Origin: Sclerodactyla briareus
Lineage: Eukaryota; Echinodermata; Holothuroidea; Dendrochirotida; Sclerodactylidae
DNA: 64,000 bases
Reading direction: 5' to 3'
NCBI GenBank assembly: GCA_026419785.1
Contig: JAODTK010005509.1
Location: 372,001 to 436,000 of the forward strand
Position 1 is the stretch's first letter; the number at the start of each line of letters is the position of its first letter. This document shows, piece by piece, positions 1 to 64,000 of the stretch. The notes beneath the pieces are model-generated. The model was not told the origin of the DNA. It saw nothing but the letters and a program-made list of their open reading frames with translations, and did not search any database. Both the position numbers and the translations under genes were made by a program.

Positions 1-300
1 GAGATCGAGGTCTTGCTGTGAAATACGCTATCAATCAAACCTACCCAAACAAGTGGCGGATACCATGGTTCTAAGGTGCCTGAATTTGGGCAATATCATT
101 GGTTGACACCATATGACTTTTGTATGTACTGATACATCCCCACTAAATTTGCATAAGTACGAGAAAAATTGAAAGTTTTGTCCTATGTGAACGAAACTTC
201 AGATGGGGACTTCATTTGTCCCTGACACTGGCAAAAGTCAGGGTCATTTTGATGTCACCGGAGGTCCAATTTGCTTACTTTGTGATGTTCCAACCTTTGT
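1..300. other. no gene seen
   Basis: No coding pattern or repeat that I recognise. The last part may belong to the LINE relic that follows. Confidence 0.4.
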
Positions 301-339
301 CAGAATATTATAACACTTCAGTTGGTGAATGGGAGGGTC

Positions 340-1005
340 ATTTGTTCTTTCTCCACAAAAGTCTTACAATCTTCCATTACTCCAGAATCGCATTGTTCGC
401 TCTATTGCCAATGCGCATTATTTAGCTCCTTCTGAACCTCTTTTAAGAATTGAATATTTTGAACTTTGATGATACCGTGAAAAACCAGACATCAATTTTC
501 ATGTTCCATGCTACTCATGACTTCATTGCCTCCTTCAGTTTCAACACTCTTCACTAGAAATAACCCTTACTTTATACTAGGAACAATCTCGATCATATAA
601 TTCCCTACTGCAAGATTACAGGTCGCCCAGAGGAATATTCGTTATACGGGACCTACTGCATGGAATATCTCCCAGCGGATCTTAGAACAATCCCTCATTA
701 CCAAGTTTCAAACGAAAGTAAAGAAACACCTTCAGTGCCACCAGCAAACGTAAACGCCTGTCCGCTCTTCTGGGTGTGAGTGGGGGGGGGGGGGGTCTGC
801 GGGAGGCGCGAGGGGGTGGGGGGGAATTGGTCACTGTGGTGTATTGTTTTGTTGTTCGTTTCTATGTTGACTAATGTAAGGGGTTCTGCTTTAAACAAGC
901 TTTGAGTAGCCTTTCTGCCCAGAACACCCAACCCTTATTATGTAAGTCCGGCTTTTGTATCATTCAAGTCTTTTTTTTATGGTTGAAATAAGTTGAATTG
1001 AATTG
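340..1005 (+). pseudogene. LINE relic, reverse-transcriptase C-terminal region
   Basis: Broken frames read LQNRIVRSIANAHYLAPSEP (about 389-450) and VAQRNIRYTGPTAWN (about 624-670). These match the thumb/C-terminal region of L2/CR1/RTE-like LINE reverse transcriptases, in which LQNK-x-x-R and RGP-x-x-WN recur. A poly-G run (781-794) and a tail with gaattgaattgaa (990-1005) follow. It is a dead 3' fragment just upstream of the transporter start. Confidence 0.6.
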
Positions 1006-1344
1006 AAGTAGTAGAAGGGGGGGAGGGCAGTGAGGGAAAGGATAATATTTTGGAATTCCAAGTGTGCGACGGCTATAGTAAGTAAACCGACATATCTATT
1101 AGGGGTAATACAAGTTTTCGCGTGGCCTAGTTGCCATAGCCTGCCAGCTATGGCAAGGTATCGCGACACAGTTTTGTGTCTTGTGTTTTTTTTCGTGTCG
1201 GTTGTTGATTAGCACTTTTGTTAGTTCTATACAGTGAATGTACACTTTTGCATCTGGTGCGAGTTACAACACAGTTTTCGCGCATCTGGTAAATGTGCAT
1301 AGTCACTCAGTCGAGTCTCACATGGGCAATAGAGCAAGTTGGAC
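1006..1344 (+). promoter_or_regulatory. 5' flank/leader of the SLC35F6-like gene
   Basis: About 340 bases between the LINE tail and the start codon. No TATA box at a convincing place and no CpG-rich core; a promoter must lie here or further upstream. Apart from short T and G runs I see no other structure. Confidence 0.3.
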
Positions 1345-1393
1345 ATGGCTTTTCCCGTTTACCAGTTTGCTCTTGTATTTGGCATGCTTTTGA
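1322..1393 (+). promoter_or_regulatory. upstream ORF overlapping the SLC35F6-like start
   Basis: An ATG 23 bases before the main start opens a 23-codon reading frame that overlaps the main ORF in another frame and stops at 1391-1393. If 1322 lies in the mRNA leader, this uORF could lower translation of the main ORF. The transcription start is unknown, and base loss in this assembly could alter the frame. Confidence 0.3.
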
Positions 1394-1435
1394 CAGGCAG
1401 CATCAATACTTGAGTAGAAAGCCCAACGATTGCAG
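1345..1435 (+). CDS. SLC35F6: SLC35F6-like exon 1 (start codon, TM1)
   Basis: ATG at 1345 in the context ggacATGg opens MAFPVYQFALVFGMLLTGSINT, matching the family N-terminus, whose hallmark is the TGSINTLS motif ending TM1. A stop (tga, 1411) follows because one base is missing near 1408-1410. With one base added, the frame continues as LSRKPNDC and ends in phase 2 at the donor gtaaaa (1436). That phase fits the one-base start of the next coding exon. An upstream ATG at 1322 lies in another frame. Confidence 0.85.
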
Positions 1436-4400
1436 GTAAAAATGAGAATGTCCAGTTCCATTGTTATATTACTAAGTTGACTGCCAGTACTCGAAAGCTG
1501 GAATAGGCCTTGTGAGGGGGACCGCCGATGTTCATAAGGCCTTTTATTCATAAGGCCTTTTGTTCACAAGGCCCGTTATTCATAACGTGCAAATTTTCGG
1601 GAAAAGGGTCCGTTATTCATAATGACCAAAAGGTCCGATATTCATAATAAAAACGGGGTCTTTGTTCAAAGGTCCGATATTCATAATGAACAAAAAGGCC
1701 CGTTTTTCATAATTATCAAAAGGGTCTGTTATTCATAACAGCACAAAGGTCCGATATTCATAATAGTAACAAAAGTGCCGATATTCTAAGGCGCAAAGGG
1801 TCCGTAATTCATAAAAGCGAAAAGGGACCGTTATTCTGTATAGCAAAAGAGGTCCGTTATTCATAATCGCAAAAAAGGCCATTATTCATAAGAGTGAAAA
1901 GGGTCCGTTATTCATAATCGCGAAAAAGGTCCGTTATTCATAATCGCGAAAAAGGTCCGTTATTCATAATGTGTTTCTTTTCAATGATATACTTGCCAAG
2001 CGGAGGATTCTACCTTGCGAGAGGTCCGCAATAATGAAAACCCTAAAACTGCACCTTTTTGTCAGCTGGCGATCCCTTGCAGATCCCCGACCGGTGTTCA
2101 TTTTCCTATTATGAATAACGGACCCTTTTTCCTATTATGAATATCGACCCTTTTCCCTATTATGAATAACGGACCCTTTTTCCTATTATGAATATCGGAT
2201 CTTTTTTTTTAATTATGAATATCAGACCTTTTCTCTCATTATGAATAACGGACCCTTTTTCCTATTATGAATAACGGACCCTTTTTCCTATTATGAATAT
2301 CGGATCTTTTTTTTAATTATGAATATCAGACCTCAGATGACCAACTGGCAACACCACCAAGCAACACCAACGTCCAAGACCGTCCTTCGAATTATTCTCT
2401 CCGATTTCATAAGTTATTTTGGCTCTTCCATTTTCGTCATTATTCCGATGGCTCTCGTGAGTGGTTTTTTCTGTGTTCGTATTTCTGTGTTGAGCTGTTT
2501 TTGAGTTCCTCGCGTGAGTTTGTTCCTTTTTGGGGCTATTATTTGCTCTGGGCCACTCATTCCCCTCCCTAGCAAAGGCCTAGCTTTTCTGCCTGCCGTA
2601 CCTGTGTGTAATTAGCTGTCCTAGCGTATGCAAATACCTTGGTGTGTATGTCGGCTGGGGTGGATTTGAGTGTGCTATTGTATTTGCGTAAGCCTATTGT
2701 CCAGTTTTATCTCTTGCTTTTGTTCTGCTCCGTGGGCGTGTGCATTGCCTCTGGCCATTCTTTGTCGACAGTATTGAATTTTTTTCTTCTCTTTTTTTCT
2801 TCATTGAGTTAGTGCCTTGCTACTGAGTGGGGGTATTTTTTTTTCTATCTGATTCTGTGTTTATAGTGATTTGATTTGATTTGATTTGATTGCTAATTGC
2901 TAAACGGGTTCATGAAGCCAATTTGACTCTCGTGGAACCCTAACCGAATTTTTGATCGTGGATGAGCACCGCGACAACTCGCCTTCTCTTCTCGACTAGT
3001 GCTCAGATGATATCGAGGCCGGATTGACACCAATCCCTGCTCCCGGGCAGCAATTTTACGCACCCATCCGACGGACGATCCGCGAACTCCAGTACCTACC
3101 ACTTTCTCTCATAACCTGGCGGAGCGGAGATGTTCGACCGCGACTGCTCACAAGCGACCGCGAGACCTATTGCAGTGGCCCCCCCGAAACAACCCCCCGA
3201 AATTACCAAGCCCCTTCTCACAGCAGGACCAGAACTTAAGACCAGGAACACCGCCAGTCGAACTGCCAGTACAGCCCACTTCTGGAAAAACGCCTGGTGC
3301 TGATCAGCTGGAAATCGAACCCGTGACCTGTTGCATCAAAGCGCACTGATACCGCTGTACTATTCTCCCGCCCCTAAGTCCCCCCCTATGTACGGCCTAT
3401 ATTATTTTTCTCGATCATTTTTGACCTATTAATGGATTTTTTTGTAAGTGCGACCATGGTCGAAATGAAACGTGAGTTAAACTAGTGTTTGTGAGTGTTT
3501 TCCTTTCAACTCTTTTTTTTTCTTCTGTAAATCAGATTTTTCACTGGTAGCCACCCTACTTATTTTCATTTTCTGTACTATACTTTTTGTCTTCTTTTAT
3601 TTGCTTTATGGGAGGGAAGGATAGGCTGCTTCGTAGGCTTAGTGGATTCGTAGTGGGCTATTCATAATGGGAACAACGAGTTGTCATTATGGGCGGTCCT
3701 TCTTCTTGGCAAAAGTTCACTAGTGTTGTTCCCCAGGGATCGGTTCTTGGCCGCTCCTGTGTCTTTCTGGCGTTTTTGAGATCTTGTAAGGTTCCGTTGA
3801 CTTCAAGTTAAGAAGTTCTCCGACGATACTAAGTTGTATCGGGAGGTCGGATTCGACATGAGATTCCTGCAATTGTTCAAAGGATCTGGATTATTTTTCC
3901 AAATGGTCTTTTCCGACTGGCAAATGTTTTCAGTGTCGACAAGTGCAAGTTATGCATGTTGGTTTTCACCATCGTAACGCTTCCTTCAAGTTGAATGGCC
4001 GCAAATTATTCAGGAGGTGATTTCAGAAAAAGTCTTGGGGTTTGTTTGGATTCTCTTTTAAACCTTCCAAGCATTGTGCCGAAGCTGCTAGAAATGGTAA
4101 TTGAATTCTTGTCTTGATTAGGACGTCCTTTCAGTTCCGTTTCCTTGATAATGATTTTTGTTGTCAGCTGTTTAACGCAACTGTGAGACCGCACCTAGAA
4201 GATAAAATCTGTACAGTGTGGAATCCCTACTTGTTTGCAGAAGACAGGCGAAGGTAATTGAGAACGTTCAGCGTAGGGCAACTAGAATGATTCACTGTCT
4301 GAAAATTTATCCTACGAGGAGAGATTAAGGCTTCCTCGGTCTAACTACCAATGAGCTGAGGCGAATTCGAGTTGATTTGAATTCAGGTTTTCAAATTGTC

Positions 4401-7400
4401 CCATGGACTTTCGATGGCCTGTCCCTTCCACCTACTTCTTTGAGAATTTTCCAATTTACTGCAAATAGAGGCCACTGTCCCAAGCTTCGTGTCAAACGCT
4501 GCAGAATGGACATTCGAATATGTTCTTCTCACAGAGAGTGATCCAATGAGTGGAATGGTCTTCCTGAAAAATGTTTTTGCTCTAAATGTGAATCCTTCAA
4601 GACAGTCTTGATTTATTTTTCATGAATCAAGGGCGAATTATTCAGTTCGAGTTTCGGTTCATTTTTCTTTCCTGGTGTGTTGTGGCTTCGGGGTCCGTTT
4701 ATTAGGATATGTCTTCCTACCCTTTTCTTCCCTTCACTAAACTACACTAAACCTTTTTCTCTCATTATGGATCACGGACCCTTTTTCCTATTATGAATAA
4801 CGCCTTTTTTCCTATTATGAATAACGGACCTTTTTCACTATTAGGAATAACGGACCCGTTTTTACTATTATGAAGATCGGACCTTCTGTTGTGATGATGA
4901 ATCATCGACCTAAATGTATAAATAACCTTCTCGGCATTCTGATAACGGGCCTTATGAACAAAATGCTTATGAATAATCGGCCTTATGACAAACGACCTTA
5001 TGAACAAACACCCTTATGAAACATCGTGCTGTCCCCCCCCTTGTGAGGAGAGGGATTGCTGAAGGGACTCCTAACAAGAAAATATTTTTTTGTAATGCAA
5101 GTGTTGTTTGATCCAAAAAAACATTTTTTTCTTCTCACCGCCCAAAATGTTGCCAATTCGGGTAAAAAAGAAAGGTCGGGCAAAAAAAAACAATGTTAAA
5201 ATTAAAAACATGTGTTTTTCTTTTCATGGAACTACTTCCAACATCATACTAGCATGATAAACATACTATTATACTGCACGACCACATCGGTCACCTAACT
5301 GTCACAAACTTCCTCACAGCGTTTATTAATGCATTATGTATGGCAATGGCAAGGACTGAGCTCATGATACTGACGACTTATGATACACTCACTACATAAG
5401 CTATTATCTCTACTTGAAATTAAAAATTGGGGAAGAATCTTGTAAGTTTCGCAACTGTGGAAGAGTTGTATTGTATGTATGCTCGCCATATACTTACTGC
5501 GCAATGCATATACGATCCACACAATATATCATTTTAGAGTGAAAACGTTGAAACCGTCAATTGCAAGGTCAGTTTTCCTCCGGTTGTTGACCATTTTCTA
5601 TGACATGACAGAGTAAGATTACCATTAAGTGGCGATTTTAGGATACATGGAGGAATATATTACAGTGGGGTAAAAAAAAATGGGGGTATTGGGTTAAAGA
5701 ATACGCCCCCTCACAGGTCAAGTTGAGTTGATTTTCAGATTGTAGTTTTCCATTGGACATTGTCTCCAGCAATCTCTAGTATATGGTGACAAGTTTCAGT
5801 ACTGGTGGTTGCTCTAATCCCAGAATACCGCATTTTCGAAGCAATAATGCGGAAAAATGACCCGGATGAAGTTTATGTCATTCAACCCCAAGTTTGGCCT
5901 CATCCAAACCTGTCATTATGGTCATTTAATTTTCATAACTGTACCCCTTCTTCTAGGTGACCCTACATGGATAATACTAGGAAATAGCCCTCTATTTTTT
6001 ACTCTCCAGTAAAGGCTGTCCAGTTTTTACCCCGGAATGAAACATGTGTTTGGGATAAAAAAAAGAACATCTTCTTTTCACCCCAGAGTGTTCAATTTAT
6101 TCCCCCCATAAAGAGAATATTTATGTGAGTATGGAGACGGTATTAGGTAATTTCAGTCCTTCTGGTGATTCTTATGTGACTTTAGGAATTCCAGTGCAAA
6201 TAGCCTTCATATTTTCAGATATATATACTGTATACCTATTTTGCCTCAACTTGCCTTGAATACACCTTCCATAGTGACGTCACCATGCAAAAGTCCTTGA
6301 CAATTGGGGGGAGGGGTGTGGCAATGGGGGGCAGTGGGGCCCATGTCTCTTATTGTTGGTGGAAATTTCCAATTCTAAAAAATAAAACCATATTCAGGAT
6401 TATATTATGAATGACCCTGCATGCATCTCAAGTTGCTCAATTTTTCATTGTCAATTTTATTGATGGGGGGGGGGGGGGGGGGGGGGGGGCAGTTTCCCTT
6501 GGCTTGTTGGGCCTCTATAACCCTAACCCGCACCCCCACTGTTTCTAGTCTACCATTGCCATCAACAATTGTGTCTTCCCTGTTTGCCACAGCTTGTCGG
6601 TTCTTTAATAATGGCAACAATCTCTACATTAGCCTGTATTAATCAATCCACCATTCGATCAGTTGGACTGACATGTAACTGGGGATAATGAAAAAAGGTT
6701 CTCAAATGTGGACATACTTTCAATTTGGCTAATTTCATCTCTGCTCAATTTCCGTGATTCGAGCGTGGTGTCCATCGCACTGAAGTGACTGAAGTTCCAG
6801 ATCTTGAAATTATAATGAACTAGACCCAGATGCATATACTAGAATAATCCATAACTTTTGCTAAATATCCCCTGTGAAAATTTCTTCCTTGACGAAGTCA
6901 GAGGATCTATGCAGTCATTACAGTGTGTGTTGTTTGTTGTTGTGTGTGTGACATTGTCAACGACTCCCCCCCCTAGTTTTGGCAAGTCGCAAGAGTTCAA
7001 GTCCCAAGTCCTTTACCAGCAAGTCTCATGTCAAGTCCCAAGTCTTTACCAGCGAGTCTCAAGTCCAATTCTTCAAGTCCCACCTTGAAAATTCTGACCG
7101 AGGTCTCAAGTCAAGTCTCTCGAGTATTTGGAAAGCCAGTTCGAGTCAATTCTCAAGTCCCTATGAGCAATTCCCAAGTCAAGTCTAAGTATTGAAGTTG
7201 AATAACAATGAGCAGGCTACGAGGAATGTAACAGGGTTCAAAGGAAACTGAGGAAAGCAGATACAGTTATTGTACAATTGAATACATGTCTCAAAACTTT
7301 ATTGTGTTTGAAGTGTTCACAAGAAAGCAGGCAAGCTATATTCTACCTGACTGATCGATATTCTTCAAAGCTACGTATTCGAATGCAGTAACTTCAGGTT

Positions 7401-10400
7401 GACATAATAGAATAATCAGGAACAAGTAATAAATTCCTATTTTCTTTGAACAACATTCAAATGAACTGGCCAAATCATTATTGTTACTTCCTGTCTTCTA
7501 CTTCACATACTTTTGAAGAGAGATCAGAGATACTCAAATCAGTTAAACCGGAAGCTAAATCTGAAGGTCTGCTTGCCGTGGAATGAGTTAGTCTCGAAAC
7601 TGGACCACAACTAGGACTGAATATAAACAGTAAGCTTTCATTCAACAAATACAGTGGCGGCGAAAGCTACAAATTAAAGGGGAAGCAGACCAAACTTGAT
7701 GAATGTGGTTCACCTTCTAGCGGAAGCGACACCATGGCGTTGGCGGGTTGGATGTGGACGCAAATTTGGTTTTACAAACCTCCCAGATGGCCGGAACAGC
7801 ACTTCCTGAGCGTTGTGAGCTATATTGTACCATAAACTGGAGGGTCACGTTTCCAAAACCGTAGTTATTAATAAATGTATTGTATGAAGAATAATAATGC
7901 ATAACAGAGGGTTTGAGATAGCAAAAATTCTTGCTGTGGCAGAGCTGGGAAAGGGATGTCACACTTTTGCACCTCCCGCCCCCCATCTAAGAAATCGACT
8001 TTCTTCCTCAGTTAGGTGAATTCCAGTGCCATGATCGAGAATGAGAATTATGATGCATCACCCAGGTAGCCCCTTTTCTGCCCCCAGTTGGCCATCCCAC
8101 TATGGTCACGTGGTGAGCCTATCAGACTCAGGAAGGATAGAGTTCACATTTATTTAGGCCAGTTATAATCGATTGTCTTATTCCATCATGTTTCGCAGAT
8201 GATAATGATAGTTTAATGGTCGAGATGGTGCTGCGATGTCGGCTAATTCAGTTTGCAAATTGGGTCCCTGACAAACTTTTGAAATTGGGACTATGAAACT
8301 GATTACCAATATTGGACAAACTCGTTGAACACCTATCCATTTGACTACATGCTTCAATGCTGTTTGAAACCCCCCCCCCCCCCCCGCTACAAGTTGGCTC
8401 TAAGCTACTGCGTACGAGCCTTCCATGATACTGTTATCTGTGACTCAACATTGTATTGGGGGGGAGGGGGTAAGGGCAGAGACGAGCGAGGATGGAGATG
8501 TGAGAGAAGAGAAGGACCTGAGTGAGGAGAGGAGAAAATGAGAAGTGAGATGGTAGGAGGGGTGGGGGAGAGTGGGAGATGCGGGATCCGAGTGTTTTAG
8601 GACTCGGGCAGTGAATATCACTTTAGAAGTATTCAAGGGATTGGAAGGGGTGAGCTGAGATATTGTTCATCATTGCTATTGTACTCATATGGGGCTGTTA
8701 CACTTTATGAAGATCAAATTTGACAGCTGCTAATGAGGCAGCTGTATCATGGCAGATCTATGCCGCTGTCACGAGATTATTGATGATGGATCTGACGATC
8801 TGGTCAATGGCGCAGCGAGTGCTGGCACTACTGCTACGCACGTGCGTTATGCATCACTGAAAAATATTTGTCACAATGTTGAACTCCATGCGGTCAGTCT
8901 GTCCTTTTCCATGCCACCAGACACACAAGCATGTTTCCCCATCATATTCTCTTGACCCGTGGCTGCTAGGCTAACGTAAATTGCATTTGTGTTACTCCAA
9001 ATAGCCTCCCACCCCCCCATGAAATGAGTTTGCAGGTCTCACGACTTAGAAGGAATACAGTAGAGGCTGTCAGGAACTGGAGGTCAATTTCATAAGGGCA
9101 CAAGTTTGTCTGTCAGTTATTGTGTGTATATGACTGTCGTACCCATGCATTTTTTTACCAAAAGAGACGATACATTGACTTTTGTGTGACCAGTAGGGAG
9201 TAAGAGTGCCCTCCCATTCGGATTCCAAACTCAGATGCCTCTCCTCCTACTGTACCCTATAATAAATCTCCCACTATGTCCCTGGCTGGGATTAGGATAA
9301 TGATGATACTGATTTCCACTTTTAGCACCTTATAATGGGCAACCACATCTCAAGCGCTCACAATCATTACCCCTCCTCATTGGTAACTTTTCACACCCAC
9401 AATATAGTGCAAAACCGTTGCTGTCGCACCTGGCACACTGAACAGTTATGCCACATCCATCTTCCCCTGGGGATTCCATAGGTGCAGCCACATACAGCGC
9501 AACACTCCCCCCCCCATATAAGTTACCTCACAGGGTACCCATTAACACATGGGTGGAGTGAGGCAATCGAGATAAAGCACCTTGCTCATAGGGTACAGCG
9601 TGGATCGAACCACATCCCAACAACCACTGGGTTACGAGCTTGACGCCTAACCAATTAGGCCACCATGCACCAGGATCCCACCCATATATTTACTACTATG
9701 GGTATATCTCTCAAAATTCAATTCGCGTTTCTTTTGACTATTCTTCACCCAGTGTCAAAGGTATCCCTAAGGGTGGCCTTGGTAGTAACACCACTGCTGA
9801 AGAGCATAAATTTGACCACCCATGGTTCCAGACAGTCATCATGTTCATGGGTGAGTGACTAACTACATTGCCAAAAGTGATTTTGTCTCTTGGAGAATTT
9901 GCCGAACCTCCTGGTCTCCAAATTGCCTGCATGCTGCTGCCGTAGGGTGGTGCACCATAAAGAGGGGACCCCGTCCACGACTCCAACGAAAGATATAGCC
10001 AAATAGGCCAACGGTCATGTAACAGATTTCTTTCAAACCAGCACAGGTGGAAATGGGACATGTCAAAACCTCACACCCAAAATTTGGAGGTTTTAGCATG
10101 TGCCCTCGTTGGAGTTGGTTCAATTTTCTTCAGAAGGGGAATGATTCAAAGGCCACCCATAGATTTTCACACAGGGAATAGTGATATTTCATGACAGAAT
10201 TACAGAAATACAAGAATAGACCTGTATCACTTAGAAATGAATGAGATATTCCTTTTTTTTCGGTTCCCATGTATAGTTTGTTTTCACAAGTTCATGTTTT
10301 AACACTGGCTTTGTATTACAGGGGATTTGTGGTTCCCCCGTGTTGTCACAATGCAATTTTTTTCAACAGCTGATTACCCTTATCAGCTCACTCGGGTCAC

Positions 10401-13400
10401 TGAAATTTGGTATGGAGCTTTGGCTGCCATAATGTAATTATTATAAAGTACCATATGTCAAGTCATATTCACATGCCAATTGCTCCAGCGAAAAAAAGAC
10501 TTGTAATGTCTGTAGCTGAAATAATGGGTTGCCCTAGATTAAAAAAAAAAATTCCAAATGTTTCTCTTATGAATGTTGTGCATTGTTAAGTGTCAAGTAA
10601 ATAAGGCTTTAAATCCCTGTAGACTATGGGTTTCATCACATTGAAATTTTAAAAGCATTCCAACAGTTCATATAAGTTCATCTAAAACTGTTCAGAGATA
10701 CAGAAGAACTTCATTCATTACAATAAAATTTGATTTCATTTTATCCATTTAATATTTAGCATAGTATTTCCAAGACTTTGTATATGTTTCATTCATCGAC
10801 AATGTCATTATTTTAAACCTCATTTGAATATAGTTCATCAACGGATACTCTATAAAAGATAATGATCTGGAAATATCATGAATGGTTATATTTTCTGACA
10901 ATGATGAATGATCAGTGTCCTGTTATCTCCTGTCATTATATCCCCACTTTGGGGGTTATTATGGTTTTGCCTTTGCCATAACTGCCGCGTCGTCCGTGTA
11001 GTCTGCTGGAGGGTTCTCTTTTTGTCTTGTCTGTCTGGTACTATGCAACACCAACTAGTGGTTATCAGCCATAGGGACAGCACACAACAGGCACAAGCTT
11101 ATTGAAGAGTCAGAGTGAAAGATGAGATGAAGAATTACCCATCACCAGGAAACACCACAGGACTACTTATCCTGCATAGTGAGACTAGAGGCATTCCAAT
11201 CTGGATTGTTCTGGGCCAAAATGACCACTTGAAGACGTCGGTATTACAATAACAGGTCTATAGTAAGTCCATTCACTGATGATTTTAGCACAATAAGTCC
11301 CAAACGCTTATCGAGTGATCTGAAACTGGCACACATGTCCCCTAGGAAAAATCTTTGATAGTTCGAGTGGGCCACCCAAGCCAACCCCCCCCCCAAAAGA
11401 CTGCTGCACTCTATTTCGCGGGTTTTACGCAAAGAAATGAAGTTAGTCCAATTTACACAAAACTTGGTCTGAAAAACCTTATAATTCAAGCTCACAGAGG
11501 TCTATTGTGAAAAAAAAAAAGTTTGTCCGATTTACATGAAACTTAGTGGGTGTGGACTTTAGATGGTTCCGAAAAAACATGGCCATGATTTCAGTCACCA
11601 TAGAAATGGACCTGCCCCTGATGTTGGTCACGAATGTCGTCCTTTCGAGATATAAATCCCCACAACCATCCTCCCCTTCATGTTGTCATACTGGCCAGGA
11701 CGATGTTGCGTTTTGATTTGGCTCAACCCAGCTATGCTGGTTGAGCTATTGTGATGCCCATGTCACTCTATCGATCTATCATCCTATCCATCAAGGTACG
11801 TCAAATTTTGCTTTTTGGGCCACAAAATGTTTGTGTTTTGATGAATCTCGACCAGACTTGGTCCCTTTGTTTATTGACTGAAGGGTCATCTTTGACCACC
11901 TAAAGGTCAAGTCAAATGGCATTAAATGGGCAACAAATGGGCCAATAAGTGAAAACTTGCGAAACGCTACTTGCCATACAAATTTGATGCACATGCTGAT
12001 GTTGTGATGGTCTATCAGCATACCTTCAGGGTGTTCAGGAATTTTTGGTCCAAGGTCCCACTTGGGTCCGAGGGCCCATTTCATGAATTTCACCACAATA
12101 GACTGGAAGGCATCTCCTCCTACAAGCTTCAATTAGTTTTCTCAAAGTTACATGTAATGTTCCTTGGGTAGAGGGCCATTGGGGTGGTTCAGGAATTTGG
12201 GCCCCAGGGCCCCATTTGGCCAAAGGGCCCATTATGTGAAAGAATGGTCAAATTGTATCGTCTACAAATTTAGTTGCATAGTGCTGATGGTTTGGTCATA
12301 ATGATAGTTCTAATAGACATACTCTGGGGGGTTCAGGATGTTGTGTTAAGGGCCTCAGAGTGCCCCAAGGGAACATTATTATTATTATTTCAACATTGGT
12401 GCGTGAAATGCATTCCCTCCTCTCCACAAGCTTCAATGATTTTTCTTCAAAAATACATGTAATGGGCCTTGGGTAGAGGGCCATTGGAGTTTCAGGAAGT
12501 TGTGGGAATTGTGGACCCAGGGCCCATAATTGGGCATAGGGCCCATATATGAAATACTGTTAAATCTTGTACTCCTACAATCTAGTCGCACCATTCTGAG
12601 TTCGGTAATAATGATATCTAATAGCGGACATCCTAAGGGTGCCCAGGGATTGAGGACCCCAGAGCCCACCATGTGGAAATATGCAAAAATGCTCCTCCTC
12701 TTACAAGTTTTGGTTGCACAGTACTGGACATTCGGTTTCAGAATGATGGTCTAACAGTCGTAACTCTGGGTTGGTCCCAGGTGATCCATGGTCCCACTGG
12801 GCCTGAGGGCCCATTTCATGGAAATTTCGACATTGATTGATTTTATTAGAGTTACAGTAATGCTCCTTGGTTAGTGGGGTCCATTGGGGGTGTTTGCCAC
12901 GTCTGGCCTAAAGGACCAATGTGGGGCCTAGGGCTCACCATGTTAAATTCAGCAAAATGCTTCTACAAATTTTGATGCACAAGTCAGTGCTGATGGTCGG
13001 TCATAATGAGGGCCTAGTAGCCGTACTTCAGGGCTTCTCAGGAATTTTGGACCAGAAGCTGAGGCCCTACAGCCCATCCTACTCTATCCAGTGTGTCACA
13101 ACGCCTTTGTGGCCCCCAAACAGTCATTCTGTGATGGATGGTCAACTAAACTCGGACACATTGTTATTTTACATGATAAATGTTTGACTTTGTGAAGGTC
13201 AAGGGGAAATATAGGCCCTATGTATGAAATTTCAAAATGGATCTCATCCTACAAAGTAGGCTACATTAGATTCTCTTGAAAACTGTGTCAGTAATGTTCC
13301 ATTATTGTAGGTGCTCTTTTTTCTGCTTGTTTGAGCTTTTGGTTACAATATCATATAGTGTCATTAGGAATTAAAAAGCAGTAACATCTGATGAAAAGAA

Positions 13401-16400
13401 GCAAAACAGTAATTCTTCAATAGATGTTGATCAAACTTGGACCCCAATGTTCATTGGCCTTTTGTGATTTGGAGTCAAGGCAGAGGTCATTGAAGGGGCG
13501 CCCCAAATGCCATTGTGTGAAATTGTTTTTCTCTCATGTGTGCTCTTCTTCGAGAAAGGTTGACTAAAGTGAGTAAACAATGTGCATTGACTGCTACAGA
13601 TCTGTTTGGCCATATGAAGATCATTGTCAAAGGTTTCTGGCAATTACACCAATGCGGGTTGGCCACCCCATCGCCCTCCTCACTTTTTTGTCTGCTGCTG
13701 GTTATCTGATTTACGATTTTATGCATTGCATGGATGGAACATAGGTTAATGTTGTAAAATTTGACTCCTAGTTGTGCCCGTTGTCACGTTTCGGGACCAA
13801 AAATTATGACCAACCGTATTTCGTGTCAATCTCTTACAAGGGGAGAGATTTTGTCGATAGGGTCTTTTCTTCTACCGTAGGCAGGAGAGGGCCAGGCATC
13901 ACGGAGGGGTGCATTTTTTTTGTTAAAACACCAATGGCCCAATACAGCAGGAGACATCCGGGACAAACAGCAATGTGGAGTTCAAGCACAGCCAGGTTGC
14001 ACATTCTGTTTGATGACAACACAATTGCAAGAACATGATGAAGGAAATAGAACTTGGTCCAGCTCTGTTTTTAGAACTGACTGTTGCCACACGCGAGATT
14101 AATCTATCTCAGTATTCAACTCACCCCCACTATGCCACCCACCCCAAATGCCATGTCAGCTTCTTGGCAATCACACAAATGCGGGTGGCCAGCCCATCGC
14201 CCTTCTCTTTCTGCATGTAGTGTCTTTTCAGTTGTGGAGATTTTGGCTCAAGCTTTTCGCGCCCAAAAAATCGTTCCTATTAAGCCTTTGCAGGCAATTT
14301 TACCATCTTTCCCTTACAATTCGCTGGAATTTGTCAGCCTTTTGACACCTTTTGTTCACAGATCTTCCAACTTGCGTGAATTTGGAATGTTGTGTATAAT
14401 GCCAGAGCTCGACGTGGAACCATTGGGTGGATTGCATAGTCCACGTGGGTATTAAGGTATTACTAAATTCACAGATCACCAAAACCTGTTCTGTTTGGTT
14501 AAACTGTTAGAGGTTAAAATGTTCAGGCCCTTGGAAATCAGTGGACTGAGTTTCCCAGTTTCACCAGTCTAAAGTTTCATAGCATACTTAGAATTATCGC
14601 CTAAACGTGTTTCAGTATATATAGGGAGCCATGGTTTTGTTTTCCTCAGTTCATTGAGGGGTTGGGGAGAAGAGAGCTGTTGTGAGGAGAGTGGGATGTG
14701 GGGGGGGAAGAGGATGGAACCTCCCACTTGGACCCCTTGAAATGTAGTCATGAATGTTCTGAGATTCCCTCCACGCCTTCCATTTGTTGTCTGCTACTTT
14801 GCATCTCTCTGAGCAGAGGTGACTTCAATATCTTGTGTAGATTGATGACACTATAAAAAAAAAAGTGCAAGGAATCATACACAGTGTATTAGGTTATCCA
14901 TAAATAATGGAGCGCTGTTGTCAATGCATCCCCACGAGGTTAATCAAGGTTTTTTTGGCATATAGTTAGGTATAAATTGGCCAGTTTTTAGTATCCGGTG
15001 TTCAAGAATTGTGGGGGAGGTTTGTTTTTCTACGAGTGGATTTTGGGCAATTAAACAAGTTTGGGGGTGAAGCGCTGGCCAACATTCAGTCATTGTCATC
15101 AGACCAATCGGTACACATATGGTATGTTCAGGAAGTTGGGGGTCAGTGGTCACTGGGGTCCTTTGGACAAAGGATGATCTACGGGTGAAATAGTCAACAC
15201 TCCTAATCTCATGCCATTGGTGCTCTATTTCAAAATCCTTTTCAGAATCAGCTGGACTCAGATATTCATTTTTATTCATCCACATTTTCGTTGGTTTCCG
15301 TTTGCAGGATTTTTCAGATGTCTTCATGGCCAACAATGGTGACTTGATTGGGACCACGTTAGCAGGTTAGTTCAGACTGTCATCAACCAAGCAGACCTCT
15401 ACCTGTATGTGGTTATGTGATCACCCACTACATGCCAATAAAAAAAGTATAATCAGTGTACAGGGTGCTTTGTATGAGTTATGATTAAGAAGAATAACCC
15501 AGTACCTCACTACTGGAATAAATACTGCGACCAGAGAATTGAAATATTGATGCTCAAAGTTCTTCAGTATCAGCATGGTAGCTATGCCCCTCCTCTCTTA
15601 ATTGATCAATTGATAGTGAGAGTTAATGAGCGGTACAAGGGCACAGCCACTGTAGCGGGTTAAACAAGCATGTCTTGCACACTTTGGATCCTCAATAATC
15701 AACAGGTTCCCATTAGAGTGGATAGCAATATGCTCTATAGTTATGCAGTATTTGCTCATGTATAGCAATAACACGAAATAGTACTTCTCAGCCATGACTT
15801 TGACTTTGAGAATTGAAATGAAAGCAACCCCCGGTCCCCATGGTCCAAAAGCAGCTAGTCTGTTGCCTGCCATGTGAACTTGCCGGTTCAGTGAACTCAG
15901 TCACCGCGTCTGAATCACGTCAGCAATTCCTTTGAATGATGCAGATTCCGTACAGGGCCAGAGGCTAATTAGTTCTGGTAGCATGCCAAAAATTTGTATT
16001 GTGGTCTTTCTCGATTGAAGTCTCTAATTATAATAAACTGGTTAGAACTTATGACCCTCAGGGTAATGCTAACAGCCCAGCCAGCCACACAAGGCTTTTG
16101 TGAGTTTGGAGGGTTTTTTGTTAGCGTTCGTTGTTTCTGGTGAGGGAGGTATAGGGCCTACCTGGCATTGCCCTCCGTTTGAAGTGGCAATGTTATCAAC
16201 AACAGAACATTTCCTGCGGTACTCGTGGAACGTACTTTGGAACCCTGTCTGCTTTGAATAGTTTCTCAACCTATGATCACACAAAAGTATTCACAATGAT
16301 TTTGATCTCCAACCAAACGGTAACAAATTTCAAACTATGTGATGTCATGGTAACAATGGCGATTGTATGTGATGACAATTCATGTTATGTTTAGGTCTAC

Positions 16401-19400
16401 ACTGTGCATTCTATTGTGCCGAGAACGATCCAGATTGTGATGCGTTTTCTGGAGCAGTGGCCAGTGTCTTCATGCAAGTCGAACTGCTTTCATGATGGAT
16501 GTGGTGGGTTCTGAGCTGTTGCAACTCCCTGTCTGTCAGGCAAGAACAAACCTACACTATGGTAAGTCCCATTTGCATGGACTTTTTTATCTGGTCAACA
16601 CTTTACAAGGTCAAGGACGAAGATGATTAAAGGGACATAATGAACCATTAATGGAAAACTGCTAAATGCTCCCCTTACAGATTAGGTTGGATTTCCACCA
16701 TAGTTCTTAGTCAGTGTTATCATGGGCTAGTGGTACCTACAGTATGTTCAGAGTTTTTGAGGTTCTCATGAATCACTATTGGAGCACCGCCTAGTATCCA
16801 GGTTGTGGTTGGTCTGTGTGTGATTACGACGACATAGCAAGCCTCATAATGCCTCAGACCTAAACCATTTCAAATTTGAATGTTGAAAGAAGAAAAATTG
16901 GAAGAAATATGTTGATAGGATGATATTTTGCAATTTAAAAACAAAGACATCACTATATATCTCGGTGCTGATGAAAAATTTCACTTTTGGTAGGTGTGAA
17001 TCATTCCTGAAGTAAAGTTCACATTATCAGAATTTGCTTTACTTTGGATATGGATCCATGACAGCCTTTAAGGTCAAAGGACCTTGCCGGACATCAGAAG
17101 CTGTTGTGTAAAACTCGAGGACGAAATTGGCCAAATTATAACTCCTACATAGGTGGTGGTGTTATCATTGACTAAGGTCACTAAAAGTCACTAAAGGCTC
17201 ACTTGGAGCCAATATGTGTAAAATTGTAAATCTTTTTTTTTCTCCATAAAAGAATCGCAAAACATCGATGTGTCCTACACAGCATAATATTATGATATTT
17301 ATAAGAGCCATAAGAGTTCAATGGTCCAAAGGTGAAATAAAGTAATCCAAACAAAGTATAGAATGCTTGATCTATGTCACTACTTCACCTCCCTATAATC
17401 AGCCTTCTTGTCTCTGTGGGTCTTCTCCTGAACACTGTGGGGTCTTTCACAAGCAGCGATTGGATAAAAGTGGCAGTTTGCCCTGTTGGAAGCATCCATT
17501 CCCGCAATGATCACGGCTATGATGGGGAATTACTACAGGGATGTTATTTATTATCTTATTTGCTGAGCAACCTATATGGGTAGGAATGATAAATCTGGCT
17601 AAAAAATATGCAAAGAATGTGGATTTTTTAAATTCTTATTTCTCCCTTATCCAAAATTTTCAGAACTGACAGTACATAACCCCTCCCCACTTTATTCTGC
17701 AATGGCTGTTGAACTGTTATGTCCCTATGCCAAGTTCTCCCACAGTTGTGTGCTATTGTTTATACTTCCATTGTTGTTCTACTCCCATGTGTTTACAATC
17801 CCATGTGTTTATTCTCCCCTTGTTAGGGTTTATTCAATAAGCCTTTTCATGGTTACAGTTAGTTCTGAGATGATTAACGACGTTTTGTCAAAGGTCATAG
17901 GTATACACTGGCGGGTTGACAATACACGTACGGGTGTAGAAATTTTCAGAAAAACTCCCCGATGGAAAACGAACACATTCTACCAACACGAAAATGAACA
18001 CAGATTCCTCCTCATACTTATCAACAATACCATCTAGAAAGATGGAGAATTTGGTTGTGTTCTAAAGGTGAGGACAGTCTAAAAAAGGATGCAGTGAATA
18101 GTTATGGGGGAGAATCTTGTCTAATTCCCCCAGCTGTTTGTGCTGAGACAGCACACTAAACAACTTGAAGGTCATTGTCTGCTCATTGTTCTAGGTACTC
18201 AAAATCATTTGACTAAAAGGAATGATTTACATCACCTATATTTTCAGAACTACTTGCAAAACCGAATATATCCAGCCCCATATTCCTCTCGCCCCTACTG
18301 TTTTCTTGACTAGTCACAGGCCCACTACAGGATTCCCCCCCACCCTGGACTCCTCCCTCCCCCCTTCCCACTTACCTCAACAAACGTCACCCTCAGAAGA
18401 CAATAATTTTTCTGAGTTCGTCTCATAGGAAAAAATATGGATTCAACATTCGATGCCACCTCCTGAAATCCATTGCAGAATATTATTAATTTGGGATGAT
18501 TTCCTTATTTGGATATTAAACCTGTCGTGTATAAAACGAGTATTGCTCCATTAATCCTGGCCCTAAGGGTAAAATAAAAATTCTAATTTGTTCCCATGGT
18601 CCTGATTTCAGGTGGTCTAAGAGTGTTGTCTATAATTTAAGGGATGTTACCCTTATAAGCATTACTATAGCATTGCTATGTGTGATGGAAGCAGTGCATT
18701 GAACTAATGTTATCAAGGGCACACCACAGGCTGGAGTTCAGGCGTCCAAATGGGGAATACCCAAAAAACTTTTGTTTTTGGGGGGGGGGGGCTGGGGGGA
18801 TTATGAGGCAATTTGCACCAAATATGAATTTGACTACACTCAGTATTAATTCTGTTATTTGGCAAATGCTTATCAATCATCAGAGATTTTTAATGACAGA
18901 ATTTTATTCTTCAAATCAAAGTCACTCTTAGCCACTGTGTCGTGCCCATCCAATAACAAATTCTCCAAACGGGAATGTACAACAAAAACTGGTAACTAAT
19001 AATGTAAATACAAGTTAGAGCAACTGCTTCATAGTATTCATAACACCCCTCACTTTCTGCCAATGAATGATATTAATTCTTCTGCTTCTTCCAACACAGT
19101 CAAAGGTATATATTTCTATGGTGGCCCCAGGATTTAATCTGAGGGAGAGGCTAGCGGGCAGGCGCATCACCCGACCCAATGCCAGCCTCTAATCTCCAGA
19201 TTTGAAACGATCCACATGTTCAACAAATTTGTCTATGGGTGCTGTATAAAATTGGTGAATAAATTGCTGAAACTATGGAGCCTCGATTGAGCCAAGTGAA
19301 GTGTTCTATTAAAAAAAAAAAACTCATCTCCCCTCCCCCCCACTTGTGTAATTGTCGTTTATTCGCGTTTCCTTCCAGGCATGGGTTGCTCTATGTCACA

Positions 19401-22400
19401 GCGTCAGTTGGCAAATGCTCAGAGGGTCACTGATCATTTTCACAGGAATCTTCTCAGTGAGTTTCAGACATGTTTCTCACTTGTCAAGTACAAATTTTTT
19501 AACATGACCCTTTCATAGACATATGACTGCCTAGTAACCAGTGGAGCACATCATGTAAACAGGAGAGGGGGGGGGGGGGGGTGAGTGGGCCTTTGAACCA
19601 GAATTACTGTGTGAAATGTTAAAGTCGTGGGAGCATCTCCAAAAAGTGTGGGGGAGGGGGGGTTGTATTTCCTTCCCAATCTCCTGGGGATGTGTGGCTA
19701 TATGCTGGTAACAAACTGCAAAAGTGCAAATTGTGGTCACCAATGATGAGGGCACCCACGGAACATTAGGGGGAACCTCTGAATGGTGCTCTGTTCACCA
19801 ATTGTGTGCCCCAATGAAGGTTGCACCGTCTGGTCACGGGCATTAATAATACACAATTTCCAAGAGGGGAGAGAACTTTTGGGACAACAAGATGTTCTGT
19901 CTGAGACTAGCTTTTTTGATCGACTATTTTGTAATTTTCCCATGTTTTTTTTTTGGCAACGTGGTGACGTTCATGACGAGGGGGGGGGGGGTAGGTGGCC
20001 AATCTTTCCGTAGGGGGCTTCCGTACAGGGGCCCCCTTTGTTACCAGCTTCATGGATTCCTTCGTTTAAACGAACATCCTTCTTTGGGGGTCTATTCAAG
20101 GTTCCTTAAAAAATCTGCTTTGTCCGCTCAAGACCTACTTTTTGCCGCTATGGCCGACTTTTCAATAGCTCAGGGGGGTGTCACCCCCCCACACCCCTCC
20201 CCCCCCCATATTTACGCCCTGTGTATGATATGTTGACCCGGCAGCATCTTATAGACCCGTAGAGGTGAGTATATAGGAGAGACCTGTACCATCACTTGTC
20301 TATAGTTGTGACTCCTGATGAGGATATCAAAGGACTATTCTAATAGGGCCTGCAGCCATTGTGTGTATGCATGGTGATCCACAAGAGCAGGAGACATCCC
20401 AGTGGCTGCCTGCTAGGAAAAGGATGCATAAAACCTCGGAAGATATTCAGGTAATATCTCCTGAGGACACTTCGCATGACTCATACCTGTTGATGTGTCT
20501 ACTGCGCATACCAAAAAAAGCATGCAACACTGTGATTCAGTTCTACTCCCCGCAGTGAGTTTAAAAAAAGCTATGTTGGGATTCTCCTGGTCACTCACTG
20601 AAATTGCAATATATGGATTTGGGTGGTTGTTTGTGAGAGATTGGGAGGCAGAATAACACCGTTGCTTCACTTTGTCTTCATCCCATTCGGATTTTGAGAG
20701 GTTACAAGTTAACCCTTCCTTTCCAAATTTTCTCAAGCGTCAGCTGAAATGGTATCACTGGACTGGTATAATGGTACTTGTACGTCTATTCTAGTATATC
20801 CTATAAAAAAATAATAAGAAAACTAGGGTATGAAGTAACACTGCTCAGATCAGATCTGATCATGAACTGTTGAGTGATATTTTTTTAGTGATTCTTGTAG
20901 GATTTAAGAGATTCCTCATGAAATTTTTGTTGAGGTTTCCACAACAATCAAAGGATGGGGCAATTTAGACTTCTTTTTTGTCTTGCCTGAACGAAGTGCA
21001 AGAAGGACTTAGCGATCACTTTGTCTGTGTGTGTTTGTGTTGTGTGTGTGTGTATGTGTGGTGTGTGTGTCTCTCTACCTCTTAGCAGAATTTCTTCCAA
21101 ACGGTAATTCCGATGTGATGAAGTTTCGTTGTAGTATCGGGTTTGGGTGAACATAATCTGTTTTAGATTTGGGCACCAAAGTCATATTGAGTAAGGTAAT
21201 TAAGCCTATTTTATGTTCATTATTGTTTATGCTCGATAGCGAGATTCGGGATGAACCGTTGGTGCTATGGTGACTTGTTTAGCATCCATATGCAGGATAT
21301 ATGGTAAGGTGAACTGATTAGATTTTTTCAAGCTCACATATGCTAATAAAGATAATCAAAAGTTTGTGGTTTTCACGAAACTTGGTGACATCTGGTCTAC
21401 CCTCCGTCCCCAAACTTTTTAAAGAGTCGGTCCATGGAGTTAATTCATGTATCTAATTTTGGATATTATCAAAATCCTGAAGTTTCTCGGATTTCCAAAA
21501 ACCTGTTGGTATGGTTTACCGTAGTTCCAGAATTTTTTATCATGGATTCAGGGTCACTGGATGTTCATTCACAACATGTCCCAATTGTATAATTTAATGC
21601 AATTCTGAAGTTTGCCAGATTTTTATGAAACTTGGTAGATATGGCTTCGTTACTCTCCAACATTTTTAACAGACTGGAGGTATTCGGTGTGTCTTTGCTG
21701 TTCATTCCAATTCCCAATTTGTTCGATTTTCCTCATTACAGATTGGTCTTGTTCTTGTGGGTAGTGCCAGTATATTTGAAGAGCCGTCTCCGAGTGGGGT
21801 CAAAGAAACCATTCTTGGTAAGAGGTCATTCTTCTTCATTGAACAGCAGCTATGATTGCCGTCCGGCTGATAATGGCTGGAATTTGTCTATCCATCTATC
21901 TATCTATCTATCCATCTATCTATCTATCTGTCTGTCCTGTCTGTCGACCGACTGACCGAGTGTGGTCACAATTGCTTCACTGATAAGCTCAAGTTGGTAT
22001 GTGCATTCCCGTATGACATTTATCGGGCATTGCTCAGAATCAGGACCAGTCAAGGAACACCAAGACGTCTGCTTTTCCGGTTGTTACAACTAGCCCAAAT
22101 ATGAGATACCCAAAAAAAATTCAACTATTGATTTCAGTGTACTTTTCGCTTGTGAACGAGCCAAGTCAAACCTGCCGGTCCTGTCATGTTCATACTGTGT
22201 AGGTATGTACTCCATAAATGATTGCACAAATTCTTTCAAATGTTAGGGTCAGTAGGGTCAATTCTAAAAGAATGGAAGAACTTCATTCCTTTGATCAAGT
22301 TTAAACATGGAGGGTAGTTTCCCGGTGGATGATGTGTATGTGAACTATTGATTCCAGTGTCAGTGGGGGTCTTTTTGGGTGGAAAGTACAAACATGTTAA

Positions 22401-25400
22401 CATTTGGTATTTAGCTATTTTAAGCAGGTGCCAAGACAGCCAAAGCCAAGTCAGCAGATAAAGTTCAAATATGGTACAGTGGTATGTTGCTCCTAGTGAG
22501 TACATATGTTAGTAGGTTTAATTGTCAGAAAACTTTGGTATTTTTTGTAAGAGGCAGTGCCAAGAATTTCTTGACATGGCAGAGTCCGCCATGAAGGGTC
22601 AGCCGTCCTTTCCCCTTGCAGATTTTCACCCTATTCATATCCGTTATGTCTATCCAGCTTGCACTGCAATAGCCCCGTAGCGTGCACACCGTAGTGATGC
22701 AGGCCTAAATCTGTGGTACAACAGACCATTGGTTTTGCTAATTAGGCAATTAAGAGGGATCCGCTTTTTAAACAATTACAACAAGTCACTCAATAGCAGG
22801 GTTTATTGATATTTTGTCATGGTTAAGCCTACCTCGGTATCAGTTATAATCATGAGTTCCTGTGGAGATTGTCGTATCTGCTATTCTATGGCTGCTCTGG
22901 TGAGTTTTGTTCTCAGATCTATTTGTTAGGTCACATATTCGCAAAACAGATATTGAAAGCTGTTATTAATCCATGATATATATTGTGAATCGACCATCCC
23001 TATTTTGTAAGCCCCATTCGATATGCCTATTCGAGAGTCGCAGCCACGCCGGTTACACAGACGTATAACATGCACCCCTTCCACCCGAGCTGTCATGCAG
23101 GCACCCTACTTACAAGAAGTGTTCACAAGTCAAATTAACTGACGAATTTATACTGTCGAACAAGTAACATATAACAATCATTGAATTTTTCTTTTGCAGT
23201 GAGTTGATTGGTTAGTTGTATTGACTCAACAGTTAACACGATCGTAAAAAAGGTCCATATCTCAAGATGGGACCGTTTTCATCATTCTTTTGTGATTCGG
23301 TCAGTCCTATATTGTAATTCCTATATGATATGCCTATTCAGAGTCGTAGCCACTCCCGTTACACAGACTATAACACCCAGCCTTCCCACCCAAGCTGTCA
23401 TGCAGGCACCCACCTTACAGAAATGTTCACTAGTCAAATTAACTGACAGTCCTATTTTGTAATTCCCATTTGAGCTCTGCCCATCACACCTACCCCACAC
23501 TCTCCCCAACCCGGGCTGTGCAGGGTTATTAGAGGTGAGCTATTTATTGTTCAATGCCAAGGCTCTATAGGACTTCCCAAAGTTCAATAGATTGTATTCA
23601 TGATGTGCCTGTACATTAGGATTAGTGTGCATGCAAACGATGCGTGGAGCAATGCTAAAATAGGTTTGTATGGTGTCTCTGGCTTAAAGGACAACTGCAG
23701 GATGATTATACAGGGGCTAATTTAAATGCGGGATAAAAATTGGATGTGTCAGTCCAAACCGGAAGGTTCATAGGACTTTCCGTTACAGAGTTATAGTGCT
23801 GTGTGACGTTGTGTGTATTGTGGAAATCATGTTATTGCGCAAGATCGAAATGCATCCATCATGCAATGATAAATGATTGTCATACTTGCACAAACCCTGC
23901 AAACATTATTTGTTTTCTATAAAAATTCAAACATTAATTTCACTTTGAAAAGCATTCAGTCTATGGGGGAGAATTGCTGTAGTGGGTCGGTATGTGTTGA
24001 TGGTTACTTTGGTGAGAGAAAGGCAACAGAACATTTGCTAAATGTTGACTCATTCACAAAATGAAACAATCAAATACATAACATAATTTCCTGTGTTGTC
24101 CATGTGTGACGTTAGTGTTATTATGCAATTGGATCTCCCCAACTTCTCTGCTGAATGCCCAAACGTTGAGGCCAATAACTGCACATAGGAACATCGTATT
24201 GAAATGGGGTTTTGCCTATAGGTGCCGTTTTCCATTTTTGCCACGATATAACCTCTGTTGTATTCCGCCCTGCGTTTGCCCTTTAATGAGCGAGGTATAT
24301 CTGTGAGGAGCTTTGGGGAAGCCCTGTAAAAGCACTCGATAATATCATTATTATGTATCATCCCAATTCTGCAGTTTCATATTCATCACTGAAAAGCACA
24401 TAGAAGCAATCAATATCATTTGCATTACCTATTAATATGCAGCATGCCTTGTTGTACTAATACAACAGTCTATATTGCTGTATAGTTCCTGGCTCTCCTA
24501 TAGAGAGCCATTTTGTGTATCAAATATCCTGTAGGGTCATCTTGAACATCGTAATCTATGCCTGAGTAATTAGCCTCTTAGTCTCTTGTAAGATATTTGT
24601 GTTCATACATGCACAGCCTGGCATCATAACATGGATTAATTGCACCATGGTGCCAATCAGTTATAAGTACAATGGTCACGAGAAAACAACTTTTCATAAT
24701 TCTTTTGGGAATGTTATCAAATGATGCAAATGGCCCTCGAAATTGCCAAGAACTGACTCCAATGACAGTAAAATCAGATTTCGTTGGTGAATTGCCCATT
24801 TACTTTAATATAATAGTAATAAATTGAATAATAAATTGATCTGGTGCTTATATAGCACTCTCCCAAGTATGTGTAAATGAGTTCATGCACAATTTTTGTA
24901 GACAGAAGGCATGTGATTTAATTGGTCAGTTTAATTACGTGACATCATGTTTCATTGGCTGAACTAGTTTTTGTAGGCACTATGTTGAAATTTTACATCT
25001 CATGACAATGTTTTCCAGAAGTCAGTTTATGGTCATTTGTAGGAGTTTATAGGCACTATTGGGCCATGCACTTTATTTCTTGCACCACAGCACCACAGTG
25101 CTTCAATAAACAGCAGAAAACTCCAACTCACTGATGATGTGATCATGGAAAAGGGTTCTTTCTTCGGATCATCAAAAATATAGATAAAGAAGTTCAGATC
25201 ATTGAGTAACAGTAAGGAGGTATTCATGTGCCTGGGGTTCCTCTATAGCTGGGGTATGTCACATATACTGTCATTTTATCTAGGTTCAATGCAAATATCA
25301 ACAATTGGTTATCATTCACTTTCAAGACCGAAGTTCCGTTTCTTGCAATTTCACTCCCAAGACTGTAGCCTAAGGAGAGAACTCAATGACTGCATGTTGT

Positions 25401-28400
25401 TAAAGTTCCATTTAGCCTTTAATCCATGTCCTCCTTTCCAGCCTCCAAACCTACCCATACTGTAGTAATCTTTTGTATTGACTGATATAAAAACTACAAT
25501 TGAAGAAAAAAATCTGTTGAAACAATAATATTAGGTCAAATTGTAATTTCGTGGAATAGGTCCCTGTGATGAACAAACCCTATATGATCTACACCGGCCC
25601 AGCGTTTTATTTATTCGCAGACTGATCCCATGTTCTCAAAAATGAAATGAGTTTGAGGCTGTTATTTGACTGAAGTTCTTCTTGTAGAAAGTTAACGTCA
25701 CCATGCATTCATTTTCAATATCATTGATAGTCTTTTTCTCCAGATCTCAAAGGCTGACGAATGGAACTTAAGTGTGGCTGTGTCTTGATTTATTTATGTC
25801 TTTTGCAGGCCTGATATTCATCCTCGCTGGACAGGCACAAATGCCTTTCAGATGGTGGTTGAAGAAACATTCCTCAAGAAAAGAACGTCCCTCCTTTACA
25901 GGTATTGTGTTTGATGAAATTTCTGTTCAGCTGGATATAAGGATTGCCTTCTCAAAGTTATGGGTCAAAATTAAATAATTTTTCAAGCTATTATAACAAA
26001 AATGGGCAATAAACAATTTATATATTTAAACCTGCCATTAACATTTTTCATTTGCAGTGCCACTCTACCCCCCCCCCCCCCCCTCTACACACAGCAATTA
26101 ATTTTGTTTGAGTCCAAACTGCTGAAAAAACTCTGTTCCCTTTCTAGAGCCAACCCTGCTACGTGACAAATTGTATAGCTAGTTCGAAGTTGTACGTGCT
26201 GTATTTCATGGATATAGTTCTTGCAGGTTATTGTCTCCTCACTAAGAATGAGGCAATGATTCATTCAATAGAAACCCAGACAATTGAAAAGCTTGAATTG
26301 TCAGTTTATTTAGATGCTACTGCATGTCTGCTCTAGCTCCAGTATCTATAGAGTTGGCTGGCAGGCCTCAATGGCCCTTTTGTTTATTGGAATGCTATTT
26401 AGAGGCCATTATCCCCGCAACAAAGACTTTGGGAGGCTATTCACTGACTGAGTCTCTTGTTACTCAGTATCCGATAACATCTATGGTCAATCAGCAAGTA
26501 TTTCATTTTATGCAGTTATTTCTGCATCCTTTTAAAACTGATCTATCTATCCAGTGTGTCAACAACTGGGGTTTTTTGGCCCCCATATCAAACAGTCATT
26601 CTGTGATGGATGTCCGACCTAACTTCGACACAAGTCCTTGACCCATGACATGTCTGACCTTGTTGAGGTCAAGTCAAAGGTATTAAAGGGGCATATAGGT
26701 CTTTTTGTAAAATTTTCAGAGTATGTATCTCCTCCTACAAAATGTGGTGCACAGCGCTGATTTTCGGTCCATAATGATGTCTATCAGCCGTTACCTTTGG
26801 ATGTTCCGGAATTGTTCGGTTCATCAGGTCCCACTTGGGCCTGATGGGCTCTTTCATGAATTTCCACACAATGGTAACTTGAAATGCATCTCCTCCCACA
26901 GCTTCAATTGAATTTTTCAAGTTCCATGTAATGTTTCTTGGGTAGAGGGCCATTGGGGGTGTTCACAATTTGGGCGTGGGGCGCAGTTTGAGCCATAGGG
27001 CCCATATGTGAAATCTATTCAAAATGCTGTATCTCCTGCAGAATGCAGTTGCCAGTGCTGATTTTGGTCACAATGTGGTCACTAGCCATACCTTTGAGTG
27101 TTCAGGTTTTTTTGGTCCAAGGTCCGACTTGGGCCCGAGGGCCCATTTTATGATATTTCACACAATGGTGCTTGAAATGCACAACAAAAAAATTCCTCCC
27201 ACAAGCGCTGCATTGATTTGTTTTCAAAGTTACATGTATGGGCCTTGGGTATAATCCATTGGAATTGGTTTCAAGGACTTTTGACTCAACGGCCCAGTTC
27301 GGGCCCTCAGGGCATTATATGAAATACCGCAACCTCTTGTATAGCCTACAATTTAGTTGCAGTCAACCATGCTGATGTTTGGGTCACTAATGAGTTGGTC
27401 TAATAGCCTACCTTCAGGATCCTCAGGAACTTAGGACCAAGGCCCAGTGGGTGGGCCCGAGGCCCATATGTGGAATTATGCCAAATGCCTCCTCCTCTTA
27501 CAGGTTCGGCAGGCAGTGCTGACTTCGGTCATAATGTGGTCTAACAGTCCGGGGTGTTCAGGATTTTTGATCCAAGTGCCACTTGAGCCGATGGCCCATT
27601 TTATTAAAATTCATGGATTTTCACTCATTGGATACTCAAAATGCATTTCTTCCCACAATTCCATTGATTTTCTTTAAAGTTACATGTAATACTACTTGGT
27701 CCATCAGGGGCGTTTGCAAAACCTCCTGGCTCCAGGCTCATGTGGGCCCAAGCCCCTAGTGCCTGTCCTGTTTATGCCCAAAAATGTTTACAAATTTTGA
27801 TGCACGAGTCGGTGTTGATGTTCGGTCATTATGACGGTCCAATAGTGCCTTACCTTCAAGGTTCTCATGAATTTTGGACTTGGGCCCCATTGTGCCCGAG
27901 GCCCATCATGTCCATCACGCAAAATGCTTCGCCTCCTGCATATTCTGGTGCACAGTGCTGACATTCGTTCTACCTGATGTCTAACATTCGGGGTGTTTCA
28001 GGAATTTTTGATCCAAGTGCCACTTGGAGCCCGATGGCCCATTTTATTAAATTCCATGGAATTCACTCATTGGTACTCAAATGCATTTCGTCCCACAAGT
28101 TCCAATTGATTTTCTTTAAAGTTTACATGTCTACTACTTGGTCCATCAGGGGCGTTTGCAAACCTCTGGCTCAAGGCTCAGTGTGGGCCCAAGCCCCTAG
28201 GTGCCTCATGTTAATGCAAAACATGCTTCTACAAATTTGGATGAACAAGTCGGTGTTGATGTTCGTTCATAATTTCGGTCTAATAGCCTTACCTCAGGGT
28301 TCCAGGAATTTTGGACTTGGGACCCAGTGTGTGCCCGAGGCCATCATGTGCAATCACGCAAATGCCGCTCCTGCTATATTCTGGTGCACCTGCTGAGTTC

Positions 28401-31400
28401 GATCATGATATGAGAAATTAGCCATAATCCTACAGCTTTCAGAATGTTTGGTCCGACGATCCACTTGGCCCCTATAGCCTAGATCTACTCTACCCCCCAA
28501 GTGTGTCAACAATTTGCCTTTGGCCTCCTAACAGTCATTCTTTTTGGATGTCGACCAAACTTGAACACAATGTTAATTGACCCATGGTACAATGTTTGAA
28601 CCTTGTGAAGGTCAGGATCAAGGTCTTGAAGGGGCAATAAGGTATTAGTGTATATTTTCCCAAATTTCTCTCCTCCTACAAAGTACATTAATTTTCTTGA
28701 ACTGTTGTCATACTGTTTCTCTTTTCAGCTGGTTTGCAGATTTGGATGCAACATCATATAGTGTCATTAGAATTGAAACAGTAACATGCTGATGAACAGA
28801 AGCCAAAACAGTCATTCTTCACTTGGATTTGATCAAACTCGGACCCAATGTTCATTGACCTTTGGGACATCTTTGACCATGTGAAGGTCCAAGGTCATGG
28901 GTTTATTAAAGAGACACAATAGGCCACTGTGTGAAATTGCCTTTTTCTCTCTCAATTGGTCATTCTTTGATGGACATTGGCCAAACTGAGTAACAATGTT
29001 TATTGACTGCTATTGACATCCGTGGCATATGGAGATCAATGTCAAAGGCGTTACAGGGGCACAATAGGCTATTGTTTGAAACCGCCTTCTTGGTATCATG
29101 ATCTTGAACATTCAACACATTTGTCTTGGTACATTTGTGCTTTTTGAGCTACAGCACCATTGGTGCTCTAGTTACCATTACACATCTGGGAATATGATCA
29201 CCAACAACCATATTTGATTTCTCGAGCCAGAAATTTTGTATGTAGCATTGTGGACGAGTTTTAATCAATCTGAAAAAAAAAAAACTTTTTTTTAGATTTT
29301 GGGAACAAAAGAAGTTAAATAAGGAGACATTGTTTAGAAATCAAGCACTAAATTATTGCTTGACTGTTTATCAAAGTTTACAGACCACCATAGGGCTAGT
29401 GTGATGTATTTAGCATGCCAAAAAAAAATTAAAAAATACCTGGTGAAATGCTGTTTCCTTCAACCCCAGGAATTTGAGCAGAGATTTGGGGTTACTTAAG
29501 GTCAATGGAAGTGCCTAGTTTGCAGAATTTATGAAAATGTTGAGTCTGTCTGACTTTCACAAAACTCTTTGGATATGGTTCACTTTTAGTCTTGAGAAAT
29601 TTGATGGTAGATACAGGGTCACTGAAGGTCATATGTGTATATCCAACTTGAATAATTCAACAGATTATCATCAAATTTGGTGGGTGTGTTAAACATTCAG
29701 TCACAAACAATTTGAAGGTAACTAGGATCTAAATGGCTATAATGCCATTTATTCGTAAAAAACATACTTATTTTAAATGTAATGGTCATGAAATGTGGCC
29801 AGTATTATCACGGACCCCTGTTTATATCTGGTGGTTCAGGATTCTCCAGTCGAAGGTCATGTATGGGTCATTTCGCGGCAACATGGTTTGTTTTGAGGTC
29901 ATTTAACAAAATGCTACTCTTCATCAGAGTGAATTGGGTACTATTGATCAATGGTACATACAGGATTTTCAGAATTTTGAGGTCAAAGGTCATTAAGTGG
30001 TAATAATAAAATGAGCATTTCAAAAAGCGCTGCTCCTTTGAGGAAGTAGCACTGTACACAAACCCCAAAACGCTAACACCCAGGATACAAGTAGGTCCTA
30101 AGCTTACACGTTAATGTAACCCAAGGAATCAGACTCCCCGAACCTGGAGGCAACTTATTCCACATGCGGGAAGCCATACTAGAGAATACCAAAAAGTGTC
30201 AACATCTAGAGAACGACCTATTTGTGAAGAGTTACAAAGTTGATTGGTAAGACTAGTATAGAGCGACTTGCCTTGTCTAACAGCACTACATAGAATGAGT
30301 GTGCTCAGGCCTCTTGTGATTTTATTCTTACGATGTCCTGATCTTTTGATCTCTAGAGCTTTGCGACTGAGGTGATCCAACTTGATCATTTTGCATTAGC
30401 CTAGGTACCCCAGATATATTCACGTGTGAAAAAAGGCCATTCTGAGGTCATTTAGAGTCATGTGCCTATTGCAGGGCCCTTGAGTCCTGTTTTTTGGCAA
30501 AGACTACTTAAAAAAAGAGCGTGGATGCCAGCTGCCAATATGCTGAGGAAAACTCGATAGGATTCCATAGTGCGTTGCCAACTTGCCATCATGTCTCTTG
30601 TCAGCATGGTTCATGGAACCCTTTGTTTCTGCTCTGTAACTGCTGTAATCATTGTTTGTAGTTATAATAAGCAGTATGAGTAATCAGTTTCAATTTGTTC
30701 CCCATTCATACACCGTTTGTTGGAACCCACATGCTGTACCCAAAGAAGCTTGGTTCATGTCTAAAATCTAGGAATGGAAAAATGTCAGAGAAAAATCAAT
30801 CCAATTCATTGGCTCCCCCTGTTTTCCGACCCATTATAAAGTCACCATACCATTGCCTTCATGGCAATTAATCACAATTTTCCGCCACAATAGGTAACCA
30901 TGGTGGCACTGAACCCATCTCTGCCACAACAATTGTCATTTCTAGTTGATCCAAACAATTCCAATGTTTCTTGGTACACTGGCCTTCATCAGAAAAATCT
31001 CTTGGAAACTTTCAGTAAAGGACTGTGTGGTCAGCGTTTAGAGCGAATGTCTGACAGCAACAATATCTTGAAAGATTCATGCCCTGGTCGCAGAGTCCTG
31101 GGATTCGAGTCCGGGCATGGTATAGCAAAGATGATCTACCATAAAACCAAACAATTAAAAAAAAATGCCAACATGACCTGTCCACTCCTGGCTGATCCAT
31201 TCATTCACTAATCACTCACCAATTCACAAGAGCAACTGCTTATGTAGGCACCTCTTCCCAGCAAGCGCCCCAGGCCTATGGCCTTGACCCTCCCCCAACT
31301 TCTTGAGTCTGAGCAAAACATCTAGAGCTATATTGTCATAATGGCAGCGACCGTCAGCATTCAGTGGTTGGATCAGTGTTGGCGGACTTGAGTCCGGCCT

Positions 31401-34400
31401 CAGTCTCGAGACCGGTCCCGCTACCGATTCAGTCGAAGGACTCGGTCTCGGACCTCGGGATTCAATGACTCGGACTTGGTCTCTGGACTTGGCTGATGGG
31501 ACCAGTCCGAGTCCAGGTTCAAGACCACTCAAACAATCTCTTGCAAAATCCTTAAAATTAGAGGACGGGGATAATGCAACTTCTACAACCTTGATATTCA
31601 AAACACAATAACATACTGTGCCATTTTTGCGCATACGAAATTTGGAATTACCAATATGACTAAACTGGCCTGTAACAGCTATCCGTAAATGTGTCACATG
31701 CACACACAGAGAACATGCATCACTTGCCGCACGGTCTGCAAAAGAATGGTGGAAATTGTGATGTCCTGAAATGTCAATGAAAAAATACTTTATGCCTAAC
31801 TGCTTGTCTGGAAAATTATTAATGGTCTCCAAATAGTATGCTCTGTAGACGGTGGAGAGTCTCGTAGGGTTATATGGATTTTTTAGTTCTTTAATTCTGT
31901 TACTTTTGGCATTGTTATTGCAATTAACATGGCCATGGCTATGAACCTTCTTGATGAGCAAAGCCACTCTTGTATTGGCAGTTTGGAGTAGGAAAAGAAC
32001 TAAGGGGAAACTCATATGAATTTTGGGCATTGGGCTGTTGTGCATTAATTACATATACAGTCTCCGAGGATGCAGCATCTAACTGCACATACTTGCTATT
32101 GAATCCACTACAGTCCTATTAATTTTGCTACATGCAAGTGTTAACTGGGACTCGGACTTGGGACTCGGACAAAAGGGACTCGGACTGACTCGGACTCGGC
32201 TGCTGAGACCTCGGTCTTGGACTCAGGACTCAGATTAGCTGGACTCGACTCCACCTGATCTTAATGAAAGTGAGCAACATCCATGTATTTTACATGTTTG
32301 TTACATATTTCAGCGTATTGGAAGGAGGGCACTTGGTTCTTCATCATGTGTCTGTTAAGTATTATTCTGGAACAGAGACTGCAAAAATCCTATCCTCAAT
32401 TAAGTGAAACCCTCTGCTCACCTGTAACAGTACTCTAAACTTTACCAATGCAACCTAACATTGTATAAGGCGCCGTTTATACCAACTTTCGTCAAGCTCT
32501 CATGAATGTGACGGTTTGAAACGACCCTAGGGGAACAAACCATTGTAGGGTATGCATATTGACAATAGACGTACGTGCTACAGTTCATACGTACTGTAAA
32601 TCATGCACCGAATGAGCCTTGCACAAGGCATTGTCCATAACAAAAATTTGTTCCTGCCCCCAAACTCCATGAAATTCTCTATACATAATCATTGCTGATG
32701 GAATCTGAGAGGAGCCCAATAAGTTTAGTCTATAATGAATAAGCGAATTCCATGTGAGAAAGAATGCTGTGAATGTGCCACTCAACAAAAATGTTTATTA
32801 GTTGTGTTTTTTTAACACACAAGGTAATTGGGGGACCCCAGTATGTTCCAACTGTGTTTAGAGAATTCAGCACTGTACAAATAATCCCATCCCGCACCTG
32901 TGATGGCGCCCTGATTCCATTGGTCAGTAATCAGCTGATTGTGTGTTTCAAGTTTTTTCATAAAGTCACTGCAATAAATGGGTCATTTTCATGACAAAAT
33001 TCATCCAAAATTGGCAGAGGAATGTTCCTATAAGTGTTATTTTTTCTCTCTGATTACAGATAGTACTACCAGTTCTTTATTTTATTCCCGATGGAATGCC
33101 TACACTTGGAGGTATGAGGACCAATCGACGCCCCTACCAGATATACCACAGCCCCAAACTACTGACATTCTGCCTCCTCTATCTGTTCTCCATTACATTT
33201 TACAACTACTGCGGATTGGCCGTCACAAAATCACTGACTGGTGAGTTTAGTCTTGAACTGTTAATATATATGATCATACATGCCCCAAGAATCGAAACCA
33301 AACAAAGGCAAAAACACGACTGGTAAAAAGTTGATTGTGTGATGTATTTATAGATCATACTTAGGCTTGATTCCCAGATACACCTGGAACCTCCAGTGTT
33401 TCCTACGAACGAAATACTCGAGGGGCAGTCTAGAGCCTACGACTCACGAACCTAGGACAGTTGTTCCATGCCAGGGAGATTATATTCCACACCTGGATGA
33501 GAACTTCAGTACATTGTCCAGTTCTTGGGACTGATCGCGTCAGTTGGACGGGCTCCGGTCCAGCCTGACAGAGGATACAGAGAACATTTTTAAGGTGACA
33601 GGAGGGTTTTACTTCCGCCAGTGGTAGCCATGAAAGTGGTCCACAGTTTACACAACCACTACTGAACTACCCAGGATTGAAACACTCCAGTGCAGCAGCA
33701 GGCCCCCTGGTCTCCAGAGGACGGGGGGGGGGGGGGGGCATAGGGGGGGGGGGGGGAGGCATGGATGCAGTATACAGTGGAGGACAAGGAGTGATTGAGA
33801 GGCATGCTAATCAACCAGGAAAACTTCAGGGAAGTAAAGGTGGTCCGGTAGGTCCTCGATTTCAAACTACCCGATCTACCTGCCCGTGTTTTCTCGAGTT
33901 CCCTGACACAGCCCAGGCTGACACCGGCATCCCAGTCAGTAGGTACTGTGCACATGCACAACGTAACACCCCCCATATGCACAGGCTGACGGACACGCAA
34001 ATATACTACCACGGTTGACAGTCACACTGATCCCAGCATTGCACATCTCTCAAGTTGTGTGTCCAACGATATAAAAGTGCTAGATGTTAGTAAATATGCT
34101 GGAACTAGACTTTGATAATACCAAGTTGAATTTCTTCTCTCCCGAGCATAGTCTGGTTGAGCCTGCAGATATGGTAATTTAGGGGTTCATTTCGACTGCC
34201 AACTAAGTATGGAGAATTCTGTCTGTAGGAGCTGTTTGCCTCTCCATCTGTTATCGTGGATGCAATATATATCACAGTTACTTGTAGGACATCTTTAGCA
34301 AGTACTGAACACAACCCACATTTCAAGTTTCCAAACCAAGATCATACCACCTCTATTCTCCGGGATCTTCACTGGCTTCCATTAGGTCGCCAATTCATTA

Positions 34401-37400
34401 GAAACTCCTGAACATTGGCATACATTTCTCTCCACCAGCTGCTTCCTGATATATGGCGATATGATCACTGATACATCCTGGTGCACCTCAGTCATTGCTC
34501 TGTGTCCCAAAGATCGCTCAAGATACTATGGTGTTATGGGCTTCCCAAGTGTCTCTCGTGTGCCTTGTGGATCATTTTCTTGACCCACATGGTTTAATCT
34601 AATCCCAGTCTATTCCTATTCATGAGGGTGCAGGGCTCAAAAGCAAAATGGGAACTTTCTTAGGTGATTCGAGTGACAGGTGGCTAACACTCCCAATGGT
34701 TTGTATGCTGATCCGCACTAATATCTGACCTTAATCTGCCTCAATTTCCGATGGATTCCATTTTCATTCTAATTGAATGTGTGCTGTATGAAAATGCAAC
34801 TGAAAGCAGTCAAATCAAACATTAGGTTTGAAACAAGTAATGTCGAAAAACTGATTGTCTTTACGATCGATGGGCCCCCAATTTAGCCCTGAATACATTG
34901 AATCTCTTATATTGTTTTTGTCTCGCCTGGGAACGCCTTTGTTCAAGAGAGACATAGTGGTCACTTTGTTGTGTGTCTGCTGTCTGTCTGTCTGTCTGTC
35001 TGTACTGTCTGTCTGTCCATCTGGCTGTATGTCTGTCCGTATGTGCGGTTAGATATCTCTTAACCATGGAACCATCTGGCTGGGACCTTCTTGTGGACGT
35101 GTGCGGTGAAGAGTGCCGATGTTGGCATCCACTTATTCGGCCCGAAAGACCATTCTCATTTCATAAATTTGCAATAGTTACATGAAAAATATGGCCCGGC
35201 GCGGTGTACAGATATCTCTGATCGTAGATCATTGGTATGCCGTTCAGGTTAATAATAACAACTATTAAGTAGTACCGACTCCGATCAGATTCCTGCATGA
35301 TTATATCTATTAAGTAGTCTAATTTGCATAATTTTGCGATTTTTGAATTTTGTTGGATTTTGACAACTTGGTGAGATGGTTTATATCTATAGTCCCGAAT
35401 GACTTTTACAGAGGGAGAGGCCCCATAGGTTATTTAATGTGACTAATCTGTCATTCAAGTCACTTAGGGGTCCAAAAACTGTTTTCCCTGGCCATAATCG
35501 GAGAATTGGGAATGTCTGTGAAGGCCTGGAAAGGTTCACCATGGTGATCTAGTTGTTGCGATGCATGTGTGTGACCTCATGACCTCAATTTGACCTCTGT
35601 CGGGTGGTCATGTGGTTAAAGTTAGTCTTGAATAAATGTGCTTATTTAAGAGGTTACAGGCACAAAAAATCGAAACTGGCTGTTATTTTTGGATATTTGA
35701 TCAGCCGTTGTGTGCTTTAACTGGAGGAGACCAACCTCCCGCTTTGATCGGATGTAACGCCTCTTTTTGTAGTTTTACAAGGGGTCAAAAGTTTAATATT
35801 TAAAATACTTCTTCTTCGCAATAACATTGGGCTTGTTTCTGGAATGCATAATGTTCTAGGAGTGTATGCAACTCCCCGGAGATACCATTTTATACAACCG
35901 CCATGTCATTGGAAGGTCATCAAAGGTACTTAAGGGTCAAAAACTGAATGTTAGTATTTTTTTGGCAATAGCACGGGCCATGTGCAAATCTAAATGCAAA
36001 ATGCTCCTAGGCTAGGAGTGGATGTATCACTGGAGAGTTACAATTTCATAAACACTGCCATCATTAAAGGTCAATTCGAGGTCACTTAGGTCAAAAACTG
36101 TTTCTGGCCATAATTGGAGAATTGGAATATTGTGAGCGGGAAGAATTCACTATTATCATATTGTTGACCTGCATGTGTGTGACCTCTGACCTCAATTGAC
36201 CTCTGCGGGGGTCCATGTGGTGAAAGGTTCGAGTCTTGAATAAATGTGCTTATTTAGGGTTACGGACCAAAAAAAAACTGGTTATTTTCTGGATATGTGA
36301 TAGACCTTTGTGTGCTTTCATGGGGAAACCAACTCCAGCTGCGAGCGGACGCATACTTTGTTAGGTAGTTTACACAAAGAGGTCCAAAGTTGATTTAATA
36401 TACTTATTTCGTCACAATAACTTAGGCGTGTTTCATTGTGATCCTCATGAACGTGTGGGAGTTGGTACACCCTTGTCCGCGATTAAATTTAACAACAGTG
36501 TAAGGTCACTTAAGCATTGAATGTGATTTATTTGCATAATGTACCAATTTTTGAATTCTCTTTTAAAGTGGCGCATTAACATTGGAATGAATGCAGCTAT
36601 GGTGCTCGTAGGAGATTTGTCATGGTATTGGGTTTTGGGTTCATTAATCAGACCACATCTTAGACCAGGTCCAAAAGGTCATAAGGTCAAGTTTTAAGAA
36701 AAATGTCTTATTTTAAGGAGTTACAGGCCAAAGAAAATAAAACTGTCGATTTTGGATAGTGATAGTTTCTCTATCTGCTACATAGACGAAACCAACTCCC
36801 CACTTCAAAGTATGACACCTGGTTCTTAAGTTTTAACAAGGTACAAGGGCCTAAAGGTTGATTTTACTACCTTTTGGCAATAGCAGTGGTGTACTATACT
36901 AATGATTGGGGCTTGGTGCTCACAATTGAGGCAATGCATTTTTCATAAAAACTTTCATTTCATCAAGTCAGTTGTGGAGGTCAAGAAACTGCCAAAGATT
37001 AACATTTTCTTTTCTGCAATCATTTTTGTGACTGTGTGTTAATATAACTGAAATTTTCTGGACATCTGCTATATCAAGGGTAACATTTTTCATACACCGT
37101 TATGTCATTCCAGTCATTCAGGTCACTTATGACCAAACTGTCAAATAATAACACGACTGCACAAGCTCCAGAGACTGTACGCTACGTTTTTAAGAATGGT
37201 TTAGTCTTGGGCCACCCTAGCTAACCCTCATGATGCTGAATCACTATTATTATAGCATGTTTCATCAATAACTAAATGTTGTACCTCATTTCAACCCCTC
37301 AGGCATGTTATTGCCATTCATCCTAACTAAGTATTTTCCCATCTGTGACAGTCAGAGATTTCATCTCATTGTCAAAACCCTGCCTTTTCACCTTGAGGTT

Positions 37401-40400
37401 CACATCAGCCTGTCATAACTCTTCTGGGCCCCCTGACCTGACCATATAAAGTGTAAACACTCGTCCTTTGTTTACTTGACTCCCAGGCACTTTCAAGAAT
37501 GAATGGTGTCAGGTGGTCAACCTCGTAGCTCTGGTGTTGAGTGGGGGAGCGTCTTCCTAAAGGGTAACTCCCTTGTATCACTTATAAGGTGTCATAGCTT
37601 CCAGCCAGTAGGGCCTGCATGACTCCCTTCCAGGTCGCTAATAGATGGCTTATATTCCACTCTAGACAGGGTATGTGAGAGGGGGGGGTGAACTCCCTAG
37701 GGATTGATGGAAGTAGTAGATGTAAAAAGGGCATACTCTTTGCTGATATATAGATAAAACTTCAGTAGATTTAGGGTCCATTTACATTGTTTTTTTTTTG
37801 GACAATACAATTCTGAAGGGAACTAATTAAACCACAGATCAGTAAGTATTGGTTTTATAAATGGAGGGTACAGTAGGATAGGATCAAGGGGTGTTAGTCA
37901 ATGATGGCACATGAATGTTTAATATTTAAGAGGTATTGGGGATATTAAAGCAACATTTGGGAATGCCTTGTAATTGTTTGCATGGTGACTAAACGAAGAA
38001 ATCACTGATCAGCCGCAACCAGGCTAGACACTGGGGGCGTCGCCTTTTTGTAGGTGCCTTTCTGCTCCAAATCATTTTGTTAGTACAATGTGTCCTTAGT
38101 CCACCTTTCAACCCGGGAGACCGGGGTTCTATTCCCGGTCTGGTCATACCAGAGGCTTCAAAAATGGAAATCTGTTGCCTTCTCACTGGGCACTCACCCA
38201 CGAGGATTGGAGCAGAGACAACGAGGGTTGGCAATTGCAGTTGCCGTTTGTTGTGATCACCCCAAACCCACCCCCACCCCAAAGGTTAGGTGCGCCAAAA
38301 TAGGCATTGCTTTTTCTTTTCTGTGTACCTGGTGAAGGATTTCGAGGCTGACAATGGTTGCAGGTAACCAGGTTCTGCACCCTTGTTAGACCTTGAATAT
38401 GGGGTCACGGTCCTCTAACACAGGGGCGTGAAAAAAAAAAAAAAAAAAAAAATGTGACGCAAGTATACCGTAAAAAAAAATGAAGACATTGCTCGAGTAA
38501 ACACACATGCTAAATGTGCTGCATTTGCCCATTGTGATCTGTCAGAAAATGAATACCTAGACTAGTGAAGTTTTCAACTCGTGTCATCTCTTTTCTTCTC
38601 CACAGCGGTCCACATGACCTGATAGACGCCTGTCGTACCATTGTCGTCTGTGGTGGACCTCACGATATACTACGCCTTTGGACAGACCTTGGAGACCCTT
38701 TCAATACAACCTATGGCCTCCTGCAAGTAAGTGCCGCGCAGAGGGTCTATAAATGTTAGTCAGTTATTGATGAGAGTCCTACAAGTCCTTCAGTAGGTTT
38801 TTTTTTCCAGTTTTTTCCATCAACAATTCGGGCGATAGCGACGCCTCGTTATTGCACACTCGGATTATTCCCTGGTTTGCGTGTGATCATTGTGTTCCTC
38901 ATAACCTCTGTTTCTGCCTGCAGAAGACTCCATGTCTCCTCTAAGTTTTTTGTTGTTTTCTCAACACCTTTCCATTGTGCACAGCTAATATTAGTGTGTT
39001 GATGAACTCTTTGTGAGTACACATAGTGTTCATAGTAGAACTAACTTGTTCTGTTTTGAACTACAAGTCGGTCCTTTCATGTCTACGTAAAAAACATCAG
39101 GCTTGTGAACTTGATCGTCCTCAGTGATACAATGGTCTCTGCCTTGGATGTCACGTATGATCGCTCTGGAGTTTCAAAATTTCAACTTGTAATGACTTGG
39201 TGGGTAATCCCCATGCTGTAATTTTGCTGCCTATTTGTTAAGAAAAAAAAATTGAAAGGGGGGGGAGGGGGTTGTGTGAGTTTAGTTGTTTATTTTATTT
39301 TAGTAGTTTTAGAGCACTCCAGGCTGCATTCCTGTTAGGTCTAAAAACAGCAGGTTCTTACGCTCGCTGTATTGATTTATGTAAAATTTTTAGTGTTCAC
39401 GACTCTTAAAAATACTGACTTGAAACGGCAACACTCACTGGAAAAAAGCTTCTCGGTCTGTCTGTCTGGCAGTCTTCTGTGATTGTTCATCATATCCTTC
39501 ACATCATTAATACACAGTTCTTTCAGGTTTCATTTGATGGCGATAGAAGTAAAGTGTCCTAAGTTACTCAACTGGAATATGTTTCCCAGGCAATTAGTTA
39601 TTGCCATATGGTTCCTGCTCAAACAAGGAACGGGTTATCCCGCCCAGAGAAGGGAACCTGTATGGTCTCAACGAAAGCATTTGGTGATCTCAGCTTTGTC
39701 TACTCTGTTTCTTTGTTATGACTCCCTCTTTCTGTTGAGTTGAGGTGTCTTGGCTCATTCCAGACGCACTGGAACGTTATTGATTTCTACATCTGTAAAG
39801 CGAATTGAACAACTTGTCGTTGGATTTTACGCTATCATCAGACCATTATTATAGTAGTAGTAGTATTACCATGACTATTATGACTTCTATTACGCTTGGT
39901 AATAATTGATTGTGTGGTGATCTGAAGTATCCTAATCTCCGCAACATTGCTGTTGGTTGACATTGAGGATGATTATCCAGCAAACTCCACGGTAATTCGT
40001 ATTACCACATTTACATTTTTTTCTTTTCCTCTGCAACACTAAGGTGCTGTCGCGTGTGCAATGGTTTGTTACTCCTCATCACCTGCTGTATAATGTCCAA
40101 ACATTCACATCTACAATACAGAACCAATAACTATACAGATTCATATAATTCTGTTCACACTTGTGTTTGGTTCCCTACATAGGTCAGTAACTTGCATCAC
40201 AGAGAAAAGACATGTCACAATTTGACACAGTAAAAATTGCTGCTGTGGTCAAAGGAATAGAGATTCCTTCAGTTGGATACAAGTTTTAGATAACCACCTT
40301 ACTGATGTGTATAATGCAATAGTCGAAAGTGCAAAACAGCTTCAGTTGGGTATGTGGAGGGGGAAAACTCACATTAATTCAACTCATAATTTTCAGTCAT

Positions 40401-41300
40401 GGACTTTCTCATTCATCGAATTCTAAACAATAAGGAATTCAAAGAAATCTCAAATGGCATCTTTGTAATAATTTAACCTAAAATCGAGCATATTTGACCG
40501 TAATAAGTATGCTAATAATGAAAACAATTATTTGCTTGAAAATGATTGCTTTCATACTTGGATGAGGGTATTTTTTTTTACCAATTGTCATCAATTACAG
40601 TTGTGATGTAACTATGTTGAAGAGCTTATTGGCTCCTTCTTAAGTTTTTATTTGATGCCAAATTTGTTATTTGATACCAAATCACCGCACTTTTAGTTAG
40701 TGGAATATGTTCAATTCCCCACTTTAGCAGGCTTGCATGAAATTGATTCGATTCAATTTTATGGGTTCAGGAAGCCTATTATGGCTCTTCTATGAACCCT
40801 AACAGTGTTGATCATGGATGAGCATTTGGCTTAACTCACCTCCTCTTCTAGAATATGATCCAGGATGAAAGCGAGGAGGGGTGAACCAATCCCAACTGCT
40901 CCCGGGGACCGCATATTCTGTCCTCATTTGAAAGGACTATCAGTGATCTCCAGGACCTAATAATTTCCTCAGAACCTGGAGGATCAGAAGTTAACGTTAA
41001 CTCTAAGTAATGGAGAAGGCGGAATGATCCAGTGTCCCACCAGTGAAAAAGGAGTGGGTCCATTAGTTGAAGAGAACTGGAGGCAAACAATCAAATCTAA
41101 CCGTAAACATGCGAGATGGTTCTTTTGTTTTTTTCTCTACAGTTGATGGGTTCATGTTTCTCCTGATAGGCACAGGCCTTTACAACAACCTGTTTGATCT
41201 GTCTTTCCTACCGTGCCTGAGAGAGCCCCTCGAGGAGCCCATCTCTCAGGGTAGAGGGGAGGAGCACGACCAGAGTGATGATGAGAAGAGGCACTCTTAG
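1345..41300 (+). CDS. SLC35F6: SLC35F6-like transporter gene (split over about 12 exons)
   Basis: This is a multi-exon gene for a multi-pass membrane protein of the drug/metabolite transporter superfamily. Human SLC35F6 is described as a lysosomal/mitochondria-associated membrane protein that binds the ADP/ATP carrier ANT2; its substrate is not firmly known. Seen here, in family order: a start with TGSINT in TM1, EHKFDHPWFQTVIMFMG leading into TM2, DLIGTTLAG, GLLYVTASVWQMLRGSL then IIFTGIFS, QLKWYHWTGIMVL, IGLVLVG, QMVVEETF, GTWFFIMCL, VLYFIPDG, GLAVTKSLT, LIDACRTIVV and FLLIGTGLYNN, followed by an acidic cytosolic tail. Intron phases agree between most neighbouring exons. Several exons need 1-4 extra bases to read through, mostly in homopolymers, so the assembled sequence does not conceptually translate. 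The loop between TM2 and TM3 is only tentatively located. A decayed gene is possible, but intact splice sites argue for assembly error. The E11 region (WVVDLTIYY-like) is closer to what I recall of nematode and fungal members than of mammals. Confidence 0.88.
1508..1517. repeat. left target-site duplication of foldback element
   Basis: The sequence ccttgtgagg directly precedes the element and recurs at 5039-5048. The outer two bases are ambiguous because the element ends in C/G runs, so the true length is 8-10 bp. Confidence 0.7.
1530..1972 (+). repeat. forward subrepeat array of the foldback element
   Basis: About 18-20 degenerate copies of a 22-26 bp unit (aaggtccgttattcataat plus a variable spacer). 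Spacers such as cgcgaaa recur near the end of the array. Confidence 0.85.
2098..2335 (-). repeat. reverse subrepeat array 1 of the foldback element
   Basis: About ten copies of the same unit in inverse orientation (cctattatgaataacggacc). With the forward array and the 125-base spacer 1973-2097 it can form a large hairpin. Confidence 0.85.
2336..2866. other. interior of foldback element, no gene
   Basis: T-rich non-coding sequence between the inner array and the SINE. No ORF or motif that I recognise. Confidence 0.4.
2867..3376 (-). repeat. tRNA-derived SINE (family A), minus strand
   Basis: Read on the minus strand it starts with a tRNA-like head (A-box-like tagtacagcggtatcagtg, B box ggttcgatttcc near 3310-3321). 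About 400 bases of body follow and it ends in a (aatca)n tail at 2867-2890. A second, headless copy lies at 40738-41040. It is nested in the foldback element. Confidence 0.75.
3690..4640 (+). pseudogene. CR1/Jockey-type LINE reverse-transcriptase relic
   Basis: Broken reading frames give in order VPQGSVLG (near 3730), a decayed DDTKLYREV (3823-3849), WQMFFSVDKCKLCM (3917-3958), EKVLGFVWILF-like and KPSKHCAEAARNGN (4058-4100), LFNATVRPHLEDKICTVWNP (4168-4227), ENVQRRATRMIHCLK (4262-4305), RLRLPRSN-like, and RGHCPKLRVKRCRMDIR (4470-4520). These are the RT palm-to-C-terminus motifs of CR1-like LINEs. Many stops and frameshifts show that it is long dead. Confidence 0.8.
4752..5020 (-). repeat. 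reverse subrepeat array 2 of the foldback element
   Basis: About eleven copies of the unit in the same orientation as array 1, ending with ccttatgaacaaa variants that mirror the left terminus. Confidence 0.85.
5039..5048. repeat. right target-site duplication of foldback element
   Basis: ccttgtgagg, identical to 1508-1517. Confidence 0.7.
5049..6464. other. intron 1 sequence, no gene seen
   Basis: AT-rich non-coding DNA with short A, G and C runs. No ORF with protein character and no repeat family that I could pair within the window. Confidence 0.4.
6465..6489 (+). repeat. poly-G run of 25
   Basis: Twenty-five consecutive G. Other long G or C runs lie at 8370-8385, 19567-19581, 33723-33738 and 33743-33756. 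Confidence 0.95.
6976..7190. repeat. degenerate 'caagtc' repeat block
   Basis: Dense caagtccaagtc/aagtctcaagtc motifs, like the subterminal part of non-autonomous hAT-like elements that carry 'aagtc' arrays. No partner inverted end was found nearby. Confidence 0.5.
7191..9273. other. intron 1 sequence, no gene seen
   Basis: Non-coding. It contains a C16 run (8370-8385) and a purine-rich ggga/gaga stretch (8458-8590). ORFs here are short with no recognisable domain. Confidence 0.4.
9274..9675 (-). repeat. tRNA-derived SINE (family B), minus strand
   Basis: On the minus strand: head tggcctaattggttaggcg (A box), B box ggttcgatccac, then a body with ttgcctcactccacccatg, ggtaatgattgtgagcgctt and a short tail of tatcatcattatc. 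It lies about 80 bases before the acceptor of exon 2. Confidence 0.72.
9753..9850 (+). CDS. SLC35F6: SLC35F6-like exon 2 (TM1-TM2 loop and start of TM2)
   Basis: A pyrimidine tract with acceptor ...cttcacccag precedes 9753 and donor gtgagt follows 9850. The exon reads VKGIPKGGLGSNTTAEE then HKFDHPWFQTVIMFMG with no frame error. Human SLC35F6 has EHSFQHPFLQAVGMFLGE at this place. It enters in phase 2 and leaves in phase 1. NTT is a possible N-glycosylation sequon in the first loop. Confidence 0.88.
9851..11490. other. intron 2, no gene seen
   Basis: AT-rich non-coding DNA. A frame opened after an AG at 10321 (GDLWFPRVV) was tested as exon 3 and does not resemble the family. Confidence 0.4.
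11491..11900. repeat. degenerate dispersed repeat
   Basis: Contains 'ttacatgaaacttagtgggtg'-type text, which recurs in varied form near 21365, 21615 and 29565. It leads into the 145-bp monomer block. Confidence 0.35.
11900..13830 (+). repeat. 145-bp monomer satellite-like block, copy 1
   Basis: About eight degenerate monomers spaced about 116-161 bases apart. Each has a ttcaggaattttgg box, GGGCCC-like palindromes, a gtgaaat..aaaatgc box and a cagtgctgatgttcggtca box. The 3' part carries tgtgatggatg and ccaatgttcattg text shared with the other blocks. Confidence 0.8.
13836..13878 (+). CDS. possible SLC35F6-like exon 3 (TM2)
   Basis: After tctcttacaag the sequence reads, in the phase required by exon 2, G-E-R-F-C and, with one base added, R-I-G-S-F-L-L-P, then a weak donor gtaggc. 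The family has GE-x-x-C near the start of TM2 (human GEFSCLAAFYLL), so position and pattern fit. Acceptor and donor are mediocre and the exon is short, so this is only a candidate. Confidence 0.25.
13879..15307. other. intron sequence, no certain gene
   Basis: Two related 40-base pieces with atgcgggt-ggccacccatcgccct lie near 13651 and 14176. A 137-codon minus-strand frame covers 14944-15357 but runs over exon 4 and shows no known domain. Confidence 0.4.
15308..15365 (+). CDS. SLC35F6: SLC35F6-like exon 4 (entry to TM3)
   Basis: The exon lies between acceptor ...ggtttccgtttgcag and donor gttagt. The 3' half reads DLIGTTLAG, equivalent to CDMTGTSL in the human protein, and ends in phase 1. 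The 5' half is open in one frame as DFSDVFMANNG. A second frame reads IFQMSSWPTM, which resembles the expected P-x-x-x-D sequence better, so a one- or two-base loss near 15341 is likely. Confidence 0.6.
15366..19378. other. intron 4, mostly unexplained
   Basis: Non-coding apart from two weak exon-like blocks (16395-16562 and 17374-17583, discussed separately). No SINE or LINE was identified. Confidence 0.4.
17374..17583 (+). CDS. possible small secreted ORF (69 codons)
   Basis: The frame starts MSLLHLPIISLLVSVGLLL and continues NTVGSFTSSDWIKVAVC, which looks like a signal peptide with cleavage near TVGS. It has two later cysteines and ends at TAG. The start context is poor, and a candidate donor (gtagga) overlaps the stop. 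It lies inside intron 4 on the same strand. Function unknown; chance cannot be excluded. Confidence 0.18.
   Translation: MSLLHLPIISLLVSVGLLLNTVGSFTSSDWIKVAVCPVGSIHSRNDHGYDGELLQGCYLLSYLLSNLYG
19379..19456 (+). CDS. SLC35F6: SLC35F6-like exon 5 (TM3-TM4, QMLRG signature)
   Basis: Acceptor ccttccag and donor gtgagt (19457) flank the exon. The second half reads WQMLRGSLIIFTGIFS, the most diagnostic stretch of the family (human FQMLRGAVIIFTGLFS). The first half reads MGLLYVTASV only if one G (near 19386) and one T (near 19409) are restored. Phase 1 entry matches exon 4 and phase 0 exit fits exon 6. Read without correction it opens with a misleading MGCSMSQRQ. Confidence 0.88.
19457..20728. other. 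intron 5, no gene
   Basis: G15 run at 19567-19581, G12 near 19980, and a cccccccc-rich patch at 20175-20210 ending catatttacgccctg, a text typical of DNA-transposon ends. Confidence 0.4.
20729..20779 (+). CDS. SLC35F6: SLC35F6-like exon 6 (FLKR loop and TM5 start)
   Basis: The frame reads FLKRQLKWYHWTGIMVL and stops at donor gtacgt (20780). The family has FL-x-R-x-L followed by W-x-G at this site (human FLGRRLVLSQWLG). The 5' boundary is not clear: no AG lies just before 20729, although the upstream sequence is pyrimidine-rich (20713-20724), so a base may be lost at the acceptor. Phase 0 exit agrees with exon 7. Confidence 0.72.
20965..21215 (+). repeat. dispersed repeat with (TG)n core
   Basis: ttgtcttgcctgaacgaagt, a (tg)n stretch, then aatttcttccaaacggtaat and gcaccaaagtcatattgagt. 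Related copies lie at 34916-35180 and 47048-47285, and a different (tg)n family at 6885-6960 and 42708-42770. Confidence 0.6.
21340..21680 (+). repeat. degenerate ~125-bp tandem repeat
   Basis: Three related pieces (tttcacgaaacttggtgac near 21371, tttccaaaaacctgttgg near 21490, tttttatgaaacttggtag near 21619), spaced about 120-130 bases. It ends just before exon 7. Confidence 0.5.
21742..21817 (+). CDS. SLC35F6: SLC35F6-like exon 7 (TM5)
   Basis: The exon follows tttcctcattacag and precedes donor gtaaga. It reads IGLVLVGSASIFEEPSPSG then VKETILG without any frame error. Human SLC35F6 has GLVVVGLADLL and a comparable hydrophilic loop. Phase 0 entry, phase 1 exit. Confidence 0.88.
21890..21952 (+). 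repeat. (TATC)n/(TGTC)n microsatellite
   Basis: Tetranucleotide run of tatc with some catc, changing into tgtc. Confidence 0.9.
21953..25808. other. intron 7, mostly no gene
   Basis: Non-coding apart from the direct repeats at 23002-23500. No ORF with protein character. Confidence 0.4.
23002..23500 (+). repeat. direct repeat, two copies plus a third fragment
   Basis: cctattttgtaa(g/t)ccc-att at 23002, 23307 and 23452. The first two share ttacacagac..tataaca and ctgtcatgcaggcaccc, ending caaattaactgac. Confidence 0.8.
25809..25901 (+). CDS. SLC35F6: SLC35F6-like exon 8 (TM6, QMVVEE)
   Basis: The acceptor is ttatgtcttttgcag and the donor gtattg (25902). It begins LIFILAGQA and, after one missing base near 25836, continues TNAFQMVVEETFLKK then RTSLLY. 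Human has GDLLIIMAQIIVAIQMVLEEKF here. With the base restored the length is exactly two bases, thirty codons, two bases, fitting phase 1 in and phase 2 out. Confidence 0.87.
25902..26540. other. intron 8, no gene
   Basis: Contains a long C run (about 26069-26083) and nothing else that I recognise. Confidence 0.4.
26540..29180 (+). repeat. 145-bp monomer satellite-like block, copy 2
   Basis: Same monomers as at 11.9-13.8 kb. A piece of about 440 bases near 27570-28000 is repeated at about 28010-28440, i.e. three monomers duplicated as a unit. The 3' end is gagctacagcaccattggtg followed by ctctagtt, a palindromic terminus shared with 48270-48301 and, inverted, with 58769-58797. Confidence 0.8.
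29181..30090 (+). repeat. degenerate dispersed repeat, no gene
   Basis: Contains 'gtctgactttcacaaaactc' and 'gggtcactgaaggtcat' text related to 21.4-21.7 kb, plus poly-A/poly-T near 29274-29294. Confidence 0.4.
30100..30395 (-). pseudogene. probable LINE fragment, minus strand
   Basis: A minus-strand frame (86 codons) ends in text that, after a frameshift, reads SRMWNKLPPGSGSL. That is the shape of LINE reverse-transcriptase C-termini (W-N-x-LP). No palm motifs are present. Confidence 0.4.
30396..31373. other. intron 8, no gene
   Basis: Non-coding. A gattcgagtcc B-box-like piece at about 31103-31113 lacks an A box upstream. Confidence 0.4.
31374..32257. mobile_element. 'GACTCGG' foldback element, hAT-like MITE
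   Basis: The left end is cagtgttggcggacttgagt; the right end, reverse-complemented, is caggtggagtcgagtccagc. Both arms are dense in gactcgg/ccgagtc motifs in opposite orientation (31380-31530 and 32145-32240). CAGxGxTGG-like termini are usual for hAT elements. No clear 8-bp target duplication was found. The 273-codon minus-strand frame here is a by-product of the repeat. It ends about 55 bases before exon 9. Confidence 0.6.
32314..32353 (+). CDS. SLC35F6: SLC35F6-like exon 9 (mini-exon, TM7)
   Basis: A mini-exon of about 40 bases follows ttacatatttcag. Its second half reads GTWFFIMCL, matching EGLFGFVILSL of the human protein. The first half (c-gta-ttg-gaa-gga) is in another frame, so one or two bases, probably G, are missing near 32330. 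The donor reads ct-gttaagt: phase 0 exit, required by exon 10, needs one more G at the junction. Confidence 0.7.
32354..33059. other. intron 9, no gene
   Basis: Non-coding, about 700 bases, no repeats recognised. Confidence 0.4.
33060..33240 (+). CDS. SLC35F6: SLC35F6-like exon 10 (TM7-TM8)
   Basis: An intact 181-base exon between tctctgattacag and gtgagt. It reads IVLPVLYFIPDGMPTLGG, then a basic loop (RTNRRPYQIYHSP), then a TM with FSITFYNYCGLAVTKSLT. Human SLC35F6 has SIAFFNFAGISVTKELS at the end. No frame error; phase 0 in, phase 1 out. Confidence 0.92.
33241..34335. other. intron 10, no gene
   Basis: Two G runs (33723-33738, 33743-33756). ORFs on both strands here come from these runs. 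Confidence 0.4.
34336..34560 (+). pseudogene. LINE relic (LHWLP box)
   Basis: Reads DHTTSILRDLHWLPLGRQFI, the common LINE RT box H-x-T-P-x-L-x-x-LHWLP. Frameshifts follow at once. Confidence 0.6.
34916..35180 (+). repeat. dispersed repeat with (TCTG)n core
   Basis: ttgtctcgcctgggaacgcc, gagacatagtggtcactttg, then (tctg)n from 34978 to about 35035. Same family as 20965-21215. Confidence 0.6.
35490..37150 (+). repeat. ~600-bp tandem repeat, 2-3 degenerate copies
   Basis: ggccataatcggagaattgg at 35491 and ggccataattggagaattgg at about 36112 begin two copies. Each contains gcatgtgtgtgacctc, gaataaatgtgcttattt and gtgtgctttaactggagga-type text. A third, weaker copy starts near 36640. Confidence 0.75.
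37151..38080. other. intron 10, no gene
   Basis: Nothing recognised apart from short homopolymers. Confidence 0.4.
38090..38482 (+). repeat. tRNA-derived SINE (family C)
   Basis: B-box-like ggggttctattcccgg, a body with ctgtgtacctggtgaaggat and ggtaaccaggttctgca, an A22 run (38431-38452) and an end gcaagtataccgtaaaa. Homologous to 47838-48178. It ends about 125 bases before exon 11. Confidence 0.75.
38606..38726 (+). CDS. SLC35F6: SLC35F6-like exon 11 (TM9)
   Basis: Acceptor ttctccacag. The exon begins AVHMT and, after one missing C near 38620, reads LIDACRTIVV (human MVLDSLRTVVI). Two bases are missing near 38650, then VVDLTIYYAFGQTL is open in another frame, and one more is missing near 38691 before GDPFNTTYGLLQ. 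All can be explained by shortened C or G runs. The exon meets gtaagt one G short of the phase that exon 12 needs. Confidence 0.82.
38727..40737. other. intron 11, no gene
   Basis: Non-coding. Includes a G/A-rich patch near 39245-39275 and a short tgtctgtctgtctgg piece near 39455. Confidence 0.4.
40738..41040 (-). repeat. SINE family A, 3' part
   Basis: Shares gggttcaggaagcc, gatcatggatgagca and tgaaccaatcccaactgctc with the copy at 2867-3376. The head is missing. It ends about 100 bases before exon 12. Confidence 0.7.
41143..41300 (+). CDS. SLC35F6: SLC35F6-like last coding exon (TM10, C-tail, stop)
   Basis: Acceptor tttttttctctacag. The exon reads DGFMFLLIGTGLYNNLFD, equivalent to GFLILLIGTALYNG in the human protein, then a tail with LREPLEEP and an acidic EEHDQSDDEKRHS, ending at TAG (41298-41300). 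The acidic C-terminus is probably cytosolic. No frame error. An AATAAA lies about 1 kb downstream (42283-42288), but I cannot tell whether it is used. Confidence 0.92.
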
Positions 41301-42700
41301 CCGAAGAAGAAGAGGAAGTAGAACCACAGTATTAGGCCTTGAGAGCCTCTCCTTGCTTGCCAGGAATTTTTTAAAGTAAAGGTGTATCGAGTAGTTAGGA
41401 GCAGCATTGCAATTAGTTGGACTAGAACTATGTACCCCATGGAGTACACAAATGAATCAAGATTATAAATTTTTATCAAGATGAAGTATATGTCTATGAC
41501 AGGATCTCATCTCATTCCCAAAAACCTTTGCATCCCTGAGCATGTGAAACGATCAGTGTTGTTATTTCCAAAGTTTCTTCCAAGGTTCAAATAGTGGGAA
41601 CTGAGGAGACTGGTAATCTGCTAGCAATTGGTTATCAGCATCTTCTGTTATTATGTCACAACGAAAAAAGCCTTGGTGTTATTTGTTATCAATACGGCAT
41701 ATTGCCACTATGATTTGTCACTGCAATAATTTTTGATATACTATCGAGGGATGTTTTTGCTGTGGTATCATGTAAAAGGAAACGTTACGGCCTACTATTC
41801 GCTGGAAGTTGTGCCACAATATTTAAATGTAACACAGAAATGAGTTTGAAACTGCAGATGTTGGGTCCAGGGTTTATAGAATAGGATTCTTTCATTTATG
41901 TACATTTCAGAGCAATATGCGCCATCGGGAGAGCTGGTTCATTCTTCCACAGGTCTTTCACTGGACATTGGGAGGCGATAATGTCAATTTAATCTAGTAA
42001 TGTCTGAAAACAGCAGTTTTTCCAAAAAAAAATTGTATCCATAAAAATTTCAGAATTTTCCAGCATAAATTTGGTCCCGGGGTGTAGCAACAAAATTAAT
42101 ATGGTCTTCCACTCCCGTAACAAGAGGCGACTAGAAGGGAGGACTTTTGTACTCCTTAGGTAATGTTTATTTTCAACACAATATATTGTCTTTTTTTATG
42201 ATGAAAGGGAATGTGAAATAATGGAATGGACGATGTTGTGAATGTGGCTGGTTGAAGCGAGTGTAGTAACAGGTAGGCCTATAATAAAATCCAATAGGGA
42301 ACATGTGACAGACTGTAGTAAGAGGTTCCTGGAGGCTTTAGGGGAGGTAGTGAAAAAGAGTAATTAATTATCAACATAGGCTTTGTGAGAGGCTGTGAAA
42401 GCGTAAATCAGATAAACAAACTACATTTCGTAGGCGATCTCTTCTGAATGACCCTATTTCAATGAAAATTGGTGTTGGTTGTGGAAGAGGCTTGTGTTGT
42501 AAAGAGATTGATTCATGATTACTATAAATGAGGCTGTTTCACTGGCTCGTTAGTCTGCCCTGATTGGATTGACATTGACAATCACTGGCTGTACATTTTC
42601 CTCCCTTCACATTACATCGATATGAAAGCTCATTAATATCTAGCCTGTTTCTATGCTTATTGGATATGGTCTAAGGATAACATAAAGGGTGTGTGGGTAG
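41301..42700 (+). other. 3' flank of the SLC35F6-like gene
   Basis: Probably 3' UTR followed by spacer. AATAAA at 42283-42288. No other gene seen. Confidence 0.35.
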
Positions 42701-42779
42701 TTTTTTTATTCCTTGACAAAGTCAGAGGAATCTATGTAGTCATGACAGTGTGTGTATGTGCGACGCCCAACCTTGCTAA

Positions 42780-43530
42780 CATATAACTCGACCTCACCTG
42801 GGATAAATCGAAGTTTATACTTGGTAATGGGTCCCCCATAATGAGTACATGATCCCTATTGTTTTGTGGTCAGGTCTAAGGTCATATGATTCAAGAGAGG
42901 TAATGTCCGAAATTCTGGTTAACCGATAACTAGACTCCCAAATGGATGAACAATGAAGTTCATAACAAGGTATATGGGTTTCCCATGTGCGTAGATGATC
43001 CCATTGTTTCGGGGTCAGGTCAAGGGTCATCTGAGGTCAAGAGAGGCAAAGTATGAATCTGTTAACAGGGATAAGTCAAGAATGCCTGTTCCGATTAGGT
43101 TGAAATTCAGTTGACAGCGCTTTCTTTTTTATGGAGATACAGGAATCCTATGTTTTTGGTGTGGACCGGGGGTCAGTTTTGGGAAGAACATTGGGAAATT
43201 GTGAAGAAAAAATGATTAGTTAGCAAATTTAGCTTTTAACACGATAAGTTGATCCCGCCTGGCTGGATGAAGCTCATACTTGGTATGTGGGTCCCCAAAA
43301 TGAGTATGAGCCTGAAAATTGTTAACACGACTTAAGTCAGAATTACTGATCCGATCAGGTAATTTAGTATGCAGCTTTCTCATATTGAAGGTAGAAGAAA
43401 TCCTAATTGTGCTTGGTGTAGAACCTGGGTCAGTTTCTCAACGGGATGAATGGGAGAGTTCATACTTGTGAGTACTATTGTAAATCATGATCCCTATTAT
43501 AAATCTGTGAGCATGTGCCAATTGACCATG
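42780..43530 (+). repeat. degenerate ~130-200 bp repeat block
   Basis: catacttggtatgtgggtcccc-aaaatgagtac text recurs near 42815, 42960 and 43270, together with aggtcatctgaggtcaagag-type and ccgattaggttgaaatt-type pieces. Confidence 0.5.
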
Positions 43531-44575
43531 TCAGCTTGATCCAGTCAGGCCAACAAGTCAGAGGAATCATTTACTAAGCCTTTTGGCTTTTTCGGGTTTC
43601 TTCATGAAAAGAATTGATAAAGCTGATCTCCGTTACCTGTGTGAATTTTGTTTTTTTAATACATGGTGGACTAATAAACAGTTGGAATGTAGACTTGACT
43701 GGGAACACCTAAATCATCACATGGTAGGAATTGAAGCATGCTCCTAGATGTATCCATGACTTACTGCAGTACGAGGCCCTACTGAGACCACTGACTAACT
43801 CTCGTCCATTTTGCAAGATCAAGCAAGTTCACTCCTTGATGTTGTTCTCGCAATCTCTACTATTGTATTACACGTCTGCAGAATTCTTCTACTGTTCCTT
43901 GGAGTGTGGTCTTTGACAAGGCCTGTCAGTCTCAAAACATGGCCGTGCCATTCCCTTCTGATAGTTTTATGGCATACCATGTGGAGTGGGTGTGTTAATC
44001 GAGCATGCATTCAACTGCATCAGGAAAAATAATTACTTCTGGACATTTAATAAGTGGTTATGCTTATCAACAATGGATGGCCCATTATCAGTATTTTTGT
44101 GGTGGAGCGGTTAGAAGCGCATATTGATGTCAGCTGCGAGGGTAGGAAGAACAATCTGTACAAGGAATATCAGGCATTGTGTAATATTTTTGCAATTGTG
44201 AAAAATGATCAAGCTTATGCATTTTCAAGCTGTGGAATTTCGGAAATAACTAGTGAAAGTTGTCTGTTGTTAAAGAATTCTGTATTTATTCTTAATTCAA
44301 GTGAGATGCCAAATGCTGCCAGATCTTCCACACATCACTTACCCTCATCCCTCTGTGAACGGGGGGGGGGGTGATTAAAAGACCACTATCGTGCCTGTTC
44401 TGTGATCAGTTTAAGTTATTCAGTTTGTAGCCAATCCATCCTGATCTTACAGGTTGAGAGGGAAATTTGCTAGCTAGCAGGGTGATGCATCAGAATCTAA
44501 ATTCATCATAGGCCTATGCTGGCCACCCTTCAATTGTTCTAATATAAACAGTCACCTAAACCATGATTGTTACCA
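43531..44575. other. no gene seen
   Basis: Short ORFs on both strands without domains. G run near 44360. Confidence 0.4.
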
Positions 44576-44990
44576 ATGTTTACCAAATGTTGGGGAAATA
44601 TGCCTGAATTATTCCAATTAAGACACATCATTTGACCACCAATGACCCCGTCTCTATCTTGGACCATGTCCAACAAGTTGCATTCAGATCTTATGAATTT
44701 TCATGAAATTTAAAATATTTATCAATAAAACTTTGTCAAATTGCAAAAAAGATAATATTTAAAATCCCAAATTGCGAATTCGACACATTACCCCAACTCA
44801 TGACTGTGAGTAGACCATATCCACAAGTTTTGTGGAATCTGGACATTCCCCCACAAATCATGCAAATTTTACACATTGGGTGGGTTACTTTCAGTGACTC
44901 TGGGTAGACTTCATGAAGTTAGATCATACCCCCAAGTTTTGTTAGAATTCGACAAAATTTCAAATTTTGCACAAATTCTGTACCCTTGTG
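44576..44990 (-). repeat. degenerate dispersed repeat
   Basis: Text such as aattaagacacatcatttga and ccatatccacaagttttgtg repeats at 44590-44960 and is related to the end of the window (63845-64000). Confidence 0.45.
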
Positions 44991-44999
44991 CCACACCAC

Positions 45000-46420
45000 A
45001 CAGCTAGCTGGTTTTCACAGTTTGTAATCTTGCTGACGCGCTCCACAATTATTACACAGAATAAGCTAATCACCCTACCAGGGTAACTTGACTCGTAGTG
45101 CTTTCACTAGACAATTTCCTTGTATGGAGATGTCGGAGGGTGAGTCCTGCCTACCATAAGAGACTACTGAAATGATGAACTTTTTTACCTTGTTCAAAAA
45201 TGTAACAACTGCGTCATCAGTATGTTTATTAAAGTTCTAACTTTCAAAAAAGTCAATGTTTTTCATGGACGGCTTTGCCTGTGTTTGTGTTTCGTCTTGC
45301 ACAATCAGTGCTTGCCCTAATATGTACCTCCTGGGAGGATGCTGACACTGAGGGGGCGGTACGTATGTAGTCTTCTATATACCAGTGTTAATTCAGTATA
45401 GCAGCGTTATTTACTGCTGAGGCTGGCATTGAATGCAGACCAGTGGTAATTTCTGGCTTTCATTTTCCAGTAGCCACTGTATCTCAAGCAAGGTAAATCT
45501 TGGTGGAACAAGAGTGCCAATGGCACAGTAGCTCAGCCTCACCCTGCCAATATATCAGTACTGATAGTATGATATGACAAGTAAATGTGTGTTTTTGATC
45601 GGTCATTGCTATGTGCATCAGAACTGATTTGTATTGACATGTCATACTCCCTTGAATCATGATAGTCAAAAAAAAATCTAATAGACTGTTCTTTTGTCAC
45701 ACACCTTTGGTTATTATGTAAGAAGAAAAATGTCTCACCCAATGGTGAACATACATGGACAAAATCAGTTTGCAAGAAAGGCCTTCTTGGCCAAAATGAC
45801 CCCCCGATGACCTTGACCTTAGGTTTCCGAAACACCCCCATGAGTACCATTGGTCACTGATAATTCTGACCAAGTTTCATGAACATCCAATTGAACTGTA
45901 GGAGAAGCATTTTGCAGTTTTTCGCAAAATGGCGGAAGTTGACCTCTAGATGACCTTTGACCTCAACTTCCTGGACACCCCAGATGCCCCTTCACTCATG
46001 TCATTGTGACCCAATTTCCATAATGAAAGACCACACACGGAAGGAGGAGTTGGAGTAGCAATTTGAATAACTGTTGGACAGACTAACAGAAAAGATAGGA
46101 CTAAAGCGATAGTAATCTACCTTGTCATCATCACACAGTTTGCTAGTAGAGGGCACACTCCTGGTGAAGTCATTTGCTACCTTAGCAGAAGTGAAATAAG
46201 TAGGCCTGTCTTTTATTTTTATACAAATTCCCAGCTCCCTTGAAACCACGTGGTTCTTTCATTCTCACAAGATACAATACAAGTGGTAGAAAAGGCCAGC
46301 ATCAGGAAGATATCTCCACATATGGCAGATTGCAATGCACTGCGGGCAAGAGCAAATATTGCCCTACATTTCCCTTCCTTCATTATCACAATCATATTAG
46401 TCTCGTGTTCTGCTGATAAT
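45000..46420. repeat. dispersed repeat region, no gene
   Basis: Holds gaacaagagtgccaatggca at 45507 (a variant of the palindromic terminus of the 145-bp block), then gatgaccttgaccttaggtt and gatgacctttgacctcaact. No coding signal. Confidence 0.4.
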
Positions 46421-46429
46421 GGATGATGG

Positions 46430-48302
46430 TCATCGTTGGACCACCTAAAGGTCAAAGTCAAATGGCATTAAAGGGGCACGATGGGCCAATAAGTGGAAAA
46501 CGGCAAAACGCTACTTCTACAAATGTTGGTGCCCAGTGCCGATGTTCGGTTATAATGATGGTCTATCAGCATACCTTGGGGTGTTCAGGAATTTTTGGTC
46601 CAACGTCCCACTCGGGCCAGAGAGCCTGTTTATGAAATTTCACACAATGTTATTTGAAACGCATCCCCTCCAACAAGCTTCAATTAGTTTTCTTCAAGTT
46701 GGCATGTAATGTTCCTCGGGTAGAGGGCTGGCCATTGGGGGCGTTCAGGAATTTTGGGCCAAAAGGCCAATTGTGTGAAATACCACAAAATCTTGTATCT
46801 CCGACAAATTTAGTTGCACAGTGCTGATGTTCAGTCATAATGGTGGTCTAATGGACGTACCTTTTTTGGGTTTTCAGGATTTTTTATCCAAGGTCCGACT
46901 TGGGCCCAAGGCCTAGTGTGGGCCAGAGGGCCCACCAGTAGGGAATTATGCAAAATGCTTTCCCTCTTGCAAGTTTTGGTGCACAGTACTGAACTTCCGT
47001 CATAAGTAATGGTCTAAAAGTCGTACCTTTGGGGTGTTCAGTCATTTTTGTCTCGTCTGAATGAAATTCAGGAAGAGACTTAGTGGTCACTTTGGTGTGT
47101 GTGTGTGTTATATTGTGTGTGTGTGTGTCACACTTCATCAATAGCAGGATTTCTCACAAACCGCGAGGCCGATTATGACGAAATTTTGTGTGTGGGACGG
47201 GGTGGGTGTATGGGTTGGGTGTGTGTACATGATCACTAGATTTTGGACAGCAAAGTCATGAATTAAGTTGGGTATAATCAGCTTATTTTATGGCCCAATC
47301 CAATCATGTTAAAAATCATTTGCAAAATGCTTCTACAAATTTGATGCACAAGTCAGTGCTAATGTTCGGTCATGAGGATCTAGTAGCCGTACCTTCAGGA
47401 ATTTTGGACTTGATGCCCAGTTTGGGGCCCGACTTCGGGCCCATCACCTGCAATAAAGCAAAATGTATCTCCTACAGTGCTAATGATAGAATAGTCGTAC
47501 CTATGGGCTTTTCAAGAATTTTGGGCAATCAGGGACCCATTTGGGCCCTACAGCCTATCTACTCTATCCAGTTGGTCAACAATTGCCTTTTTGGCCCCTG
47601 ATGTTGGACAAACTTGGACCCCATGTTCATTGACTTTTGTGACTTGTTAAGGTCAATGTCAGAGGTCATTAAAGGGCGCAATAGGCCATTGTATGAAATT
47701 GCCTCTTTCTCTCTCAATTGGGCATTTTTCAATGGATATTGACTAAAGTGAGTAACAATGTTCATTGACTGCTAAGGCACTTTTGGCCATATGAAGATCA
47801 TTGTCAAAGGTTGTTACAGGGACACAATAAGCCATTCAAACCGAGTGGTTGGCACAGTTGGTACGGCGTCGGCCTTCCACTCGGTAGACCGGGGTTCGAT
47901 ATCACGCGTGCGGTTCATACCGAAATGGTACCTGTGCCTTTCACTGGACGCTCGAACAAGGGACAAACGAAAAGGGGGAGGCAATTTGCAAGTTGCCATC
48001 TGTGTGTGACTCCCCCCACACCAAAGTGAGGGGTATGCCAAAAGGGCATTGCCTTATTCTGTGTACCTGGTGAGAGATTCGCAGCTGGCAATTAGGTGCA
48101 GTATCCAGGTCTGCATCCTTTCTGGGCATTGAATAGGAATGATTCTCTGCTCGGCAAGTATACCATAAAATTAAAAAATCTAAAAAAAGCTTGAAACTGC
48201 ATTTCTTTGCTCTCATGATCTTGAACATTTAACACCTAATTGTACATTTGTCTTAGTACATTTGTGCAGGTTGAGCTAAAGCACCATTGGTGCTCTTGTT
48301 TA
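46430..48302 (+). repeat. 145-bp monomer satellite-like block, copy 3
   Basis: Same monomers (ttcaggaatttttggtcca, cagtgctgatgttcagtca). A (tg)n repeat (47048-47285) and a SINE (47838-48178) are nested in it. It ends gagctaaagcaccattggtg ctcttgtt. Confidence 0.8.
47838..48178 (+). repeat. tRNA-derived SINE (family C), nested
   Basis: A box tggcacagttggtacggc, B box ggttcgatatc, body with attctgtgtacctggtgaga, end cggcaagtataccataaaat. It interrupts the 145-bp block: the empty site is seen in the copy at 29045-29100. Confidence 0.85.
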
Positions 48303-48780
48303 GTAACGTAGTTCAGAACAGACTAAATAATCAGGCAAACTACAATCGATAAGATTTTGCAATACATATGCAATATATTATTTACTATCAAGTATTTCAA
48401 AGTATTTTGAATCAAGCGACACCTCCTACACACCCAATCACATTGTAAAAAAGAATCAAATAATGTGCTAATCGTCAACCGAAGACATCACAACAAATAA
48501 CACATTACTGCCTTATTTAACATGAGGCCAATTTGTCTCTGATCCTTGAATAGGAAGTCTGAAAAATACAAATGATGGTTAACATCATAGCATATAATTT
48601 ATGTATATTGATGTATGTCTCCTCAGTTAATATTCAAATGAGTTACAGCGAGTACCATGGGGTGCAATCGCGCAGTCAATGTTTGTAAATAGGACAGGTA
48701 TGATGCACACTGAAAAAAATATAATTAAAAGGTTACCATGTTTTTAGATAGAAACTACTTTTTTGAAGGTCTTTTTCGAG
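48303..48780. other. no gene seen
   Basis: AT-rich spacer before the minisatellite. Confidence 0.4.
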
Positions 48781-50005
48781 TCTGCCCGTAATACCACTAA
48801 ACCCCTTATGTACCCATGTATCTGCGATCGGTTACCACCAACCCTGAGTGTCGCGCGTGTAATCTGCCCGTTAAATACCACGAAACACCTTATGTACCCA
48901 GTGCTGTCTGCCCTTGAAACCACTCCACCACCTATGTAGCCAGTGCATCTGCCCTAAATACCAATACACCCCTTATGTACCCCAGTGATGTCTTGCTCTT
49001 AATACCCCTACATGCCTTTTGTACCCAGTGCTGTCTGCTCTTAACACCACTACACCCATATGTACCCAGTGCTGTATGCCCTTATAGCAATCCACCCTTA
49101 TTGTACTCAGTACTTGTATGCCCTTCTACCACTCAACCCTTATGTACCCAGTAGTGTCTGCTCTTAGTACCACTACACCCCTTGTTGTACCAAGTGCTGT
49201 CTGCCCTTAATACCCAGTGGCCATCTTGCTCTCATACCCCTACACCCATATGTACCCAGTGCTGTCTGCTCTTAGTACCTATACCCCCTTAAGTACCCAG
49301 TGCCGTCTGCCCTTCATACCCTACACCCCTTATTTACCCATGCTGTCTGCTATAGTACCACTACACCCCTTATGTACCCAGTGCTGTTCTGATCTTAAAC
49401 TACTACACCTCTTGTGTACCCAGTGCTGTCTGCTCTTAATACTACTACACCCCTGGTGTACCCAGTGCTGTCTGCCCTTAATACCACCTCCTTATATACC
49501 CAGTGCCAACTGCCCTTCATACCACTACACACTATGTACCGGGCTGTTTGCTCCTTAGGTAGTACCACCACCCCCCGCTTATGTAGGCAGTGCTGTCTGC
49601 TCTTAATACTACTACACCCCTTGTGTACCCAGTGCTGTCATCCTCTAATACTATACACCCCTGTGTACCCAAAAGGTGCTGCTGTCTGCCCTTATACCCA
49701 CCTCCTTATATACCCAGTGCCAACTGCACTTCAACCAATACACCCCCTTATGTACCCAGGGCTGTTTGCTCTTAGTTACCACACCCCTTATGTAGGCAGT
49801 GCTTGTAGGCCTCTTAATACCATAACCCCTTGTTACCCCAGTACGTCTGCCCTAATACTATACACCATTATGTACCCAGTGCTGTCTGTTCAAAATACCA
49901 GACACCTGAGGGAGGTACCAGTGCTATCGTGCTCAATACCACTGCAGCCCTTATGTACCCAGTACCTGTCTGCACTTGAACCACTACACCTTCTGTACCC
50001 ATGGG
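48781..50005 (+). repeat. ~44-bp minisatellite
   Basis: About 27 degenerate copies of a unit with tatgtacccagtgctgtctg and cccttaataccactacaccc. Unit length varies by small indels. Frames that stay open through it are by-products. Confidence 0.92.
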
Positions 50006-50045
50006 GTTAACTGAACTGTATTCCCATCAATTTGACGAACCCTGA

Positions 50046-50340
50046 TCAGATTAGCTCAGTCAGTAGCGCTTCAGACTGTTGATCAAAAGTTTGTGAGTTC
50101 CAATCCCACACACCGATCAGCTTTTCCCTGGTGTCTTGGCAATACACTCCGTCTCCAAGCCGCTCTCCAACCCAGGTGTTGATGGGGGGGACCTGTGAGT
50201 AACCTGTGATTACACCCGGTGCTGTATTAGCTGCTGCCCATATCTAACCGATGCGGACCATTTCCTATGAACAGGGTAATATCTGTAAAGCGCTTTGAGC
50301 ACTAAAGTGGGAAAGGCGCTATAAGTACCCCGAGATTATA
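50046..50340 (+). repeat. tRNA-derived SINE (family D)
   Basis: Head gattagctcagtcagtagcg, B-box-like gagttccaatccc, body ending gtaaagcgctttgagcacta and aaaggcgctataagtacccc. A second copy at 51356-51640 is part of the tandem duplication. Confidence 0.8.
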
Positions 50341-51345
50341 GATATATTATAAACGCCTTGAGCAAGCATCCAGGTGTGATTTGGTAGCCGATACCCCACC
50401 TCTCCTTGAGATACCATTGATTGTCATATTATAGCCATCCTGGCTGCTACCCCAACCCAACGGGACTGGTCGTCGCATACACAGTGACCGACGATGAGCG
50501 AGACTGTTCAAGGGATTATTAACTGAACAAGGACCATTTCCATTCTCTATCGTATAAATAATCGTAAAATATTCATCAAGAAGCATGCGAGAAAGGTTAC
50601 CTTGATTATTCGCCCAACCCTACCCTGTTTCAAATATGTAGACATACATGTCACAACATCTATCTATCTGAAAAACAACTGAATAATGAATAAACATTTT
50701 CTGACAAATTAGCATTTACATAATATAATGCTCTGCTCCCTCCTCCACCCTAAGAAGTTTTGGTCTGGCAAGAACAGCAAATAGTTTAATATGAGTTGGC
50801 CTCATACAAGAGTTTTCTAAATCAAACACAGTCAATTTATTATGCAGCAATTGCAAACCTTGCCAAGTGGTATGATTGGGCGTACCCATCGACTGCGCAA
50901 TTGAGCCTATCAACAGCTGTAATTTACGCGGCGTTAGTGGTTTTTTGAACAATGTTGTTTCTGCGGTGCAAGGAGGAAACCAAAAAGAGTTAAATAGTTA
51001 AATTAATACACTTTGCGGCAGATTATTTTTGCACAAGCATTACGATTTATTTGCTGATTCTTAGCATATTTTCAAAGGGATACGTATCATAATTCAAGGT
51101 GCCCAGTCGACGGGTCATGCGCAGTAGACAGGTAACCCCTACGATAATTTCGTTGTGTGAAATGAGGGTTCTTTAAGGCCAAGGAGATTGCTTTTGAACT
51201 CGTACTCTTAGATTAGACCTCACGAGTGGGAAAAATGGCCAAAGTAATATAGGCAGCAAGCTTCGACAAATTGGTTTCGCCAAAGAAAAGAATATGCGGG
51301 AGACAATACGAACAGTCTGGTACCAGAAGGTGGGCCTCCCCTTCT
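50068..51345 (+). repeat. 1.28-kb tandem duplication, copy 1
   Basis: Runs from the SINE head (cttcagactgttgatca) to agaaggtgggcct. Shares with copy 2, in order, the SINE, ggtagccgataccccac, acataatataatgctctg, caacagctgtaattt and the gcaagcttcgacaaattg piece. Confidence 0.85.
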
Positions 51346-51353
51346 ACACAGAG

Positions 51354-52575
51354 AGCTTCAGACTGTTGATCAGAAAAGTGTTTTTGTGAGTTCCAATCCC
51401 ACACACGATAAGCTTTCCCTGGGTCTATGCAGACCACTCCGTCTCCAAGCCGCGCTCCAAACCCATGGTGTTGAATGCGGACCTGTGAGGAACCTGTGAG
51501 TACAACCGGTGCTGTAATTAGCTGGCTGCCACATACTGCAGGATGCGTACAGTTCTATGAACAGGGTAATATCTGTAAGCGCTTGTTGAGCACTACAGTG
51601 GAAAGGCGCTATACGTACCCACAGAAGATTATAGATAATTAAACCTGAGCAAGATCAGTGTGATTTGGTAGCCGATACCCCAACTCTCCTTGGATTACCA
51701 TTGAATTGTCATTTATAGCCATCCTGGCTGCCCCTACCCCACCAAACAGACTGGTCTGCCGTACCAGTGTGAACACGATGAGAAGACTTTCAAGGGAATT
51801 TAACTGAACAAGGACCAATGTCCTCTCTATCGTAAATTATCGTAATATCATAAAGCTTGCGAAAAGTTACCCTTGATTATTGCCACCCCTACCCTGTTTC
51901 AAATATGGTAGCATCTTTAGAACTCATTGGAAAAACAACTCTGAAATGAAAAACATTTTCTGACAAATTAGCATTTACATAATATAATGCTCTGTCCCCT
52001 CCCACCTAAGAAGTTTTGGTTTCTGGAAAGAACAGCCAAATAGTTTTTAATATGATTGGGCCTCTACAGAGTTTCTAAACACAGTCAATTTTTATATGCA
52101 GCAATTGCAAAACCCTGCCAAGTGAGTATTGATGGGGTACCCGTCGACGGCGCACTTGAGCCTATCAACAGCTGTAATTAGCGCGTAGTGGGTTTTTTAA
52201 CAAGTTGTTCTGCGGCTGCAAGGAAACCACATAAGAGTGAAATTAATACACTTGCGCAGATTATTTTTGCACCAAAGCATACGATTTAGTTGCATGATTC
52301 TTAGCATATTTTCAAACTGATACGGTTAGAATTCAAGGTGCGAGTCGACAGGTATGCGCAGTCGACAGGTACCCCACGATACTTTATTGTGTGCAATGAG
52401 GGTTCTTCTAAGGCCAAGGAGATTGTGGTTAACTCGTACTTCTTAGATTAGACCTCCACCGAGTGGGCAAAATGGCCAAAGTTAAGAAGGCAGCAAAGCT
52501 TAGACAAATTGTTTCGCCAAGAAAAGAATATGCGGGACAAATAACGAACAGTGGTACCAGAATGTGGGCCTATAC
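51354..52575 (+). repeat. 1.22-kb tandem duplication, copy 2
   Basis: Same order of blocks as copy 1 but shorter by many one- and two-base losses, ending agaatgtgggcct. It may be a true duplication or a second haplotype or read joined by mistake. Confidence 0.85.
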
Positions 52576-52594
52576 ACCATGAAGGGAGTCTTTG

Positions 52595-52690
52595 GTATGA
52601 TGCGACCAAGATTCAAACCCCAACCTCCATGTGCTAAGCCGATGCTCCACCAACTGTGCTAACCACGTGACCTGAAGAACAGCTGCGGTA
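52595..52690 (-). repeat. tRNA-like SINE head, minus strand
   Basis: Minus strand reads gttagcacagttggtggagc (A box) and ggggtttgaatcttgg (B-box-like) with spacing like a tRNA. No tRNA body can be folded with confidence, so it is a SINE head. Confidence 0.5.
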
Positions 52691-52828
52691 AATAAATCTC
52701 AGGAAATAACCAATACAATGCTTAATTGATTTCCTATAATTTGAGAATACTGGGGAGAGAGTAGCCAACTTTGTGCTTGAACAGAGATTTTCTGGCTATT
52801 TTTTGGTAGGGGCTGCGCTCCAAAACCC

Positions 52829-53262
52829 TGTCAGGTATCTGCCACATTTCCTTAAGGTTTGCTCTAACCCTGGCATGTATCTACCACCTTTTTCAAGGGA
52901 TGCTCTCACCCTGTCAGGGATCTGCCACATTTCCTTAAGGTTTGCTCTAACCCTGGCATGTATCTACCACCTTTTTCAAGGGTTGCTCTCACCCTGTCAG
53001 GTATCTGCCACATTTCCTTAAGGTTTGCTCTAACCCTGGCATGTATCTACCACCTTTTTCAAGGGTTGCTCTCACCCTGTCAGGTATCTGCCACATTTCC
53101 TTAAGGTTTGCTCTAACCCCGGCATGTAAGGGTACCACCTTTTTCAAGGGATGCTCTCACCCTGTCAGGTATCTGCCACATTTCCTTAAGGTTTGCTCTA
53201 ACCCTGGCATGTATCTACCACCTTTTTCAAGGTTGCTCTCACCCTGTCAGGAATCTGCCACA
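52829..53262 (+). repeat. 83-bp minisatellite
   Basis: Five copies plus a part (starts at 52829, 52911, 52994, 53077, 53162, 53246). The unit runs ctgtcaggtatctgccacat ... aagggatgctctcacc. Copies are nearly identical, so recent. Confidence 0.95.
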
Positions 53263-53388
53263 TTCATACGTTACGAAAGTGTGCAGTGCAAATGATTCAA
53301 GGCAAAATAAAATAATTTCATGTTTAGCGTCCCCGCCCACCTCTTTTTGGAGGATTCTGAAAAATTCTTTTTTTTCTTCATTCCAGGC

Positions 53389-53532
53389 CATAACTGTTGG
53401 AAAGAAAATTTTGAGAGTCTAACTCCCTGGAATCAGTTTGCTCTTGACCAAAAGGAAACAATTGAAGAACATTTAGTTAGTAGACCCTGTAGACCTAAAA
53501 TAAAAAGGAATAACAGAGGCGCCTCCGCCTGA
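53389..53532 (+). CDS. possible terminal exon, unknown gene
   Basis: After a strong pyrimidine tract and acceptor (ttttttttcttcattccag), an open frame of 47 codons reads HNCWKENFESLTPWNQF then ALDQKETIEEHLVSRP and ends TGA at 53530-53532. The mixed, charged composition looks like coding sequence. I do not recognise the family and see no upstream exon. Confidence 0.28.
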   Translation, partial: HNCWKENFESLTPWNQFALDQKETIEEHLVSRPCRPKIKRNNRGASA

Positions 53533-54750
53533 GAAAGGTCAAGCTGGCAAAACCCTGCTTGACCCGCTTCTTTTCCTCTTTCAAACCTGTCTAAGTCTGG
53601 TTAATTTCTCCTGTTGCATTTTATTTAGAATGGTTATTAGCAATTTCTGGTATGAATTGCTAGGGGGGGGGCCCGGGGGGCATCTCCGCATTTTCGGAAA
53701 AAAGGGGCCGCTAAAACAGTTTTTAGTTTATTGGCTAAGGCATACAGCCTCTAATATGGAAGTCCCCCAACCATGGGATTCTTTTAAAAGGAGATAAAAT
53801 TACTCTCATCCTAAACTGGAATTATTGTTTCGCTACCTCACCACGAGTATCGGCAAAGTGGCATGAGTCTGCATCAAATGTCTAATTACTGACTGGATCA
53901 TGTCCTGGCTGGATTAGAGATGGCTCATCGCTATCTTCCTGACCTGATAACTCGATTATTACCATGATTCTTACTATCCATGTCCAACAGACGGTACGGA
54001 TGCTACCTTCTCTCCCATATATCCATGACGCCTATTTACAGCCCTTGAGCCCATTCAGACTGCCCACATTTCTGCATAGAAGTGTAAATCTGGGTCACCA
54101 AACTGGAGGCAAAGAGAGGAAAAAACATAGTAGAAACTACAAGTAATGCACTTGCCAATTGCATGACAAAACCCACTCCTCTGGACGAGATAAGTCAACA
54201 AACCGGGGAACGACCTAACCTCCGGTCACTCTTGTGACTGACAAGAAATGAAAAGTGACACACCCCCCAAATCTTCGGTATGACCAGACTGGTTCACCCC
54301 TGATCTCCCAGATGGAATACCGACTTTTCTACCAAAATGTGCCAACGACCGGTTGGACATGACCAAGAAATCTACATGAGGAGCAAGTATTGAAGTCCAC
54401 CAATCAATCAGTCACTCTGGTTGGCTTAAATTAGGGAAGAGTGAAAAGTTATGCTCTGGATTGTTATTCTAATGCCGAGGGTGCGACCACAGTTCGGAAA
54501 CTGAGGGTTACAAAGCAAGTTAGGGGGTCAAGGTGGTGAAAAGGAAACACACACACCAGTGGTTGCACCCTTGTCTGATGCTTTCCAGAGCAGAGCCAAG
54601 TACCATGTGAATGAGGGAAACCTTCTAATGTCAACTTACTTTCAGTGAATGATCAGGAGAAATAGCAGTCAGTTGACTTGCAACTGCTCTACGGAAATTT
54701 TCCAGGTGGGTTCAGTGGATATAAGCCTCAATGACTTCCTGAACCTATAA
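53533..54750. other. no gene seen
   Basis: Non-coding; G-rich patch at 53661-53680. Confidence 0.4.
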
Positions 54751-54751
54751 C

Positions 54752-54915
54752 AGGGGCGTATGCAGGATTTGTAAACCCGGGGGCACGGGTTACTATCTAA
54801 CCGGAGCGCCACCATCAGTTGGCGCGGATGGTACAAGCAAACTTTTTGTGGTTATTAAAACAACTTCTAGATCCGCCGGAATGGCCCCGCGGGGGCCGTG
54901 GGAACCGTTGCATAC
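54752..54915 (+). mobile_element. DNA-transposon-like end (caggggcgtatgcagg)
   Basis: caggggcgtatgcaggattt, cccgggggcacgggtt, then gagcgccaccatcagttggc and tagatccgccggaatggc. A related piece lies at 55685-55780 (gagcgtcaccactggttggc, tagatcgccggaaatggc). The text is typical of non-autonomous DNA elements. Complete ends not resolved. Confidence 0.5.
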
Positions 54916-57750
54916 TACAACTATCGGCTAAAACAAAGTGCCTGCTCGTGGTGGAATTACACTGAAAACAAAAATGATCTTTGCACTCTACTGGAATATA
55001 TGCAATCTAAATGTGAGGGGTAGGATTTCCTTCTCCACATATATTCACAAATATTATTTTAAACCAACGCCATACGAGTGACAGCATTGATTACGCGGCC
55101 CAATCAGACATACAGTTATGCCAACAATAAGCAGATCTCAGTCATGGTCTCTGATATGGTTACAGTGCCGTATATCTTATCGGCAAAAAAAAAGGAAAAA
55201 TGAATGTGACAATCGGTTCATGTTTGAAAGACTGTAATGACACTTGCAATCTTCTCCTTCATAAACGTACACATTCGTATCAGGCTGAAGTCATTGATGC
55301 ACATTCAATACGGCCTTATTCTTCAGTTCGGACAGGAATGAGGGGGGGGGGGGGGAGGCAAACTGCATTCAGGCTCTTGCGGCTGCAGCTGAGCTGTGAC
55401 TGCGCTACCAATGCATGAAAAAAAAAACACGAACCATCGCCTGGAGATCTGCATGATTTTCACGCCAGGCGCGTGGCACTTTTCCCAAGTCCCCCCCCCC
55501 CCATGCAGTGATAAATAAGGGTTCTACTTGGCAGCTTGTTGTGGCATTGCTTGTGTAGAAAGGTTTGAATACCGTGGTTAGCCCATTCTTTCTGAAGTTT
55601 CTTCTTCACAGGTATTTGGATGCACGACCAGGGGCCGTCAATCCGTTTCAAAAAGTGTTGGGGCGATGTGGACTGCAATTTACTTTATGAGCGGAGCGTC
55701 ACCACTGGTTGGCGCGTAGCGCATCCAGGATTTTTAGCTTTTTATACCTCCTAGATCGCCGGAAATGGCACTTGCCAGGCCTAATTGCAAAATCTGGATG
55801 TGCAATTTCAGTAAGAAAACAAAATGTTGAAGAGTTGTCACTCTGCAGGATATACAGATATAGGCGCAGATTTAAAATATGGCAAAAATCTACGGTCTCT
55901 CTATATTTTTAGGAAAGAATATGCAGCAAGTGATTTCAAACTAAATACCAAGAACCTACTGCAAGTTTACAATTTATGTAAACAGGTGGAGCTAGGATTG
56001 AACTCAACCCCTTCATTTTAGCCATTAATATCTGATCAGCAAAGTGACAATATGTGAAATAATATACACACCCGTTGTGAAATGTGGGAGATGATTTTGC
56101 CGGGTACCTAAACGGAGCCCAATCATTGCTTGGCACGAATCGTTGAGAAAGTTTCGAGAGAAATAGGTCACTCAGTTTGCAGGAAATAGTACTTTTGTTA
56201 CTTTATTTCAGTGGCGAAACTAGATTTTTTTCAGTGGGATGCCCTGGAAGAGGGTGGGGGTGAGGGGTGGGGGCTACAGTAATTCATAGGGTCGTCGATA
56301 TACTATATCGAAGCGCGAGGACAGCATGGTTGGTGAGTAGCGTACACGGAAATTTCAGTATATAGGGTCGCCTAGACTTTCTTCAACATGATTTATTGGC
56401 GTAAGGCTCACACTAGCCTACGTCACTTTTCAATTTGGTTTTATTGTATCTTCCCACCCCTTCCCTCTCGTTCACTTCTCGTCCCTTTCCCTTTTTCTTC
56501 TCCCTTTCCTCTCTTTTTTCTCTCTCACTCTTTGCTCCTTGCCACGTCCACCCGCCGCTTCCAAATCACCCAGCCTCTCCGGGCAAGCGACCGGGCCTGG
56601 GCCTGACCCATCCCACCTAACTCCATGAGGTACCTACGAAGCTGTGCTAACAAAGAGCTACGAGGCCGTCCTGGCAGGCGGCCCCAACCATCCGGATCCC
56701 GTACAGACAGAAGGGGGGGGAAAGGATAGTCGGCCGGAATGCAATAACAGGCTCCAACTATTCCAGCTCTGACCACCATGTGCACATTTCTGTTTGATGA
56801 TGCGCTTCAATCACATAGACCCAACCATAACAGACATGATCTGAAAGCTTACCCCTGCTTAGGACCTCCATCATTGCACACGTTATGTTTGACCATTTCC
56901 TCTTTTAATCGCACTGTGAGGATCATTAATACGGATGAACAGGTCCTTGGGGGGAGAGAATGGAGAGAAAATTACAAATGAATACAAGACAATCCAGATT
57001 AGGAACACTTCAAAAACAAGCAGATATGAAATAAAAAGAATGGATAGAAAACATTTTATTTCACTATCTTGCCACTTTCAACCCTGAGCTTGCAGGGAAT
57101 TCATTCATATTTTGATTCTCTTTTTGCATTTATTGCTCATTGTTTTTGTGCCCCCCACCTCACATAAGGGCCATTGATCTGAGGCACCCAAATGTACTTT
57201 GACTGTTTCTCAAGGCATGTAGCCTAATATATGGTCAGGTCTGTTGTTAGAGCAAGGAGAGAGCAGTTGCTACCTCATTTCATTGGCCTTGTTGAGTCAT
57301 TTTATCATACTACTAAGGATGTGGGTTGTGAGACAATGGAGCATTAAGAACTGAAGAGACCAATGGAAGGGTAAATGCATGTAAAAAGCTTCCACTGATG
57401 ACAACATTTCTATGTGTAACATTGTACAGTAACATAGAGTTTGTGTTACATAACTTCAAATTGGAGAAGAACAGCTGTAGAGTTCTAGGTTAGAGCAACA
57501 TGAATGTGTAGAGTGCCAGTATGTTTGCATGCAATATCAAGGCAAGGAGTGCAATCGCCTTCCAGCCAGCACACGTGTGGGGTACATTTTTGCTTCTGGG
57601 CTATAGGTAGGGCGGCTAATGCCAGAAAGTCCGGTGGTACATGTCGGCCACGAAGACATAGCAAAGTCATAGAACATGAAGTATTGCTTATATCCGTATT
57701 CTAAATAGCAGCGTCAATCCAGTATAGGAAAACATTATTGTTGGCTTGCC
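54916..57750. other. no gene seen
   Basis: Non-coding. Contains G/C runs near 55340 and 55490, the transposon-like piece 55685-55780, another element-like start cagtggcgaaactagatttt (56211), and a C/T-rich stretch (56450-56545). Confidence 0.4.
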
Positions 57751-57752
57751 AG

Positions 57753-58577
57753 GGCTAGTCGGAACAATGCTGCGAGGGGCTATGTCGGGGCAATGCTGCG
57801 AGGGGCTAGGTTGGGACAATGCTGCGAGGGGCTATGTCGGGACAATGCTGCGAGGGGGGCTAGGTTGGGACAATGCTGCGAGGGGCTATGTCAGGACAAT
57901 GCTGCGAGGGGCTAGGTTGGGACAATGCTGCGAGGGGCTATGTCGGGACAATGCTGCGAGGGGCTAGGTCGGAACAATGCTGCGAGGGGCTAGGTTGGGA
58001 CAATGCTGCGAGGGGGGGCTATGTCAGGACAATGCTGCGAGGGGCTATGTCGGGACAATGCTGTGAGGGGCTATGTCGGGACAATGCTGCGAGGGGCTAG
58101 GTTGGGACAATGCTGCGAGGGGCTATGTGGGACAATGCAGCGAGGGGCTAGGTTGGGACAATGATGCGAGGGGCTATGTCGGGACAATGCTGCGAGGGGC
58201 TAGGTTGGGACAATGCTGCGAGGGGCTATGTCGGGACAATGCAGCGAGGGGCTAGGTTGGGACAATGCTGCGAGGGGCTAGGTTGGGACAATGCTGCGAG
58301 GGGCTAGGTCGGACAATGCTGCGAGGGGCTAGGTGGGTGGGTTGGACAATGCTGCGAGGGGCTAGGTCGGACATGCTGCGAGGGGCTATGTCGGGACAAT
58401 GCTGCGAGGGGCTAGGTCGGGACAATGCAGTGAGGGGCTATGTCGGACAATGCTGCGAGGGGCTATGTCGGGACAATGCAGTGAGGGGCTATGTCGGGAC
58501 AATGCAGTGAGGGGCTATGTCGGGACAATGCTGTGAGGGGCTATGTCGGGACAATGCTGTGAGGGGCTAGGTTGGGA
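57753..58577 (+). repeat. 27-bp minisatellite
   Basis: About 30 copies of gctatgtcgggacaatgctg plus cgagggg, alternating with a gctaggttgggacaatgctg variant, giving a 54-bp dimer pattern. As 27 is a multiple of three, frames stay open (MLRGAMSGQCCEG-type) without coding meaning. Confidence 0.95.
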
Positions 58578-58759
58578 GAATAGTCTCATAACTCATGGTA
58601 GGGGGACCAGTACTACAGGGCATTAGGAGGGATCAGTCAGGCTTTGGAGGAGGCTGGACGATTGGAAGTGATGGGTGCATGTGGCTATGTGCCTGCCTGG
58701 CATGTGCTCCCATCAAAGAGTGAGTGAGTGAATGAGTGGGAAAGTAAGTAAATTTCAGC

Positions 58760-58995
58760 TTGACAGACAAGAGCACCAATGGTGCTGTAGCTCAAACTGC
58801 ACAAATGAACCAAGACAAATTCAAAAGTATGTGTCATATGTTTGAGATCATGAAGGCAGTTTCACACAATTGCCTATTGTGCCCCGTAACAACCTTTTGA
58901 CCGTGATTCATTAAGCCACAGCTGTCTTAGAAGTCAATCACATTGCTACCTTATTTTGGTCAACATCCATCGAAGAAATACCAATTGAGAGAGAA
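58760..58995 (-). repeat. 145-bp block 3' end, inverted
   Basis: acaagagcaccaatggtgct gtagctcaaa is the reverse complement of the palindromic end at 48270-48301. It is followed by the expected tttcacacaattgcctattg text. Confidence 0.75.
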
Positions 58996-59440
58996 CAAGG
59001 CGCGGTGATCTGTCCCAAATGTCTCGCCCGCTTGTGCAATCAGTGGTTTCTACCATTAGAATGAAGCAATTGACTAGCTAACTATACATGTCGAGTTGAA
59101 GATGTATTTTTTAACAACTCTGAGAGAGAATTCCCACCCATTGGAAATGCCAATCGTAAATTTGTTTAACTGGTCCACCTAATTAGCATATTTTATGCTG
59201 AAAAAATCTAGTCAGTTCATGAACCTGCCATCTTGATTATATGCCAAGCAAACCACATCAGATACTTGTAGGTGGTCATTACGTAATCTTGCTAAGAGCG
59301 TAAACAATAAAATCTATGGAATAGGCAAATTACTTATTAATTATGGTGATTGGTGCCTAAATTCTGATTAGACCACCTACACCTAACTTTTGTTGCCATT
59401 AATGTGATCAATCAGCTTATAGCTGAACCCAGACGAAAAC

Positions 59441-59502
59441 ATGCCCATTATTTCATTGTGGCTGCTTTCCTGGTTCTGCTAATTGCGCAGTGCAGTGGCC
59501 AT
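59441..59502 (+). CDS. possible first exon with signal peptide
   Basis: ATG at 59441; with one base added after codon 2 the frame reads HYFIVAAFLVLLIAQCSGH, a textbook signal peptide, and ends at donor gtaagt (59503). Without the added base it stops after 13 codons. The same one-base losses occur in the transporter exons, so restoring one is reasonable but unproven. Confidence 0.33.
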
Positions 59503-59591
59503 GTAAGTATCTGTCTGGGAAAGGTTTCACAATAAGTCTTGGCAGTCGGCTGTAAACAGTCACATGGAGCATGAATCGTTTGCTTCTCCAG

Positions 59592-59669
59592 GTTCTGAGA
59601 AAGTGGTTGGATCCTGGGATTCACTGATTGTTTGTTGGATTGAACGTAACATGGTGGTCCTGGGAACAG
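59592..59669 (+). CDS. possible second exon of a secreted/membrane protein
   Basis: Between acceptor gcttctccag and donor gttaca one frame is open: SEKVVGSWDSLIVCWIER then NMVVLGTG. It joins the candidate signal-peptide exon in phase only if one G is missing at that donor, as seen at two transporter exons. One could imagine an Ig-like start, but there is too little sequence to say. No later exon was found. Confidence 0.25.
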
Positions 59670-60359
59670 GTTACACCCCCTGCCTTGATATCATTTGACC
59701 ACTTCTGGAGAAGAGTAGGTGAGTTTATCCAAGATCAAAATAACCAGGATTCCTAGATGAGGCTTGAATGGCTTCCTGAATGTTGTTGAAAAGCTGGTAA
59801 GCAGGAAGTAAGATCAGAAAGAAGCCTACTGGGCATAGAAATTTAATTATGGGTGAAATTGTGTTACACACTGATGGATACTTAACCAGTAGTCTTTTTT
59901 GTGTATGGTACTGAGATCATACTAATATATCGGGACAAATCAGCTAGTTACACGAGAAATATCTGCAGGTTTAGCTTCAAATAGCATTGTAGTTTCTGTG
60001 TTATGTTAAAGCTATTATTCCCTCCTCATAACAATTAGATGTGGCTGTTGTGTCCTAGCCCATAGGTTGGATTTACAGTGGTGGAGGCTGCACATTGGCA
60101 ATGGGTGCAGCCAGGAATGCAAGAGGTTACCGGAGCTGGAAGCCCTGAAGGCCATGGCCATCGGATTTTGGGCAATGGCCTCTGAGCCCCAAAAGTGAAC
60201 TTCTTTTCAAGGGCCAGCTCTGAGTGAGAAAACACTATTTAGTGTTGCAATTGTACTTATATATATGGGGGTGGTGATTGGGGCTGATTGGCAGGCTGAA
60301 TGGGTAACAACCCAGTATGGGGAAATAGAGAGAATACCGGAAATTTGAATTTGGAATTC

Positions 60360-62330
60360 AAATTTGGGGATTGTGCTCCATGACCGAACATCAGCACTGA
60401 CCGTGCTTCAAAATATGTAAAAGCATTTTGCATGATTTAACATGATGGGCCCTAGGAAAAACATTGGACCTTCAGCCAGAAGTTCCTGAACAACCCTGAT
60501 GGACCACTAACCTGGGAGCATTCCCTATAATAAAATCAATTGGAAATTGAGATGGCATTCAAAGTTACAATGTGTTTTCACTTTCCATGGATCCAATTGG
60601 GACCCTTGGACACAAATTTCCTGAACACCCCCAAGGTTAGACTGTTAGAACATCATCGGTACCGAATGTCAGTACTGTGCACCAAAACTTGAAGAGGAGA
60701 AGGCATTTTGCGTGATTTCACTTGATGGGCTCTCAGGCCCACACTAGGCCTTGGGTCCCAAATCCCTAGGCACCATGAAGGTATGGCTATTAGGCGGTCC
60801 TTATGACCGAACATTGGCACTGTGCAACTAATTGTAGAAATCATATTTCGCAGTATTTCATATGATGGACCCTAGGGCCCAACTGGCCTTGGGCCCTAAA
60901 TTCCTGGACGAGCCAAAAGGCCCTCTTCTGAAGGACCTTACATTGTCATTTGAAGAAAACCACTTGAAGCTTGTGGGGAGGAGATGCATTTCGAACACCA
61001 TGGTGTGAAATATCCATAAAATGGGCCCTAGGGCCCGATGGTTTGTTAGTCAGACCTTGAACAGAAAGTCCTCAAGACCCCAAAAGTATGTCTATCAGAC
61101 CATCATTATGACTGAACATCAGCACTGTGCAACTGAATTTGTAGGAGATACAAGATTTTGCAGTATTCATGTATTGGGCCATGGGGCCCAAAAAATGGGC
61201 CCTTGTACCCAAATCCGATGGATGTATACCCAAGGCCATTACATGTAACTTTTAAGGAAAATCAATGAGCTGTGGGAAGAGATGCATTTCGAGTACCATT
61301 GTGTGAAACATTGCATGAAATGGGCCGACACGCACAAGGGGGACCTTGATCCAAAGAAGTCTGGAGCACCCCGGTACAGCGGTCAGGCCATCATTATGAC
61401 TGAACATCGCATCTGGTTCAACTGAAGTTTGTAGGAGATACCAGATTTTTGAGTATTTCATTATTGGGCCCTGGGCCAACGGGCCCTGTCAACCCAAATT
61501 CCCGATGGCTTCTACCCCAGGACCATTACATGTAACTTTAAGAAATCAATTTGGAATCTTGTGCAAGAGATGCATTTCGAGTACCATTGTGTGAAAACTT
61601 CAATGAATGGTCCTGACGGCCAATGGGACCTTGACCAAACAGAATTCTGAGCACCCCAGGTACAGCTGTCAGGCCATCATTATGACTGAATGTCAGCACT
61701 GTGCACTAAAATTTGTAAAAGGATAAGCATTTGTGAATTCCACATGAATGGGCCCAGGGCCCAACACTGGGCCTAGGGCCAAATTCCCTGGGCACTCTAA
61801 AGATATGGCTATTAGAACATTAAGAACTGAACATCAGCACTGTGCAACAAATTTTATAGGAGATACAAGATTTTAATGGTATTTCATATATGTTGGGCCC
61901 TTGGCCCCCAAGTGGGGGTCCTGAGCCCTAAATTCCCGGACACCCCCGGTAGGCCCTCTACCCAAGACCATTACATGTAACCTAGAAGAAGATCAAATGA
62001 ATCGTGTGGGAGGAGATGCATTTCAAGTAACTATTGTTGTGAAATTTCATAAATGGGCCTTGGGCCCGGGTGGGGCCTTGGACCAAAAAAAATCCTGAAC
62101 CCCCCGAAGGTACGGCTGTTTAACCATCATAATTACCGAACATCATCACTGTGCACGAAAATTTGTGGAGATTCATTTTGAAATATTACACATAATGGGC
62201 CCATATTGCCCCTTTAATGGGCTTTGACTTGACCTTCACAAGTCAACATGTCCCCAAGGTCATTAACTTGGTCCAGTTTGGTCGACATCCATCACAGATG
62301 ACTGTTTGGGAGCCAAAAAGGCAATGTTAC
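60360..62330 (-). repeat. 145-bp monomer satellite-like block, copy 4 (inverted)
   Basis: Same monomer in reverse (tgaccgaacatcagcactg, gatgggccctagg, aatttcctgaacaccccc, ggaggagatgcatttc). It ends in text matching the 3' part of copies 1 and 2. Confidence 0.8.
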
Positions 62331-62332
62331 AC

Positions 62333-62458
62333 CCTGGATGATGGATGGATGGATTGGATGGATTGATGGATGGATAGATAGATAGATAGATCGATAGATG
62401 ATAATAGATAGATAGATAGATAGATATATAGCTAGATAGATAGATAGATAGATAGAAT
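62333..62458 (+). repeat. (GGAT)n/(GATA)n microsatellite
   Basis: ggat repeats followed by gata repeats with a few breaks. Confidence 0.95.
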
Positions 62459-63840
62459 AGAGTGACATGCAATTCCAATAGCTCCACAGCATAGCTGGTT
62501 TGACCTAAAAAACGGGTCAGGTTATCACTGTAACCCCATTAGATTTTGGCGAGCGACAGCGAATTTTATCTGAGGGGCCCTTCAGGAGGGAGGGGAGGGG
62601 GACTTTTTAATTTGTGAGCCCTTCATCACTACTGACTGCATACACCATATGGTTTTACGTGTCTGGCTGATTAACTGAGTTTATACCAAAACAGTTATAC
62701 TGTATTCTGTGAGGGAGCATTGCCTGGGGGCTGTCCTGGAGTACTGCAAAGAAAAGAGAACGACTATAACTACTGCTCTCTACAACAAGTGAGTAAGGAG
62801 TTAAAGCTCACCCAACTGATTGAAAACACTACAGGAACTGCTTTAAACACAACTGACATACCATGATGAGGGCACTATACAGGACTTGTGACACCGAGGG
62901 ACTTACTTTTGACATATCTGGTGAAGAGACGATATGGCTTCATGGAGCTTGCGGGTCGCCTGCAGACCTCCCTGAAACAGGGGGATTTGGGACTGGCGCC
63001 TTGTACAACCCACTGATTGAAAAACAAATAACAACTATGAATCCACCAGAAATTTTTCTGAAATGATTGGAGTATCCGCCATTTCAAGATAGACTTGAAA
63101 AGACTTTGTACAAGACAAGTTTGATGTGATGAAAATAGAGCTGCCGGGGACGGGAGGCCCTCTTAGCTCATGGTGGTGCAGCTTGAGGACCTCTGTGAGG
63201 TAAGAGGATGAGGGGCCGGTCTATCAGCCTGTTCTCACTATGAATAAGTGATGTGTCAGAATATCTCCACTACCTGGCTGCTACTTTTTTTTTAGGTGTG
63301 AGATTTGTACCTGTCCGTGAATTCTATGGCAGAATAGGTGATCCGGATGTAGATAGAGTGTTATGTTATAATATGTAACTGACTGGTTTACATAGCAGCA
63401 AGTAGGTCCAGTTGTGTAGCAATGAGTAATATCCTCTACTCCATATCTCAAGCAGAGCATCACACCAAACTAATCATCGATCTATATGGCTAACCTACAT
63501 TGCCAAGCAAAAATCCCTCGTCATCTTCATTTAGTGGTGTTTACAAAGGCAACAACGACACATCACACGCTGCCATGAGCACCACAGTTCCTTTCCCCTC
63601 TGGCAGGAAAATACAAGTGAGTCATGAACGGTAGTCTCGCTTTTTACATATCAATGGTTGCTATTGTTGAGGCATTTAGTATGTAACTTCAACCATTGAT
63701 CCTAAGAGTTAAAAGAAAGCAATTTGCCAGTTAGCAAATGACAGCAACCATCGAGCATTGTAGAGGTAGAAATAGCTTGCCAGCCCCTATGTGTCCACCT
63801 CTAAGAGGCACTAATCAGTGACCAATTTCACATTCATCAG
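62459..63840. other. no certain gene
   Basis: A 67-codon frame (62863-63066) starts in a fair context (accATGATG) and a gaggtaagag donor-like site lies at 63197-63206, but no domain is visible and the antisense frame is equally open. Confidence 0.35.
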
Positions 63841-64000
63841 AACATATTGTTGACCATATCCACAAACAACTCTCTCAAAGATTTACCGAAATATGAATCT
63901 AAATTGAAAAATGCCTGGTATTATGCAATTAGACACATTACCTGACATCCAGTGACCCATCTCCAAATTTTTTAAATATCTCGGGAATAACAGCCAAACT
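63841..64000. repeat. degenerate repeat at window end
   Basis: gcaattagacacattacctg and ccatatccacaaacaactc resemble the repeat at 44576-44990. Confidence 0.4.

Follow-up and report, generated by a model that had tools for sequence, protein, structure and literature searches.

The window, by which we mean the whole stretch of 64,000 bases analysed here, carries a chain of short exons on its forward strand, and the evidence supports reading it as a single SLC35F6-like gene, about 40 kb long, with many introns and an interrupted reading frame. The frame breaks are really present in the assembled sequence. We consider it probable that they are sequence errors, in which case the assembly would lack single bases at many exon sites and the organism's own frames would probably be intact. 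The gene would then be an ordinary, probably functional member of the drug/metabolite-transporter superfamily, with at least ten exons over about 40 kb and a predicted lysosomal membrane protein as its product.

The window contains no N, and its G+C content lies between 39 and 47% in 4-kb steps. Its long introns and its microsatellites point to an animal as the most likely source. The query was a human SLC35F6 sequence in a version that may differ from the true human protein. With this query, an alignment tolerant of splicing and frameshifts, allowing GT-AG introns and frame breaks, traced the chain from 1345 to about 41335 with a score of 158 on the forward strand versus 49 on the reverse strand. 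Shuffled proteins (n = 24, 12 on each strand) scored 39 to 61 with a mean of 47.6, the reversed protein 41 and 47, and the reversed window 52. A translated search, as proposed by the sequence-only reading and performed with tblastn and the human protein only, gave eight blocks in the correct order on the forward strand among the 40 matches listed (four with E < 0.05 and four with E of 0.16 to 28); the other 32 were taken as chance. The description of the gene as hidden by its frame errors is fair for annotation based on open reading frames, and less so for translated searching, since plain tblastn already brings up eight of the ten.

Ten exons were placed by hand, and the list below follows this hand reading rather than automatic spliced alignments, which at three intron costs bridged gaps with small, doubtful exons and passed over exon 9. 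GT stands at all nine donors and AG at eight of the nine acceptors, the exception being 20726; this total of 17/18 depends on borders that were set by hand to agree with the homology, in some cases from several possible sites. Exon 3b is the next after a missing exon.

Exon 1, 1345..1435, forward strand: start codon, first membrane segment and TGSINT; donor GTAAAA; frame break at 1411; tblastn residues 1-22 at 1345, E 0.16.
Exon 2, 9753..9850, forward strand: loop and EEHKFDHPWFQTVIMFMG; donor GTGAGT; unbroken; tblastn residues 39-58 at 9796, E 0.006.
Exon 3b, 19379..19456, forward strand: QMLRGSLIIFTGIFS; hand reading gives two breaks (19387 and 19407), whereas the automatic alignment calls a single one, and that at no more than the lower two penalties; tblastn residues 116-135 at 19406, E 1.2e-4.
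Exon 4, 20726..20779, forward strand: FLKRQLKWYHWTGIMVL; chosen acceptor without AG; unbroken within by hand; tblastn residues 135-152 at 20729, E 21.
Exon 5, 21742..21817, forward strand: IGLVLVGSASIFEEPSPSGVKETIL; unbroken by hand; tblastn residues 143-179 at 21712, E 28, and spliced alignment.
Exon 6, 25809..25901, forward strand: LIFILAGQAQ / QMVVEETFLKK / NVPPLQ; two breaks, at 25844 (hand) or 25835 (automatic) and at 25882; tblastn residues 191-203 at 25843, E 12.
Exon 7, 32314..32358, forward strand: RIG / EGTWFFIMCLL; one break, at 32323.
Exon 8, 33064..33240, forward strand: ILPVLYFIPDG ... YQIYHSPKLLTFCLLYLFSITFYNYCGLAVTKSLT; three breaks, at 33111, 33122 and 33133; tblastn residues 223-288 at 33054, E 0.010.
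Exon 9, 38606..38726, forward strand: AVHM / LIDACRTIVV / VVDLTIYYAF / TTYGLLQ; three breaks, the inner two of uncertain sign; missed by tblastn among the 40 matches listed and by the automatic chains.
Exon 10, the last, 41143..41335, forward strand: LM / FMFLLIGTGLYNN, with an acidic C-terminal tail; one frame ends at the stop 41298-41300, and an alternative gene end, in the next frame after one more break, is the stop at 41333-41335; tblastn residues 322-356 at 41148, E 0.013.

The junctions 1435/9753, 33240/38606 and 38726/41143, which the sequence-only reading had named, have GT/AG borders, and exons 20726-20779, 21742-21817 and 32314-32358 are additions to it. Between 9850 and 19379 no exon for some 49 residues was found by motif scans and frameshift-tolerant alignments; the probes were human and family-like, and nothing exceeded shuffled probes. 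Joining the exons, with X written for each break, gave one open stretch of 64 residues and one of 282. The claim that the gene is absent from every open frame above 61 codons does not stand as worded when frames are counted stop to stop, as 33054-33326 (90 codons) and 9592-9855 (88 codons) contain parts of it; with exons of 45–180 bases, short frames would be normal anyway. At 31224-32048 on the reverse strand, between exons 6 and 7, lies the window's longest open frame, 274 codons from stop to stop, which had no Pfam match at E 0.01.

We compared the two stretches with this human reference by blastp. In the first, 28 of 64 residues were identical (44%, 42.7 bits), and in the second 98 of 264 (37%, 147 bits), so that similarity to human SLC35F6 runs along the protein except for the approximately 49 residues between the two parts. 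TGSINT, QMLRG, IIFTG, QMVxEE, VTKxL and LLIGTxLYN, which we take to be family motifs of SLC35F6, are all present in order. The longer series first picked out by eye (TGSINT, QMLRGSL..IIFTGIFS, QMVVEE, LIDACRTIVV and FLLIGTGLYNN) was likewise found in that order on the forward strand, and the proposal of a single gene of about 40 kb with frame errors gains support from the alignment score, the exon borders and blastp. The order and spacing of the conserved blocks, from MAxxxYQ..TGSINT to LLIGTxLYN, match those of the human protein, and both have an acidic C-terminal tail. In contrast to human SLC35F6, the gene here has frame breaks, the stretch of about 49 residues not found, 11 additional residues ahead of the last membrane segment, and GXLYVTASXW where the human protein has ALNMTSASSF. 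Kyte-Doolittle analysis gave eight groups of hydrophobic windows in the two placed parts. SLC35F6, also called P40 (PMC11203873), ROAM1 (PMC13382097) and C2orf18, is described as having up to ten membrane segments (PMC11203873).

No Pfam DMT family exceeded its curated cut-off for the second part. The best likeness was a weak profile match to PUNUT (PF16913; E 0.0033; 17.2 bits, where the curated cut-off is 30.6), in which residues 1-94 of the second part lie on profile positions 93-188; PUNUT, the purine nucleobase transporter, belongs to the same superfamily. AGTRAP appeared in the same scan (E 0.027, below cut-off). Eight exon pieces scanned against Pfam gave no DMT family and one DUF (E 0.041, below cut-off). 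Against PDB sequences a piece of exon 8 had no match, and the second part had four, with E of 1.2-2.5. No relatives were found in the viral, prokaryote and phage collections (viral_contigs, genome_contigs and phages), which do not cover eukaryotes and in which a single-protein query reaches close relatives only.

To characterize the breaks, the hand reading was set beside automatic calls on the spliced exons. By hand there are 14 incomplete codons in about 1,000 coding bases, 13 of them lacking one base and one lacking two (or carrying one extra). Eleven of these 14 breaks stand opposite one human residue with no adjacent gap, which, with the placement made by hand, fits loss rather than gain; the other three lie before the alignment, in a gap, and after the end of the alignment, respectively. 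In automatic calling gains and losses cost alike, and a gained codon retains the score of its residue. With the middle penalty of 9, the calls were nine breaks of -1, a single +1 and a single +2 (-1 in 9/11); penalty 12 gave five -1 and one +2, penalty 7 ten -1, two +1 and one +2, and penalty 5 thirteen -1, two -2, three +1 and one +2. The automatic gains fall in inner exon 9 and the tail, two regions in which the alignment to human SLC35F6 is poor. In exon 9 the two inner breaks were called +2 and +1, as against losses by hand, and in the tail the break was called +1 at 41274 (penalties 5 and 7), as against a loss at 41283. Additional breaks in exon 5, exon 8 and the tail, called automatically at penalty 5 only, were not accepted, and a 15-base deletion in exon 3b was dropped, as another frame aligns without a gap. 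There are no substitution stops in frame in 332 codons.

A chance chain of unrelated exons or motifs would accord with the weakness of single pieces, four of the eight true tblastn matches having E of 0.16 to 28, but we regard it as highly improbable because the ordered score of 158 lies far above all 24 shuffles and all four further controls, and the joined exons align along human SLC35F6. Equally hard to credit is a genomic frame truly lacking single bases at nine or more places, with recoding or insertional RNA editing restoring the product. The predominance of one-base losses in a gene that is conserved in other respects would suit it; however, the gene is nuclear and intron-rich, other duplicates in the window also carry many one-base gaps, and we know of no recoding or insertional-editing system of such a kind for nuclear animal genes. 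The more serious competitor, though still unlikely in our judgement, is an unprocessed pseudogene, in which an SLC35F6-like copy, whether duplicated or abandoned, would have kept its introns, decayed by small deletions and lost an exon and a splice acceptor. The nine -1 breaks at the middle penalty would be expected of such a copy, and the residues not found between 9850 and 19379 together with the acceptor without AG at 20726 also fit a decaying gene. Against this, conserved residues are retained, the breaks are mostly one-base losses, and neutral decay should usually bring many substitutions along with indels. A working gene with missing bases is favoured over a pseudogene because there are no stops and 17 of the 18 chosen borders are GT/AG. 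Random substitutions would create a stop in 4.1% of cases, and the probability of zero stops is 0.56, 0.054, 0.016 and 0.003 for 14, 70, 100 and 140 substitutions. If some 100 substitutions accompanied 14 neutral indels, zero stops would have a probability of 0.016; with only 14 substitutions (0.56) the absence of stops would be uninformative. The applicable value depends on the organism's substitution-to-indel ratio, for which the literature consulted, including passages of PMC2823711, offered no usable standard figure. In C. elegans the ratio is given as 0.69 in one comparison and 7.3 in another (PMC3151237); the value of 0.69 indicates that a natural excess of indels exists, and so counts against sequence error.

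We also looked to the rest of the window for traces of sequence error. Long-read errors are described as mostly short indels at homopolymers, after which genes resemble pseudogenes (PMC12007338). Six duplicate pairs, kept from 105 self-hits after dropping those below 150 columns, below 80% identity or redundant, comprise 3371 columns with 280 mismatches and 149 gaps, 106 of one base; the many one-base gaps between duplicates (53 in 1313 columns and 32 in 613) were counted for sequence error. On the other side, six tandem arrays (at least five copies and 200 bases, overlapping rows dropped) showed 35 one-base gains and 42 losses relative to their own consensus, and the lack of a clear loss bias was counted against sequence error and favours the pseudogene. 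The repeat at 52825-53182 is nearly clean (12 mismatches and 3 gaps in 360 columns), which was counted likewise, and a run of 25 G retained at 6465-6489 argues against the assembly having simply shortened every homopolymer. As a yardstick for the error rate, a second conserved gene was sought by Pfam in 140 frames (of the 150 longest sufficiently complex frames, with at least 71 codons, the last ten being omitted) and in all 122 frames that were selected beyond 41400 and outside arrays at a length of 48-70 codons, and none was convincing; four Pfam families in both sets (E 0.002-0.01, one member each) were taken as chance. On balance, bases missing from the assembly of an ordinary, probably functional gene remain the reading we think likely.

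Several repeats were observed in their own right. A 26-base unit with TTATTCATAA at its core forms inverted arrays at 1516-1970, 2101-2333 and 4752-5037; the ends, 1516-1826 and 4752-5037, match each other in inverted orientation (70% identity over 320 columns) and frame about 3.5 kb in intron 1, an arrangement resembling a foldback-type element. A tandem duplication of about 1.25 kb (50065-51337 and 51352-52571, 81% identical) has 113 mismatches; of its 80 gaps, 53 are one base long (18 vs 35 per copy). The array at 57752-58581, with about 32 copies of a 26-base unit and 88% matches, shows six one-base losses and no one-base gain relative to its consensus. Two-copy tandem repeats lie at 27539-28396 (441 bases; one-base gaps to mismatches 29 to 24) and 61095-61717 (288 bases; 24 to 26). 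No tRNA or Rfam match was found in the window.

Mammalian SLC35F6 is reported to reside in lysosomes by virtue of an acidic dileucine signal in the tail, EQERLL in the human protein (PMC11203873). A second source reports that SLC35F6 binds and restrains AMPK, and that UDP-GlcNAc activates AMPK in an SLC35F6-dependent manner (PMC13382097). Here the tail in the first frame reads GEEHDQSDDEKRHS, with no counterpart of human EQERLL, and EEALL appears only with a frame change at about 41283 in the same exon. After one further break the tail would continue through EEALLAEEEEEVEPQY, which contains a [DE]xxxL[LI]-type signal; this reading is tentative, as the automatic alignment calls the tail break differently. 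By analogy with mammalian SLC35F6, the product is predicted to reside in lysosomes and may handle a nucleotide-sugar-like substrate.

The gene itself looks ordinary, resembling the known lysosomal membrane transporter SLC35F6. As this type of gene is already known, the main value of the finding is as a warning on assembly quality: an assembly lacking single bases can make a conserved gene unreadable to annotation based on open reading frames, and the SLC35F6-like gene would then seem lost or pseudogenic in this species.
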